Shown: positions 1 through 64,000 of the stretch, piece by piece
Position numbering within the stretch: the stretch's first letter is position 1
How the letters are laid out: each line of letters starts with the position of its first letter
Assembly (NCBI GenBank): GCA_004335835.1
Contig: RWJK01001686.1
Location: forward strand, 1-64,000
Reading direction: 5' to 3'
DNA from: Scenedesmus sp. ARA3
Lineage: Eukaryota > Chlorophyta > Chlorophyceae > Sphaeropleales > Scenedesmaceae
DNA: 64,000 nt
Program-made: the position numbers and the translations under genes
Notes under the pieces: model-generated
Told to the model about the DNA's origin: nothing
Database searches by the model: none
Seen by the model: only the letters and a program-made list of their open reading frames with translations

Positions 1-732
1 TTAACGGGCCTTCGTCCCCAAGTCCAGGATTCTTACACCAGCTCAGCTTGCCCAGCGCAAGAAGAGTCTGCAAATCCTGCAGCACATGCAGCCTGCAAAG
101 GTGTTGTGCCTGCATTTTCTTTTTTAAGGGACTGGCTGTACATGGCACTAATGTATGCGGCAAGCTGCTGTAGCCTGTGTAGCACGGTGGCGGAGCAGCT
201 CAGCTCAAATTTGCAAGGTCCTCGCGTCGCTCGCCAGCCGCTGCTTGGGTGCTGACTAGGATTGCTCATCTGACGCCTGATCCATGCCATACGCTAAGAA
301 CGCTACATGTGTGCCACGTGGCGCTGTCGGTTGAGAGCTGCACGTGTCATCTGGGCATGTTGAGGTGCTGCTGGTCATCATCATCATCATCATGTTACCC
401 ATCAAGCCATAGCATCAACGCCATCGGCCCCGCGCCCCAATGGAGCGGCAAAAAGAGTGCTGCTGGTCGTCTTCAAGACAAAAAAAGTCTCACCAAAAGG
501 AGCCACATTAATAAGCATGGACGGTGAGTCACTTCAAGAACTGAGCAGCTGCGACTTGCAGCCTGCGAGCGGCGCGCTTCCAGAACGTAGCGCACTGATC
601 ATGCATACTTCCTGCTTGATCAAGCCCCCAACATCCAGTCTCCTGTCACACTGTGTTGCACCGGCCATGGCACGTGGCACACACATCTCCTCACCATAAC
701 AGGCGCACGACTGCCTGCAGGCATACACATCA
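1..732. other. Region downstream of the antiporter gene, no gene seen
   Basis: This is the 3' flank of the minus-strand antiporter gene, whose stop codon is at 733-735. I see no reading frame here with family resemblance. The only notable content is a short ATC triplet run near 378-393, followed by a dispersed 61-nt repeat that recurs near 21.1 kb and is listed separately. Confidence 0.5.
393..453. repeat. Dispersed 61-nt repeat, copy A
   Basis: The stretch beginning CATGTTACCCATCAAGCCAT and ending CCAATGGAGCGGC is repeated with one mismatch at 21108-21168. It lies in non-coding DNA and is probably a fragment of a mobile or otherwise dispersed element. Confidence 0.9.
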
Positions 733-2518
733 CTACACCGCGCCGTTGCTTGCAGTATCCTTGCTCTGCTGCACTGCCACAGCAGCTCCACCGCTGCCCT
801 TGTCTGCTGCGCCGCACGCATCTGATGATGAGTCATCATCACCCTGACGCCCAACTGCAACAGCAGAGCTGCTGCTTCCGGCAGCAGCAGCAGCAGCAGC
901 AGCAGCATCGCTGCCGTTCGCATCTTGCTGGCAGGCTGGCAGCGTGCCTTCGCCTCCCAGCAGCTCATCGCGTCTGTTTCTGTACATGAGGTGCACGGCT
1001 GGGGCTGTGATGCAGGTTGTGGCGATGGCCATGATGATCATCATCGTGAACATGCGAGGACTCAGGATGCCCTGCAGCAAAGCACATATCGCAGAAACAT
1101 TGGAAAGCAATGTCATTGAAAGCAGGCAGGTGATGCATGTTTGAAGCGCAGCAGCGGTCTCAAGCACTGGTTGCATAACAAGAGACCAGGACCTGACCGT
1201 TCCAGGAGAGCCCAATGTTGGCCGTGATCACCTCCACAGCAAACACACACAGCATGAACACACAGTGCATGGGACCCCGCATGGGACCCCGCATCACAAC
1301 ACCTCAGATCACTTCCAGATCACACAGCACGCTCACCATGGATAGTCCGATGTTCAGCGCGATCACCTCCACCAGCCCCCGCGTGTTCATCAGCAGACCC
1401 ATCGCAACACAGAAGCGCCAGTCACGCTTTGTAACAAGCTTGCTGACAAGGCAGGTCGGCGTGAACTTGGCGAAGCAGGCGATGCAGATGATGGCCAGGG
1501 TGATGCCCCAGTGGCGGGCTGAGGAGAGGGAGCCCAGGTCGGTGCGGATGCCGCTGTTGGCGAAAAAGAGGGGCAGGAACACCTCGGCTGCAGGCAGGGC
1601 AAGCAGGGCAGGGACGCAAGCATACGCAGTCAGACACTGACAGTTGCAGAGAAGCTGCCGAAGAAGAAGTGACTATCAAGGCCCGCTGCACCATAGACGC
1701 CGGGTTGGGACGGAGTCTAAGCGCATGCAGCTGCAGGCAGTGCAGTATAAGCGCATGCAGCTGCAGGCAGTGCAATATAAAGCTTCACCATCACACACAA
1801 AACCACCCCCAACTGGGCCGCATTAGCTCATCCTCCACCGTGTCACTCACTCACGACCAGCTCCATGCGCACTGCCAGCTCCTCCGCAAAGTTGCCCTCA
1901 GTGGGCATCACCAGGCCAGCCACAAAGCCCCCAAAGAAGCAATGAATACCCAGGCCCTCCGTTGTAAACGCCGACGCCAGCATCAGCAGAAACAAGCATG
2001 ACAGGTAGTAGCGGTTCTGCGCGAGTCCTTTTGTAGCCAGCCAGCGATGTGTTAATGCCAGGAGTGGCTTCACAAGGACCATCATGAAGGCCACGTATGC
2101 TGCTGCCAGGAGGGTGGTGTACAGGCCCAGCAGGGCACTGCCAGACTTGGCAAAGGAGGAGGCCAGGGCCAGCACGCACCACGCAAGCACATCATCGATG
2201 GCTGCGCATGACAGCGCCTGCAGCGGAGGCACCATGTACAGAGCAGGCAGGTTGTCGGAAGAGCCAGAAGCGAGGAGCAATCAGGCCTGGCTCGCAGAGA
2301 CCTTGAGTGCTGCTGCTGCTGCCGGTACAGCCCAATCATGCCATAAGCCTGTGGTGCAGCCCACCCAGTGGCCGCCAGCAGCAACAGCAGCAATAAAAGC
2401 CAGCTGCCCGTGAAGGGCATGACCGCTGCTGCTGCTGCTGCAGCCCGGACCCACCTGAATGCCAATCGGCGCTGCTAGCAGCCCCACGCTGCTCAGCACG
2501 CTAGCCAGCACAGAAAAG

Positions 2519-2550
<32 letters not shown>

Positions 2551-2973
2551 TACACCCTAACTATAGAGAAGGCCCACATTTCAGCCTGGACCCACCTGAA
2601 TGCCGATGGGTGCTGCCAGCAGCCCTGCGCTGCTCAGCAGGCTGGCCAGCACAGGGAAGGCTGTGAATGACATGGCCGCGCCCATGAACAGGATGAAGGC
2701 GCGGGAGCTCGGGGGCTGCCAGTCTGGGGGCTGGCCCTCGGCGTTGACTTGCTGCGATCAGGCATGGCACCAGTTTGTGCCATTGATGTGACATGTTGGT
2801 GACCAGTCAGTGACACAACACATTGGTGATCGTAAAGAGAATGTCAGTGTCTTAGCTGGAAACCACGCTCAGCGCCATGTTGCGGCTGCTGCTGCTTCTG
2901 CTGCTGCCCACCCCCAGCCACATACTGGCCGCAGCGCCCACACCAAAAGGGAACATGATTGGGCTCAGCGCCA

Positions 2974-3011
<38 letters not shown>

Positions 3012-3985
3012 ACCTCAAGCCACACACTCGCCGCAGCTCCCACACCAAACGGGAACATGATCGCGCTCAGCGCGATGGGTGCGCTGCGCCGCCACTGCCT
3101 CGCCAGCAGCGTCTGGTCCAGCTCACAGCCCAGCAGGAACATGAACAGGATGACGCCCATGTTGGCCACCACATAGAAGGTGGTGGTGCTGTTGTAGGGG
3201 GTGCCTGAGGCGCCGATGGGGGCTGCGGTGGGCCACACCGTGGCAGTGAAGCCTGCGGGACGGCAACGGAGCGGGTGAGCGTTGGGCCTGAGGACCAGGG
3301 AGTGCAGATCTAGAGGGCATGCTGCCGTGCTGCATGCTACCGTGTTGCATGATATTACGCGAACGGCTGCAGTATATGCTGTTGTAATGCGCGCTGCTAT
3401 GATGCACGCTGCTGCTGCTGCTACTGGTGGTGACAGCACATGCCTGGCATGTGCGTCTCAGCATAACTAATAACACCAATATGACAAAGTGTGATGCAGC
3501 ATGACGGTTGAGCATCACAGACAAGCATGCCATGCACAAAAAAAGCTGCGAGTTCACGCCTGTATGTAGGTTTGTGCTGGCTGTGTTTGAGTGCTGGAAA
3601 CTCTGCACTCCCGCATGCCTCAAGCGGTCCCTGTAAGACAGCTTCCTGCAGCTGCATGGCTGTCACACACTGATTGGGTGCGCAGGCCGCACAGCATCTT
3701 CAAGATGCTGCTGCTCACCTGCGGCTGGTGCAGGTAGCTAAACAGCCTGCCCAGGATGCGTGTGAGGGCCAGCGTGAGGGCCACCTGGTTTTCGCAGTGC
3801 AAGCATACCAAGCCAAACACGTGGTCAGGCACTACTGGCAGTGACGGTTGCTGCTGCTGTCGATGCTGCCGATGCTACTCGACACTGACGAGCACGCGCA
3901 GTAGTCATTTAGTCCCGCTAGCTACCTGCATGATGAAGAGCAGGAGAGGGTCCTGCTGAACGCTCAGAAACAGCGAGGTTGCCAT
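733..3985 (-). CDS. CHX/CPA2-family cation/H+ antiporter, one segment missing
   Basis: Monovalent cation/proton antiporter of the CPA2/CHX family, a polytopic membrane protein. The exons I can place (minus strand) are 3926-3985, 3719-3784, 3014-3252, 2596-2751, 1855-2217, 1337-1582 and 733-1071, with GT-AG junctions. Family hallmarks in order are VANMGVILFMFLLGCELD, FILFMGAAMSFTAFPVLA, ALSCAAIDDVLAWC, LPLFFANSGIRTDLGSL and LLMNTRGLVEVIALNIG. The last two match the 'LPLFFA.SG..TD' and 'NTRGLVE' signatures of plant CHX proteins. The start is the ATG at 3985, followed by a hydrophobic stretch. The tail is a short hydrophilic Ala/Ser/Gly-rich region without a USP-like domain. No exon was found for the conserved early segment that normally reads like 'VIAE..GGILLGPS' between the second and third placed exons. 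The third exon needs one incoming nucleotide, so an exon of length 3n+1 is missing, diverged or lost. The placed exons encode about 490 residues. The gene may be functional with an unseen exon, or decaying. Confidence 0.8.
1720..1778. repeat. Two-copy 30-nt direct tandem repeat in an antiporter intron
   Basis: The unit, containing GCGCATGCAGCTGCAGGCAG and then TGCARTATAA, occurs twice back to back with one mismatch inside the intron between the exons at 1337-1582 and 1855-2217. Confidence 0.75.
2449..2520 (-). repeat. Exon echo of the antiporter exon 2596-2751
   Basis: This stretch repeats the 3' end of the neighbouring exon together with its 5' splice site. Translated on the minus strand it again reads LLAAPIGIQ followed by GTGGGTCC, with several substitutions relative to the real copy at about 2590-2660. 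A CTG-rich tract separates the two. It lies wholly inside the following intron. Confidence 0.8.
2917..2978 (-). repeat. Exon echo of the antiporter exon 3014-3252
   Basis: This is an imperfect copy of the 3' end of the exon at 3014-3252, reading LSPIMFPFGVGAAASMWL against LSAIMFPFGVGAAASVWL in the exon. A CTG-rich run on the plus strand (about 2979-3010) separates the two. It is intronic and direct with respect to the parent exon. Confidence 0.8.
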
Positions 3986-5070
3986 GGTTGGAACGGAACC
4001 TCTTATGCGCTAGAAAGGCCGAGGGGGCGATGGGCTATGCAAGAGAGCTATAAAGAAACAATATAATGTCTAAGATGGCTTCCGTGTGCCTGCTGCTGCT
4101 GTTTTGTAGAACGAAGCGATGCTGCGAGGTGTGTACGCGTTGTCCATCTTCATTGCGTCTGAACAGTGATTGCAACCATAGTTGAAAAGCGAAATGGTCA
4201 TTGGCCTGCATGGTGGGGCAGCTGGCACCTCAAACAGCAGCGTGGCGGCATGTGCACAAGGTAAAGTAGCAGGGTTCTGGTACACACCAGTGCCCTGGAC
4301 AACCTGAGCCTCGCATACATGTTTCCAGCTGCAGCTGTGACTGTATGTTTTGATGGTAGCTTTATCTGTCTTGAGAGCAACAAGCCGACCTCCTCGGTGG
4401 TTTGCCCTGCACTGCTGCTGTCACCAAGTTGTGCAGCATCTGTTGTCCAAGGAATCAAGATGCAACTGTGCACACACATCACTGCTTTGTGGTGAGCTGT
4501 ATCATTAGCTGGTTCTTTTATCCAACTGTGAGGCCAATCATCAACCAAGACATGTCAATGCCAGCACCCCAAACCTATCTCCCAGCGTTGCGACAGTGTG
4601 TCACCAGCAGCAGCAGCCTGGCAGAACTTTGTAGCCAGATCACCTGGCCAGATTGCCTCTACATGCTATGACATGGCTAATAGCTGACATTTAATCAACC
4701 ATGGCACCCGCAAACCCGCTGCTGCATCACTTCGCAGCTGAATGTCAATCGGCAAGCACAACTAGCATGTAGTGTGCCGTTCCCCAGTCCATGTGCAGGA
4801 ACGGGTGCACCAAGGCATGGTCGAAACCTGACTCATTTGCAAGCCTTTCAACCTTACGCAATTAACTCGAGAGCTGCCTCTATCACGCACTCAGGGGCCC
4901 TGGGAAAGCTTCTCAGAGTCTTCATAGTACCACGCCGACACCAATGACTCCGAATTTAATCGTCTGAAACTGGTCTTCAATCCAACACCAACTGCAGGAG
5001 CCAACACACCGCATTTGCTGCAAGAGGGCAGGTCTTGCCACGCAGTTTCGCTCGTGTTGGTCTGGCTGGC
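3986..5070. promoter_or_regulatory. Divergent 5' region between antiporter and subtilase
   Basis: The antiporter start (3985, minus) and the subtilase start (5071, plus) point away from each other, so this 1.1-kb stretch must hold both promoters and 5' untranslated regions. I see no convincing coding exon. No clear TATA box or named regulatory motif could be assigned. This is inferred from gene orientation only. Confidence 0.45.
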
Positions 5071-5339
5071 ATGCCAGCGGCCGGAGACAGACACAATGTA
5101 ACAATATGGACTTTAGCTCTGTGTTTGACGGTCCTGTGCTGCCTGCGTATATGTGATGCTGCTGCTGGTGCCAGTCCTGCTGGTGAGTGCCAAGCGGTGC
5201 ACGCTTGCAGGCGATCGGACTCATCATGGACTAAGGTGTACAGATTATAAGGCAGTATGCTGCAGTATAGTTGCGGCTGAACAGACTTGCAGCGCCTGTG
5301 TGCATGCAAGTGACACCCAGAGCATCAGCAGCAGCAGCA

Positions 5340-5434
<95 letters not shown>

Positions 5435-8349
5435 GCACTGCTAACAACATGTAAACTTTTCTCCAATCCGCCCCGGTCTTCCATCCGCAGTGATGTGCAT
5501 GATCCATATATGTTGTATGATGTGTGCTGTGCTGCTGCACTGCACTGCACTGCAGGCCCTGATGAGATTCCCAGGGTCATAGCAAGGCTGGCACCTCAGC
5601 ACTGCAACCCCACCACACACACACGCAGCTCTGCACTCTCAGCAGCAACAGTTGCCAGCATCCAAGCGCTAGCAGCTGCAACAGGTTTGAGCCATGCAGG
5701 GCAGCTGCCGGTTCCCTGCTGGCATGTGTTTGGCCCAGCAGCAACACTGGCGGCTACACAGGCAGCTGTAGAAGCGCTTACTGAGCCTGCTGTGTCCGTC
5801 ATGAGCACTGGTGCTGGAGCTGGTGCTGCAAAGACTGGTGAGATGGCAGCTGTTCGTTTCAAAGCAGCGAGAGCAGCCAACAAGCTTGGCCAGCAGACTA
5901 GCAGGCAACGACACACTGCCTATGCCATACACACTGCCCATGCCAGGCAATGACACACCGCCCATGCCAGTGCCTGTGCATAACGGCAGCAGCAGCAGCA
6001 GCAGGCAGTAACACACATATATTGTCACACGCATATCTTGTCGCCTACCTGAAACTGGCATAACTCCTGGGCGTTCGCCCGCGTAGAAGCTTCTGTTCAG
6101 CCCTACGTGTCTGTTGCGGTCACCCTGCAGACAGCTCAGCTAGGTACTCTCAAGGACCCTACTGCCTTGATATGCTGCATTGTCACTGCTGGCTGCCTTG
6201 TGTCATCAGGTACTGCTGACGGGCAGCTGTTCACAATCGCTGCTCTGGAGAAGACACGCAGGCTGCCATACTACACCAGCAGCAGCACAGCAGGCGTGCA
6301 GCAGCAGCAGCAGCATCAGCCGCCGTTGAGGCAGCGGACAGCAGGCAATGCAAGCACTTCCTGGCGGTACCTGCCGCCAGAGTGCGATGCGGCTACAAAC
6401 ACATGCAGCAACTGGGGCTTGACGCACAGCAAGACAATAGGTGCGCAATGCTGCAATGCAGCTGCAACAATGCCAGACGATTAATTGGTTGTCATAGTTG
6501 TTTCCATGCAACTGCTCGCCGGCAAGGAGCCATGCCTGCAAGCTGCTCGCGCTCGTGTAGTTTGTGCATCTTTTGAACTGTATGGTTGCCCTCCAAATTG
6601 AAGTGACACAAATGAGGGCAGCTGACAACTGGCCGTGTGGCAATACTGCACACCCTCACTGCCCCACCGCTGCTTGTGCTGCTGCTGCAGAGCTGTGGCA
6701 GGATTTGGGCCCTCAGCATTTTCCGCTACCAAATATATCACGCATGGGCAGCGTCATTGACACGGGTGTGGAGCTGCGGCAGTTCAACGTGGCGCCGCAG
6801 CTGGCAGCCAACCAGTCGATCACGTTCTCAAGGGACGGCAACGAGCCGCCGGGTGGCGCGCTTGGCATGGGTCAGTGGAGCAGTGGCGGCTGAGGCTGCA
6901 CACAGCGGCTGGCATTCCATGTCGTTCTCAGCGGTAGCAAGCATGCGTGTGTTGTGTCTCCTGCAGCCGGGACAGACCAGCCACATGCGACATGTGCGTC
7001 TGCTAGCACACGTAATTTGAATGCATTATGCTCACAAAGACAATGATGTTGCGTGCAGGGCACGGCACGCATGTGTTTGGCATAATAGCAGCTGGCCACG
7101 GCCGCTTCCGCAACCAGGACGACCCCGCAGGCATAGCTGGCATCATCGGCCCCGCAGCACACAGCGTGGCGTCCTGCAACTGCTTCGGCAGATACACAGA
7201 TGGCCGAGACGGAGATGTTGTGGCTTGCATTGCACATGCAGTGGCCACAAACACACACTGGGTGATAAACCTGAGCCTGGGAGATGAGGGGCTGCGCAGT
7301 GATGCAGCACACCAGCTGTATTATGACGCGATGAAGGCGTTCTGTGCTGCTGATGGCATCGCTGTCATGGCAGCTGGCAATGGTGAGCCAGCAGCAGCTG
7401 CTTGGGACTGATGAAGCCAGCCGTCATGCGGCAGTTTGTTCAACTGCAGCGTCTAGACACTCATGCTCTGTAGTGAAAGCTGATTACATGTAGTTGCCAG
7501 ATTTGTGCCGAAGCGGCTCATCTGTTGCAGTTCTGGTGGCAGCAGCAGCCCTCAAAAAAGCAACATTCAAAGGTAATACTAGCTGTGGCGGTAGCGGCAG
7601 CAGCAGCAGCAGCGAAATTGGACTGCTTGTTTCTCTGCTTTACATCTGCAAACCTTTCTTTGCTCATCATTCCACACTGCCTTTTACTGTGCAGGCGTGT
7701 GCGTGGGCGGCGGCTGCAACCTGCGACAGTCGGGGGCCAGGAGCTATGTTGGTGTGGACATGTCCAACGCTTTGCTCACTCAGCTATGCACTTCTCCTCG
7801 CTGCTTTTCACTGCGCAGGCGTGTGTGTGGGAGGCGGCTGCAAGCTGGGCCAGTCGGGGGCCAGGAGCTATGTTGGTGTGGAGATGTCCAACGCTTTGCT
7901 CACTCAGCTATGCACTTCTCCTCGCTGCTTTTCACTGCGCAGGCGTGTGTGTGGGAGGCGGCTGCAAGCTGGGCCAGTCGGGAGGCAGGAGCTATGTTGG
8001 CGTGGACATGTCTGATGCTGGGCTGCAGCCTGATGGTGTCACTGTGAAGCCAAATGTGGCTTCTTACCCGGCAGTCATGGCAGAGTACTTCCCTGGTGGG
8101 TGCTTTGCTGTAGCAGTCACAAATACATGCACTCTACGCGACATGGCATAGCTGAGTTGGCGGCAGCAGCAGCACAGGGTTTGCCAGCACTAGGCTGTAT
8201 TGCTAAACGGCTTGATATGTCACACCGACTTTGGTGTCACTGTGAAGCCTAATGTGGCCTCATACCTGGCAGTGATGGCTGAGTACTTCCCTGGTGTGTG
8301 GCAGGCTGCAGCAGCAACAGCAGTATGCACTGTACATGGCACAGCTGAG

Positions 8350-8388
<39 letters not shown>

Positions 8389-11233
8389 CAGGGTTTGCCA
8401 GCAGTAGGCCTTATCACTGAATGTATGATATCTCACACCGACCGAACAGACCACAGAAGAGCAGCCAGCAAACCGAGTCCCTCTTATTAACACGACAAGC
8501 GTGCCGTTTGCTGGCTGCATTTGCATGCCTACTTGAAGACTGCGTCATTGCTGTCGCCAACGTCAACTCAGCTGGACAGCTGGTCTCTGGCAGCAACTAT
8601 GGTGCAGCGGTGCGCATCGCTGCGCCAGGAACAGTCATAGTGTCCACGTGGCCTGTGTTTGGCAGCGGCAACATGTGGCAGACCATGACCCTCACAGGTG
8701 TGTGGCTTGCAGGGGTGGCATAGGGAAAGCAGGGGTTATTGCTTGCAGTCAATGTGTGCATCAGCAATGTGCTCACAGCACGCCAGCATACTGCATGGTG
8801 GGTGAGATATGACATGGCCCTCAGAGGCGGCACGTCTGCTGCACAGCAGCTGATGCAGCAGCATGCGCCAACATGCGATCATCGCGCAAGCATCCTGTGG
8901 CAGCTCAGCTTCTGTTCATGTTTGACGACAGCTTCATTGCAGGAAGCTTCACAGCAGGCATGCGTTCAGCAAACTGAGCTCTGCAAAGGCCCCACTTGCT
9001 CACCAGCAGCTTTTGGTGCATGATTCTCGCTATAACACCTGCTGTTGCACAATGCAGCTGCTGCTGCTCCGCTGCCAAAATAATATTATGCTGACCAGTT
9101 GTGGTGCTCTATTTGTGCTGATGTTGCCTTCTACCTTGCAGAAACATCCTTGTCGACGTTGCATGCGCACAGTGCTGCCGCATACGCATCTTCTGACCAG
9201 CCCTGACGCTCTATCTCTGCTGATGTTGCCATCTGCCTTGCAGGAACGTCCATGTCAACACCGCATGTTGCAGGCGCAGCTCTCCTGCTGCGCGACGCCT
9301 TCCCCAGCGCCAATAACACCCAAGTGGTGCGCTGCCTCATCTCTGGCAGCTCTCAGCAGCCGCAGTTCCTGGATGCTGGCAGGGTGCTGGGCGGGGGCAT
9401 GCTGAATGTGCGTGCTGCGTATGACTGCCTGGCTGCTGAGATGGGTCGGGAGGAGCCCCTCTTTGACTGCAGGACGCAAGAGCAGGTGCCGCCATGTGTG
9501 GACGCATTGTCAGGTGAGCGCAGGTAGCATGGCTCAATAGCGGTTTGGTTAGCAACAAGGTAGCAGCACTGGCACTGCTATGTGAGATACGCATATGCGC
9601 GACGAGCGCATGTAGACTTAGAACTTCTCTTCTGCAGGACTGGGCAGAGCCATTGCCTGCCAGCTACGTGCTTCTCTGATGTGGCTGTGCGATGCAATAC
9701 TTCCATACGTTGACAGGACGCCGCATCAATAGGCACATGGTGCCTCCTTGTTTGGTGCTTCATTGTTTTGGATGTGAACAAGCTTGTTTAAGCGCATGCA
9801 TCCACATGACACGAGGTAAACCATGAACATGTGTTTCTTGCACCTTTGCAGGCGTGCGGGATGACAACTGTGCGGAGCCATACTTCTGCCTGACATTTAA
9901 CAGCAGCAGAAGCATACTGCCACCACCAACCAACACGGCCAGCAGCACAGTGCAGCGTGCCAGATCTGCACAAGCGCAACTGTCATCAACTTGCGATGCT
10001 CTCACTGCCTGTGGCCCAAACACAGCATGTAAGGAGATCCAGCAAGATATCTACTGCAGCTGCCTCCCTGGCTACAGCCCACCTTCATTTGCCGGCCTTG
10101 GCGGCAGGGGCTGCATCACAACTAACGCAACAGCATGTGATGTGGCAGGTGGGTGTGGACCAAACACGGCTTGCAATGCTACAGACTCTGGCGCTGTGTG
10201 CAGCTGCCTGCCTGGCTTCACTCCTCCAGTCAATGGGACTGTTCAGCAGCTGGGCTGCTTCAATGCAACAGACCCGCAGCCACCAGCTGCACAGGAAACA
10301 GTCACCTGCCGCTACAAATTCCGTGCGGCGGAAAGCAGCTGCTCCCTGGATGACGGATCGCCTGGGTCATGCAGCGGCAATGTTTCAACCTGCGGGCCGC
10401 TTCTCCCTCCAGAACCGCAGTTCTGCAGGCGGCCGCAGCTGCTGCTGAATGGCACGCAGTTTCTGGCCACAGCTCCCCAGAGCTGCAATGCAAGAGTTCC
10501 TGTGGGCCTCAGCTGTAGTGCAACGTGCATTCCTGGCTGGCAAGGAGAGGGCTACAGTGTAACGTGTCTTTCAAATGGCACCTGGAGCCCTCCAACTGGC
10601 AGTGGCTGCAGCGAGCTTCCAGTTGACACCACAGTATGTGGAGCCTGCAGTATCAGCAAGCTCTGCAATGAGGCAGAGGGCTGCAAGTGTGAGAAGAGAG
10701 GCGGCAGCAGCAGCCGCTGCCTGTGTGCTGCGAGCCTGGGGTTTAGGGAGCTGGCTACGGTTCAAAGTGGTGTGCTGACGTCACGCTGTGTGTGGGATGT
10801 GGAGTTCCCTTGGATGGCTGCTGCCTCGGCAAACAGCAGCAGCAACAGCAGCAACAGCAGCAACACATCTTACTATCTGATCGCACATGTCAACAGGACA
10901 GTGGCGCTGCCATTCTCTGTTGAGAGCAGCAACAGCAGCGGCGAAAGCAAAGCCAGCCAGCGGCAGTTGATCTGCCCTGCAGCCAGAGTGATCAGCTCTG
11001 AGCACTGGGTTGGCAAGGAGCTGCCTCGCTGCCCAAGTGGCCCGAATGCGCAAGCGATTCGGCTGGCTACAAGTGCCTCAAAGTCTGGGGAGGTGTGCAA
11101 TAAGAGCCTGGGCAGAGGCTTCTATTACTTTGACACCTCGAAACGAGCAGCAGCAAAGAGGGGCTCTTGCTTCCTGCTGCGTATCAACACAACTGATGGC
11201 ATGTCATATGCTGTTATTGTCTTGCTGGCATGA
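5071..11233 (+). CDS. Secreted subtilisin-like serine protease with EGF-like and sushi domains
   Basis: Extracellular S8-family peptidase, 1049 residues. Exons: 5071-5182, 5556-5837, 6087-6143, 6210-6440, 6691-6870, 7059-7382, 7943-8095, 8539-8697, 9244-9513, 9852-11233. The ATG at 5071 is followed by a signal peptide (core LALCLTVLCCL). Residues about 38-150 resemble an inhibitor-type prodomain. The catalytic triad reads SVIDTGV (D251), GHGTHVFG (H289) and GTSMSTPHVAG (S502), with oxyanion N395 in MAAGN. The last exon begins with two EGF-like units, each with GPNTAC and CSCLPG motifs. A sushi/CCP-like unit follows, ending in NGTWSPPTGSGC, and then a Ser/Asn-rich, N-glycosylation-rich tail. 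All nine introns are phase 1. A role in wall or extracellular-matrix proteolysis, as for the hatching protease sporangin of Chlamydomonas, is plausible but inferred. Confidence 0.88.
5345..5434 (+). repeat. Long CAG tract, about 30 perfect triplets
   Basis: This is the longest microsatellite in the window, about 30 uninterrupted CAG units inside intron 1 of the subtilase gene. On this strand the coding sense is CAG. Most other intronic runs in the window read CTG on the coding strand. Confidence 0.95.
7695..7942 (+). repeat. Two 124-nt exon-echo units before subtilase exon 7
   Basis: The 3' splice site and first part of exon 7 (7943-8095) occur three times at an exact 124-nt spacing, starting at 7695, 7819 and 7943. 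Each copy has a CAG acceptor followed by GCGTGTG and then sequence reading GVCVGGGC. In the first two copies the match breaks off after the GVDMS or GVEMS codons into a CTCACTCAG-containing intron segment. In the third the exon continues. Any of the three acceptors could be used, and all have the same phase. Confidence 0.9.
8231..8294 (+). repeat. Exon echo of the 3' end of subtilase exon 7
   Basis: This is an imperfect copy of the last 60 nt of exon 7. It reads GVTVKPNVASYLAVMAEYFP and is followed by a GTGTG donor-like site in place of the real GTGGGT. It lies in the following intron, just upstream of an 11-unit CAG run near 8355-8392. Confidence 0.85.
9103..9166 (+). repeat. Exon echo of subtilase exon 9 acceptor region
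   Basis: The sequence from GCTCTATTTGTGCTGATG through CCTTGCAG and into the next 25 nt duplicates 9208-9270, the authentic acceptor and start of the exon carrying the catalytic serine. The copy has changed GTSMSTPHV codons and is presumably not spliced in. Confidence 0.75.
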
Positions 11234-12931
11234 CTGCGAGCGCTGATCTTTGGCGCTGATTGTGACCAGAGATGTCCTCTGAAAGCATGTTGATTGCGCA
11301 TCGTGTCTGCTGCATTGTGGACTTGGCATCTTGCTGCTGCACACTGATGTGGCTGTACTGCTGTTGTTGGGTACTGTGGAGCGCCCCTCATATTGTGTAG
11401 TGCTGCTGCGGTTTGGCCTGTTTATGATTATTGGTATGGCATGCATGTCCGGGTGAATGGCTTGGGTAATCTGTGTACATCAGTCTGTGTGTGAGGGGGT
11501 GTTATTACTGTTGATATGGTGTTTGAGATCAAGCAGAATGTGAGTACAGCTAGAACGCTGCTTGCCACTACAAACACCAACCTAGAGGCTGGGATGGTGG
11601 ATGGTTCAGGTCACACTGTGATACAGTTGGTGGGACGTTTTCAGCATTGAGCTGATCATAGCTGATCATAGTGGTGGTGATGGGCTCACACACTACCGCA
11701 GACAGATTACGGACACACGCTGTGTGTGCTGGCCATGCTATGCAGTAGCGAAAGCGGCGGCTGCCATCAGGCAGTGTCAAGGACGCAGCTCAAGCATGTT
11801 GTGCACGGGTGTACTGTGTCATGACTTAGCAATACTATTTGCGCCTGCAGCGTGGCGGTGTGGCCGTCGTGTGGCTGGCTCAGCAAATGCCTCTGATATG
11901 CACTGACCCTGATATGCATTCGTGATAGCGGCTGGGCAGCTCTGTTAACATTGCTGCTGCAGCGTGTTGAGCGCTGTTGTTGCACTGCTTGTTTTGCTGC
12001 GGAACAGTGGCTGTGGCGTGCAGGTCTTGCTTCCCCAGCCACTGCCTGCACGCCTGATGAGAAAGGTACAGCTTGCTGTGATGTGCAAGCATACCATGAT
12101 GCATAATAATAATAGTCTTCTGCATACCATGATGCATGTGCTGTGATGTGCAAGCATACCATGACGCATGTGCTGTACACAGCGTAAGCGATTGCGACAT
12201 GTGCGCTGCTTTAACTGTGCAATTCTTTGCTGAAAGCACTACGTAGTATACTAGCAGCACAGCCAATGGGCAAGGTGCAAAGCCAGGCCGCACGATGTGG
12301 GTGAGCTGTTGCAGCTTGGCATCTTTCAGTGTGAGGCAGCACACTTTTGACCTCTCACAACCGTGGTTGCATTTTGTTGAAGCCACCAAAGCTTCTCGTT
12401 GGCTCCTGACAATGGCTCCCACCCCTTGTTGTGTGGAGCATATAGCTTGACTTGACTTCAAGGTTAGCAAGCTGTCGGCAGCACTGCCCTCAACATTTTA
12501 CCAACCCATGCAGACAGGCTGTTTCACACTTAGCAAGCTCACAACTCGTGTCAACGCAAGAAATGTCAGCGCAACATCTGGGTCACTAGGTCAACCATGT
12601 GCTGCCTTGCATTGTGTTACATCCTACCGTTTATTGACCTTCATTGTTAGTGGGAGAAGGGATGTTATGCCTGGGGAAGCAGTGAACATGTGATGAAGCC
12701 CACGATATGTCTGCTTTACTTACCATGCTAGGTGCCTCACTGCACATGTGGCTGCTGACACCACAGCACCACATTGTACAATGGTACCTCACACAGCTCA
12801 CACGTCAACTGCAATCTCCTCCTGTCAACAATTCTGTATCTCATACGACCAGCAACCAATCACCACCTGCTCAAACGACCGGTAGCCACTCACTACTAGC
12901 GCCCACTGCTGCCACAGCAAGCAGCCAGTTG
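11234..12931. other. Gene-poor region with short tandem repeats
   Basis: This lies between the subtilase stop codon and the first LRR fragment. I find no reading frame with recognisable family features. A minus-strand open frame at 11880-12470 is built largely from a repeated CATACCATGATGCAT-type motif and looks non-coding. The tandem repeat is listed separately. Confidence 0.5.
12075..12175. repeat. Imperfect tandem repeat (GTGATGTGCAAGCATACCATG)
   Basis: The motif GTGCAAGCATACCATGATGC occurs twice, with a shorter third copy of its second half between them around an AATAATAATA stretch. It lies in non-coding DNA and gives rise to spurious repetitive open frames on the minus strand. Confidence 0.7.
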
Positions 12932-13594
12932 CTACCTGCTGCATCCATTCAGCCGCGTCCACTGCCGTCCTCCATTATCCTTCACTGCACCACATCCCCA
13001 CTCTCCAGACGTGCTGCCAGTCAATGCTCTCCAAAACTCTCGCACATCCGCTCTTGTCACACCACCCTGGCAGCCCCACGTGTCCACCCCCAGCTGCTGC
13101 AGCTGCCTCAGCCCTGTCAGCTGCATCAGGCCCTGCCGCGTGACCCCTGCATTGCCCTGCAGCTGCGTCAGCTGCGTCAGCCGGCGAACCTCATCCAGCC
13201 ATGCGCCGCTGCCTAGGTTGCACTCATTCAGGTCTAGGTGCCGCAGCTGGCGGCAGCTACGCGCCAGCGCTGCTGCTGCATCATCGGCCAAGCTGTGGCC
13301 ATCACCTGCGCTCGCCAGCACCAGGCGCGTGAGGCCAGTGATCGCGCTCAGCGCCTGCAGCCAGCCACCAGGCTGCAGGCGCGCACGGATTTGCAAGTCT
13401 CGCAGCCTCGTCAAGCTTGCCAATGCACTGCACGCCTCCACAGCCTCACCAGGTACCTGCTGTATTGCATCTACCGTGATGTCACGTGCTGTGCCCTGTG
13501 TACACACGGCCAGGTCCAGCTTGGTGAGGCTGGTCGTTGCTGACAAGCCCCAGAGGTGGGGCGCGAAGCAGTCGGCTGGGAGCTCAAACGCCAA
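12932..13594 (-). pseudogene. 5'-truncated leucine-rich-repeat gene (LRR copy 1)
   Basis: The open frame lacks an ATG and matches only the C-terminal third of the two longer LRR copies nearby. Shared blocks include SLTKLDLAVC, ALSAITGLTRLVLAS, RQLRHLDLNECNL and LTQLTQL. The repeats are of the LxxLxxLxL type found in plant and algal LRR proteins. The frame ends at 12932, but nucleotide similarity to copy 2 continues past the stop into about 12840-12930, which indicates duplication of a longer segment followed by loss of the 5' two thirds. The protein function of the family is unknown; it has no recognisable kinase, NB-ARC or membrane segment. Confidence 0.7.
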
Positions 13595-14807
13595 TGGGTC
13601 TCAGCAGTCAACGGGAGTTCCGTTTCATCAGTCAATATATGAGCAGCAGCAGCAGCATCAGCAGCAGCCGAAAGCAGCACCTTCTGCATTCTACGCATGA
13701 GCATTGTTTGGCGGCATCTGTTGTGCATCCTGATGTTGTGAATGAGGCTGTGACCATGTGGTAGTCGCTATTTGGCGGCGGCAGCAGCAACAGCAGCAGC
13801 AGCAGCGGCAGCGGCTGCGGCTGCTGTGGATGGTTGTGTGATTGTCCTCCATCTGTTCTACACGGCAGGTGATGCAGCAGGTATGTCACCGTGTAGCAAT
13901 CATGCTCACCAACTGCTCAGTCACCACGGAACCAAGGTTGTTGTTTGGTTGTGTTGGGAAGCAAGCAGGGCCAACGCATCTGTTTGGCATGCCACACATT
14001 GCTGGTTGATAAACACATGGCAGAAACTCTGAGAAGTTATCAGCTGGTAGCCATGCGTATGATATGCCAGGCGTTCATGTATCTGGGTTTTCCTGCGCCC
14101 AACAACATGTGTCTGTATCACGTTTCTTGACTGGTGTGGCATGAGTAGGTGCAGCAGCTCAACTAGCGTGAACGTTTTGGCCGCCGTTGCAGCAGCAGCA
14201 GCAGTTGTCTGGTCGTCAAGAACAGCAACAACATTAGCAATTGCTGTGTCAGCAGATGTCAGCCTCTGTTGACCACCACCAGCAACAACAGCAACCGGCG
14301 ATGGCCTTCCAGTACTGGCAGGCCAACATTTGGAGTGTTGTTGTTGTAGTTGGTGCGACTGGCCAGTTTGGATCCATGGATCCAAATGAGGATGCCTGGT
14401 GGCAGCAGCAGGGTACTCGGTGTTCTGGAAGGCTTTCCAGCAACCCGCATGGCAGCAGCGGCCAGAAGCAAGTGTTGGGGAGGTGATGGTGTTTGAAGCC
14501 ATACTTTCACAGGCTTTGCTGTGAAAACAGAGCAGATGGTTTGCTGCAGCTCATGTGCACCTGACCTGCATGCACACAGTCCTGGCTTGGCTAGCAGTAG
14601 TTTTATCATGCTGTTGCTGCATCTATGGAGGCGTTCATGCCATGACCGTGATTGTGACGGTGCTTTGCAAGCAATACGCGTTTTGCAACTGACCGCATAA
14701 ACAGGATGTTCGTGCAAGCGTGTTACGTAGGCTGTGGTTGTTTGTGCTGCTGCATGTAGGCTGCTCCTGCAGCACTTATTTTGATTGTCAGCAGCCATGA
14801 GCTTGGT
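13595..14807. other. Non-coding stretch with simple repeats and a palindrome
   Basis: No gene was recognised. It contains GCA-rich runs around 13635-13660 and 13780-13830. A perfect 20-nt palindrome lies at 14367-14386. From about 14735 to 14800 there is a segment related to 21290-21350. Confidence 0.5.
14367..14386. repeat. Perfect 20-nt palindrome
   Basis: TTTGGATCCATGGATCCAAA is its own reverse complement. It lies in non-coding DNA of the LRR cluster. Confidence 0.9.
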
Positions 14808-14990
14808 GATGCGCTGGCGCTGAGTGCGCTGACTGGCCTCACGCGCCTGGTGCTGGCAGGTTTAGGCGGTGGCGTGGGCGATGAGGCAGCAGCAGCATGA
14901 GCAGCACTTGCGCGCAACTGCCGGCAGCTGCGGCACCTGGACTTGAGCTGGTGCAGCCTGCGAAGCGGGGCATGCCTGCCTGAAATACCC
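14808..14990 (+). pseudogene. LRR gene fragment with in-frame stop codons
   Basis: Read on the plus strand, this stretch gives DALALSALTGLTRLVLAG, then GVGDEAAAA, a TGA stop, and then RQLRHLDLSWCSL. It is colinear with the C-terminal repeats of the other LRR copies, but both ends break off abruptly and a second stop follows. It is a relic about 180 nt long in the orientation opposite to copies 1 and 2. Confidence 0.85.
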
Positions 14991-15761
14991 GGCTGAGGCA
15001 GCTGCAGCAACTCATGGTTCTAAAGATGAATGGTGATTTGACGCATGATATGGTTGCGAGCTGTTGGGCGGCAGTGGATCAAACGTATGGTGCGGTGAGC
15101 AGCATTTTGCTGCGTGCCGTGACGCAGCAGGCATCGTCAGTCATGGCTCCTTGTCGTTGCAGCAGTTAGGGAGTGCAGCGCACGCAGAGGCGTCAGTGGT
15201 AGCATGAGTGTGTTTGGCAGTAGCACTTGTCAACAAAATGGACGTAATCTGCAATAATGCCAAGTGCAGTTGTCATTGGCTATAATCGGTAGCACAGGCA
15301 TCTTGTTTCCTGTGCTGCCGTAGCAGTGTGACACAGCAGCAGCAGGTGCATGACGTGTACTGATTACAATCACATGTGCTGAGGCCGAGTAGGCAGAAGT
15401 TACTCATTTCGGCTTGTTGTGTGGCAGCAGCGAATGTGCTTCACGGCATTGTCGGTGTGCTTCCTGCCACCACTTGCAGTGATTCAGGCTGAAACTTTAG
15501 TTGTCAATGGCTCTTTTGTTGGAAGATAGGCACTATGGTTTTGGCTGCATGCACCAGCCTGGCGCAAGTGAAATTTGCACACACGATGACAGCAGGCTGC
15601 ATAGCTGAATGTAAACAAGACGAGTGTTATAATCGTTCACTCATGTGGTTCATTGAATTCCAAGGCAAGTTGTCATCAGCACTGACTTCAAGATAGCTCA
15701 CTTTCCCTTGCAGGCAAGCTGTATTTGAAGCCGAGACAAGTGGTCAAACTGTCACACTTTG

Positions 15762-15798
15762 AATTTGTTTGGTGACACAGTGTGTCACCAAACAAATT
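15762..15798. repeat. Perfect inverted repeat, 18-nt arms, 1-nt centre
   Basis: The arm AATTTGTTTGGTGACACA is followed by a single G at 15780 and then its exact reverse complement. It could extrude as a cruciform or fold as a hairpin, or mark a foldback element end. Confidence 0.95.
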
Positions 15799-16012
15799 TG
15801 GTGAAACATAATTGCATCGCAAGTGCCAACACACAAGGGGGGTTTACTGAGGGTTTTCATCGGGATCAACACACAGCACACAGTCTGTGTAACCAGGTCA
15901 AAGACTATATTGCGAAGCTCTCTGATATACCTGTGCAGGGACCATCGCTGTTGTGAATGGTCAGGGATGTAACACCCGACAAAGCACAGTGACTTGAGGG
16001 CGAAACCAACTA

Positions 16013-16055
16013 CAAGTGAACTAGTTCACTTGCAAATAGGAGTACTCCTATTTGC
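16013..16055. repeat. Two abutting perfect palindromes
   Basis: CAAGTGAACTAGTTCACTTG (16013-16032) and a 24-nt palindrome at 16032-16055 with left arm GCAAATAGGAGT share one base. Both are perfect. They lie about 70 nt beyond the stop codon of LRR copy 2, which is on the minus strand and ends at 16122. Confidence 0.95.
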
Positions 16056-16121
16056 GATGGCAAAGCCACTGTGGCAGCTGGCAGCACAGCACTGACATGT
16101 TGCCTCTGACAACTACCTTGC

Positions 16122-18360
16122 TTATACAATCAGCGATCCGCTACCAGCCTGGTCAAACAGCCAGCAATTGCCACCACTAGTGTGCTCAAAAGGCCAGCAG
16201 CCATTCACTGCTGGCGTCCACTGCTGCCACAGCAACCAGCCAGTAGCTATCCTGTTCCATCGCATCCATCCACGCGCAGCAATTGCACCCCCCCCATACT
16301 GCTCTACACCGCATCCATCCCATACAATTCTACAAGACAATGCTTCCCACAACTCTTCTACATCAGCTGTCTCATTGTACACACCCATCTGGTGCAGCTG
16401 CCTCAGCCCTGTCAGCTGCATCAGGCCCTGCCGTGTGATGCCACTCTTGCCCCACAGCTGCAGCTGCGTCAGCTGCGTCAGTGTGCCTATCTCAGCAAGG
16501 CATGCACCGCTGTCCAGGCAGCACCAGCTGAGGTCCAGGTGCCGCAGCCGGCGGCAGCTGCTTGCCACTGCTGCTGCTGCCTCGTCACCCACGCCATCAT
16601 GTGCGCTTGCCAGCACCAGCCGCGTGAGGCCAGTCAGCGCACTCAGCGCCAACGCATCACCAGGCTGCAAGCGCGCACGGATGCGCAGGTCATGCAGCCT
16701 CGTCAAGCCTGCCAACGCGCTGCACACCTGCAAAACCTCCCCAGGCATTGGCTCCCAGGCATCAACAGTGATGTCATTTGATGCGTCCTGCTGTACACAC
16801 ACAGCCAGCTGCAGCTTGGTGAGGCTGGTCGCTGCTGCCAAGCCAGCCCGGACTGCCTCCCACTGCTCCCTGCTCACAGACTGCTGGAGGCCGCTCAGGC
16901 TGAGCTCGCACAGCTGCGGCAGCTGCGCCCACATGGGTGTTGCCCTTGCTGCCCGCCACATGCTATTGAACTTGATTGACAGGTGCTGCAGGGTTGGCAT
17001 CTGGGCCAATGGCTGCAGCAGCCCTGGCGACGGGCCGTCTGTTGCATGCAGCTCACGTAGCTCACACTCAAACACCACCCCCTGCAGCTGCTGCAGCTGC
17101 CCCACTGTCTCAAGCTGTTCTACACTGTGCATTCGTCCAAAATGCAGCTGCTGCAGTTGAGCAGGCAGCCGCACATCGCTGCTGAAACCATTAGACTGCT
17201 TGCTGCTGCCATTTGACAGCTCCTGCAGCTGCGTCATGTGGGAGAAGTCCAGGGGTGGCCAATTTCGGCCGATGACTGGCAGGCGCAGCACGCGCAGCTG
17301 CGGCAGGTCAAAAAGCAGCTCGGACAGCGGGGCAGCTCATTCTCCGAAGCCCAGGCTGGACCATAACCATATGCTCCACTCGCAGCCAGATCCAGCAGCG
17401 TCAGCTGAGTCAGCTCCGCCAGAGCTGTTAGACAGCACGCTGCATTGCTGCAAAATCTATCTGTGTTAGCCAGGGTCAGCTGCTGCAGGCTGCTTAGCCG
17501 AGCAAGCGCTGCCGATGCCATGTCAGCATCCAGTTTATACCTGCGGGTGTAGGGCCGCGTCCTGAACGGCTGCCACAGGTCGAGGTGCAGCTGTGTCAGG
17601 CTGTGTGCTGGCAGTGCGCCCAGCAGCTCTGGCGTGCCCCACCAGTTGCTGCTGAAGCTGACCAGGCGCAGGCCCTGCTGCTGCTGCACTACAGCAGCAG
17701 TTGCTGCTGTCGGTGCTGTTGCTGCTGCTGCAGCTGTGAATGCACGTGATGCTGGTGCTACTCTGGCTGCTGCCATTGGCCGCATAGCTGTCAGCTGCAC
17801 AGCCTGCTGCAGCAGCAGCAGTAACGCCTCCATATTACTGCTGCACTGCAGGCCATCATTACGCAGCGGCTCAGGCCCGTGTGCAGTCATGTGAAGGCTC
17901 TTGACTAGGGCGGTGTGGTTTGGCAGCCACCGCACAAAGCTGAACACGCGTGACAAACGTGCACACAAGCTTATCTCCACTGCCATGTGGCAGCCGCTGC
18001 ACTGCTGCACAGCCTGCCTCAAAGTGCTGCATGTGGCTGCTGCTGCACAAAGAACGCTGGGGTGACTAATGAATGCTGGCTGCTGACATGCTATCAGCAG
18101 TGCTGCCAGGGCCTTGTCCTGCAGAGAAGAGCGGCAGCAGCAGCAGGTGTAGTCAGGTCCAGTGGAGTCGTGCATGCAACACAAGCAATCAGGCACAGCT
18201 TACACCTCAGCAATACCACGCAGTACATGCACGCTTCAAAGGGTGCATCTAGCTTTCCCTGGCTCGCTGGAGCAACAGCAACTGCTGCTAGGAGCAGCTG
18301 CCTGCTGCTGCTCACCTGCTGGACTTGCTGATCCTGCTCAGCTTGCTGATCTTGCTCCAT
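16122..18360 (-). pseudogene. LRR gene copy 2, interrupted by a frameshift
   Basis: Near full-length LRR gene. A short exon 1 (18316-18360) encodes MEQDQQAEQDQQVQQ and is followed by a GTGAGC donor. The long exon 2 starts at 18118 with DKALAAL, as in copy 3. The N-terminal part (AALLIACQQPAF, SVLCAAAATCSTLRQAV) suggests an F-box-like or helical cap, but no signature is secure. LRR units follow (SLQQLTLAN, LTQLTLLDL, LSELLFDLPQLRVLRLP, LTRLVLAS, LRHLDLSWCCL). Around 17325-17333 the frame shifts by one base after SENELP. The LRR sequence resumes in another frame as LRVLRLPVIGRNWPPLDF and runs to a stop at 16122. Comparison with copy 3 shows uninterrupted sequence there. A tiny unannotated intron or a sequencing error is less likely but possible. 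Confidence 0.75.
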
Positions 18361-19026
18361 GACAGCAAAGTTATCAGGACAAATGTGATTTGTTATTAAG
18401 AAAACGGCGACGCAGAAAGGTGTCCAGCTGAGATGTGCACAGTAGCTGCTCTGGCTTGGAAGGTGACCTCCAACAGGAAATGCACACGCAGCACAGATGC
18501 CTTATGTATGTTGCAAGCTTAAAATGAGAAAACTTTGTAATCGACTGCACCACATGAGTGTGAACGTCTGGCTTACACGGGCACCAAGCCTGCCAAGGTT
18601 TGAGACCAAAGGGTTTTGGCGAGATTGACTGGCAGGCCGCTGTGTGCCTAAATAAGATGTCATTTGGCTGGTTCACTCCATCGTATGAGCATATTAATTC
18701 ACGGCTGTCACGTCCCTGTGCTGCGTCTGGTCCTGCAGCTCGAAGGCTCCCCAGGCTCTTTTTTCTTAGCACGGACTCTCTCTCTCAGCCGGAGATTCAA
18801 CGCTGAAGGTTGTTACTAGTGTAAACCACCTCTGTGCGTCGCCGCTTAGCGTCATGGAGGATCATCAGCAGGTGCGCAGCAGTAGCACCAGGAGTTGCAG
18901 CAGAAGGGCGAAACGAAGCAGTCCGCACCCTTGGATGCAGCAAACACCTTCTAGAAGCAGGTGTATCAAAGGTTGATGCACGTGCTATAATGCTCTGACT
19001 TGCTGCTGCGGTTTTTACCGCCTGCA
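18361..19026. promoter_or_regulatory. Region between head-to-head LRR copies 2 and 3
   Basis: Copy 2 starts at 18360 on the minus strand and copy 3 at 19027 on the plus strand, so this 0.67-kb stretch would have held both promoters. No coding sequence or named motif is recognised. Confidence 0.4.
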
Positions 19027-19490
19027 ATGCTTGTGCAGGGCGACTGGCAGGAGCAGTGGCAGGAAGAGTTGCAGGAACAGTGGCAGGACAAGGCCTTGGC
19101 AGCACTAGCTATAGCATGCCAGCATCCAGCATTCATCAGGCACTCCAGCGTGCTGTGTGCAGCAGCCGCCACATGCACAGCCCTGAGGCAGGCTGTGCAG
19201 CAGTGCAGTGGCTGCCACATGGCAGTGGTGCTCAGTCCCAATGCGCCGCAGCCACGGCTGTGCAGCTTTGCGCAGTGGCTGCCCAACAACGCAGCCCTGG
19301 TCAAGAGCCTCTGCATAGCTGCACAAGAAAAGCCACCAAGAAGGGATGATGGTGCGGAGGCGCTTGTGCATGGCCTGCCATGGAAGCACCATCTCAATAC
19401 AGCCCTGCTGCTGCTCCAGCAGGCTGTGCAGCTGGCGGCAACACGGCCAGCAGCAGCAGCAGGGGCAGCGGCAGCAGCACCAGCTGCTGT

Positions 19491-19534
<44 letters not shown>

Positions 19535-20961
19535 GCCTGCGCCTGGAAAGCTTCAGCAGCAACTGGCGGGGCTCGCCTGGGCTGCTAGCGGCACTGCCAG
19601 CACACAGCCTGACGCAGCTGCAGCTGGACCTAGGGCAGCACTCAGGGCGTTCTTTGTATTTTGATGTAGATTACTCCTTGTACGTGCTGAATGGCGCAGC
19701 CGCGTCGGCTGCGCTAGCGCGGTTGAGCAGCCTGCAGCAGCTGACACTAGCAAACACAGGCCACGACTGCGGAAATGCAGCCAGCTGCCTAGCAGCTGTG
19801 GCGCAGCTGAAACAGCTCACACTGCTGGATCTGGCTGAGTGCAAGGATCGGCGGCAGTGGGCGGAGGACGGTTCTGACAACGATGACCTCCCACAGCTGA
19901 TGCAGGCGCTGCTTTGCCTGACGCAGCTGCATGTGTTGCGGCTGCCGCCTCGTGATTACAGCAGCGTCGATCCCGGTTGGCCACCCCTGGACTTCACCCA
20001 CATGACACGGCTGCTAAAGCTGTCAATCGGCGGCAAGCACAGCGGCTGTTTCACCTCTGTGCAGCTGCCTGCGCAACTCCTGCAGCTGGACTTTGGAGAG
20101 ATGCTTCAGCTGTATCAGCTTCAGACGGGGATGCAGCTGCAGCAGCTGCAGGGCCTGACGTTCCTGTATACGCCAGGCGGCCTGTATCAGCCGCCGCCGC
20201 CTGATCTTGTGCAGCTGCTGCAGCCGCTAGCGCAGATGCCAGCCCTGCAGCACCTGTCAATCAAATACCACTCGCCGCACCATGCAGCAGCTGCAGCACC
20301 TGTGTGAGCGCGGTTGCCGCAGCTCTGTGGGCTGACATTGGGGTACAGGTGTGGATGGGGCTGCATCAGCAGGGAGCAGTGGGAAGCGATCCTGGATGGC
20401 TTGGCAGCAGCAACCAGCCTCACCAAGCTGGACCTGACAGCAATCATAGGGCACAGCAGACCGCGTGAGTTTTTGGTGCAGGATGGTGGGGAGGCTGTTG
20501 AGGCTTGCGGTGCAGTGGCAGGCTTGACCAGGCTCAAGGACCTCCGCATACGATGGGACTCTTACTTGGTGCCCGGCGATGCGCAGGCGCTGAGTGCGCT
20601 GACTGGCCTCACGCGGCTGGTGCTCAAGGAGTTGGATGACGGCGTTGGCGATGAGGCAGCGGCAGCAGTGACGCGCAGCTGCCGGCAGCTGCGGCACCTG
20701 GACCTTCGCCGGTGTAGCTTGGACAGCGGCATATGCCTGGCTGAGATAGGCACGCTGACGCAGCTGACGCAGCTGCGGCTGGAGGACAATGCAGGGATTG
20801 CGCGGTGGGGTTATGATCGCATGGAGGTGACACGGCCGTGCCGGATGCGGCTGTTAGCAAAGTCACAGCCGCACCGGGTGCAGCTGACAGGGCTCACACA
20901 GCTGCAGCGGCTAGGGGTCGACAGTGAGAGTAACCCCACGAGTTTCAGGAGGGAGCGCTGA
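19027..20961 (+). pseudogene. LRR gene copy 3, interrupted by one in-frame TGA
   Basis: A single open frame of the same LRR family starts at the ATG at 19027. It contains the same blocks as copy 2 (ALAALAIACQHPAF, SVLCAAAATCTALRQAV, SLQQLTLANTG, WPPLDFTHMTRL, LQPLAQMPALQHLSIKY). A polyglutamine tract of about 14 CAG codons lies at 19492-19533. At 20305-20307 a TGA replaces the TGG that encodes tryptophan in copy 2 (MWAQLPQLCELSL there, V-stop-ARLPQLCGLTL here). The same frame continues for another 218 codons to 20961. The downstream part carries about 25 extra codons at about 20800-20878 relative to copy 2. It is either a very young pseudogene or a truncated 427-residue protein. Confidence 0.75.
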
Positions 20962-21107
20962 CAGTTGACACTGTGTGACTTGATAAGCTGCAACTTATGA
21001 TGGGGGGAGTTTGAGAGGTGCTTGCCATCAGTGCTTGTGCCACATTGTACTGGTGAGATGGTGTTTTCGTGGCACCATTGCGTTGTAACCTTAACTTGTT
21101 CAATCAT

Positions 21108-21168
21108 CATGTTACTCATCAAGCCATAGCATCAACGCCATCGGCCCCGCGCCCCAATGGAGCGGCAA
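21108..21168. repeat. Dispersed 61-nt repeat, copy B
   Basis: Direct copy of 393-453, starting CATGTTACTCATCAAGCCAT. It lies about 150 nt beyond LRR copy 3. The flanks on either side differ from those of copy A. Confidence 0.9.
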
Positions 21169-21289
21169 CTACACCCTCGTGTTTGCAAGCATTACGCACA
21201 CCCCAAGCCTTTTCAAAAAAATCAGCAATGAACCTAGACACCAGTAACCTAACAGAACAAAACTTGTTCAATGTGTTATTTTTGGCTGT

Positions 21290-21350
21290 GGCTGCTTTTG
21301 TTGCATGTAGGATGCTCCTGCAGCAGATGCGGTGAATCTCAGCAGCCATG
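21290..21350. repeat. Dispersed repeat related to 14735-14800
   Basis: Both stretches contain GCATGTAGG, then TGCTCCTGCAGCA and CAGCAGCCATGA, in the same order and spacing, with overall moderate similarity. Each adjoins an LRR gene piece, so they may be part of the duplicated LRR segment or an element that travelled with it. Confidence 0.6.
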
Positions 21351-22496
21351 ACTGACTTTGAAGTCGGCTGCTAACACTGGCAGTGTTACATGCAACAACC
21401 ACCATTCAGCATCGACAGTTATGGCACACGAATCTGCAGCCAACTTTGGCTGTTAACAGCGCCGGCAGTACCCCACGTGTTACACACTATGGAGTCCAGC
21501 ATGTCAAGCCAGCACAACCGAAGACACCACCACTTGCATCAGTATCTGTAGGCAGTATGTGTGGCTGAGCTCGAGAACATTGGAAGTGTGGTGAGTTGCA
21601 ACCTTGGGCACAACGTCTAGCTTGGTTAGCTATCCAACAAGCCCATCTGGTGCAGGAATTTGCACGAATGATGGTGCCACTACAACGCTGTAGTGGCTTG
21701 CCATGGCAACGCAGGACCAGGCTGAGCTGTTATAATGATACAACTGGTACAAGCTGATATGCCTAGAAACATCCGAACACACACTTGTTCAGGGTCCACA
21801 AATCCACAGTCATGCATTGGCAGCATACATGTAGGGCAAAACTGTTCCACAAGCAACCAAAACGCCGCACACACAACCCAGGTACAAGAGGCCACTGACA
21901 GCACAAATGACGCCCCAATGGTATAACATGTTGCTTGACATTGCTGTCAGCTAGCCGCCCACACGATTGGCTGACAACCCTACTCGCAAGCACACAACTG
22001 TACAACCACCGCCCTGCTTCTCTCTGCAATGGCAGTTCGCAACATCAAGAGCATCTTGTGCAAGCCTCAAGGGTGGCAATGCACCAGCTCCTTCACTCAA
22101 TCGTGTCCATTGTCTCAACTATTTGAGACTTTGCTGACAATGTGCATGCACACTGCGGCAGCTGTGTAATGGAACGGCAATCCCTCCTTCACCACAGAAG
22201 GCGCCACGCTTCAAGCATACGTCCACACATAAGGCATGCACACTGCTGGGCGACATGCGCCACCTTGACATGCTGTCCAACACGCTGCTGCTTCAGGAAA
22301 ATCCAGCAACTGCAGCCTCATAGCAACCAGCAGGACTGGCAACACCCTTCTTCAGCACCAGCAGCTCACACAACATAGAGCACAATGACCACATCGGCAC
22401 GCAGCATAGCCAAGGTGAGCTGCTGCCTGCCAGCTCACAAATTACTTACTATCTCTGTTTCACCTCAAATGGCACCAAATCACACCACTAATTGTG

Positions 22497-22640
22497 CATC
22501 ATGAAGACAGCACCGGAAGGCCCCGGGCTGTTGCTCATCATGCCGGGGCTGCCCATCATGCCCATCTGCCTATGCCGCTTGGCAGTGGCACAGCCCAACC
22601 CAATCTTCCATCATGAAGACGGCGCTTGAGGGTCCAGTGC
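22497..22640 (-). repeat. Echo copies of the terminal FBPase exon, beyond its stop codon
   Basis: Two imperfect copies of the last coding segment of the bisphosphatase lie downstream of its stop at 22736. The one at about 22497-22572 includes the [15 protein letters not shown] stretch, and the one at about 22608-22640 includes the [12 protein letters not shown] end. They are in the same orientation as the gene. Confidence 0.8.
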
Positions 22641-22735
22641 ACGGGCGCCAACACACGCCAGTGCAGCTCCAGCCCTGCTATTAGCATAGGCCAGAGTCCC
22701 TGCACGCCCATTCTCATTGTACTCATGCTCTTCTA

Positions 22736-23326
22736 TCAGTCGTCCATCATGAACACGGCGCTTGAGGGTCCCGGGCTGTTGCTCATCATGCCTGGGCTGC
22801 CCATCATGCCCATCTGCTGGTTGTGCCAGGGCGAGGAGGGGTTGGCGGCGGTGCCGGCCCACTTGTGGAACGTCTCGATGTAGCGCACTGCAGGGAAAGG
22901 ACAACCCACAGGAGAAGCACAGCCAAGGAGTGAGTAGAGGACGGCATACAAGCTGTCATGCGTGCGGCTGCTGTGCCGGTGTTTGCTGTAGCGCACTGCA
23001 GGCAACATGTGTGGCACAATGTCAAAGCACAGCAATGGGTTCAGCAAATGTGGTGGCAGACGCAATGTCAGTCGCTTGAAAGCAGCAAGCGGTTTGAATG
23101 CTGCTAGTCGTCTTGCTGCGCCTCAAATGTGTTCAGTTGCTCAACCGCTAGTCGTCTGCGCCATCCGCCATCAAAACAACACAGCCCTGCCAGCCTGGCC
23201 CGCGCACCTGTCTGCGACTTGCCGCGCATGACCACGCTGTTGGTTGAGGCGCCGCCGCTGTAGAAGCGCACCCCGCGCACTAGGTCGCCGTCAGACACAC
23301 CCGTGGCAGCAAAGAAGCACTGCAGA

Positions 23327-23367
<41 letters not shown>

Positions 23368-25137
23368 GCAGGTGTCAGCTGTAGAAGCAAGTACACATCA
23401 ATGAGCGGAGTTCACAGTTTACTTGGGCAAGCATGGACAGCAGCAGGGGTTATGTGCAATGCAAAAGTGCCTATGGAAACATTACCTACAATCAACGCAG
23501 CCCCACGGCCCAACAACACCTCAACTCACGTCGTTGCCTTTCACCAGATCGTCTGTGTACAGGATCTTTGTCAGGTCCCGCCCGCTGGCGCGGATGGCCT
23601 CTGCCTCCTGCTCATTCTTGGCCCACAGCCGGCCCTGGATGGAGCCGCCCATGCACTTGAGCGCGGCGGCAGCAATCACACCCTGCAGGGGCAGCATTAC
23701 AAGCAAGCAGGTCGTATGTGAGGTTACAGGGGCTTGACGTGCACTCGAGCGCTGCAGCAGCAATCACGCCCTGCCAGGTGCAGCAGCAGCAGCAACAGCA
23801 GTCGTGTGGTGCAGACAGATGGTCAGGCCGTGTTGCATTGGGCTGATTTGCCCATGCACTCTAGCGCGGCAGCAGCTATCACGCCCTGCAGTGACGGCAG
23901 TTGGCGCAGTGCAACAAGCAAGCAAGCAACTTGTCCAGACTTCGGACCATGCTGAACAGGGCCAAACAACTGACGTGTTTCAGAGTTCATGCGTGCACAC
24001 AAGAGTGAATCAACAACACTTTGAACCACAACATGCTGCCAGCCTGTGACCAAGTGTGTTGACATCATGTGACTCGGACACACCACACCTCTGGAGTGCC
24101 TCCAATGCCCATCATAACATCCACTGGGGCCTCAGGCTTTGCTGTTTCAATGGCGCCCCCAACATCGCCGTCGCTGATCATGCGGATGCGTGCGCCTGCT
24201 GCGCGGATGTCTGCGATGAGCTTTGCGTGCCGCGGCCGGTCCAGCACCAGCACGGTGACGTCACTGCATTGCACAACAGAGCAATATGCCAGCACAAATC
24301 ACAAAGGGTGTTTGAGGTGAGCTCTGCATGGCGTGGCCAATCCAGCACCAACACGGTGACGTCACTGCAAAGGGTGACAACGCAAGCGACACAGACGCCG
24401 CGGCCATTGAAATAGGTTGAGCAAGAAGGCATCACTGAGCATGGACGCGCCGCTGCAGCTGTGTGGCAACACAAGCAGGCAGCATCTCAGCAGCACTACC
24501 GTGGCAACCACACATGAAGCACATTGGATGACATATCCTGAATCTCACCTGACTGGCTTCCCGAGGCAGCTGGCCACCGCCTCCAGGTTGTGTGCTACGC
24601 TGTAATCCAGGCTGACACGCCGCGGGTCCACGCCCGGGCCCACTGCCAGCTTCTCCATGTAGAAGCAGGGCCCAAACAGCAATCCAAAACCTCAGCCCGC
24701 CTCACCTGACTGGCTTGCCCAGGCAGTTGGCCACTGCCTCCAGATTGTGCGCTACGCTGTAATCAAGGCTCACACGCCGTGGGTCCACGCCAGGTCCCAC
24801 TGCCAGCTTCTCCATATAGAAGCAGGGCCCGGGGTCGTACATGCAGCCGCGCTCAGCCAAAGCAATGACCTGGCAGCGGCGGCAGCAGCAGGGGCAGCAG
24901 CAGCAGGCGGGGTGATGAAAGCAGGGGCAAGTTGCCAGCTTCTCCATGTAGAAGCAAGGCCCGGGGTCGTACATGCAGCCGCGCTCAGCCAGAGCAATGA
25001 CCTGGCAGCAGCGCAGCAGCAGCAGCAGCAGCACGGGTCGGTGTCGGGTGATGCCAGCTTCTCCATGTAGAAGCAGGGCCCGGGGTCGTTCATGCAGCCA
25101 CGCTCAGCGAGAGCAATGACCTGGCAGCAGTGGCGGC

Positions 25138-25178
<41 letters not shown>

Positions 25179-25287
25179 GGGTTCAGAGAGCAGGGGCAAG
25201 GTGCCAGCTTCTCCATGTAGAAGCAGGGCCCGGGGTCGTACATGCAGCCACACTCAGCCAGGGCAATGACCTGGCAGGAGTGGCGGC

Positions 25288-25321
<34 letters not shown>

Positions 25322-25541
25322 CGGGTTAGTGTTAGGTGATGCCAGCTTCTCCATGTAGAAGCAGGGCCCCCGGTCGTACATGCAGCCGCGCTCAGCCAGG
25401 GCAATGACCTGGCAGCAGCAACAGCAGCAGCAGCAGCAACATCAGCAGGAGGTTTGGCGACAGCAGCAACAGGCAACAGCTTGACCATGTAAAACCAGGG
25501 CCCAGCGTCATAAGTGCAGCCACGCTCAGCCAGGGCGATGA

Positions 25542-25578
<37 letters not shown>

Positions 25579-25954
25579 CAGCAGCAGCAGGGTTTGGCGA
25601 TAGTAACAAGGTATACTCAGCCGGTTCGCATGCTGCTGCGCAGTGCTTCAGCTGCCCTGCTTTGTATGCACGTAGTATTCATGAAAAGCCAGTGTGCTGT
25701 ATGTTTGCAGCACTCACTGCGATGGCGCCGCTGTGGCTCTGTGCTGCAAGTGTGATGCCATCCAAGGGGCCGACACCAATGCAAGACCAGCGAACCAGCT
25801 GTAAACAATCCATCAGACAGAAATAACCAAATATGCGGAGTACTCACTGCGATGGCGCCGCTGCGGCCCTGTGCTGTGAGCGTGGTGCCATCCAGGGGGT
25901 CCACTGCAATGTCCACCATGGGGGGCGTGCCGTCACCAATGTGCTCGCCTGCAG

Positions 25955-25989
<35 letters not shown>

Positions 25990-27415
25990 CGTGAGCCGTC
26001 AGGGGTGGTGCCAGTGCTGGATATGCAGCAGCAACAGAGGCAATACATGCATTGGCACTGCTCGCTACGCTGAGGAGATTGAAGGTGCTTTTGAGCTATG
26101 CAGCTGCTGGGTTCCTATCCCGGCTTAGGCAAGCGCAGGACATGAGCAAACATGCTGCTGGTGTAGAGCGGCTACTGTCCAGTAATTTCACAGCCTGGCG
26201 TGAGCCCTAGCTCACTCACCGCAGTAAAGCATTGGCGCCTCATCCTTCTCGCCCTCGCCAATCACCACCACACCATCCTGCAAGCAGAATGCAGCGAGGG
26301 CAGCACAGTTCAGTACAGCAGTGCTGTGCTTGCAGTACTGCTTGGCACGCTGTTGAATGTGCTGTGCGAATCTGCTGCATTGAAAACCTCAGAGCTGAGG
26401 CCATGATGAGTCGCAGCATGCTGCAGCGGGCAAACATGTACTCTGACAAAAAGCTGAGAGGGACGGCGGCCTTGTCCTCACCATGGGTATGTCGTTGAGC
26501 ACCTTGCGCATCATGTCCACTGCCGCCTGGTCGGCTGAGTTCTTGTCACCCTTGCCCAGCCTGGCACGAAGCAGCAGCAGCAGCAGCATCAAGAGCGGCA
26601 AAGCAGCACAAGCAGGGGCAGGGAGGGAACTAGGCAAGCTGGTGTGAAGGCAGCCTAGCAGTGCTCCCATGCAATAGTTGCAAAGGCAACATGCTGTTAC
26701 GTGAATGTAATAATCAATAATGCTCATTAAGCTTATAGTTCACACACGTTGCAAACCTTACAAAACAATGCAAGCAAACTCCTGCACTGCCAAGGTGATG
26801 GTGCATTGCAGCAGCACTGTACTGAAGCAGCCTGCCCAACCTCGGCAGCTGCCACTCACCATCTAGCAGCAGCCAGTGCAGCAGCCTCTGTCACACGCAC
26901 CAGCTCCAGAGCCAAGTTGCGTGATGGGGCTGTGTAATCTGGGCCTGAGGGTGCTGCAGGGGCAGCGCATCAGCAGCAGAGTGCAGGGGATGATTGCCTT
27001 TGGTGCTCTTGCTCAGCTGCGCTGTCGAACTATATAGATTCTATGCACAGTTTGCATTGCGTTCGAACATGTCGGTGGCGATTGAGAAATGCTCAGAGGC
27101 AGGTGACTGTTTCGTTGCCATGGTGTCCGACGTGGCACTAGCGGGGGAACTGCTGTCATGCTGCCTCAGCAACTGTCTTGACACCGAAGCTGCAATCCAC
27201 ACATCTAACTTCAAAGTTCGCGTCCTTTACTCACCTGCTGCTTGCTTAGGTGGTGCAGAGGCCGGTGCTGCCTCGCTGATTGGTTTGCCAGGAGACAGCA
27301 CTCGTGCTTTGCACGGCCGATTAGCTGTACGAGTATGTATAGATGGCCTTGGGGCGGTCACTGCATCTCTGCGGTGCCCAAGGCACTGGCCTGTGCTGCT
27401 GTGAACTAGTTGCAT
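22736..27415 (-). CDS. Plastid class II fructose-1,6-bisphosphatase (GlpX / cyanobacterial F/SBPase type)
   Basis: Hydrolyses fructose-1,6-bisphosphate, and in the cyanobacterial form also sedoheptulose-1,7-bisphosphate, to the monophosphate plus phosphate. Ten exons on the minus strand: 27235-27415, 26860-26929, 26482-26560, 26220-26277, 25848-25948, 24706-24869, 24089-24263, 23530-23682, 23208-23319, 22736-22887. They give 414 residues in one frame. Exon 1 encodes about 60 Arg/Ser/Thr-rich residues typical of a chloroplast transit peptide. The GlpX core follows: [33 protein letters not shown], metal-site VDPLDGTT (D146, D149), [51 protein letters not shown] and [19 protein letters not shown]. 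It is unrelated to the eukaryotic class I FBPase. A Calvin-cycle or gluconeogenic role in the plastid is inferred from targeting. The introns carry an unusual number of exon echoes. Confidence 0.93.
23743..23898 (-). repeat. Two exon echoes of FBPase exon 23530-23682
   Basis: The 3' splice site and the first codons (GVIAAAAL) of this exon recur at about 23743-23775 and 23852-23898 in the preceding intron, each with a CTGC(C)AG-like acceptor. Confidence 0.8.
24322..24370 (-). repeat. Exon echo of FBPase exon 24089-24263
   Basis: The acceptor plus codons for [14 protein letters not shown] are repeated here with a few substitutions, upstream of the real copy at about 24225-24265. Confidence 0.8.
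24545..24668 (-). repeat. Exon echo of the 3' part of FBPase exon 24706-24869
   Basis: About 120 nt matching the exon from FYMEKLA through [20 protein letters not shown] to the 5' splice site is repeated in the next intron with scattered substitutions. The GTGAGATTC donor is conserved in form. Confidence 0.85.
24915..25550 (-). repeat. Array of five exon echoes before FBPase exon 24706-24869
   Basis: The CCAG acceptor and the first 65-75 nt of the exon ([19 protein letters not shown]) are repeated five times upstream of the authentic copy. The acceptor-side GCAATGACCTGGCAG blocks lie near 25000, 25120, 25268, 25410 and 25545. CTG-rich runs (coding strand) and short spacers separate the copies. 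Copies near the exon differ at only about three positions, while the most distant is clearly more diverged. All copies are direct repeats. Confidence 0.92.
25706..25790 (-). repeat. Exon echo of FBPase exon 25848-25948
   Basis: Imperfect copy of the 3' half of the exon carrying the VDPLDGTT site, ending at a GTGAGTGCTG donor-like site. The catalytic aspartate codons are not all preserved, so inclusion would not give a working site. Confidence 0.75.
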
Positions 27416-27860
27416 GATTGCTTTTGTTTGATCAACGCCTTGCAGGCCAGCTTCGGCGCACTAGTAATGCTCGTTAAGCATATAGAGTGCGGGGGTTGGT
27501 GCAAGGGTACAGTCACCCAGCGATTGCGAGGGTAAGGTCTCGTAAGCAGTGCTGAGAGGGCTGTCACCGTTCACCAGCAGGTGCCGCACACAGATGGGTT
27601 GATAGAAACTGTTGGTAAAGCTTCAGCAATGTCAAACGCTGGAATTCGCATCTAGTAATCCTGCCGTTGAAACGTCGGGTGTAGCTGTGACCTGCACCCA
27701 AAGTAGCATGTTACTGCAACTGCCACAGCAGTAGCATGGAGGTCCCATCCAAGCATAGACGTAATATCTAGGCTGTAAATTTAACGCAGTGTGCCGCTGA
27801 CAGCGTGCAAGCCCCGATGCGCAGTCACTGACTTTGTTCTCGGCGAGTGACTGCTGCGCC
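27416..27860. promoter_or_regulatory. Divergent promoter region of FBPase and RRP12-like gene
   Basis: Only 445 bp separate the FBPase ATG (27415, minus) from the RRP12-like ATG (27861, plus), so the interval must contain both transcription starts. No definite TATA box or other named motif can be assigned from sequence alone. Confidence 0.55.
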
Positions 27861-30800
27861 ATGATTCAGCACGATTTCCAAACTCTTAGCATGGATTCTT
27901 CATCCGCTGACGGTGGCATAGTAGCGGAGATACGCGGCAGGCATGGCCACAGTGCCCAGCCTGAGTCCCAGCAAGTGCTAGCCGTCCTGCAAGCAGTGCT
28001 GGAGGTCATTGCAGCAGAAAGCATGTCAGCAACGCCGACCACAATCTTTGCAGCACTCATGTCCGCTCTGGAGCGGCCAGATGCGCAAAGCTCGCCCGCG
28101 GTGAGCACAGTAGTCCTGCTCGCAATTTGTACACAGCAGCACCCTGCAGGAAACCCTGCTGGTGCTGCTGTAGCGCTGCAGCAACGCACCGGCTCACTTC
28201 GTGGCTGTTTCCTGCAGACTGCTCTGGCCATGTGTACGCTGCTGGGCACTGCGCTGAGCCGCGTGCCGAATGGGGTTTTGCGCTCCAAGTTTGTGGGCAG
28301 TGTGCAGCTGCTGGGGAGGCTGGTGGAGCAGCACAGGCAGCAGGTGCGGCTGGTGCAAGGGAACGCTGAATTGCAAAATTGCAGCTGTAGCTCAGCTGCT
28401 GCATGTGTTTAGGCGCATTCTAAAGCGCAGAAACTGCAGCATGGTATAGCCTGTGCGCGCATCTGGAGTGCGAGCTACCTCTCTGCTGCTGCGCATCGCC
28501 AGCAGTGCTATCACGTGACTTCTGACACACACTGCACAGTTTGTTGGATGCTTGCTTACCACAGCATCATATTCCAGTGCAGTTCTGGCATCAGCATGTA
28601 TGTGCTGCAGCCAGGGTCATCACCAACACTTCACACTGTTCAACCTTTAAACGTTGTGCTGCAGGCTGCTGCAGCCAAGGCTGGGCTGATGTGCCTGGGT
28701 CAGGTGCTGGCAGCAGTGGAGCCGGGCGCATGGCCTGCAGCAGCACCAGGCTTCCAGCTGCTGCTGTCATTCCTCACAGATGCACGGCCCAAGGTGCGGC
28801 AAACGGACAGCTGGCGCAGCAGCAGGCTTTCTCACATGGGGTTGAAACGGCACGTGATAGCAAGATGTCCACTGTGTGTGCAACAGCATACACAGCATCA
28901 GCTGCTCAGCGCATGGAGTAATGCGCGACAGCCGACTAATGCAAGCTGCCCAGCACATGCATGGCAGTTCAGCATGTGCAGCATCAAATTCAACTGTTTG
29001 CCGCAGCAGTGTTGTACGCACACTCCCTTGTACGTCACCTGCAGCCGCCAAGACTATGCTACACAGCTCCAACTTATCCCTGCTGCAAGGTTCACAAAGG
29101 CAACACATCCTCCAACAATGCAGTGTGTGCATGCTTCCTGTGGCTGCTGCGCAGGTGCGCAAGCGGGCGCAGAGCAGCGTCAGTGAGGTGCTGGCAGCAC
29201 TGCAGGGCAGCCCAGCCAGCCTGGCAGCAGCTAGTGAGGCGATTGTGGCAGGTGAGGGCAGGGAGCACAGGCAGTACCAGTAGCAAAGACCCAGGCAGCA
29301 GCAGCAGCAGCAGGATCTGAGGCAGACACAAGATTCACTGCTGCTATACTGCACGGTACAGACCGCACTTGTGGCTTGAACCATGGTATGCGCAGCTGCA
29401 GCAGCTGCCAGCGGCAGTGATGGGCGTGCCATGTTGGCACTGCAACAGCTGTGAGCCGTCAGAGCGTCCGTCTTTGAACTTGATTTCCTTTGCCAGGCTA
29501 GAATGACAGTACCTCAAGTGCAGGGAGCTGAAGGCAGCGCCTCCCATGCTGCGCATTCGCCTGCTCCTCAAGCATTGCTGCACGTGTTGTTTTTGCCCTG
29601 CAGTGTGTAAGGCGGTGCTTCCCGGGCCATCAGCAGCAGCGCGGGCAGCAGCAGCAGCCAGCAACAAGCAGCGGGCAGCAGCGGAGGCAGCCATTGCAGC
29701 AGCAGTGAGCGACGTGCTGCACCTGCTTTCTGCGCTGAAGACCTGCGCCCCACTCATGGCAGGTGAGAAGAGTCACAGGCATGCAGTTGCTATGTGTGTG
29801 AACAATGGTGCATGTCGCTCCAGCTGCGAGATATGTTATGAAGTCGCTTTGTGTCACCCTTTGCCGCTGCAACTGCAGCTGCCTTACTGTCACCACGCCA
29901 TCTACACGCATAAGACGGCACATTTCCTGCTTGCGCTTTTCATCTGATACATATGCTGCTGCTGCTACTCCCGCATCTCTACTGCTGTGCTACCCAGCCT
30001 GTTCGCGCGACTGATGGGGCTGCACATCCTTTGCCGTGCAGCTAACCCTTCCATGTTGCTGCTGCTGTTTCTGTGCTTGTGATCTACTTGCAGCTGCGTC
30101 GCTGCCCAGCCTGTGTGACCAGCTGGTGAAGCTGTACGGGCCTGCGCCAGCCGCTGCTGAAGCTTCATCCCTTTTGCCCTGCAAGTAACCTTTCCTTTTG
30201 CTGCTTTTGCTGCTGCTGCTGTTGCTGCTGCAGCGGCATCACTGCCCAGCCTGTCTGAGCAGCTGCTGAAGCTGTACAGCCTGCACCAGCCGCTGCTGAA
30301 GCGGCACCTGTTTGGCCCTGCAAGTAACATTTTTGCTGCTGCTGCACCTCTGCCATGCAGCCGCATCGCTGCCCAGCCTGTCAGAGTGGCTGGTGAAGCT
30401 GTACGGCCTGCGCCAGCCGCTGCTGAAGCTGCACGCCTTTTGCTTTGCAATCAACCTTATCTGGTGCTGCTACTGCTGCTGCTGCTGCTGCCGCACCTCT
30501 TTCTGCCATTGCAGCCGCATCGCTGCCCAGCCTGTCCGAGCAGCTGGTGAAGCTGTACGGCCTGCGCCAGCCGCTGCCGAAGCTGCAACCCTTTGGCCCT
30601 GCAAGTAACCCTTTTTCTGCTGCTGCTGCACCTCCGTTCTGCCATGCAGCCGCATCGCTCCCCAGCCTGTCAGAGCAGCTGGTGAAGCTGTACGGCCTGC
30701 GCCAGCCGCTGCTGAGCAGGCACACCAGCGAGGTGCTGGGCGCACTGGCCGGCAGCGGCAGCAGCCACATGGGCCCGCAGCAGCTGCAGCAGCTGCTGGC

Positions 30801-33800
30801 GCTGCTGATAGACGGCGAGGCCTCGTCACTGCTTGCAGGTGCAGGGCGGTGTTGGGGCTTTGCATGTTCAAGCTACAGCTGCTGCTGCTGCGGAATAGGC
30901 TCTAGTGCAACTTGTGCAGCAAAAGCGACGCGGCATTCGTCATAGATCATTGTTGAAAGTGTGATGTTATCTGCTGCTGCAGGTGCCGGCAGTGGCCTGG
31001 GTGGTGCGTCTGGCGCTGCTGGTGGCGACCAGCTGTCAGCGATGGCCCGCCTGCTTGAGTCTGGCCTAGGGCGCTTGTCTGAGCTGGCGTCTGAAGCAGC
31101 GGGCAAGCTGCTGCCAAAAGTGGTGCACCTGCTGGTGCCCTTGGTGAGTCTGCACACAGCACATGTCAGTGTTGCACCTGGTTACACTGTTCTTCACCTC
31201 TCAGATTATTTTCCGGTTCTCTTATGCAATGCCTGCAAGGTTGGTTGCATCATTTTGGGCGGGAATCAAAATTGAAATAGGCATGACTGCCCAGCTGCAG
31301 CCCTGCGGGCGCCTGCTGCACAAGCTTCTATGCTGAGGGGCTGGGGCTGTTGCTCTGAAATGAAGATGCATATGTCTCACTCGGCAAGCACTTGCGCGCT
31401 GCTTTGTTTACTGGGTATCCCCTTGACTGGCGTTGGTGCTGCTGCTTCTACTGCCTCTGTTCTGCATTCTTCCCTGTCCGCTCAAACAGCTCGCAGCAGA
31501 GCAGGACGGCGTGCGTTACAACACCAGCGGTGCGCTGCAGTCGCTGCTGGAGTCCTGCCTCAGCCCTAGCCTGGTGGCAGCACTGCAGCAGCAGGGCGGC
31601 AGCAGCAGCAGCAGGGGTGGCATGTCGCCGCTGACGTCGCTGGTTGCGGCTGTGGCGAGCGGGCTGGGTGCGCGCTATCAGGAGGCGTGGGGCCTTGCTC
31701 TGCCAGGTGTGTTTGAAATCTGTTGTTTTTGACATCTTTGTAGTAGTAGCACCTGGTGTGGAGCTGCGTTGGCTAGGGCTGCAGTTACTGTGCGTGTGTA
31801 TGTATGCAGAATGATTGGGGAGGCAGCAGTCGCGCATGATGTTGCAGGACGGACTAGGCGCAGTAGGGTTCCCTGACAAACCCGCAGCAGCGCTTGGGTC
31901 GCACAGGCATGTTTGACACATCAGCATCCTGCAAGCTGGCCCACGGGCAATAAGTGCTATCCCTTGAACTGCTGAATGTACTTGTTAAACGCAAGAGGCT
32001 GAATGCTAAGCTTACTGTTAGTGTGGTGCTGTTAATGCGCTACTTGCTGCCGCCTGCCTGCTGCAGTGGCTGGAGTGCTGTGCGAAAACCTTGCAGCCGG
32101 CGGTGCAGCAGCTGCTGCTGCGCCTGTTGTGGCAGCGCTGGGCCAGATCTGTGCAGGGCTGGCAGATGAGGCAGAGCAGAATGATGCAGCAATGGATGTT
32201 GAAGGGGAAGGGGCAGGCAAGGCCAGCAGCAGCAGCTACGCACACGCTGCAGAGGCAGCAATGGGCGTTGCAATCAGGTGAGAAATGCAAGGGCGTGACT
32301 CTATGCTGTGCGCGCTCAGAGCGCTTTACAAACCCGTGTGCACCAAGGCAATGTTTAGAACACAGGCCACTTGGTGGGGTGTTTGCGCATGCGGCAGTAT
32401 CCCTGCACAGCGTTCATCGTACCCCTAGCAACCGCTGGCAGTGCAACTGGCTTTTGTACCTGCTGCATGCACTTGTTGTGTTATTATGGCAGCAGTGCTG
32501 CCACTTCCCCTGCCGGAATCACTGTGCAACATACTACAGCGCGCATCTGCACAAGCCATATGTCATTGCCGTGCCTGCTGCTGCTGGTTGCAGGAGCCTC
32601 AGCCCACAGGTAGTGCTGGAGGTGCTGCCTCTACAGATCCACGAGGGCCTTGCAGGAACAGCATTGACTCAACCACTGAACGCCTTGTGTGCTGCTGCTG
32701 CTGCTGCTGCTGCTGCAACTTGCAGGAGCCTCGGCCCCCAGGTAGTGCTGGAAGTGCTGCCGCTGCAGATCCATGAAGGGCTTGCAAGAAGAGAATAATA
32801 AATGCTTGCAGCAGCTATTTCCACTAAAAGCATACATCCTGCTGCTGCTGCTGCTGCCGCTGCTGCTGCTGCCGCCTTTTCTTTATATTGCTTGCAGGAG
32901 CCTCGGCCCGCAGGTAGTACTGGAGGTGCTGCCCCTGCAGATCCACGAGGGCCTTGCAGGAACAGCAGAGGCCCGCACCTGGCTGCTGCCAGCGCTGCGC
33001 AAGCACGTTCGAGGCTCCCAGCTCGGCTTCTGGGCAAGCCATTTGGGGCCTCTGGCCAAGCAGATGGGTGCTGCAGCAGCAGCGGCATCACAGGCTGGCC
33101 GCAAGAGCACTGCAGTGGCCTGTCATGCGCTGGAGCTGCAGCTGTGGGGCTGCCTGCAGGCCTTTGCGGCGTGGCCGACTGACGCTGCGGAGGCATATGA
33201 GGGTGAGCTACTGCTGTGTGTTGTGCTGTATTACTCTGTAGACAGCTGTGCAGGTGATGTTCTAGCTTTGTGCTCAAGCTGTGATCTGAACTTGCTTTGT
33301 ACAGCAGTCATTTTGGCATTTGAAAAGTTCAGGCAGCAGCAGGTTTGCCAGGTCTGGCACCATCTGGATGGTAGGTTGCGTGTCATGCGCTGGAGCTGCA
33401 GCTGTGGGGCTGCCTGCAGGCCTTTGCGGCATGGCCGACTTACGCTGCGGAGGCATACGAGGGTGCGCTGCTGCCGCCGCCGCCGCTGCTGCTGCTGCTG
33501 CTGGCCTTGCAGTCACAGTCGAGGCTTGTGGTGTTCTCGCTTGCGTGTGTAGACACTGGTGTAGGTTGCTTGTTACAGCAGTCACTCATGCATTGTGGAG
33601 GCTTTGGTTCAGGCTGCAGCATGTGAAGGCACCGTGCATGTGATGGTTGATGACGTGCGTCTGCTAGTCACTGTAGTTGCTGCCTCTGTCCCTACTTTGC
33701 ACTGACTGGTTTGGCCTGCTGTTACATTGTTATGTTGCTTTGCACTTGCAGGCATGGCTCCCAACCTTGCTGCTGTCTTGCACACCCTTGTCTGTGCACC

Positions 33801-36800
33801 CATGTTTGGTGGCTGCCCTGCTGTTCAATACGTTTGCAGGCATGGCTCCAGACCTTGCTGCCGTCTTCCACACCCGTGAGGACCTGCGAGGCAATGTGGC
33901 AACCGTCCTACTCTGCACTGCTATGGCTTACTGTTACATTATCGTGTCACTTTGTTCCTGCAGGCATGGCTCCCGACCTTGCTGCCGTCTTCCACATCCG
34001 TGAAGACTTGCGTGGCAATGTGGCAGCTGTCCTAGTGACCAACCGATGTGCCCTGCTGCTTCATGGTTGTGTTATTGTGTTCGTGCAGGCATGGCTCCTG
34101 ACCTTGCTGCTGTCTTCCACACCCGTGAGGACCTGCGCGGCAACGTGGCAACCGTCCTAGTGCGGCTCTGCAAGCAGGCCCGTGCTGTGGCACTGGCCGC
34201 AGCGCAGGGTTCAGTGGAGGCCTCCCCTAAAACCCTAGCCGCCATCCAGGCCTTGGGTCTCGTGTCTGGTGCAGCTGCTGCCATTCCGGGCGCAGGCAAG
34301 GGCGAAGATGAGGCAGACGAGGCAGCAGAAGATGGGGAGCAGCAGCAGCAGCAGCAAGAAGGCAGCGAGGATGAGGATGATGAAGAGGAATACGGCCAGC
34401 AGCAGCAGCAGCAGGGTTCAAGAGCCGCGGGGATTGCAGGTTGCAGGAGGCGCAGCATCCTCAGTGTGGATGCAGATGTGGGGCCTGATGCGGCAAGCGC
34501 TGCTCCTGCTGCTTTCACTGCTGAGGTGGCGCTGGGGCAGCTGCTGGCGCTGCGGGCGAGCTCATTGAAGTGGCTGCGGCTGATGTGCAAGGTCTTCATT
34601 GAGGTGGGTTTGGGACTTGTGCGTTTGGGGAGTGCAGGGCTTGCTTGGGGTTTAGGGGGCGGAGGAGGCTGTAGGGGTCAATGCTGGGGCTTTTCAGTGT
34701 GAGCTCGCTGAAATGGCTGCGGCTGATGTGCAAGGTCTTTATGAGGTAGGGGTTCTGTGGTTGCAGGGTTGTTTTGGGTTTGCAGGACGGTTCAGGGGTC
34801 GCTGGGTTTAGGGTTTCAGGGTTAGGTGGGGTCTGCAGGGCGTGCTCTTTGAAGTTGATGATGTGCAAACATCTGGCTGGCAAGTGCGCTGCTGCTGCAT
34901 GCCTTTGCTTGTTCCCTGCTGATGAACCCCTGCTGCTGACAACCTGTCTTCTGCTGCCGCTGCTGCTTGTTGCTGCAGCTGCCTGCCGAGTCGCGCAGCC
35001 ATGTGGGTGAGGCGCTGGCAGCCACTGCTAGCGTGGCTGACCCCCAAGAGCTGGCGGGCCTGTTCAGGCTGGCACTGCAGAAGTACGGCAAGGTGAGGCT
35101 GCATTCATAAGAAGGACATTTGTTTGTTGTATGGCATGCGCTGGCAGCCACTGCTAGCGTGGCCGACCCGCAGGAGCTGGCGGGCCTGTTCAGGCTGGCG
35201 TTGCAGAAGTACGGCAAGGTAAGTAAAGCACTTTTGATGACTTTGTGGTTGTGTTGATGTGTAATGCATGCGCTGGCAGCCACTGCAAGCGTGGCTGACC
35301 TCCAGGAGCTGGCAGGCCTGTTCCGGCTGGCACTGCAGAAGTACGGCAAGGTGGGTGGATGAGACCGTAAACAGGCCTGTACTTCACAGTGGCCATTCGA
35401 GTGATCCTTCCTGTGTTCCATGTTATGTGCAACCTCAGCTCAGCCCGTCATGCTGCCTTCGCTCGTCTGCCTTTTTGTACCTTTCCCTGCAGATTTGCGC
35501 ATGCTAACCAAGCTTCAATCTGAACTTGCTGTGCTATTCTTTCACTGCTGTGTATTCAGATTGCACGGGACGCAGCCGCAGAGGTGCCGCCCCCGGACCC
35601 TATCCTGGATGGTGGCGGCAGCCCTGAGGAGCGCCAGGCAAGCTTCCTGGAGCTGGCGCTATGCTTGGCTGGAGGCCTGCCAGATGCTGCATTGGACCCG
35701 CTGTTTGCGGTGAGCATTGTCAACCCTGCACGTGCTGCTGGTTGTGAGTGTCTGTGCGTGTGTATCGCCGTGGGCTGTAGCTCTGGCGATGTTTGGGTTG
35801 GCTGCGTAGCAGCCCTGAGGAGCGCCAGGCATCATTCTTGGAGCTGGCGCTGTGCCTTGCAGGCGGGCTGCCCGACGCTGCGCTGGACCCGCTGTTTGCA
35901 GTGAGTACTGGCAAATTCATCGTTAATGAATGTGTGTGCTAGTGCTAGGCATTGCGATGTTGTTGAGGGTGGTGGAGCCGCACAGGACGCGCGGCTTCAA
36001 GTGTGCCAAAGGTCTTGGTGTGGCTGTGGGTGTGTGCTTGGCTGTGTGGCAGCCCTGAGGAGCGCCAGGCGTCATTTGTGGAGCTGGCGCTGTGCCTTGC
36101 TGGAGGCCTGCCTGACGCTGCACTGGACCGGCTGTTTGCGCTGAATCGGAGGCTGTGCTGTGCCGTGTAAGTGTGTGTGCCTTCAGGTGATGACGGCGCT
36201 CTTAGCTCGCTGGTTGTGAAGGGCGTCAAACTTCAACTGCGTCTGGCTTCAAGCCTATGACTTGGCCATGCTCGTGTGTTACGTGATGACGCACTTTCTA
36301 GCGCTGATATGGAGGTGCTGACATCAACTGCCTCTGTATCACGTATGAGCAGCCTTCTGCTGGTATCATAGCGCACTCGACTAATGCACCTACTTACCAA
36401 CCTCCCGTACCCCCGGTTTGCTGCACCTGTATGTCCTTATCTCCCTGGGTGACCATGCAGGCCTGCCGGCAGCACGTTTTGGGTGGCAGCAGCGTGCTGC
36501 AGAAGTGCTGCATTCAACACACAGCCTTGAAGATCCTCCTCAACCCCTGCTTGCTGTACCTTTCCTTTGTTCCCTTTCTGTACCTGCAGGTGTGCAGGCA
36601 GCATGTGCTGGTTGGCAGCAGCCTGCTGCAGAAGCGCTGCATCTGACACACTGGCTTGGTATTTCATCTTCTTTCCTCAACCCTTGCTTGCTGTACCTTC
36701 GTTACTGCAGGCCTGCAGGCAGCATGTGCTGGGTGGCAGCAGCCTGCTGCAGAAGCGCTGCTACCGCGTGCTGGCCTACCTGGCAGCAGCACGGCCCCAG

Positions 36801-38699
36801 TGGCTGCAGGCGCACCTGGGGCAGCTGCTGGAGCTGCTGCTGCTGGGCAGCGCTGCTGCACTGTCACCTGCCAAGCGCTACAGGCTCAGGTAAGGGTGTG
36901 GCTGCGCATGGGTTAGGCATGTTATGTTGTTGGGCCAGCTGCTGGAGCTGCTGCTGCTGGGCAGCGCGGCTGCGCTGTCGCGTGCCAAGCGACACAGGCT
37001 CAGACGGGTGTGTGATCATATTGGAGTGATGTGCAGGGCGCGCAGGTGTGTATGCATGTGCATGAGTGTGTGTCTTCTCTATGGGTTGGGCCAAGCAAAT
37101 ACATACAGCGGCAGTGTTCTAGATGCACGCCATTGCTGCTGGTGCCCCTGCTGCTCTTTGTGTCTTGTATTCATCACTGCTGCTGCTGCTACTGCTGCTG
37201 CTGCTTCTGCTGCTGCTGCTGCAGGTGCCTGCAGCCGCTCATCCTACTGCTGGACACCACGCCCTGCCCAGCCCTGCCAGGCCTCGTTGACGCAGCCACA
37301 GGCGCTGAGCTAGTGCCAGGGGGTGCTGCGCTGGCAGCAGCAGCGGCAGCAGTGCCTGGCCGCAGTGAGCGGCAGGCGGCTGAGCAGCGGCGGGTGGCGC
37401 TGGCGCAGCTGCTGGTGGGCGAGCTGGTGCTGGCCACCAAAGAGGTGCGGGATATGTGTGGTTGAGATTGTGTGGGTTTTGTTGCGGTGTGGCGCTGGCG
37501 CAGCTGCTGGTGGGCGAGCTGGTGCTGGCCACTAAAGAGGTGCGTTAACAGACAAGTTGCACATTATTTTGCATGTGAGAATGTATGTGCGGAGCAGGGC
37601 TAGAAGGCTGTTGTGTATGGTGTAGAGGTGTAGGTGGCTGGGGGCTGGTGTGTGCGGCCGGCAGCTGCTGGTGTGGGAGCTGGTGCTGGCCATCACATAG
37701 GTGAGGGGTTGGCTTGGAGCTGAGTATGGTCACGAACTGCCGACAGCAACGGGCTGTGCTAGCGGGCGAGGGAGGGTTGCTTTGGGTAGGTGATCTTTGC
37801 TGCAGGAGAGCCGGGCTGCATTTGAGTGTGCAGAACATGTGTAGTACTCGCAACACTGCCTGTACAACTTTGCCCCGCACCCCACCTCTGTTACATGCAT
37901 GCACTGGCAACCCTAACCGGCAATTGCCATCTGCTTGTGCTCTCTCTGTTGCTCCTCACCACCACCTCACAGGTCAACAAGAAGACGCGCACAGCAGCCT
38001 ACCAGCTCATTGTGGACATCGCACACGAGCTGGACGAGGCGCGGCCGCTGTCCCTAAACCCTGGCGACAGCCTGTCCCTAAACCCCGCCGACTCGGACGC
38101 CGACGACGCGTCCTCCGACGACATGGATTACGGAGACGACGCCCAAAAGCAAAAGCGCGGCGGGCGGGGTTCGAAGCCTGCATCTGGCGGCCTGCTGGAC
38201 TTTGTGAATGCAGTTATGGGCGGCCTGGTGGGCAGCAGCCCCCACATGCAGTCTGCTGCTGTGCTGGCGCTGGCTCGGCTCTCATTTGAGTTTGCTGGGC
38301 AGCTGGAGGGAGTGGTTGGGCGGCTGCTGCCGGCGGTGCTGCTGCTGCTGCGCAGCCAGAGCAGGGAGGTCATCAAGGCAGTGCTGGGCTTCATCAAGGT
38401 AGGGGCAGAGCACAAGGGTTTAGGGCTGGGTGTATGTCGTCAGGGTGCGGGGGGTTGGCTCGCCTCTGTAGTGTGTCGCCAGAGCAGGGAGGTCATCAAG
38501 GCAGTGCTGGGCTTCATCAAGGTAGGGGCAGAGCACTAGGGTTTAGGGCTGGGGGTGTGTGGCCGGGGTTCAGAGGGTTAGTGCGTCTGTGGTGTGCAGC
38601 CGAGCTACTGCTGCTGCTGCTGCCAGGTGTGTGCGATGCGCATGCCTGTGGACCTGCTGATGATCTGGCTGCCTCAAATTGACGTGCACACTTGGCTGC

Positions 38700-38754
<55 letters not shown>

Positions 38755-38926
38755 TGTGTGCGATGCGCATGCCTGTGGACATGCTGATGATCTGGCTGCC
38801 TCAAATTGACGTGCACACTTGGCTGCTGCTGCTGCTGCTGCTGCTGCCAGGTGTGTGCGATGCGCATGCCTGTGGACCTGCTGATGATCTGGCTGCCTCA
38901 CATTGACGTGCACACTTGGCTGCCGC

Positions 38927-38971
<45 letters not shown>

Positions 38972-41243
38972 AAGGTGTGTGCGATGCGCATGCCTGTGAA
39001 CCTGCTGATGATCTTGCTGCCTCGAATATAAGTGCTTACAATGCCGCCGCCGCTGCTGCTGCGTTTGTCTTCTTTCAGGTTTGCGCGACGCGGATGCCTG
39101 TGGACCTGCTGATGATTTGGCTGCCTCAGATCCTGGAGGGCATGCTGCTGTGGGCGGACGACTCCAAGAACAAGTTCAGACTCAAGGTGCGAGGCAGTTG
39201 TGATGAATCACATGTTGCGTGTTATATCATTGTTATGTTTGTTCTGGTTGCAGTGACGGAGCAGCCGCGGCATGGGCCTGTTCCTGTTGCTGCTACCTTT
39301 CTTGCGTGGTCTTCTTCTCACTGAACTATCTCTACTGCGTTGACTGTCACTGGCACTTACATGATCAACTGATTGAAGCTCACACGTATTGATGCAGACC
39401 CACAGATCCACGTGAGTGTCTGGTGCGGCGCTGCGGCTGCGAGGCAGTGGCTCTCACTGCTTCCCCTCATCAAATCCAACAAAACACCATGCCACACTTG
39501 TAACACTCGCAGATCCGCGTGATTGTGGAGCGGCTGGTGCGGCGCTGCGGCTACGAGGCGGTGGCGTCCGCCTGCCCCCCTGGTGACGCCAAGCTGCTGA
39601 GCCACATCCGCAAGCAGGCCAGCCGCAAGGAGCGGCGCAAGGCGCAGGGCAGCGAGGGAGGAAGCCAGGTGCGGCTTTAAAAGCGGAATATTGAATTATT
39701 AGAGTTGTATTTTGTGCAAGTAAAGCAGCATAGAGCAAGATGCCTGCCAGGGTGGCAGCCAGGTGCGGCTTCAAGATGAATATTCTGCAGAGTCATAGTA
39801 GATATAGCAATATAGAACACTCGACCTGTCATGCTGGCAGTCAGGTGGGGCGCAGGGCAGCGAGGGAGGCAGCCAGGTGCGGCTCCAACATGACGAGTTA
39901 GAAATGCAAATATAACATATAGAAGTCAGATTGATATTGCAGCATAGCGACATAGAACAAACGGCAGGGTGGCAGCCAGGTGAGCCGCAGGGCACCGAGG
40001 GTGGCAGCCAGGTGCGTGGATGAGGAGGCAGATGTGCCGTGGACTGTCTGTGCACGGCCACGTTCTGCAGCAACCCTCTTATGAGACCTTCCATGCTTTG
40101 ACCAGACATGTCCCTTGCTAGCACCACAATTCCTGGTGTACTGCATCTGCTGCCCCCTGCAGGCCGACGCAGCCAAGATTTACTGACGCAGCCAGCGCAA
40201 CCAACAGACAAGACATGTTTGCTTCTCTCTCTGTTGTGTTGCTGGCTGACACTGCACTCTGCATTTGGCACATCTTCTGTTTATCCTTGCAGGCCGACGC
40301 AGCCGAGTTTGACCGCCGCAGCCAGCGCAGCGCCGGCAGCGCCGCACGCAGCGTCGCAGGCCGCACCGCGCGCGCCAGCGAGTGGGGCCACACCGCCATC
40401 TTCAGCGAAGATGGTGATGCAGCCACACAAGCAGCAGGACATGCGGCTGGATATGCGGCTCGCGGCGGGCCTGCAGGCTCTGCTGCTGCTCGCAGCCGCT
40501 TTGGAGATAGGCCAGACGGCCGCAGGGGGGGCAGCGGGGTGCGGCTGGCAGGTGATGGCGCAGCAGATGATCCGCTGGATCTGTTAGAAGCTGCCACAGC
40601 ACGGCAGCTGGTGCGCAGCGCGGCTGGGAATGCGGCTGGCGGGCGCGGCGCTGGTGGAGCAGCAGCAGCAGCCGCAGCGGAGTTTCCGCGCGGGGATGAC
40701 GGGCGCATGCTGATTAAAGAAGAGAAGGATGAGTTTGGGCACATCAGCGCGAGGCGGGCCGGCAAGCGCAAGCGCGGCAATGCAGAAGAGCAGTTTGGCG
40801 GCTTTGGTGACGAGGACGATTCAGATATGGAAGATATGAAGGGCTTTGCGGGGCTCGCTGCTGCTGTGAAGAGCGTGGCGAATGCCAAGAGCGTGAAATT
40901 TGCGCCGAGCATTGCAGCAAGCCTCGGCAACCGCAGCACGGCAAGTAAGAAGAGTGCCGGCGGCCGCAGCGAAGGTGGCAGGTCCAGCGGAGGCAAGGGC
41001 AGCCAGCACAGCGGGGAGCGGTTTAGGGCCAAGGGTTCAGCTTCAGGAGATGTTAAGGGTAAGGGCGGGGGCATTGACCCGTATGCGTACTGGCAGTTTG
41101 ACAGGAAGATGCTCAACCGGCGGCGCGGCAAGCAGGCGGAGGCGTCGAAGGGGTTGGGTGGGGTGGTGGCGGGCGCGCAGGCGGGCGCGCTGAAGGGAGC
41201 TAAGGCGAAGCGGGCAGCAAATGCGAAGCGCGCACGGCGCTGA
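27861..41243 (+). CDS. RRP12: RRP12-like ribosome biogenesis protein (NUC173/HEAT-repeat)
   Basis: Nucleolar HEAT-repeat protein for maturation and export of pre-ribosomal subunits. Eighteen exons: 27861-28343, 28665-28793, 29155-29251, 29604-29762, 30650-30838, 30983-31143, 31490-31706, 32067-32277, 32898-33202, 34089-34603, 34979-35092, 35560-35709, 36711-36889, 37225-37444, 37973-38398, 39079-39186, 39513-39668, 40293-41243. They join in frame to 1589 residues, longer than the roughly 1200-1300 usual, because of Gln/Glu/Asp-rich inserts. RRP12-like blocks are LTDARPKVRKRAQSSV, WLLPALRKHVRGSQLGFW, KTRTAAYQLIVDIAHEL, SREVIKAVLGFIKVC, LPQILEGMLLWADDSKNKF and VIVERLVRRCGYEAV. They are followed by a charged tail ending AKAKRAANAKRARR-like, which fits nucleolar targeting. 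Almost every intron carries echoes of adjoining exons. Confidence 0.88.
30091..30649 (+). repeat. Array of four exon echoes before RRP12 exon 5
   Basis: The acceptor plus about 75 nt of exon 5 (ASLPSLSEQLVKLYGLRQPL) occurs four times before the real exon, at about 30091, 30228, 30355 and 30510. Each copy runs into a shared CTTTTGCCCTGCAAGTAACC-like tail and a CTG-rich tract. In each of the copies the reading frame after the acceptor is largely open. Confidence 0.92.
32592..32790 (+). repeat. Two exon echoes before RRP12 exon 9
   Basis: TTGCAG followed by codons for RSLGPQVVLEVLPLQIHEGL appears at about 32592 and 32720, before the authentic exon start at 32898. The three copies are separated by (CTG)n tracts. 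Confidence 0.9.
33380..33472 (+). repeat. Exon echo of the 3' end of RRP12 exon 9
   Basis: About 90 nt from the 3' end of exon 9 (CHALELQLWGCLQAFAAW region, up to AYEG) are repeated in the next intron. The donor GGGTGAGC has become GGGTGCGC. Confidence 0.9.
33752..34060 (+). repeat. Three exon echoes before RRP12 exon 10
   Basis: The acceptor and the first 35-70 nt of exon 10 (GMAPDLAAVFHTREDLRGNV) recur at about 33752, 33838 and 33960 before the real exon at 34089. The two nearer copies retain the sequence as far as GNVA. Confidence 0.9.
34697..34748 (+). repeat. Exon echo of the 3' end of RRP12 exon 10
   Basis: The codons for SSLKWLRLMCKVF are repeated after the exon donor with an altered end (ATGAGGTAGG). 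Confidence 0.85.
35128..35352 (+). repeat. Two exon echoes after RRP12 exon 11
   Basis: The last two thirds of exon 11 (ALAATASVADPQELAGLFRL through QKYGK and the donor) are repeated at about 35130-35222 and 35264-35352. Donors read GTAAGTA and GTGGGTG, so both remain credible 5' splice sites. Confidence 0.92.
35808..36150 (+). repeat. Two exon echoes after RRP12 exon 12
   Basis: The 3' two thirds of exon 12 (SPEERQASFLELALCLAGGL, then PDAALDPLFA) is repeated at about 35808-35900 and 36048-36141. The first copy ends in a GTGAGTA donor. Confidence 0.9.
36455..36650 (+). repeat. Two exon echoes before RRP12 exon 13
   Basis: The acceptor and first 60 nt (ACRQHVLGGSSLLQKRC) recur at about 36459 and 36588 before the authentic exon at 36711. 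Confidence 0.9.
36930..37010 (+). repeat. Exon echo of the 3' end of RRP12 exon 13
   Basis: The codons for GQLLELLLLGSAAALSRAKR are repeated with several changes after the exon donor. The copied donor region reads CAGACGGG. Confidence 0.85.
37486..37550 (+). repeat. Exon echo of the 3' end of RRP12 exon 14
   Basis: The codons for VALAQLLVGELVLATKE and a GTGCGTT donor are repeated about 100 nt into the intron. A shorter third trace lies near 37663-37700. Confidence 0.88.
38478..38530 (+). repeat. Exon echo of the 3' end of RRP12 exon 15
   Basis: The last 40 nt of the exon (SREVIKAVLGFIK) and the following GTAGGGGCAGAGCAC are repeated almost exactly, so the duplicated unit spans both sides of the splice junction. 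Confidence 0.92.
38625..39035 (+). repeat. Array of four exon echoes before RRP12 exon 16
   Basis: The acceptor CCAG/CAAG and the next 55-60 nt (VCAMRMPVDLLMIWLPQ) occur four times at about 38628, 38755, 38852 and 38974, before the real exon at 39079. Units are joined by runs of up to 17 CTG triplets that end in the acceptor CAG. After LPQI the copies diverge from the exon into a shared GACGTGCACACTTGGCTG sequence, showing that the array expanded as units after the first copy formed. Confidence 0.95.
39405..39455 (+). repeat. Exon echo before RRP12 exon 17
   Basis: CAGATCCACGTGAGTGTCTG followed by GTGCGGCGCTGCGGCT imperfectly duplicates the start of exon 17 (IRVIVERLVRRCGYEAV). Confidence 0.8.
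40160..40200 (+). repeat. Exon echo before RRP12 exon 18
   Basis: TGCAGGCCGACGCAGCCAAG and the next 20 nt copy the acceptor and start of exon 18, but with a premature stop. Confidence 0.8.
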
Positions 41244-42223
41244 AGGGGTGGCTTGGCGTGTGTAGGATGGGTTGCAGCAGCAGCAGCAGCAGCAGCAGCA
41301 GCGGCAGAATTGAGAAGTTCACGTGCGCAGAGCAGGGGCAGCGCTGCAGGTGGACAGAGTCGTGCGGTACAGCAGCTGGCTGTTGCAATGCAGCCCAGGC
41401 TGGTTGCCTGGCTGGCATCTCGCTGCACGGCAGGTTGTGGGGGTGATGTGGATTCTGTTGTGCCATATGCACAGCCTCTTACTGTGGCATGCTCACCTGC
41501 GGCAGTGTCATGTGCAGCTGATGTGGCGCAGGCACTGCATGTGGGACATGCCCGCTGGGCATGCGGCGGCTGCAGATCGTCCAAACCAGGATGGACAGAC
41601 ACAACTGCACTTTGGGCTGAGGTGATACATACATGGTTAGTTGGCAGCCCTGGTGGTGATACTGGGTTCGCTGGCCATGGTGTGCTTGCTGCCCATGGCC
41701 TGGCAGCAGCCACATGGCCTGCATTTGTGCAGCACTTCGAGCAGAACTTCACTGACACCCCACTTGCAGCTGGTTAAGTGCATTCCCATACAATCGTCGT
41801 TTGTTGTTGGTTTCACCCTGTTTTGGCATGCCGTCAAAGCCGGCAGGTCGAGAAGCTGAGCATCTGAGCAGAAGCGAGAAGCTCATGCCAAGGTTAGGAG
41901 TCAAAGCAACATGTCACTCTTGCTGTTTGTGGTCTCGGTAGCTATGTATGTATCAAAGTACCTGTGTTGAGCGGAATATTGTGAAAGAATGCTTACAACA
42001 CGCGGCCTTTTGTGCGCCCGCCACTTCAAGTGACTATAATAGCTGTCGTTGCTTCTGCTGTACTACAAATCTCTTACCTTTGCTTTTTCAGAATACAACT
42101 TGCAGCAGGGGATTGCTGGCTTGCGGAAATAGACACATCAGAAAGAAGCAATGCAGCACCTGCAGCTTCGCAGCGCAGCTGCGCATGTGCAGGTGTGCAA
42201 CACGCTGTACAATATATCAGCAA
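41244..42223. other. 3' flank of RRP12 and 5' flank of the antiporter
   Basis: No convincing gene. An open frame of 174 codons at 41253-41777 has no recognisable family feature, begins in a CAG run and overlaps two other open frames. It is probably non-coding or untranslated sequence. Confidence 0.5.
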
Positions 42224-45011
42224 ATGTTTTACAGAGCAAACGTGGGGTCTGTGGCGCTGACGGTCAACTTGGGTCCATTTCAGGCAACTCGGACTGGCCT
42301 TGCTGCGAAGGCAGTGATCAGGCCACTTGGGCTGCACAGGTAAGCCTGCTTAATTGAGCTTATATTGTTGGCATTGCGATCGATGGCAACAGCACGTTAA
42401 ACTGCGTGTGCCACTTCAGCAGGCCACCAATCTTCTCGACACAGCTCAGGAGGCGCGGAGATGCCCTGGTATCTCGTTTCCTACCAAAAGATGGAGACAA
42501 GGATAATGCGGCAGCAGAGCTTGAGCAGCAGGTGGGTGTCGTGACGGTCCTACTGCTTGGAGTGGGAATAACCCTTGCAGGCGTCTGCACAGCTCTGCAT
42601 GCATGCAAGATCACAACATATTGTTTGTGAGGTCGCTAAGCACGTGACAGAGCTGTGCATGCGCACCAGACAGCTCTAATGCATGCTGCTGTTTTGCATG
42701 TGCAGCTGCACATGCCTGATCCAGCAGAGGGTGTCAGCATTAGCGCCCCGTCCATGGTCTGCTGCAATGCAGACAAATTTTGTCCGTATTTATTCAATTT
42801 CTTCAGCTTCCACCTCGTAGCATGTCTGACATGCTTGCTGCATGTCCTCATCTCTTTGCGTCTCGCTGCACTGCTGTGCTGCGCCTATTGCAGGGCAAGG
42901 CAGCAGACGTGCCTGCAGCCCCGCAGGAGCCGGATGCAGCAGCAGCAGCAGCAGCGCCCTACTCAGCGGACTTTGTCAGGCGGCGGCTGCTGGTGTTTGC
43001 AGGCATCGTGATTGGGTGAGCAGCCAGCTGCAGGGTCAGTGCAGCTAGGCCAAGGATGACGCAGCATGAGTCATGCTGCAGCAGCTGCATGCTTGCAGGA
43101 ACATTGTGTACAGCGCTTGAGCAGCAGCAGCAGCAGCAGCAGCAGCCCAGGCGGCTCTGCCGCACGAAGAGCTTGCGCATTGGCAGCGTTCTTGGCTAAC
43201 AGCAATAGGCGAGACTGTTGATTGGTTGTGCTGCAGCTCCTGCACTCCTGCTCTCTGCTGGCATGTGGTAGCATCTGCTGTCTCTTCCCCGCAGCTACAC
43301 CACCTTCTACCTCACGTGTGGCAGCCTTTAACAAACACATTCAGGTTTTGCTCATCACTCACATGTTGGCAAACTGCTTTGATGCATTTGTGCCCCCTGC
43401 AGCTGCACCACCTTTTACCTCACACGTGGCAGCCTCACCTACAGCGCCCAGCCTCAACACATGCCAATACACACACATGCAGCTGCTGCGTTCTGCCGAG
43501 TTGCTGTAGCATTTGCCGTTTCTGCGCTGCAGCTGCACCACCTGCTACCTTGCGCGCGGCAGACACAACACAAAGCCTCTGGATTAGATCTAGCTTCTGA
43601 CATGCGGTAGCATTGCTGTTTTTGCAATGCAGCTACACCACCTTCTACCTCACCCGTGGCAGCCTCACCTACAGTGCTCCGGCCATGGTGGCAGACCCGG
43701 CCCTGGGCTTCAACCTGACACACATCGGCACCATGACCAGCATCTTCCCCATGGCTTACGGTGTCAGCAAGTTTGCAGCAGGTGCGGCTGCGCAGTGTTT
43801 GTGTCTGTTTCAGCAGCAGCCATTCTCAGTGGCAGCTGCGCAAGGTTGAAGTAAGTGCAGCGGTGGCGGCACACCCAGTGAGCGCTGCCGCTTACGGCAT
43901 GCGGATAGCGTTGCTGTGCAGTGTTGTTTGTCTCTAGTACGACCAATGGCTGGCGGAGTGTTGTCGCTTGTCAGCAGCTTCCTCTTGTATTGTTCATTCA
44001 TCAGCCCTTGCTGCCCCTGCACCACCACCCACCTTCAGGCGTGCTGAGCACCGCCGTATTGCGCGCCTGCTGTGCTGCATAAAACTTGAGTGTAACCGCG
44101 CGCTGGTGTTATGTCTGTGCCTGCAGGCGTGCTGAGCACTGGCGTGTCAGCGCGGCTGCTGCATTGCACGGTAATCTTCAATAGTAACTACCTGCTGCTG
44201 CTGTGTTTGTGCATGCAGGCGTGCTGAGCACTGGCGTGTCAGCGCGGCTGCTGCTGGGGCTGGGGCTCATGGCCACAGCAGCCGTCAACATTGGCTTTGG
44301 CGCCAGCAGCAGCATGATGCTCTTCTGCACGCTGTGGGGACTCAACGGCATGCTGCAGGGCGTTGGAGCGCCAGCCTGCGCCACAATTCTGACAAGGTAC
44401 GTCCGGTGGCTATGCGTAGGGGTGATGCTTGGGTTGCGGCTTGTCCTGGTGGGTACTGGTGGTCTGCATGCACGCTGCGGGGCGTGAACGGCATGCTGCA
44501 GGGCGTGGGGGCACCGGCCTGCGCGACGATTCTGACTAGGTACGTTGGCTATGGTTTGTGTTGCTTGCTGTTGTGTGCTGTGGGGCTTGAACGGCATGCT
44601 GCAGGGAATTGGAGCGCCAGCTTGCGCCACGATTTACGACGCGGTGTGTTGGTGGTTGTGATTCAAGTTGTTAGTGTTGGGTGCTGGTGGTGTGCATGCG
44701 CTCCGTGGGGGTTCGGCCGCGTGCTGCTTGGCATGGCTTTGTGCTTTGTTTTCTGGGCTGCATTTGATAGCGTCATGTGCTGGCAACGGCTGCAGCTTTC
44801 AGGGTACAAAGTCGCCAGCTTGCCTCACTGGCTTCCACTGCAACTGCATCGAATTGTAAAAGCAAGTCGCGGTGAGACTGGTACCTGTAGCCAGTTGCAA
44901 AACCACTTGCTCTTACAATTCGAGCTATGTTGAAGTAGCCGTAATCAAGCGAAAAAACAATGGCTTTTACCATAGGCGCTCATCACTGGTGCTGTTTCTC
45001 ACGGCACTCTG

Positions 45012-45060
<49 letters not shown>

Positions 45061-45308
45061 AGGTGGTTTGCTGCCAAGGAGCGTGGCACCTACTGGGGCA
45101 TGTGGAACATCGCACACAACCTGGGCGGCTTCCTGGCACCCGTCATCGTGGGTGAGTCACAACATTTAGTCAAGCAGCGGCAGCAGTAGCAGCAGCAGCA
45201 GCAGCAGTACTGCACATGTTATCGCCTAGCACGTCAAGCAACTGGAGCCTGCAACGGCCTGTTGCGCGGCTTTCCAGGGCACGTTGCTGCAACTTGCGTA
45301 AACCTGAG

Positions 45309-45346
<38 letters not shown>

Positions 45347-48152
45347 GAACTTACCCGGGCAGGTGGCTGTGCCAAGGCCTTTGGCTGGCGCTGGGGCATG
45401 TTCACTCCTGGCCTCATCGGCCTGTCTGTTGGGCTGCTGGTGCTGGCAGCAGTGCGTGACAAGCCAGCTGACCTAGGCTTCCCTCCTGTGGACGCCCCAG
45501 CAGCAGCAGCAGTGAAGCAGGATACAAAGCAGGATGTAGCCAAGCCCCAGCAGCAGCAGGATACAAAGCAGGATGTAGCCAAGCCCCAGCAGCAGCAGGA
45601 AGACAAGCAGAAGCAGCAGCAATCCGGCGGCATGCTTGCAGCCCTCAAAAGTGTTGCCAAGCTGCCCTCAATTTGGGCGCTGGCTTTCACCTACTTCTTC
45701 ATCTATGTGGTCCGCGCCGGCGTGACAAACTGGATGGTGTTTTACCTCATGGCTGAAAAGGGCGCTGCAGATGCCGGCACTGCTGCGCTGACCGTGTCTG
45801 GGCTGGAGCTTGGGGGCCTGGCTGGCAGCACTGTTGCTGGGCTGCTGAGTGACAGGGCGATCCGGGGAGCAAAGGATGGCAGTGGGCTGGTCGGCAAGCG
45901 CATTCAGGTGGGGTGAACACAACATTGTTCAAAAAAAGGCGACACAAGTTGTGTTGAAGATTGGTGCTGGCATGTATATGTGTGGTGGCGTGGGTGACTG
46001 ACGTGTTTGCTTAGGCCTTGGGCCTTGTGCTGACTGTGTCTGTGCTGGAGCTTGGCGGCCTGGCTGGTAGTACGGTGGCTGGGCTGCTGAGCGACAGGGC
46101 AATCCGGAGTGCCAAGGACGGCAGTGGGCTTGTGGGCAAGCGCATCCAGGTGGGTTGAATACAACATTCTTCAAGGGAAAGGCAACACGACTTGTGTTGA
46201 AGACTGGTGCTGGCATACTCATGTGTGGTGGCGTGGGTAGTAGCTGTGATTTTGTTGGCTGTGGGGCGGGTGCTGTGTGTCTGGGCTGGAGCTTGGGGGC
46301 CTGGCTGGCAGCACAGTGGCTGGCTTGCTGAGTGACAGGGCGATCCGGAGTGCCAAGGATGGCAGTGGGCTGGTCGGCAAGCGCATCCAGGTGGGTGGGC
46401 ATGGCAGTACTCGCTTATTGCTGGTGTTTGCACAGCTGTGAGGGCGATGGCTGTGTTTGTGTGGGCTTTGGGGCGTATGATGTGTGTTCTGTTGGAGCTT
46501 GGCGGCCTGGCTGGCAGCACGGTTGCGGGTCTGCTGAGTGACAGGGCCCCAGTGGGCATAAGGAGGGCAGCGGCTTGGCCGGCAAGCGCATCCGGGTGGA
46601 TGATGTTGAAGTGTCTGAAACCGGCGAATGCTGCATTGTGCTGATGGGTTTTTTGGTGTCCTGGTGTTTCAGCTGCGTGGTGGTGTGAGCGGGCATGCCC
46701 AAGTTGGTGGCAAAGACAGCTAAAGGCTGATTTGTGCTGATTGATCTGGTGGTCGGCTCTTGATATACTTGTGGTGGTGTGCGCAATTGTGTTGAGTAAT
46801 AGGCGCGGCAAGTAGTAGTGCTGATGAGTAGGATGAGTGGTGCATGGAGTGGTCTTGTTGTTGGCCTGTTTGGTGACCACCTTGGCTTGCAACAAGCTGT
46901 GGTGCATATGACGTGCGTTGGAATTGGCACGGTGTGCGGCAGATGCTTGCTGCAGAGTTTGTTGGCAGAGGTGGTGACAATCACATGCCGTCGCATCTGC
47001 CACCAGACGCTGCAGCAAGCACAGTGGCCAGTGTTGAGGGTTTGTATGTGGTGCGCACATCCTGCCTTTTTCGTGCCGCTTTTTTTTGCCCCAATGCTCA
47101 GTGGTGTCTTGCCAGTTGTTGCCGTGCATTCAAGAGGATGGGCAAGGCAGTTACTTGAGCTGGTGAGTGGTGCATGAAACGCTGGTGTATGTAGTGCTTT
47201 GTTTTTGGTGCCTTAGTTAGAAGCCATGGTGCTGTGGCATTGCGTAGCAACCGGCACAGGCGTTTGGCAATGCTTGCTGCAGAGTGTGTTGGCAAGAAGA
47301 GGCAAAGCAATCTGCCGTCGCACCTGCCACCACACGCTGCAGCAAGTGCATCGCCTTTGTTTTGGGTTTTCATCTAGGATGTGTGTACCAATATCATAGC
47401 TGTACATGCTCACGATCATTCCGCCCTTAGCGCCTGCCTGTGCCCTTGGTGTCTCCGAGCAAATAGCCGTGGGCTCTGCTGTAGCCACAGCCGGTGGTGC
47501 CCTGCTCAGCCTACCAGCAGCACTGTGGCGCACATTCTCTCCGAACGTTGACATTGTCACTGCTGTGGCCATGGCATTGCTGTATCCTTGCAGGTGGTCA
47601 TGGGCTACACTGTGGCCATGGCAGGCGCACTGCTGGCCCTTCAGGCAGTGCCAGCCGAAGCCAAGGTACTGCAGTGGCTGGCCATCGCAGCACTATCAAT
47701 GAAAAAGCCTCGTCAAGACCTTGCTGACAATGCTGTCCTGCTGTTTTCTGTGTGTTGCCTGCCTGCTGCAGGTGGTCATGGGCTACACTGTGGCCATGGC
47801 AGGTGCGCTGCTGGCGCTGCAGGCAGTCCCCGCAGAGGCCAAAGTGCTGCAGTGGCTGGCCATCGCAGCCCTCGGCTTCTCCATTTACGGACCACAGATG
47901 CTCATCGGCCTGTCTGGCGCAGAGCTGGTCTCCCCTACTGCAGTGGGGGCAAGCCAGGGTATCCTGGGCTGGATTGCATACCTGGGAGCAGCGAATGCAG
48001 GCATCCCGATTGCGCACGTGGTGCAGAGTCATGGCTGGGCCGGGTTCTTCACTGCGATGCTGGGGGCGTGCGGCGTGGCGCTGCTGCTGCTGGCGACGGT
48101 GGCGAATGCGCAGAGCTACGGGCAGCGGCAAGCAAAGGTGGCGGCCGCCTAA
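42224..48152 (+). CDS. Organophosphate:phosphate antiporter (MFS, GlpT/UhpC-like), plastid-targeted
   Basis: Major facilitator protein of the OPA family, which exchanges sugar phosphates or glycerol-3-phosphate for inorganic phosphate across a membrane. Exons: 42224-42339, 42420-42531, 42894-43015, 43633-43781, 44219-44396, 45063-45151, 45363-45907, 47772-48152, in frame, 563 residues. Exons 1-2 give an Arg/Ser/Thr-rich presequence (MFYRANVGSVALTV start) consistent with plastid import. The OPA/MFS core includes YTTFYLTRGSLTYSAP, IGTMTSIFPMAYGVSKF, GLNGMLQGVGAPACATILTR, WFAAKERGTYWGMWNIAHNL, WRWGMFTPGLIGL, YFFIYVVRAGVTNWMVFY and GFSIYGPQMLIGLSGAELV. A hydrophilic Gln/Lys loop with a duplicated QDTKQDVAKPQQQ unit separates the two halves. 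The exact substrate cannot be told. The sister genes in bacteria are UhpC, UhpT and GlpT. Confidence 0.9.
43290..43575 (+). repeat. Three exon echoes before antiporter exon 4
   Basis: The acceptor GCAG followed by CTACACCACCTTCTACCTCA-type sequence (YTTFYLTRGS) occurs at about 43293, 43400 and 43531 before the authentic exon at 43633. Confidence 0.92.
44033..44165 (+). repeat. Two exon echoes before antiporter exon 5
   Basis: CAGGCGTGCTGAGCACYGSC and following bases (GVLSTGVSARLL) recur at about 44036 and 44126 before the true exon at 44219. Confidence 0.88.
44475..44645 (+). repeat. Two exon echoes after antiporter exon 5
   Basis: The last 60 nt of exon 5 (GLNGMLQGVGAPACATILTR) are repeated at about 44478-44545, retaining a GGTACG donor, and at about 44580-44640 with the donor lost. 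Confidence 0.9.
44850..44922. repeat. Imperfect inverted repeat, 18-nt arms
   Basis: The arms CGAATTGTAAAAGCAAGT (44850-44867) and ACTTGCTCTTACAATTCG (44905-44922) pair with one mismatch. The 37-nt loop holds a smaller ACTGG/CCAGT stem. It lies in the intron between exons 5 and 6 of the organophosphate antiporter. Confidence 0.85.
46010..46605 (+). repeat. Three exon echoes after antiporter exon 7
   Basis: The last 110-130 nt of exon 7 (VSGLELGGLAGSTVAGLLSD through VGKRIQ) are repeated at about 46027-46150, 46270-46392 and 46490-46600. Each except the last is followed by a GTGGGT donor. The farthest copy is the most diverged. Confidence 0.92.
47590..47700 (+). repeat. Exon echo before antiporter exon 8
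   Basis: About 105 nt from the acceptor CAG through VVMGYTVAMAGALLALQAVP to WLAIAAL are repeated upstream of the real exon (47772) with few changes. This is one of the longest and best preserved echoes and keeps an open frame. Confidence 0.93.
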
Positions 48153-50555
48153 GCGTTGTGAATGCCTTGTCACATCTCGCAGAGCTACGGGCAGCGGCGA
48201 AAGCAGGCAAAGGTGGCGGCTCTTGAGCTGTGTGAGGATTGATAGGTCACATCGTTTGTGGGGCGATTGCGCGAATGATGCCGGGTGTGTGTGGTGTAGC
48301 GCATTCCACGCAGCAGGCATGTGCATTGCACACGGCGCTGCGCGCACCATGTGCTTGTGATCTATGCCGCCCCTGCAACTGGCCGTGTCGGACACGGATG
48401 TCCGGTGACAGCAGTTTGGAGTGATCAGTTTGGCACCACTGAGGTGCGGTAGCATTCATTTTTACATACCTTGTGCTTCGAAACGCAGCGTCAAATAAGG
48501 CAGGGTCAGCTGGCACAGCCAGCTGCAGCAGGCTTCCAAAAGGCTTGCACAAGCGATGGAAGAAGGCTTCAGTGTGCTGATTTGCAGACCTGGAGTGCAA
48601 TGCTTATGCAGCGTCTGCAGGCCACCTCAAGTTATGGCCAGGCGCCAAGCATGAAAGGGTGTCAGCAAGGTGTCCACTGCATCACATGGATTGCATGAAT
48701 GGTGGAAGGTGGTCTTCTGCAGCACATGTTGCGTGCATGCCAGCTGCACACCTCCAGCTATGCAGCGGTTGTGCTGACAGCCGTGTTTTCTTCTGGCATC
48801 AGCACCACCAGCTGGCACTGTAGCTGCAGCTGCTGCTGCTGCTGCTGCTGGTTGTCTCTGCTGTGCCTGCATGCTGTGACATTGCCACAGAATCAAGAAA
48901 GCCTGTGCTTGCGCATTTGTGCATTCTGCATGTGCATTTGCGGGGTCCGACTGAAGTAGAGGGATTTACGGCGGAAGGTGGAAGGGAGAAATGTAGGAGC
49001 ATTGCTCTGAAAAGCCGCAGGCTTGAAGCCGGCTGTTTGCAGGAAACTTGTGGTCACGCGAATGCGTTTGCTCCAGTCTGGCGGCTGTTGTCTCAGCCAT
49101 GTATGCAGGAATGCAATGGCATGCTGGCATAGCATTGTTTGCATTTGTAGACGCTTGAACATTGCTTGCTGGCGGCCTGGTGTGTTGCTGGACGACCGTG
49201 CAGCCTGACAGCCAGGCATCTTGCAATGCAGCAATAGGTGACATTGCAGCACACTTGCATGCTGCCAGGGTGTTTAAAGCGGTGACTCATTGATCAGTTT
49301 GACTACTTCGATTTGGCTTGGTTGGTAAACGTGATGATGAATGATAAAACATCATCTATTTGACTAGCTTGGTATCGTGCGTTGCTCATCAATGCTCGGC
49401 TGTTGGCATGCTTTGCTTTGCTGCCATGCTTTCACACAAAGCAGCGGCAGCTGGCTGCAGGTGTGCTGGTGTGTACATGCATCATGTGTGGGCCTCAAGC
49501 TAAGCACATATGCTGCCGTGTCCGCATGTGTGCCACGTTTGTATAGCAGTGTATTGTAGACTAACTTTGAGCAGGTTTGGCCATTGAGTATTTGACTCAA
49601 GGTTCTTGCATGCATTGCAGCTTCTTCCTTTTATGCATTGTGGCATCTTTGATTACGTGCAGCGTGCCAGCTTGCTGGATCTAGTCGGCAATGTCTTTCT
49701 GATTTGATGATGCGGTAGTGCAGCTGCCGCAGGCGGCCTATTGCATAGTGAAGTTGGCCTCTGTGGTCGGATATCGTCCCAACCGCGCTATGGTTGCAGG
49801 ACAACTTTGTTGGGAACAGTGCTGTTGTGCGGTGCCACGGGTGCTGCAGCTGCCACTCAGCCTGTGTTGCGTGTGCTGCGTTGACCGATGTCTGCTTTGA
49901 CATTAAGGAAGCTAGATGCGGCTGTGCCAGATGTAACAAAACCCTTTGGCAACTTCTCTGCAACTACTTTTTTTCTGCAAGTACTTGAGGGGTTTAATTG
50001 TTTTTGATCAAGGTCTGATTACATCGATTTCAGCTCAGATAAACTGGCCGCAGGCATCACTGCCTTGGTAGCGTGTTGAAAGATACCTCGTAGGAATCAG
50101 CCGCACGTGCACGCAGTGCTGTGTCCTTTCAAGGAGGTTGAATTGCACAGATGGCAGACTACCCAGCGACAGTGTCCAGTGGTCCCCGTCGTCTGCTCGC
50201 CAAACAGTGTCCTGCAAAATCACTGCGCTGTGTGTGACGGCCGAATCTTGAGCCGGGGCACGCACCGTCAGACTGGTGGTTCAGGTCCTGGAGTGACACA
50301 GCAGCTGGTGACTATACTCACTGCTCAGAACACGCATTGCTCACACACTACAACGGATGTTCCGTAAGTTTTCTACATGCTTTCATCGGCCTTATTATTC
50401 CTGCACGTCACCCAGCACACGACAAGCTGTTGTAAACTCTTGGTACCTTACCACTTCGTACATCAGCCAGCACTAAGCGTATACATGCGGATACATTACT
50501 AAACACACGCTTGTTTTACTAGAAGCCAATCAAACGTGCGAGAGCGTCTGCAGAT
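48153..50555. other. Gene-poor 2.4-kb interval
   Basis: I see no coding sequence with family resemblance. It holds the short echo of the preceding gene's end and a CTG run near 48830-48850, and is otherwise unremarkable. Confidence 0.5.
48176..48226 (+). repeat. Echo of the antiporter C-terminal coding end, beyond the stop
   Basis: CGCAGAGCTACGGGCAGCGG followed by an AAAGGTGGCGGC copy repeats the last 45 nt of the coding sequence some 25 nt after the stop codon. No splice junction is involved here. Confidence 0.9.
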
Positions 50556-51966
50556 ATGTCGCAGCAGCAACCCTACTCGGTGCAGCTGGACCCCGACACT
50601 GCACGCAAGCTAGCGAGCCATGGCGCCACCATACTGCTGCTGGACGTCCCACTTGGCATGCCAGTTGGCATAGATCAGCAGGTAGGCGCTCAGCAGGCCC
50701 ATGCAAGCGAAGCTGTACACGGCAGCAGCTCTTGTACTGCTGCGTGTGCCGCCTGCAGCTTGTGCTGCTGCTGCTGCTTTTGGCATCTCCCAAAGGCAGG
50801 TCTCATATTCTATTATGCCCATGCATTGGCTTCATGACTGCTACAGCAGCACAGCACTGCGTGTCTCCGCCATGAACATCCAAAATATCCAGCAAAACTC
50901 CGCCTTGCTGCTGCAGGTATTTCTCACAGGCCCAAAATTCAGAGGCATCAAGATGCTGCCGCCCGGAGTGCATTTCCTGTCTTACCAAGCAATTGCAAAA
51001 GACGGCACGCCAGCGCCGCCAGTGAGCAGCCTGCTGGCGCTGCAGCAGCAGCAGGTGCTGGTGCGGCGCTGGGACCCTGCAACAGAGGGCTTTGCAGCAC
51101 TACCAGATGAAGATGAGGTGAGAGCTTCGTTGGGAGTTTATTAAGATACTAACACCAAGTAGGTGTGTCTTTGACTCTCAGAGAGGCTAGTTGCATGCAC
51201 AGCCCTGTTGCAGCAGCACACAGCAAGAGTTGGGTTCCAGCAGCAGAGGGCTTTGCAGCACCGCCAGACAAAGATGAGGTGAGAGATGCATTGAAATATT
51301 GTTTTGGATAGTTCTGCCATATAATTGTGTCGTTGGGTCTGCAAGCGGGCAATTGCAAGAGCAGCCCTATTGCAGCAGCACACGGCACAACCAGCTGGCA
51401 TGCATCATGTCCCAGAAAGCCTAGCACAATGCTGCTGCTGCTGCCCCTGGTGCCCCTGCTGCTATTTGCAGGAGGCGCGTTACGTGGCCGGGGTGCAGCG
51501 CTTTGACTTTGACCGTGAGCTGGCGCCGTATGACCTGAACCGCTACAGCCAATGGGTGACGCTGTCATGCCACATCAGCGAGGATGTGCTGCAGGAGCTG
51601 CTGCCGGTGAGTTTGTGGACCTCTACGCCTCATCAGCACTTGCATGAGCTGACATTTACAAACACAGCAGCAACAGCAGCAGCAGCAGCAGCAGCAGCAC
51701 AAGATGGCGCTGGAGGAGCTGGCAGTAGCAGCGGTGCTTGCAGGAACAGCTGCTAGTGTGACACGCAGATCCTTGGGCAATGCAGCTGGCATGGCTCCAC
51801 GGTTGCAAGGGCAGCATTTTGGCTGAAGCTGCTGGCTGCCATCTTGTGCAACTGTGCAGCAATGGAAGTGCCTAGTTATATTCGTGTGCACAGGCTTCAC
51901 ACTGTTGAGATGCGTGGCAGCTCTTTGACTGCGTAATCTTCACGACCACAGCAGTTGATATGTTTC

Positions 51967-52009
<43 letters not shown>

Positions 52010-54618
52010 AGCCGTGTGGTGAGCTGAGCATCATGGCAGAAGCTGCCGACCCCTGCCTGACAGCAGCAGCCAGCGAGGCAGAGAAGCGGCTGCAGCAGCA
52101 ACTGCAGGTGGGATGCTGCTTCACAACCCTTGGCACCCTAAGCGAGTAACAAGCTGGCACCATGCTTTTTTGATACATTCTGGCCAGCACTTGGGCCCGT
52201 TGATGCATCTACGCACCACCCAGTAATGTTTGCAGTTCAAGTGTATGCCACGCCTGGCTGCTGGGGCCTGCTAATGCTGAGCTTTCTGCGTGTGCTGGCT
52301 GGTTTGAACTTGTGCTTGTTTGTCTTCTAGATCGACTGAGCAACATGTGCTGCTGCAGGAAGGCCGGGCATGGCTCGAAGCCAAGATGGCAGCCATGCAG
52401 GTAGACGCCCCAGAGGGCGAGCAGCAACAGCAGCAGCAGCAGCAGCAGCAGCAAGGGGATGACGCGGGACAGCAGCAGCAGCAGCAACCTGCCCCTAGGG
52501 GTGGCAGGTGAGTGACAGTCAAGAGTCTTGACCCGAGACAGCACACAGCATGTGCATGACGGTACCTGCATAGCAAACGTACTGCTCATGCGGCTGTTTT
52601 GAGATTTCGTTCGGCAGGCTGTTGCTGGTCACTAAGCTGCTGAAGCTGCGTTGCTGGTCCTATGACTCTGCAGATGCCGTTACAGCCAGCTGCCACGCCT
52701 AGAATGCTCATCGCTAGAATGCTCAAGCTGGGTTTGATGTCCTGTTACTCTCTGCACACTCTGCAGGTGCCGCTACAGCCAGCTACCGCGCCTAGTAAAG
52801 GTGCCAGGGCTGCCTGCTGCACAGCTGACAGCACTCAACATGGACAAGACGGCACTGCTGGAGCAAGTCATAGACAGATACAACAACAGCAGCAGCAGCA
52901 GCAGCAGCAGCAGGTCCACGCCAACAGGCCAGCAGCAGCAGCAGCAGAGTGGGCCACAAGGCATAGAGGTTTTAGGGGAGCTGCAGTTTGCGTTCATCGC
53001 GTTTGTGTTTGGCCAGTCACTGGAAGGTGAGAGCGGCCCAGGCAGTGCCTGAAAGCCTGTACAGCAGTGCCTTTGGCGGTTGGCGCTTGAAGTTTTAATA
53101 CGGCCAAGGTTGTCAGTCAGTGGAGTATAACAGAGACGAACCAGCTGCTGCATGCACTGTTAGGCAGGCCCTGCCTGCTGCAGACCTCCTCATCTGGTGC
53201 CCTGCTGTCACCTGACAAGCTCCATCAAACATGTGCATTGTTATCTAAATTTGTCATAACAAATCTAATGACAACTTTCATACCAAACGTCGTCTTGAGT
53301 TGCACCAGCTGCTGACTGTGTTAGGCTTGGCACCAGTCTCCCAACCCCCTGTATTTGTATGTATCGCATTTGCTGTGCCAATGGCAAGCACCCTCGCACG
53401 ACCTTGCAACCATCACAACTGATGGTGCTGCCACCGTCATCATAACACACCAATCATGGCGCTCCGTGTAACAACATGCTGCCTGTGCGCGTGCAGGCTT
53501 CATGCAGTGGAAGCAGCTGCTGGTGCTGCTGCTGGGCTGCACCTCAGGCCCCCTGGAGCGCCACCCGCTGCTCTTCACAGCCTTCCTGCAAGCAATCACT
53601 GCACAGCTGCAGTTTGGCCTAGGCCTGCAAACGCCTCGGCAACAAACACCATCATCATCATCGTCAGCAGCAGCAGGGGGTTTAAATGCTGCAGGAGTCG
53701 CAAGCCTTAGCCAGCAGCAGCAGCAGGATAGCACTTCGGCTGGCTTTGGGCTTGCTGCTGCTGGTGGGCTGGTTGATGAGCTGTTGCCAGACAGCTTCCT
53801 GAAGGCTGCCTTCAGGGGCTTCTTTGAGGTGCTGCAGGAGGCAGGGGCGGCAGCACCGGCACCCCTGCTGGCTGAGGTGAGTGCATTGCGGTGGATGCTG
53901 CATGTGCATTGCGCCTGAGCAGGTTTGATTTGGGCAGGGGAGGGGGAGTTGTACAGCTATTGGGTCTGGTGCTCTTGTCGAGTGGCAGAACTTAGACAGC
54001 AGGACAGCAGGGCTTGTTGTTCGAAGTTTCCTCAAGGCTGCTTTCAGGGGGTTCTTTGAGGTGCTGCAGGAGGCAGGGGCAGCGGCGCCAGCAGCGCTGC
54101 TGGCTGAGGTGAGTGCTCTTCTTTGAGAGAGGGTAGTTGCATTGCTGTGGAGCCTGCGCGTGCATTGCAATGGCCGGCGTGCTTGGGCCGCAGGGGGGTT
54201 GGTTCCACTGCCTGTGGGACTGGTGCTGTAGCTGATTTGCAGGAGGTGGGTCAGTGGGAATATTGCAGCACGCAGGCTTCAAGTCGCGCAGCAGTGTCAG
54301 TGCGCACATGGCATGTTACTGGCTCTGCCACCCTGGCAGGCTGACCCACGTTTCGAACGGCGTACTGCCGACTGTGTCTGGCTGTAAGTCCCTGTCCGTT
54401 TGCTCTGCTTCTGTCATTTTTGATTCATGCAGGCCCGTGTCTTGGAGGGCGTGCTGGCATCAGGTCTGGGCTGGGACTTCCGGCTGCGGGAGCTGAAGCT
54501 TGGCGGTGATGATGATGAAGGCAGCGATGAGGATGGGCCTGTAGTGGTTGAGCTCAGTGAGCAGCAGCTGGCGGAGCTGGAGGGTCTTCAGTTGGGAGAT
54601 ATTCCAAGTTGGGTTTGA
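50556..54618 (+). CDS. AAR2: AAR2, U5 snRNP assembly / splicing factor
   Basis: Homologue of the A1-cistron splicing factor AAR2, which binds Prp8 in the cytoplasm during U5 snRNP assembly and is released before the spliceosome matures. Eight exons: 50556-50681, 50917-51117, 51472-51606, 52012-52107, 52359-52507, 52767-53026, 53497-53876, 54433-54618. They join in frame to 510 residues. Family features are LLLDVPLGMPVGID, GPKFRGIKMLPPGVHFLSY, RFDFDRELAPYDLNRYSQW, the central QLPRLVKVPGLPAAQLT, LGELQFAFIAFVFGQSLEGF and MQWKQLLVLLLGC. The protein is longer than yeast or human AAR2 (about 355-385) because of glutamine-rich inserts encoded by CAG runs. The acidic C-terminus (GGDDDEGSDEDGPVVVELSE) is also typical. 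The preferred start is the ATG at 50556, directly before SQQQPYSVQLD. Confidence 0.92.
51240..51292 (+). repeat. Exon echo after AAR2 exon 2
   Basis: AGAGGGCTTTGCAGCACCGC followed by CAGACAAAGATGAGGTGAGAG repeats the end of exon 2 (EGFAALPDEDE) and its donor. Confidence 0.9.
52670..52712 (+). repeat. Exon echo before AAR2 exon 6
   Basis: ACTCTGCAGATGCCGTTACA and the following GCCAGCTGCCACGCCTAG copy the acceptor and start of exon 6 (CRYSQLPRLV). Confidence 0.85.
54018..54118 (+). repeat. Exon echo after AAR2 exon 7
   Basis: About 90 nt (FLKAAFRGFFEVLQEAGAAA through LLAE and the GTGAGTGC donor) repeat the end of exon 7 with few substitutions. Confidence 0.92.
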
Positions 54619-54677
54619 CATGAGACGACAGCTGGCGGGTTGCAGCGACGATTGCTGAAGTTGTCACCTGGTCCCAG

Positions 54678-54682
54678 TGTAA
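54678..54682 (+). other. Possible TGTAA polyadenylation signal of AAR2
   Basis: TGTAA, the usual polyadenylation motif of chlorophyte algae, lies about 60 nt after the AAR2 stop codon. Confidence 0.35.
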
Positions 54683-54938
54683 CACCTGTAGTGCTACTCG
54701 CAGGAACGCTTCGTGTACTGTGCATCACTCGCATCCTGTCTGGCTTAAGTACTAGCCAATGATCAGCAGCCGAGAAAGGCTGTTCTGTAGTGGTTGCCGG
54801 GAGAGTGGGCACTGTCGATCGCTTGAGTTTGCTTTGCTCCTGTCCGCAGCTGCCCAAACACCCACTACCTGGCGCTGTAAGTTTGTTTGATCACACTTTT
54901 TTGTTGACTTAATCAGCAGCAGCTTGTCACCGCTCGCA

Positions 54939-55899
54939 ATGGCACTCCCCATGGCACGCCAGCTCGCTGCTCTGGCTCTTGGCTCCAGCTCTAGCGCACT
55001 GGTAGCCGCAGCATCACCAGCAGCAGCAACGTCTCTGGCCCGTGGCCTGCGCAGCTACAGCAGCGGGAGCTTCACTCGCAAGGATGTGATATACAACCTG
55101 GGCAACACCTCAGATCCGGAGGCAGAGGCAGCCATCAAGGCCTTCCAGCGCGAGCAATTTGCAGCAGCAGCGAAGGGCCCCGCAGCCGCGCCTGCTGCGC
55201 AGCCAGATCAGCAGCTGGCAGCCAAGATAGAGCGCAAATACATGGCAGCCCAGATCGTGGAGTCCGGCATTCAGGGGGTTGCCGTGCCGCTCTCATACGA
55301 AGCTGAGGGTGGTTTGACTGCGGTCAAGCGCTACCTGGCGCAGCTGCAGGACGTGGGGGCCCAGGCAGGCTTTGCAGCGCCAGCAGCAGAGCTGGATGCA
55401 AAGCTGACAGAGGCCACAGCAGGAGCAGAGACAGTGAAGGAGCTGCTGGGCTCTCTGCGGCCCTACACCAGCCCTGACTATCATGCTGCTCTGAGTGAGG
55501 CGCTGGCAGCGGTTGAGGCGGAGACTGGCGGCGCAGTGATGCTGGATGGGGCATCTGCTGGCTACAAGACGTTTGCGGACAAGGTCAAGGTGAGCTGCAT
55601 GCCTGGCGCAGCAGCTTGGGGGACTTTGTGTTTAGCTGGGAGTTGCTGGTTTCGAATGCAGCAGCGTACACAAGTTTGCTGACAAGGTCAAGGTGAGGCA
55701 GCAGCAACACATGCACACTAGGCGCAGCAGCTGGTAGAACTGTCCAAGATAGATGTGGCTGGGTCTTTTGGGCTGCTGGAGGTGCAGCACGCGCAGCTGT
55801 GGCAGCAGCATAGCTGTTGACGTTGGTGCCAGCAGCAGTGATAGACAACATGCAAGCAAGCTTTAAGCGTGAAGGACAGCAGGTGAGGGATACAGACAT

Positions 55900-55930
<31 letters not shown>

Positions 55931-57289
55931 GACTCAGCAGAGGCAGAGAAGCTTGTGCAGCAAGCTTGGTGTTGTGTGGGCAATGCAGCACAGCAGAAGA
56001 ATGCCTGGGTGTGCAGTGTGCCGTTGCAAGGCAGGTCAGTGCTGCTGCCTGTCCCACTTGCAACGCCTCTGATGAGGCGGTGCATTCTCACGTGTCCAGC
56101 CGTCATAGCAAAGGCAGATGTGGCAGCTTGCCAAGCCGGCAACGATGTGCAGGGCAGTGTTTATGCTGAGTGACAGTGGGCATGCCAGTGCATTTGTGTT
56201 GAAACGGCAGCATGGGCATAAACCAATGCAGGCTTGAGCCTGGCTTGCAGGAAAGCAAGCAACGCCATAAGCAACATGTGTATGTAAACGGCAGTTGCTG
56301 TTGACAGAGAGTTGTGTAGCTGTGTTGCTGTTTGGCTTTAGCAGCTCCTGCAGATGCATGATGCAGCGTGTACAGTTACTTTGGTCATAGCTCAGCAGCA
56401 GCAGCAGCATGTATTGCTTAGCAGTCCACCAGCAGCTGCACAACATGTGAGGATATGCCGTGCAGGTGCTGGATGTACCCTGCTGCATGTGAGAACAGCA
56501 ACAAGTTGCATCCACTGCTGCTGCTTTCAGGTACAGCAGTGCACATCCACCCACTGGTCGCACTCCAGCCGCACACCTCACCTCCTCTTGCGGTCCCCAT
56601 GTCTGCCCAGCCAGCTCACCACCTGCTGCCACCACCTTCCACGAAACGCACCTGCTTGCAGGCCGTCGTGCAGTCCAACAAGCTCGTTGAAATGCACTCT
56701 GCTCACTTAATCCTCTGCCGTGACAACTACCTGCCTGTTGCCCGCTGCCCTGCTACCACCCACCACCTCAACCCAACTTATTCTGCAGGCCATTGCGCAG
56801 TTTCACAAGCTCTCTGCAATGCACTCTACGGTCTCCATTCTTTGCCATGACAACCACCTGCCTGCTGCCCTGCTGCCACCCACCACTTCAACCTCACCTT
56901 TCCTGCAGGCCATTGCTCAGTCCCACAAGCTGCCCTGGCAGATGCTGCTGCCAGTCAAACAGAAGCTGCCCACCGCTGACGAGGACACAGCAGACAAGCT
57001 GCGCAAGGATTACGCCTCATGGCTGCAGTCTGCTGCACTGGCAGATGCACAGGCAGAGCTTGCAGACCTGCAGGCAGAGGCCACACGCCTGCTTGACAGC
57101 CAGCTGGCAAAGAGTGCCGAGGCAGTGAAGAAGGAGCAGCAGGCAGCGCTGGCTGCGATTGCGCGCAAGGTGGAGGCCGGTGGGAGTGCTGCGTGGGCGC
57201 AGGGATACAAGAAGGATGCGGCGTATGTGGAGTGGTTTGATGCGGCGGTGGCGGCAAACCCTGCTGTTGGGCCCAAGGCAACTGCATAA
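54939..57289 (+). CDS. ASA4: ASA4, chlorophycean mitochondrial ATP synthase peripheral-stalk subunit
   Basis: Subunit of the lineage-specific peripheral stalk and dimer scaffold of mitochondrial F1Fo-ATP synthase, present in Chlamydomonas and Polytomella and absent outside chlorophycean algae. Two exons, 54939-55589 and 56909-57289, give 343 residues. The N-terminus (MALPMARQLAALAL, then LARGLRSYSS) is a mitochondrial presequence with a plausible cleavage after RSY. The mature part follows the ASA4 pattern: KDVIYNLGN near the start, IERKYMAAQIVESGI, VKRYLAQLQDVGAQAGF, ETVKELLG, YHAALSEALAAVEAETGG, ending in an Ala/Glu-rich helical region and VEWFDAAVAANPAVGPK. I judged this from remembered family sequence, not a search. 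The long intron carries copies of both flanking junctions. Confidence 0.85.
55670..55700 (+). repeat. Exon echo after ASA4 exon 1
   Basis: ACAAGTTTGCTGACAAGGTC followed by AAGGTGAGG repeats the last codons of exon 1 (KTFADKVK) and the 5' splice site. Confidence 0.88.
56658..56830 (+). repeat. Two exon echoes before ASA4 exon 2
   Basis: TGCAGGCCRTYGYGCAGT-type sequence plus about 15 nt recurs at about 56658 and 56786 before the real acceptor at 56908. The intervening sequence also repeats a CTCTGCCGTGACAACYACCTG block, giving a unit of roughly 125 nt. Confidence 0.88.
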
Positions 57290-58203
57290 GCATGAGGTTG
57301 CACGTGCAGGGTGCTGCTCGGATCAGCACACTGGCTGGCTGGTGTGCTGAGTTGTGACAGGGATGGCAGCAGGAATGGCTGGCAGCAGATTGCAAAGCTT
57401 GCAGTGCAGCAGCAGCAGCAGAGATCAGTAGCTGAGTCGATGGCTTTGCTTGGTCCTGCAGTAAGGGCTGCTTGCTGCGATTATGAGAGCAACTGGCTGT
57501 ACGAACAAGGCCAGTTGCTGCCTTTGCCTTTTCGCATGGTGCTTCACTAATGCTGCTCGGCATGCAGAGTGCACCTGCTGTGCAGCTTGTTTGAGCTTTT
57601 TGCATTGGGCTGACCTCCCGGTATGGAGGTCATGGCTTGACAACTTGATATATGTGCTTGTGGATGCGGCCTCAGCCAAGCGTTGGCTGCAGCAGCAATC
57701 ATCAGATCATCTGCAGCTTCAGGATGGTTACTTGAGGGTGGACTGGCATGGGGGCTGGTTTTAGTGGGGTAAGCAAGGCTGTCCTGTGTTTTGGACACAC
57801 AGTTGACGCTGTAGATGCTGGGCAGTTCGTTGGGGTACACCACGAGCAGGGTTGACGTGCCTGCATGTAACTGTACATTGAGTGTGGTGGCTAGAAGTGG
57901 CTCTTCCAGGCTTGCTGGTGCCTGCTTGCACGTTGTACAAATTTTATACTGGTGCCTGTTGATGTTTAGGGTCTTGACACCTGGAGCTCCAGCATTGCTC
58001 CTTGAAGGTGACAGCTGCTTTGAACACGGTAGCCTTCATCCCTAGTTCCAGCACTGCTGTAATGACAAAGCAGGACAGCACCAATCGTAGCTCACTTCTG
58101 GCACTTGGTGCGGCAACATGCAACCGACCGTGTTGGCAACACTCACCGACATGCCTCCAGCGACCAACACCTCGCACTGAACATACCGTAGTCACACACG
58201 ACA
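57290..58203. other. Intergenic region between ASA4 and CASP genes
   Basis: No gene recognised. Contains a short CAG run near 57407 and no clear promoter motif. Confidence 0.5.
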
Positions 58204-61200
58204 ATGGACCTCTTAAAGCAGGCGTTTGATAACATCGAGCGGACTGTGGATGCTGCATCGGCTACTGTGCTGTCGACAGTGGTTGAGAGTGCCAGCGAGT
58301 TCCCTAAGCCTGCAGATCCTGCTTTCCCAGCAGCCAGGGCTGCGAAGAAAATACACGTCAGCTCTGCAGGTGACAGCTGCAGCAAGCAGCCCAGCTCAAC
58401 ACCGTGTAACTGCACATATGCTACTCCAGCTGCTGCTGCAGCAGCAAGCAGCAGGTGCTGAACCGAGTGCACACATGCTAATCCAGCTGCAGATGCAGCA
58501 ACCAACAACATGATGAGTAAGACTGCAGCCTATTACATTGTTGGTTAACTTCAAGCTTTAAATCGCAGTTGCTGCAAGCCAGGCCAAGAGCGCACAGACA
58601 TCATGGGAGGACTTTGATTGGCTGGTGAGCATCAGCAGCTTCTTACTGCAAGTCCTGGAACTTGGTTCGATGATGTATGCACTGCAGCAGCAAACAGCTG
58701 CTGTCTACTCATCATGGTGCCCATCACATGCCTCACATGTCACATGCTACATGTTTGGTGCCGCAATTGCTGCGATTTGGTTTTCTGCTGCGCTGTCACT
58801 TCCCTCGCTATGTTGCCTTGCAGGACCAGCAAGGGCAGTGGCAGGCGTCCCTGCGGGAGCTTCGCAGCAGCGACAGCCAGCCAGCAGCAGCAGACCTGCA
58901 GCAGCAGCTCGAGCAGCTTCTGGAGCAGCTGCTGTCGCTGCCTGACCCGCTGCCCGCCCTGAGCAATGCCGCAGCACTGGCAGCAAGGACTGCTGGTGAG
59001 GCTGGCACTGCTGACAGTGCAATGTGGCGGCTGATGCAAGCAACAGCGCTCAGCACACAGCTTCCAGCATGCAACATGCAATTATTTGTTTCACACAAGC
59101 ACAGCCTGCCGTACCAGCAGCTGTCATATGTTTGTCAGTACAGGCGTCGACTGCACTGCTGCCGCCTACTTGAATACCTCTTTTCGTTCTGACGCTTGTT
59201 CCGTGTGCCTCTGCTCTGGGCTGCGATGCACCCCATTGCGCTGTGCTTCACCGCTCAGAGTTGGAGGACAGCTGCCGCTCGCTGCAGCAGCAGGTGGGCA
59301 GCCTGCAGCAGGACCAAGCAGAGGTGGCGCAGCTGCTGAGCCAGTTCCAGCAGGAGCAGGCGGCACACGCGGCGCTGCAGGACGCACACAAGGCGCTGCA
59401 GGTGCGACTGTTTTAACATGTAGATTAGCATGTTTTGAATGAGCTGCAGACACATGCTGCAGGCGGGTGTGCACATGAGCGGCATGCTGATGTTGCAAAC
59501 TGTGCTTTTGATTTCATGCTCGAAACTCAGTCTGCCACAGAATCGCAGGTTTGGAATGTGGTTAAAAAATGTGTTGTGCTGCGCTGCAGGAGGAGCTTGC
59601 TGCTGCCAAGGCCAGCAGCGGGGCATCTGAGCAGCTGCAGCAGACGGTGCAGGAGCAGGCAGCCACCATCAGCAGCTTACAGGTGAGCTGCTGTGCCCAC
59701 TGCTGGTCTTGTGTAAAGAAAGAATTGGTGCTCGCCAAGGATGAATCTGGTAGAGGCAGGGGGCTGCCAGCTGTTGAGCAGGTGTTGGCTTGCTGTTCCT
59801 GTCGTCCAAAATAATCGTCACAGTGTATCGTGATGACAGATGTAGAGCAGCTGCTGCAACAGAAGCATGTGCCATCAATCGACGGCTAGTGCACTCAAAG
59901 TTTTTACTTTGGCCGCTGCTTCATGCGCACACCATGCTGTGCAGGCCAGCTTAACCTCCCTGCGGGCTGAGCACGAGGCCTCACAAGCCTCACTGTTTGA
60001 GCTGACAGCAGCGCAGGAGGCGGCAGCCGGCAGCGCCAGCACTGCAGAGCAGCTCGCAACAGAGGTGCGGGGCGTGCACAAATGTTGAAAGCAGTTGACA
60101 GGATGCAGCAAGGGAGCCAGGCCTGCGTGCAGCTTGCGTAGTGTTCAAACATTTATATGGCGCGTGCTGCCCAGCAGACACACCTTCATCAGCCATGCCT
60201 GCATATGCTACTTTGAGGCCAGCACACTGGTACATGCACATGCCAGTGTGATGCAGCACATCACCTGCAAATGCGTTGCTGGAGTGTTGCTTCAACGTCT
60301 GCTGACCGAAACACATGTCCTGCCTTGCTGCTTTGCTTGCAGGAAGTAGAGCGGCTAACAGCACAGCTGCTGCAAGTCAGGAAGGAGCGCGCACTGCTGC
60401 AGCGGCAGCTGGAGCAGCACGAACAGCAGCAGCAGCAACCGCAGCAACATGCAGATGGTGCACTATCGCCTGACGGCGCGTATCAGCAGCAACAGCAGCA
60501 GCAACACCAGCGGCAGCAGCAGCATCCTGACGCTGAGCTGGCGTCCTTGCAGGCAGAGCTTGAGGCAGCACAGGAGGCAGCACGTGACCAGCAGCATGAG
60601 GCGAGTGTACCATGAGGGCTTAAGTAGAGCTTGCTGTTGCTGTGGCCAGCAGATGTGCTGTCTCTCCTGCACCACATGTAGCCTATATTTTCTCTGTTCT
60701 CACCCGCAACCCAGATGCTGGCGCGCTGTATTTGCACTGCTCTTACATCACGCCACATGAGCACATGGCCGCGCCAGTGTCGAGCAAATTCCAATACACC
60801 AATCACAGGTGGGGCTGCTGGCAAGCAAGCTCGCAGCAGTCAGAGTTGCTCCTGTAGCACCTCACTCTCAAGCTGGCGCATCGCAGCACTGCTGCCTCCG
60901 CTGCTTCTGCACTTTTCTCACAACATGCCATGTGCCCACGCGCCCACAATTGCTGCAAACCCTAACAGGTGGCGCTGCTGACGACAAAGCTTGCAGCAGC
61001 CGAGTCCCGCCTAGAGCGCCTCACTTCAGAGCTGCAGCGGCGGCCAGCAGCCTCAGCAGTGTCAGCCATGGCTGAGCAGCTGGCAGCACTGTCAGCACTG
61101 CTGGGGCAGCAGCTGGAGGCGGAGGGCTGGGGCGGTGAGGCTGCTGCAGCAGCAGTGCTGGCGGCTGGGGGCCCAGGGCAGCTGGAGCCGCTGCTGCAGG

Positions 61201-62864
61201 TGGGTGTGAGGGCGTGTGCTGTTGTGTACACTGTTATGTGCAGTACAGTAGGTTGGTGGCTTCACGCTACAGGGTGTAATGGTGCGAAGCAGGTTTTTGA
61301 TTGGCCCTGCCGTGTAATGCTGTGCACACTGTTAGTGGGTGTGCTGCTTTGCGTGTCGTGAGTGAGTCTGGGTTTAGATGGTGGCGGTTGTACTGGCAGC
61401 AGGCTGCCTAGTGTTAGACCCTCAGATTGCTGCAGCCCTGGCAGCCTGGCTGCCGTGCTTGCTGGTAAGGAAACAGGCGCCGTTACAAATATGTATCAGG
61501 ATGCTGTGACGTTGGCCCGCATGTTGTTTACAACCTGCCCTGGCTGGGGTTTGCAGGAGCGCTGCCGGCGGTTAAAGCAGTCACTGCAAGCAGCAAAAGC
61601 AGATGCAGCAGCAGCCACCGACGCCGCATCTGCTGCGCAGGAGCAGAGCCAGCAGCTGCAGCAGCAGCTGCAGCAGTCGCAGCAGCTGGTGCGGCAGCTG
61701 GAAGCAGACCTGCTAGCTATGAGCTGCGCCGGCAGCAGCAATGGGATAGCAGCAGGCAAGCAGCAGCCAGCTGCTGCTGCTGCTGCTGCTGCTGCAGGCA
61801 GTGCCGGTGGTACGGGGGAGCAGCTGGGGTCCTCTGCATTGCTAGTTGATGCTGAGCTACTGCGGCTCGTCTCCAGCAGTGGAGCTGCTGACGGCAGCAG
61901 CGACACGCCAACAGCAGCAGCAGCAGCAGCAGCAGTGGATGAGGCAGGGGCAGGGGCGCTGCTGGCAGCAGTTGCGGGTCAGCGTGATAGGTTCAGGGTG
62001 CGGTTACAGCAGCTGGAAAGCGAACAAGAGGGTTCAAAAGAGCAGCTGCAGCAGGCGCAGGCGCAGATTGAGACGCTGAAGCAGGACAATGTAGCGCTGA
62101 TTGAGAAGATCAGGTTTCTGGAGCGATACAAGCAGCAGCAGAGCGCGGCGGCGGCAGCAGCAGCTGCAGGCGGCGGCAGCGGGGCATCACAAAGTGTCAC
62201 TGTTATTCGAGTTGATGGTGCAGGATGTGTGGTCCAAGGCCCAGAGGGGTATGGCTATGGCGATGCTGCTGCAAGCAGCAAAGGCAGCAGGAGTGGCAAG
62301 CAGAAACGGCGGCAGGCTGGTTGCTTTGGCATGATGGGAGCTGCTGGTGCTGCAGTTGCAGCAGAGGATTGCAGCAGCAGCAGCAGTGTGCTAGGCGCTC
62401 CGGAGGCTCGATACCTGAAGGAGTATGAAGCCAAACTCAACCCGTTTGCTGAATTTCAAGCAAGCGAGAGCGAAGCTGCGCGGCGGGGGATGCGGCTGCA
62501 TGATAAGGCCATGCTGGCTGCAGGAAAGCTGATTGCAGGCAGCCGGCTTGCGCGTGCAGGGCTTGCACTGTACTTCTTTTTGGTGCATGTGTTCCTCATG
62601 GTGCTGATGTATCACGGCGCGAGCCCACACATGACGCTGCAGCAGGCAGCAGTAGGTGCAGTCGGTACAGGTGCTGGTGCAGCTGCAGGTGGTGGGGTTG
62701 CTGTTGATGGGCTAGCAGCAGTGCGGCGAGCTGCAGCAGGTGCTGGTGTGGGTGCTGTAGGGGGCTCTGGGCCAGCGGCTGCAGGAGCAGCAGCAGCAGC
62801 GGGGGCTGCTGACGGAGGTGGTGGGGCATCTGGGCTGCGGCTGTTGCTGTGGGGCTTGGGTTGA
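58204..62864 (+). CDS. CASP-type Golgi coiled-coil membrane protein
   Basis: Tail-anchored golgin of the CASP family, a cytoplasmic coiled coil tethering vesicles at the Golgi. Exons: 58204-58369, 58569-58624, 58824-58995, 59259-59401, 59590-59682, 59945-60064, 60343-60600, 60969-61199, 61557-62864, in frame, 848 residues. From about residue 80 to 690 the sequence is a long heptad-like coiled coil (LQQQLEQLLEQLLSL, LQASLTSLRAEHEASQ, LLTTKLAAAESRLERL) with Gln and Ala inserts. The diagnostic C-terminus has ALIEKIRFLERY, then YEAKLNPFAEF (about residues 702-713), a basic linker and one membrane span (ALYFFLVHVFLMVLMYH, about 747-766). A Gly/Ala-rich luminal tail of about 80 residues after the span is unusual. 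The intron after 60600 appears to start with GC (GCGAGT) rather than GT. The start is the ATG at 58204. Confidence 0.87.
60805..60860 (+). repeat. Exon echo before CASP exon 8
   Basis: ACAGGTGGGGCTGCTGGCAA and following bases copy the acceptor and start of exon 8 (VALLTTKLAAAES) at about 160 nt upstream of the real one, with several substitutions. Confidence 0.8.
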
Positions 62865-63511
62865 TTTGCTAGCTGGTTGTTGCTGGCTCGTTGATCACGG
62901 GATGGTTATACTGACCTGTGTCGTGCAACAGCTCTATGTTGGCTTGTTGCCAATGCCGGCTCAATAACTGAACCGGGTGGTGTTGTCGTCCTGTAACATC
63001 CAACAACCGAAGATGTGACTAGGGGGGTATAGTATGGTGAGCCAGCTGGCAGTGGGGCCTGACAGGGCTCTGGTGGTGGTGACCAGCTGTCCATCGGACA
63101 GCTCGGCGCTGATCCTGACGTTCCTGTGTTCAACCATGATCAGAAAAGAATGATCAGACGGCAAGCATGCAATTCGGCGCAGCCGCTGCACCAGGCTAAG
63201 GACGGCCCTGTACAAACAGGCTGTCGGGGACAACAGGTGTGCAGTTGCCACCGACGGCATCCTGTAGCTTGGACCCATGCTGTGCCGTTCAAAACTTATA
63301 GAGTGACAATTAATAACAAAACTTGAGGGCGATGGTAAAAGTGGCAGATGATCGCGTACACCGATCTTTAGTAATCACGTCTGGGGCTTGGGTAATGTCG
63401 CACCGGCAGACCTAGTACATATAGACCGTGATCGTTACGGCTTATTGTCTTGCACAGTTGCACCAAGCGTAAGGTTGCACAAGCAGGCTCGCTCCACAGT
63501 AGAAGTCCACC
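62865..63511. other. Interval between the CASP and P450-like genes
   Basis: No gene recognised. It should contain the CASP 3' untranslated region and the promoter of the following gene. Confidence 0.5.
62992..62996 (+). other. Possible TGTAA polyadenylation signal of the CASP gene
   Basis: A TGTAA motif lies about 130 nt after the CASP stop codon, a plausible distance for chlorophyte 3' processing. Confidence 0.3.
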
Positions 63512-63930
63512 ATGCTGCTGCACCAGCACCGACATGTGGGCGTTTCGCACAGAAGTTGCTCGCAAGCGGCCTCCATACCACTTCACACAGCTCCTCGCAA
63601 CTTTCATGGCGTCTCCAGGCCGCAAGTCGCAGCGAATGCCCCGTGTCTGGGCAACAACAGTAGCAGCCTGAGGGCAGCAGCACAGGAGTCAGGGGCTGCA
63701 GCAGCTCCCCAGTCTGCCTGTCCCTTTGCAGGAACAGCTTTGAATCCTTCTGCAGCTGCCACGTCAGCACCACCAACAGACCTCAGCGGCCCAGGATGGA
63801 AGGTGCTGCCAAACGGCAATGTGGACAACCTGCCACTGGCGCAAGGGAATTTCTCATGGCTGCCTATCATTGGGGAGTATGGCGAGCTTGAAAGCAGCGG
63901 AGGTGGTGCCTTTATGCTGGAGCGCTTCAA
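63512..63930 (+). CDS. First exon of a probable cytochrome P450, truncated by the window edge
   Basis: Open frame from the ATG at 63512 to a GTGAGTG donor after 63930 (phase 2), about 139 residues. The first 70-80 residues are rich in Ser, Ala, His and Arg (MLLHQHRHVGVSHRSCSQAA start) and look like a plastid presequence. The following SGPGWKVLPNG, NFSWLPIIGEYGE and FMLERFK resemble the proline-rich hinge and 'P.IGE ... F...R.KKYG' entry of microsomal or plastid P450s. The haem-binding cysteine region would lie beyond the right edge, so the call rests on the N-terminal pattern only. No partner gene is visible. Confidence 0.45.
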
Positions 63931-64000
63931 GTGAGTGTGTTTTTGTCTCTGCCAGTGTTGCCAGTGTTTTGTCACTGGAGTCACGCAGCAGCTGCAGTTC
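63931..64000 (+). other. Start of an intron, cut by the window end
   Basis: Follows the GTGAGTG donor of the P450-like exon. No further coding sequence is visible. Confidence 0.4.

What the first reader, a model, noticed from the sequence alone, without database searches (positions are those of the whole stretch)
733..62864. Pervasive 'exon echoes': introns filled with direct copies of neighbouring exon edges
Seen directly: all eight intron-containing genes that I reconstructed carry imperfect direct copies of their own exon edges in the adjacent introns. I count roughly 60. Copies before an exon carry the 3' splice site plus 30-105 nt of exon start. Copies after an exon carry its last 30-130 nt plus, usually, the 5' splice site. 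Orientation is always the same as the parent. Divergence ranges from about 4% to over 20%, which argues against simple assembly error. The genes are unrelated, so this is a property of the genome and not of one gene. Inference: recurrent tandem duplication of short segments, perhaps driven by slippage or break repair at CTG/CAG runs, lengthens introns and creates spare splice sites. It may feed alternative splicing or be a by-product.
Basis: partly seen in the sequence, partly recalled or inferred. Interest (0 to 1): 0.92.

Follow-up and report, generated by a model that had tools for sequence, protein, structure and literature searches.

The report
Exon-edge copies sitting inside introns
In this green alga many introns carry imperfect copies of the adjoining exon's edge with its splice site, and in the genes checked the copies differ from each other the way working genes do, which ordinary repeat formation does not explain.

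Summary
In 260 kb of this Tetradesmus obliquus genome, local repeats are direct, not inverted (444 vs 9 hits). In three genes with homology-supported exons (GlpX, RRP12, hexose-phosphate transporter) I counted 42 exon-edge copies; 40 lie in introns (15 of 33 introns, 16% of intron sequence). Order is invariant (39 of 39).

Junction-spanning alone is what random short tandem duplication predicts. Two further features are not. (1) Similarity often stops within 12 nt past the exon edge (22 of 41 pairs; 2.5 expected by shift, 5-8% by simulation). (2) Differences are codon-structured: positions 1/2/3 differ 6.6/3.6/22.3%, dN/dS about 0.10; copy-versus-copy comparisons agree. A copy decaying neutrally since birth predicts 238 nonsynonymous codons; 69 are seen, and these look random. 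Ab initio exons elsewhere repeat the trend more weakly.

CAG/CTG runs are not enriched at copy ends. Best reading: recurrent local duplication whose copies spent most of their divergence as working exon edges on other haplotypes, before decaying in introns. In-situ selection is the bold alternative. Phased genomes and long-read RNA would decide.

The parts
22739..26915 (-). GlpX-type fructose-1,6-bisphosphatase gene, 9 exons found (5' end incomplete): 26860-26915, 26482-26560, 26220-26277, 25848-25948, 24706-24869, 24089-24263, 23530-23682, 23208-23319, 22739-22887
   Evidence: spliced alignment to P0121 (348/349 identical); PF03320 E 2.7e-79
24933..25542 (-). five tandem copies of acceptor plus first 66-69 nt of exon 24706-24869 (24933-25001, 25052-25120, 25202-25270, 25340-25408, 25477-25542), separated by CTG runs
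24549..24673 (-). copy of last 125 nt of exon 24706-24869 plus donor; 11 synonymous and 1 nonsynonymous codon differences
25718..25781 (-). copy of end of exon 25848-25948 plus donor (decayed: 4 synonymous, 6 nonsynonymous)
24306..24364 (-). copy of acceptor plus start of exon 24089-24263 (decayed: 5 synonymous, 6 nonsynonymous)
23740..23885 (-). two copies of acceptor plus start of exon 23530-23682 (23740-23770, 23850-23885)
22494..22640 (-). two copies of the end of the last coding exon, beyond its stop, so not in an intron (22494-22569, 22603-22640)
28023..41240 (+). RRP12-like gene, 18 exons by spliced alignment; an array at about 29997-30726 probably belongs to a further exon near 30515-30838 (gene finder) missing from the reference protein
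   Evidence: 1470/1474 identical to P0241
32594..32793 (+). two start copies of exon 32898-33202 (32594-32663, 32726-32793)
33375..33462 (+). end copy of exon 32898-33202 plus donor
33752..34037 (+). three start copies of exon 34089-34603 (33752-33790, 33840-33910, 33964-34037)
34701..34745 (+). end copy of exon 34089-34603
35138..35350 (+). two end copies of exon 34979-35092 (35138-35218, 35270-35350)
35809..36140 (+). two end copies of exon 35560-35709 (35809-35900, 36048-36140)
36461..36511 (+). start copy of exon 36711-36889; a second near 36591 was merged into a longer match and not counted
37489..37539 (+). end copy of exon 37225-37444, 1 difference in 51 nt, flanks not similar
38627..38903 (+). 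three start copies of exon 39079-39186, nearly identical to each other (38627-38679, 38754-38806, 38851-38903)
39849..40199 (+). end copies of exon 39513-39668 (39849-39876, 39983-40011) and a decayed start copy of exon 40293-41240 (40163-40199)
42151..48149 (+). hexose-phosphate transporter (MFS) gene, 9 exons
   Evidence: spliced alignment to P0001 and P0002
43295..43567 (+). three start copies of exon 43633-43781 (43295-43327, 43403-43447, 43533-43567)
44039..44162 (+). two start copies of exon 44219-44396 (44039-44072, 44127-44162)
44469..44634 (+). two end copies of exon 44219-44396 (44469-44539, 44577-44634)
46026..46595 (+). three end copies of exon 45363-45907 (46026-46149, 46277-46390, 46493-46595), differing from each other mainly at third positions
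47594..47694 (+). start copy of exon 47772-48149: 11 synonymous, 0 nonsynonymous codon differences

Best explanation
Short stretches at exon edges are repeatedly duplicated beside themselves in this alga. A stretch runs from the middle of an exon to just past its splice site. Shown: a copy sits on the intron side of its parent, start copies upstream and end copies downstream, and its match covers only one of the two splice sites of an exon. Inferred: it is tolerated because exon definition pairs the nearest acceptor and donor, so the mRNA keeps the parent. Shown in three genes: the copies differ from their parents and from each other mainly at synonymous sites, at about the intron rate, with indels confined to intron where both were aligned, yet the nonsynonymous changes are random in kind and some hit invariant residues. 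Inferred: a gene has one working slot per exon edge, so copies that diverged like this must have been working exon edges on other chromosomes for most of the time. They were brought into cis recently by unequal exchange between diverged haplotypes of a diploid, possibly hybrid, alga, where exons plus the splice consensus were the only alignable sequence, and have been decaying since (roughly 10-20% of the divergence time).
For: Order rule 39 of 39. Edge: 22 of 41 pairs end 2-12 nt past the exon edge against 2.5 +- 1.7 (21 of 40 without the GlpX stop-end pair). End copies (15): identity at donor +1..+5 is 0.87-1.0 (+4 0.87 against 0.26 for mismatched introns), then 0.27 at +6, the control level. 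Codon positions 59/892, 32/893, 200/896; dN/dS 0.10. Where at least 80 nt of intron align too: intron 17.3%, third positions 18.7%, positions 1+2 3.5%, indels 0 per 689 exonic vs 51 per 2664 intronic nt. Copy-copy 37/646, 36/648, 145/650 over 34 overlapping pairs; 16:11:60 over 13 disjoint pairs, p = 1e-11. Simulation of a copy neutral from birth expects 238 +- 11.5 nonsynonymous codons; 69 seen, bracketed by the grid values 10% (55) and 20% (82) of unconstrained time. Nonsynonymous changes random in kind: mean BLOSUM -0.71 vs -0.85; 17 of 69 seen in homologues vs 23.6%. Transcript-like proteins carry the parent version where the two differ. Literature: PMC12636532 (passages seen) describes a diploid, extensively heterozygous T. 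obliquus, 'potentially consistent with hybridization', citing a UTEX 3031 paper whose title, read in its reference list, reports 'genetic divergence of the haplotypes'.
Against: Present-day relatives differ too little: window versus OEZ86 4 of 1474 and 4 of 552 residues, versus OEZ85 0 of 367 aligned; I infer a synonymous divergence of a few percent, not 29%. In the relative NREL 46B-D3, alternate-haplotype scaffolds were recognised at 95% identity (PMC7955037, passage). The transporter array holds four mutually diverged versions, so a simple two-parent hybrid is not enough. Flanking introns of many copies show no homology where allelic introns should align (24 of 39 below z 1.5). Start copies lack the sharp edge: they keep 0.39-0.44 identity against 0.26-0.33 out to about -40. 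No close second copy of the two loci searched in this assembly. Outside the three genes the codon signal is weaker (144/1156, 128/1154, 285/1147), the annotation-free phase test gives only 34 of 225 at p < 0.05, and the splice-motif test is below expectation in the rest of C1287 (8 against 12.0).
Confidence: 0.4

Rival explanations
1. Plain neutral short tandem duplication. Random segments of about 60-500 nt duplicate in tandem; those spanning one junction survive because the mRNA is unchanged; copies then drift.
For: Simulation gives a junction share of 0.45-0.81 among tolerated events, so 41 of 70 is unremarkable. Clear tandem arrays with co-duplicated intron exist (GlpX 24801-25609, MFS 45784-46602, RRP12 38355-39131). 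Some copies look neutral, e.g. 24306 (5 synonymous, 6 nonsynonymous) and 40163 (0, 4). The ab initio set is nearer to it: its ratio of about 0.48 lies between the simulated 0.51 (copy free for 70% of the time) and 0.42 (50%), with 0.65 for a copy free throughout.
Against: In the three genes it predicts 238 nonsynonymous codons against 69, equal codon positions between two copies against 16:11:60, and an intron overhang of 12 nt or less in 5-8% against 22 of 41. Indels 0 per 689 exonic against 51 per 2664 intronic nt.
Confidence: 0.2
2. The copies are under selection where they sit: they act as working alternative exon edges, or as spare sequence that is exchanged into the exon, so nonsynonymous changes and lost splice sites are removed.
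For: Copies compared with each other are codon-structured when pooled (37/646, 36/648, 145/650 over 34 pairs); splice dinucleotides intact in 24 of 24 start and 14 of 15 end copies (matching by similarity may favour intact ones); no exonic indels where intron is co-aligned.
Against: Offsets are mostly out of frame (7 of 39 multiples of three); transcript-like proteins use the parent; the remaining nonsynonymous changes are random in kind and some hit residues invariant in the aligned homologues, such as Trp to Arg at codon index 198 of the transporter and Asp to Tyr at index 487 of RRP12 (counted from zero). By my own estimate, not a tool result, exchange rare enough to leave 29% synonymous divergence is too weak to select unless diversity is extreme.
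Confidence: 0.2
3. Assembly artefact: a heterozygous diploid was assembled so that fragments of the second haplotype were laid in tandem inside introns of the first.
For: Codon-structured divergence is what two working haplotypes show; draft assembly of 1567 contigs; diploid strains of this species and a relative reported (PMC12636532 and PMC7955037, passages seen).
Against: In the six introns with both kinds, end copies precede start copies (coordinates), the reverse of a linearised bubble. Copies carry changes at invariant residues. One array holds four mutually diverged versions. An annotated T. obliquus protein on an 8.1-Mb contig contains the RRP12 copy near 38.4 kb letter for letter, though that copy is of the near-identical, flank-included type.
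Confidence: 0.12

Closest known systems
Intron gain by tandem genomic duplication / internal gene duplication (Hellsten 2011, Gao and Lynch 2009; known here through passages and the reference list of the review PMC3443670)
   Same: Short direct duplication inside genes that duplicates splice signals and can leave the mRNA unchanged
   Different: There an exonic segment holding AGGT becomes a new intron. Here existing introns grow, copies match one exon edge each, many end at the splice site and they are codon-structured
Introners (PMC9860276, search listing with start of abstract seen)
   Same: Large-scale remodelling of introns across many genes
   Different: Introners are copies of one element in many genes; here each copy derives from its own neighbouring exon, and three searched stretches found no dispersed relatives beyond CAG-run matches and one 71% transporter paralogue
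Tandem or mutually exclusive exons (recalled)
   Same: Adjacent similar coding segments separated by unlike intron, divergence mainly synonymous
   Different: Copies match half an exon with one splice site, offsets are mostly out of frame, and no use was seen in the transcript-like proteins examined
Minisatellite or VNTR arrays (recalled)
   Same: Tandem units of about 100-250 nt, apparent unequal expansion
   Different: Unit edge often coincides with a splice site; exon part and spacer evolve at different rates
False duplications from heterozygous assembly (recalled)
   Same: Tandem near-copies with haplotype-like divergence
   Different: See the artefact rival: order, invariant-site decay, more than two versions, and one copy found in an independent assembly

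Membership tests
Intron gain by tandem genomic duplication | New intron bounded by the two copies of a duplicated exonic AGGT segment | tested here: not met
   Copies lie inside introns and repeat their own exon's edge with its splice site; order 39 of 39. Whether the introns themselves are old was not tested
Intron gain by tandem genomic duplication | Direct, local duplication | tested here: met
   444 direct vs 9 inverted hits
Plain neutral tandem duplication | Whole unit including intron flank duplicated | tested here: inconclusive
   Met in arrays; not seen for many single copies
Plain neutral tandem duplication | Copies diverge with the codon structure of a neutral copy against a constrained parent | tested here: not met
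   Three genes; the ab initio set comes closer
Introners | Sequence-similar elements in many genes | tested here: inconclusive
   Three copy-bearing stretches from two genes searched in the genome: no dispersed family apart from matches on CAG runs; the tool skips common words
Tandem or mutually exclusive exons | Both splice sites present and in-frame use | tested here: not met
   Matches cover one splice site; inner ends inspected by eye in about eight cases; 7 of 39 offsets in frame
CAG/CTG-driven duplication | Repeat runs at breakpoints | tested here: not met
   18 of 80 ends vs 19% background
Assembly false duplication | Absent from independent assemblies and reads | tested here: inconclusive
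   One copy found in an annotated T. obliquus protein; reads not available
Minisatellite or VNTR | Length variation between individuals | not testable with these tools
   No second strain's DNA held

The most novel reading that the evidence does not exclude
Exon-edge copies in T. obliquus introns are a maintained reservoir: each copy keeps reading sense and its splice site because selection acts on it in place, either through low-level use in splicing or through exchange back into the exon. The genome would carry spare exon edges as a working part of gene maintenance.
Probability: 0.17. Interest if true: 0.93.

Novelty: new variant of a known kind. Interest (0 to 1): 0.74.

Why it matters
How introns grow and how spare splice sites arise is often reconstructed from scattered cases. 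Here one genome offers many copies with both an exonic and an intronic clock in the same unit. The codon-structured divergence of sequence that does not appear to be translated forces a choice: either this alga's history includes very deeply diverged haplotypes that exchange exon edges, or intronic copies are under selection. Both can be tested with phased genomes, reported for the species, and with long-read RNA. A practical point follows too: such copies can mislead gene prediction, as in the RRP12 annotation.

Tried and rejected
CAG/CTG slippage as driver: no enrichment at copy ends. CpG or GC-direction bias as the cause of third-position excess: third-position differences are symmetric (parent GC/copy AT 72, parent AT/copy GC 78). 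A paralogous or second copy of the gene as source: 47580-48150 finds itself, a 71% match at C845 and one short self match at 48178-48220; 45700-46600 only itself; the GlpX stretch 96 matches, those elsewhere lying on its CAG-run parts by coordinates; RRP12 was not searched. Use of copies with internal cryptic splice sites to make the same protein: looked for by eye in about eight cases, nothing consistent. Intrachromosomal gene conversion or deletion load: rejected by argument, not by a tool. Tandem gene duplicates as a yardstick for intron decay: the LRR family was searched, but its loci could not be cut out and the matches were too diverged (78% or less among the longer ones). Ab initio models retrained with masking drifted to tiny exons.

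Rows dropped. One search gave 48 exon/non-exon pairs with counts 87/994, 58/996, 225/999. Six judged chance or misaligned (starting at 37367, 29607, 39735, 39843, 39414 and 48109) were removed before the 42-copy count. (indels, order) used 41 pairs, one GlpX copy (22601) fewer; 39 of these include the aligned junction. The 15-of-33 intron count and the CAG test used 40 copies. One search was given 37 copies and found a parent for 34. Pairs classed exon-exon (6 of 87) were not counted, which omits copies near 36591 and 36931-37012; the array at 29997-30726 was not counted either, so some introns listed as without a copy do hold one. Exonic gaps do occur outside the co-aligned pairs: 7 deleted columns over the 48 rows. 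The 13 disjoint copy-copy pairs were picked by hand.
Full report
WHAT WAS TESTED. The window is contig C1287:1-64000 of an 87.3-Mb, 1567-contig genome. Its proteins are near-identical to Tetradesmus obliquus: RRP12 1470/1474 to an OEZ86 protein, the transporter 0 differences in 367 aligned residues, one gap apart, to an OEZ85 protein. I held 260 kb in all: the window plus 196 kb, from ten contigs, some of it masked with N.

THE REPEATS ARE REAL AND DIRECT. With simple repeats masked, local direct repeat hits outnumber inverted ones 444 to 9 (overlapping hits not merged), so low complexity and chance do not explain them. Density is uneven between contigs.

GENE MODELS. I wrote a gene finder and a spliced protein aligner. 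Three genes have firm exons: GlpX-type FBPase (9 exons, 5' end incomplete, P0121, 348/349), a hexose-phosphate transporter (9 exons, P0001 and P0002) and an RRP12-like gene (18 exons, P0241). P0121 and P0001 come from short contigs (up to 2.9 and 3.2 kb) whose uninterrupted reading frames match joined exons, so I take them as transcript-derived (inference). Where a copy differs in a residue they carry the parent version: GlpX Asn not Ser at codon index 145, transporter Gly not Ser at index 416, counted from zero.

COPIES IN THE THREE GENES. Of 70 pairs with score >= 25, 44 are exon versus non-exon and 41 include an exon edge (circular-shift null 25.3 and 15.1). One of the 41 is at the stop end of the last GlpX exon. 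A simulation of random short duplications that leave the mRNA intact gives a junction share of 0.45-0.81 depending on ancestral intron length. So junction-spanning itself is not special. What is special is where the similarity stops: 22 of 41 pairs stop 2-12 nt past the edge (null 2.5 +- 1.7, none of 1000 shifts; simulation 5-8%); 21 of 40 without the GlpX stop-end pair. Position by position, end copies match their parent at donor +1 to +5 (0.87-1.0; +4 0.87 against 0.26 in mismatched introns) and drop to 0.27, the control level, at +6 (15 copies). Start copies (24) match at -1 to -5 (0.79-1.0), then fall, but less sharply: 0.44, 0.40 and 0.39 at 9-15, 16-25 and 26-40 against 0.33, 0.28 and 0.26 in the control; the arrays may account for this, which I did not separate. 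Flank homology was scored twice: z above 2 in 22 of 34 against shuffles, with splice consensus included, but above 3 in only 2 of 39, and below 1.5 in 24 of 39, against mismatched introns beyond position 8. Arrays such as MFS 45784-46602 and GlpX 24801-25609 do have co-duplicated intron.

CODON STRUCTURE. Over 42 non-overlapping copies the differences from the parent exon fall 59/892, 32/893 and 200/896 on codon positions 1, 2 and 3. With six doubtful pairs kept (48 in all) they are 87/994, 58/996, 225/999. 194 codons differ synonymously, 69 nonsynonymously; pN 0.036, pS 0.29, dN/dS 0.10 (41 pairs). In pairs where at least 80 nt of intron align too, intron differs at 17.3%, third positions at 18.7%, first plus second at 3.5%, with 0 indels per 689 exonic and 51 per 2664 intronic nt. 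Two copies compared with each other, neither being the exon in use, show the same when pooled: 37/646, 36/648, 145/650 over 34 overlapping pairs and 16:11:60 over 13 disjoint pairs; single pairs vary and some show no structure. A simulation in which the copy is free from birth expects 238 +- 11.5 nonsynonymous codons; the observed 69 lies between the values for a copy free for 10% (55) and 20% (82) of the divergence time. Yet the nonsynonymous changes that exist are no more conservative than random ones (BLOSUM -0.71 vs -0.85), are seen in homologues no more often than random (17 of 69 vs 23.6%), and some hit residues invariant in the aligned homologues. I conclude that copies are decaying now but were constrained before.

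REPLICATION ELSEWHERE. With ab initio exons outside the three genes, 72 exon/non-exon pairs were found, 64 with a junction; 18 of 64 have an overhang of 12 nt or less; an older model gave 78, 65 and 16 of 65. In the 64 pairs with well-scored exons, a different subset of the 72, codon positions differ 144/1156, 128/1154, 285/1147. That is the same direction but weaker: the ratio of about 0.48 lies between the simulated 0.51 (70% free) and 0.42 (50% free), with 0.65 for wholly neutral copies; wrong exons and frames would dilute it, but this was not shown. Annotation-free tests are positive overall but modest and uneven. Repeat ends fall on a splice-like motif in both copies in 75 of 432 against 54.6 +- 6.4 outside the three genes, driven by C600 (15 against 4.1), C1000 and C1288; the rest of C1287 (8 against 12.0), C400 and C1500 lie below expectation. 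Mismatches are 3-periodic in 34 of 225 pairs at p < 0.05 and 14 of 225 at p < 0.01; in the three genes 9 and 5 of 36, in the rest of C1287 4 and 1 of 32.

CONSEQUENCES. Introns with a counted copy have median length 617 nt (15 introns) against 320 (18 introns, a few of which hold uncounted copies), p = 7e-6; copied exon sequence is 2,568 of 16,257 intron nt. PMC5966456 (passages seen) gives a mean intron of 462 bp in T. obliquus UTEX393 against 230-302 in four other green algae, which such growth could help explain (inference). Splice dinucleotides in copies are nearly all intact (24 of 24 and 14 of 15), yet the parent is used where this could be told. Each copy matches only one exon edge, so pairing of the nearest acceptor and donor (exon definition, established knowledge) would pick the parent (inference).

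WHAT IT MEANS. One chromosome has one working slot per exon edge, so a history within one lineage should leave nonsynonymous divergence near the neutral-copy level (argument). The three genes are far below that. Either the copies diverged as working exon edges on other chromosomes and were joined in cis recently, or they are selected in place. The first fits random late decay and the reports of diploid, heterozygous T. obliquus and a diploid relative (PMC12636532 and PMC7955037, passages seen; the UTEX 3031 paper itself was not found in the library, its title was read in a reference list). It is strained by the small divergence between present strains, by four mutually diverged versions in one array, and by flanks that share no homology. 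The second fits the array data but not the random decay, the frames or the transcripts. I lean to the first without certainty.

ARTEFACT. The RRP12 protein of another T. obliquus assembly (8.1-Mb contig) contains the copy near 38.4 kb, read through as coding sequence, letter for letter. This shows that at least one junction copy exists independently and that annotation can take a copy for exon. It does not test the codon-structured class.

PRINT. Ten searches of the held open-licence library, some only partly on this question, were made. Their listings, several of them capped, show no description of exon-edge copies in introns of Tetradesmus or other algae; most subscription journals are not held. 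The nearest ideas are tandem genomic duplication and internal gene duplication as routes to new introns (PMC3443670, passages).

Noticed in passing
window 38355-38521: A near-exact 123-nt tandem duplication across the end of an RRP12 exon is annotated as coding in the T. obliquus protein P0241, where the peptide SREVIKAVLGFIKV appears twice.
   Followed up: partly
window about 29997-30838: A multi-copy array lies before a further likely RRP12 exon (gene finder) that the reference protein P0241 leaves out; possibly misled by the copies.
   Followed up: partly
genome-wide: Very many CAG/CTG runs: 83,153 and 85,430 overlapping exact matches to seven CAG units on the two strands.
   Followed up: no
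window 22494-22640: Copies of the last coding exon of GlpX lie beyond its stop codon, so exon-edge copies are not confined to introns.
   Followed up: no
window 12868-20961 and contigs C219, C1531, C998, C1231: Family of diverged leucine-rich-repeat genes, partly clustered.
   Followed up: no
L011-L028: Repeat density differs strongly between contigs: C1000 and C1288 very high; C800, C1200, C1300 and C200 low.
   Followed up: no
window 38627-38903: Three start copies of one exon are nearly identical to each other but differ from the exon at five third positions and share Met where the exon has Thr; homologues mostly have Met.
   Followed up: partly
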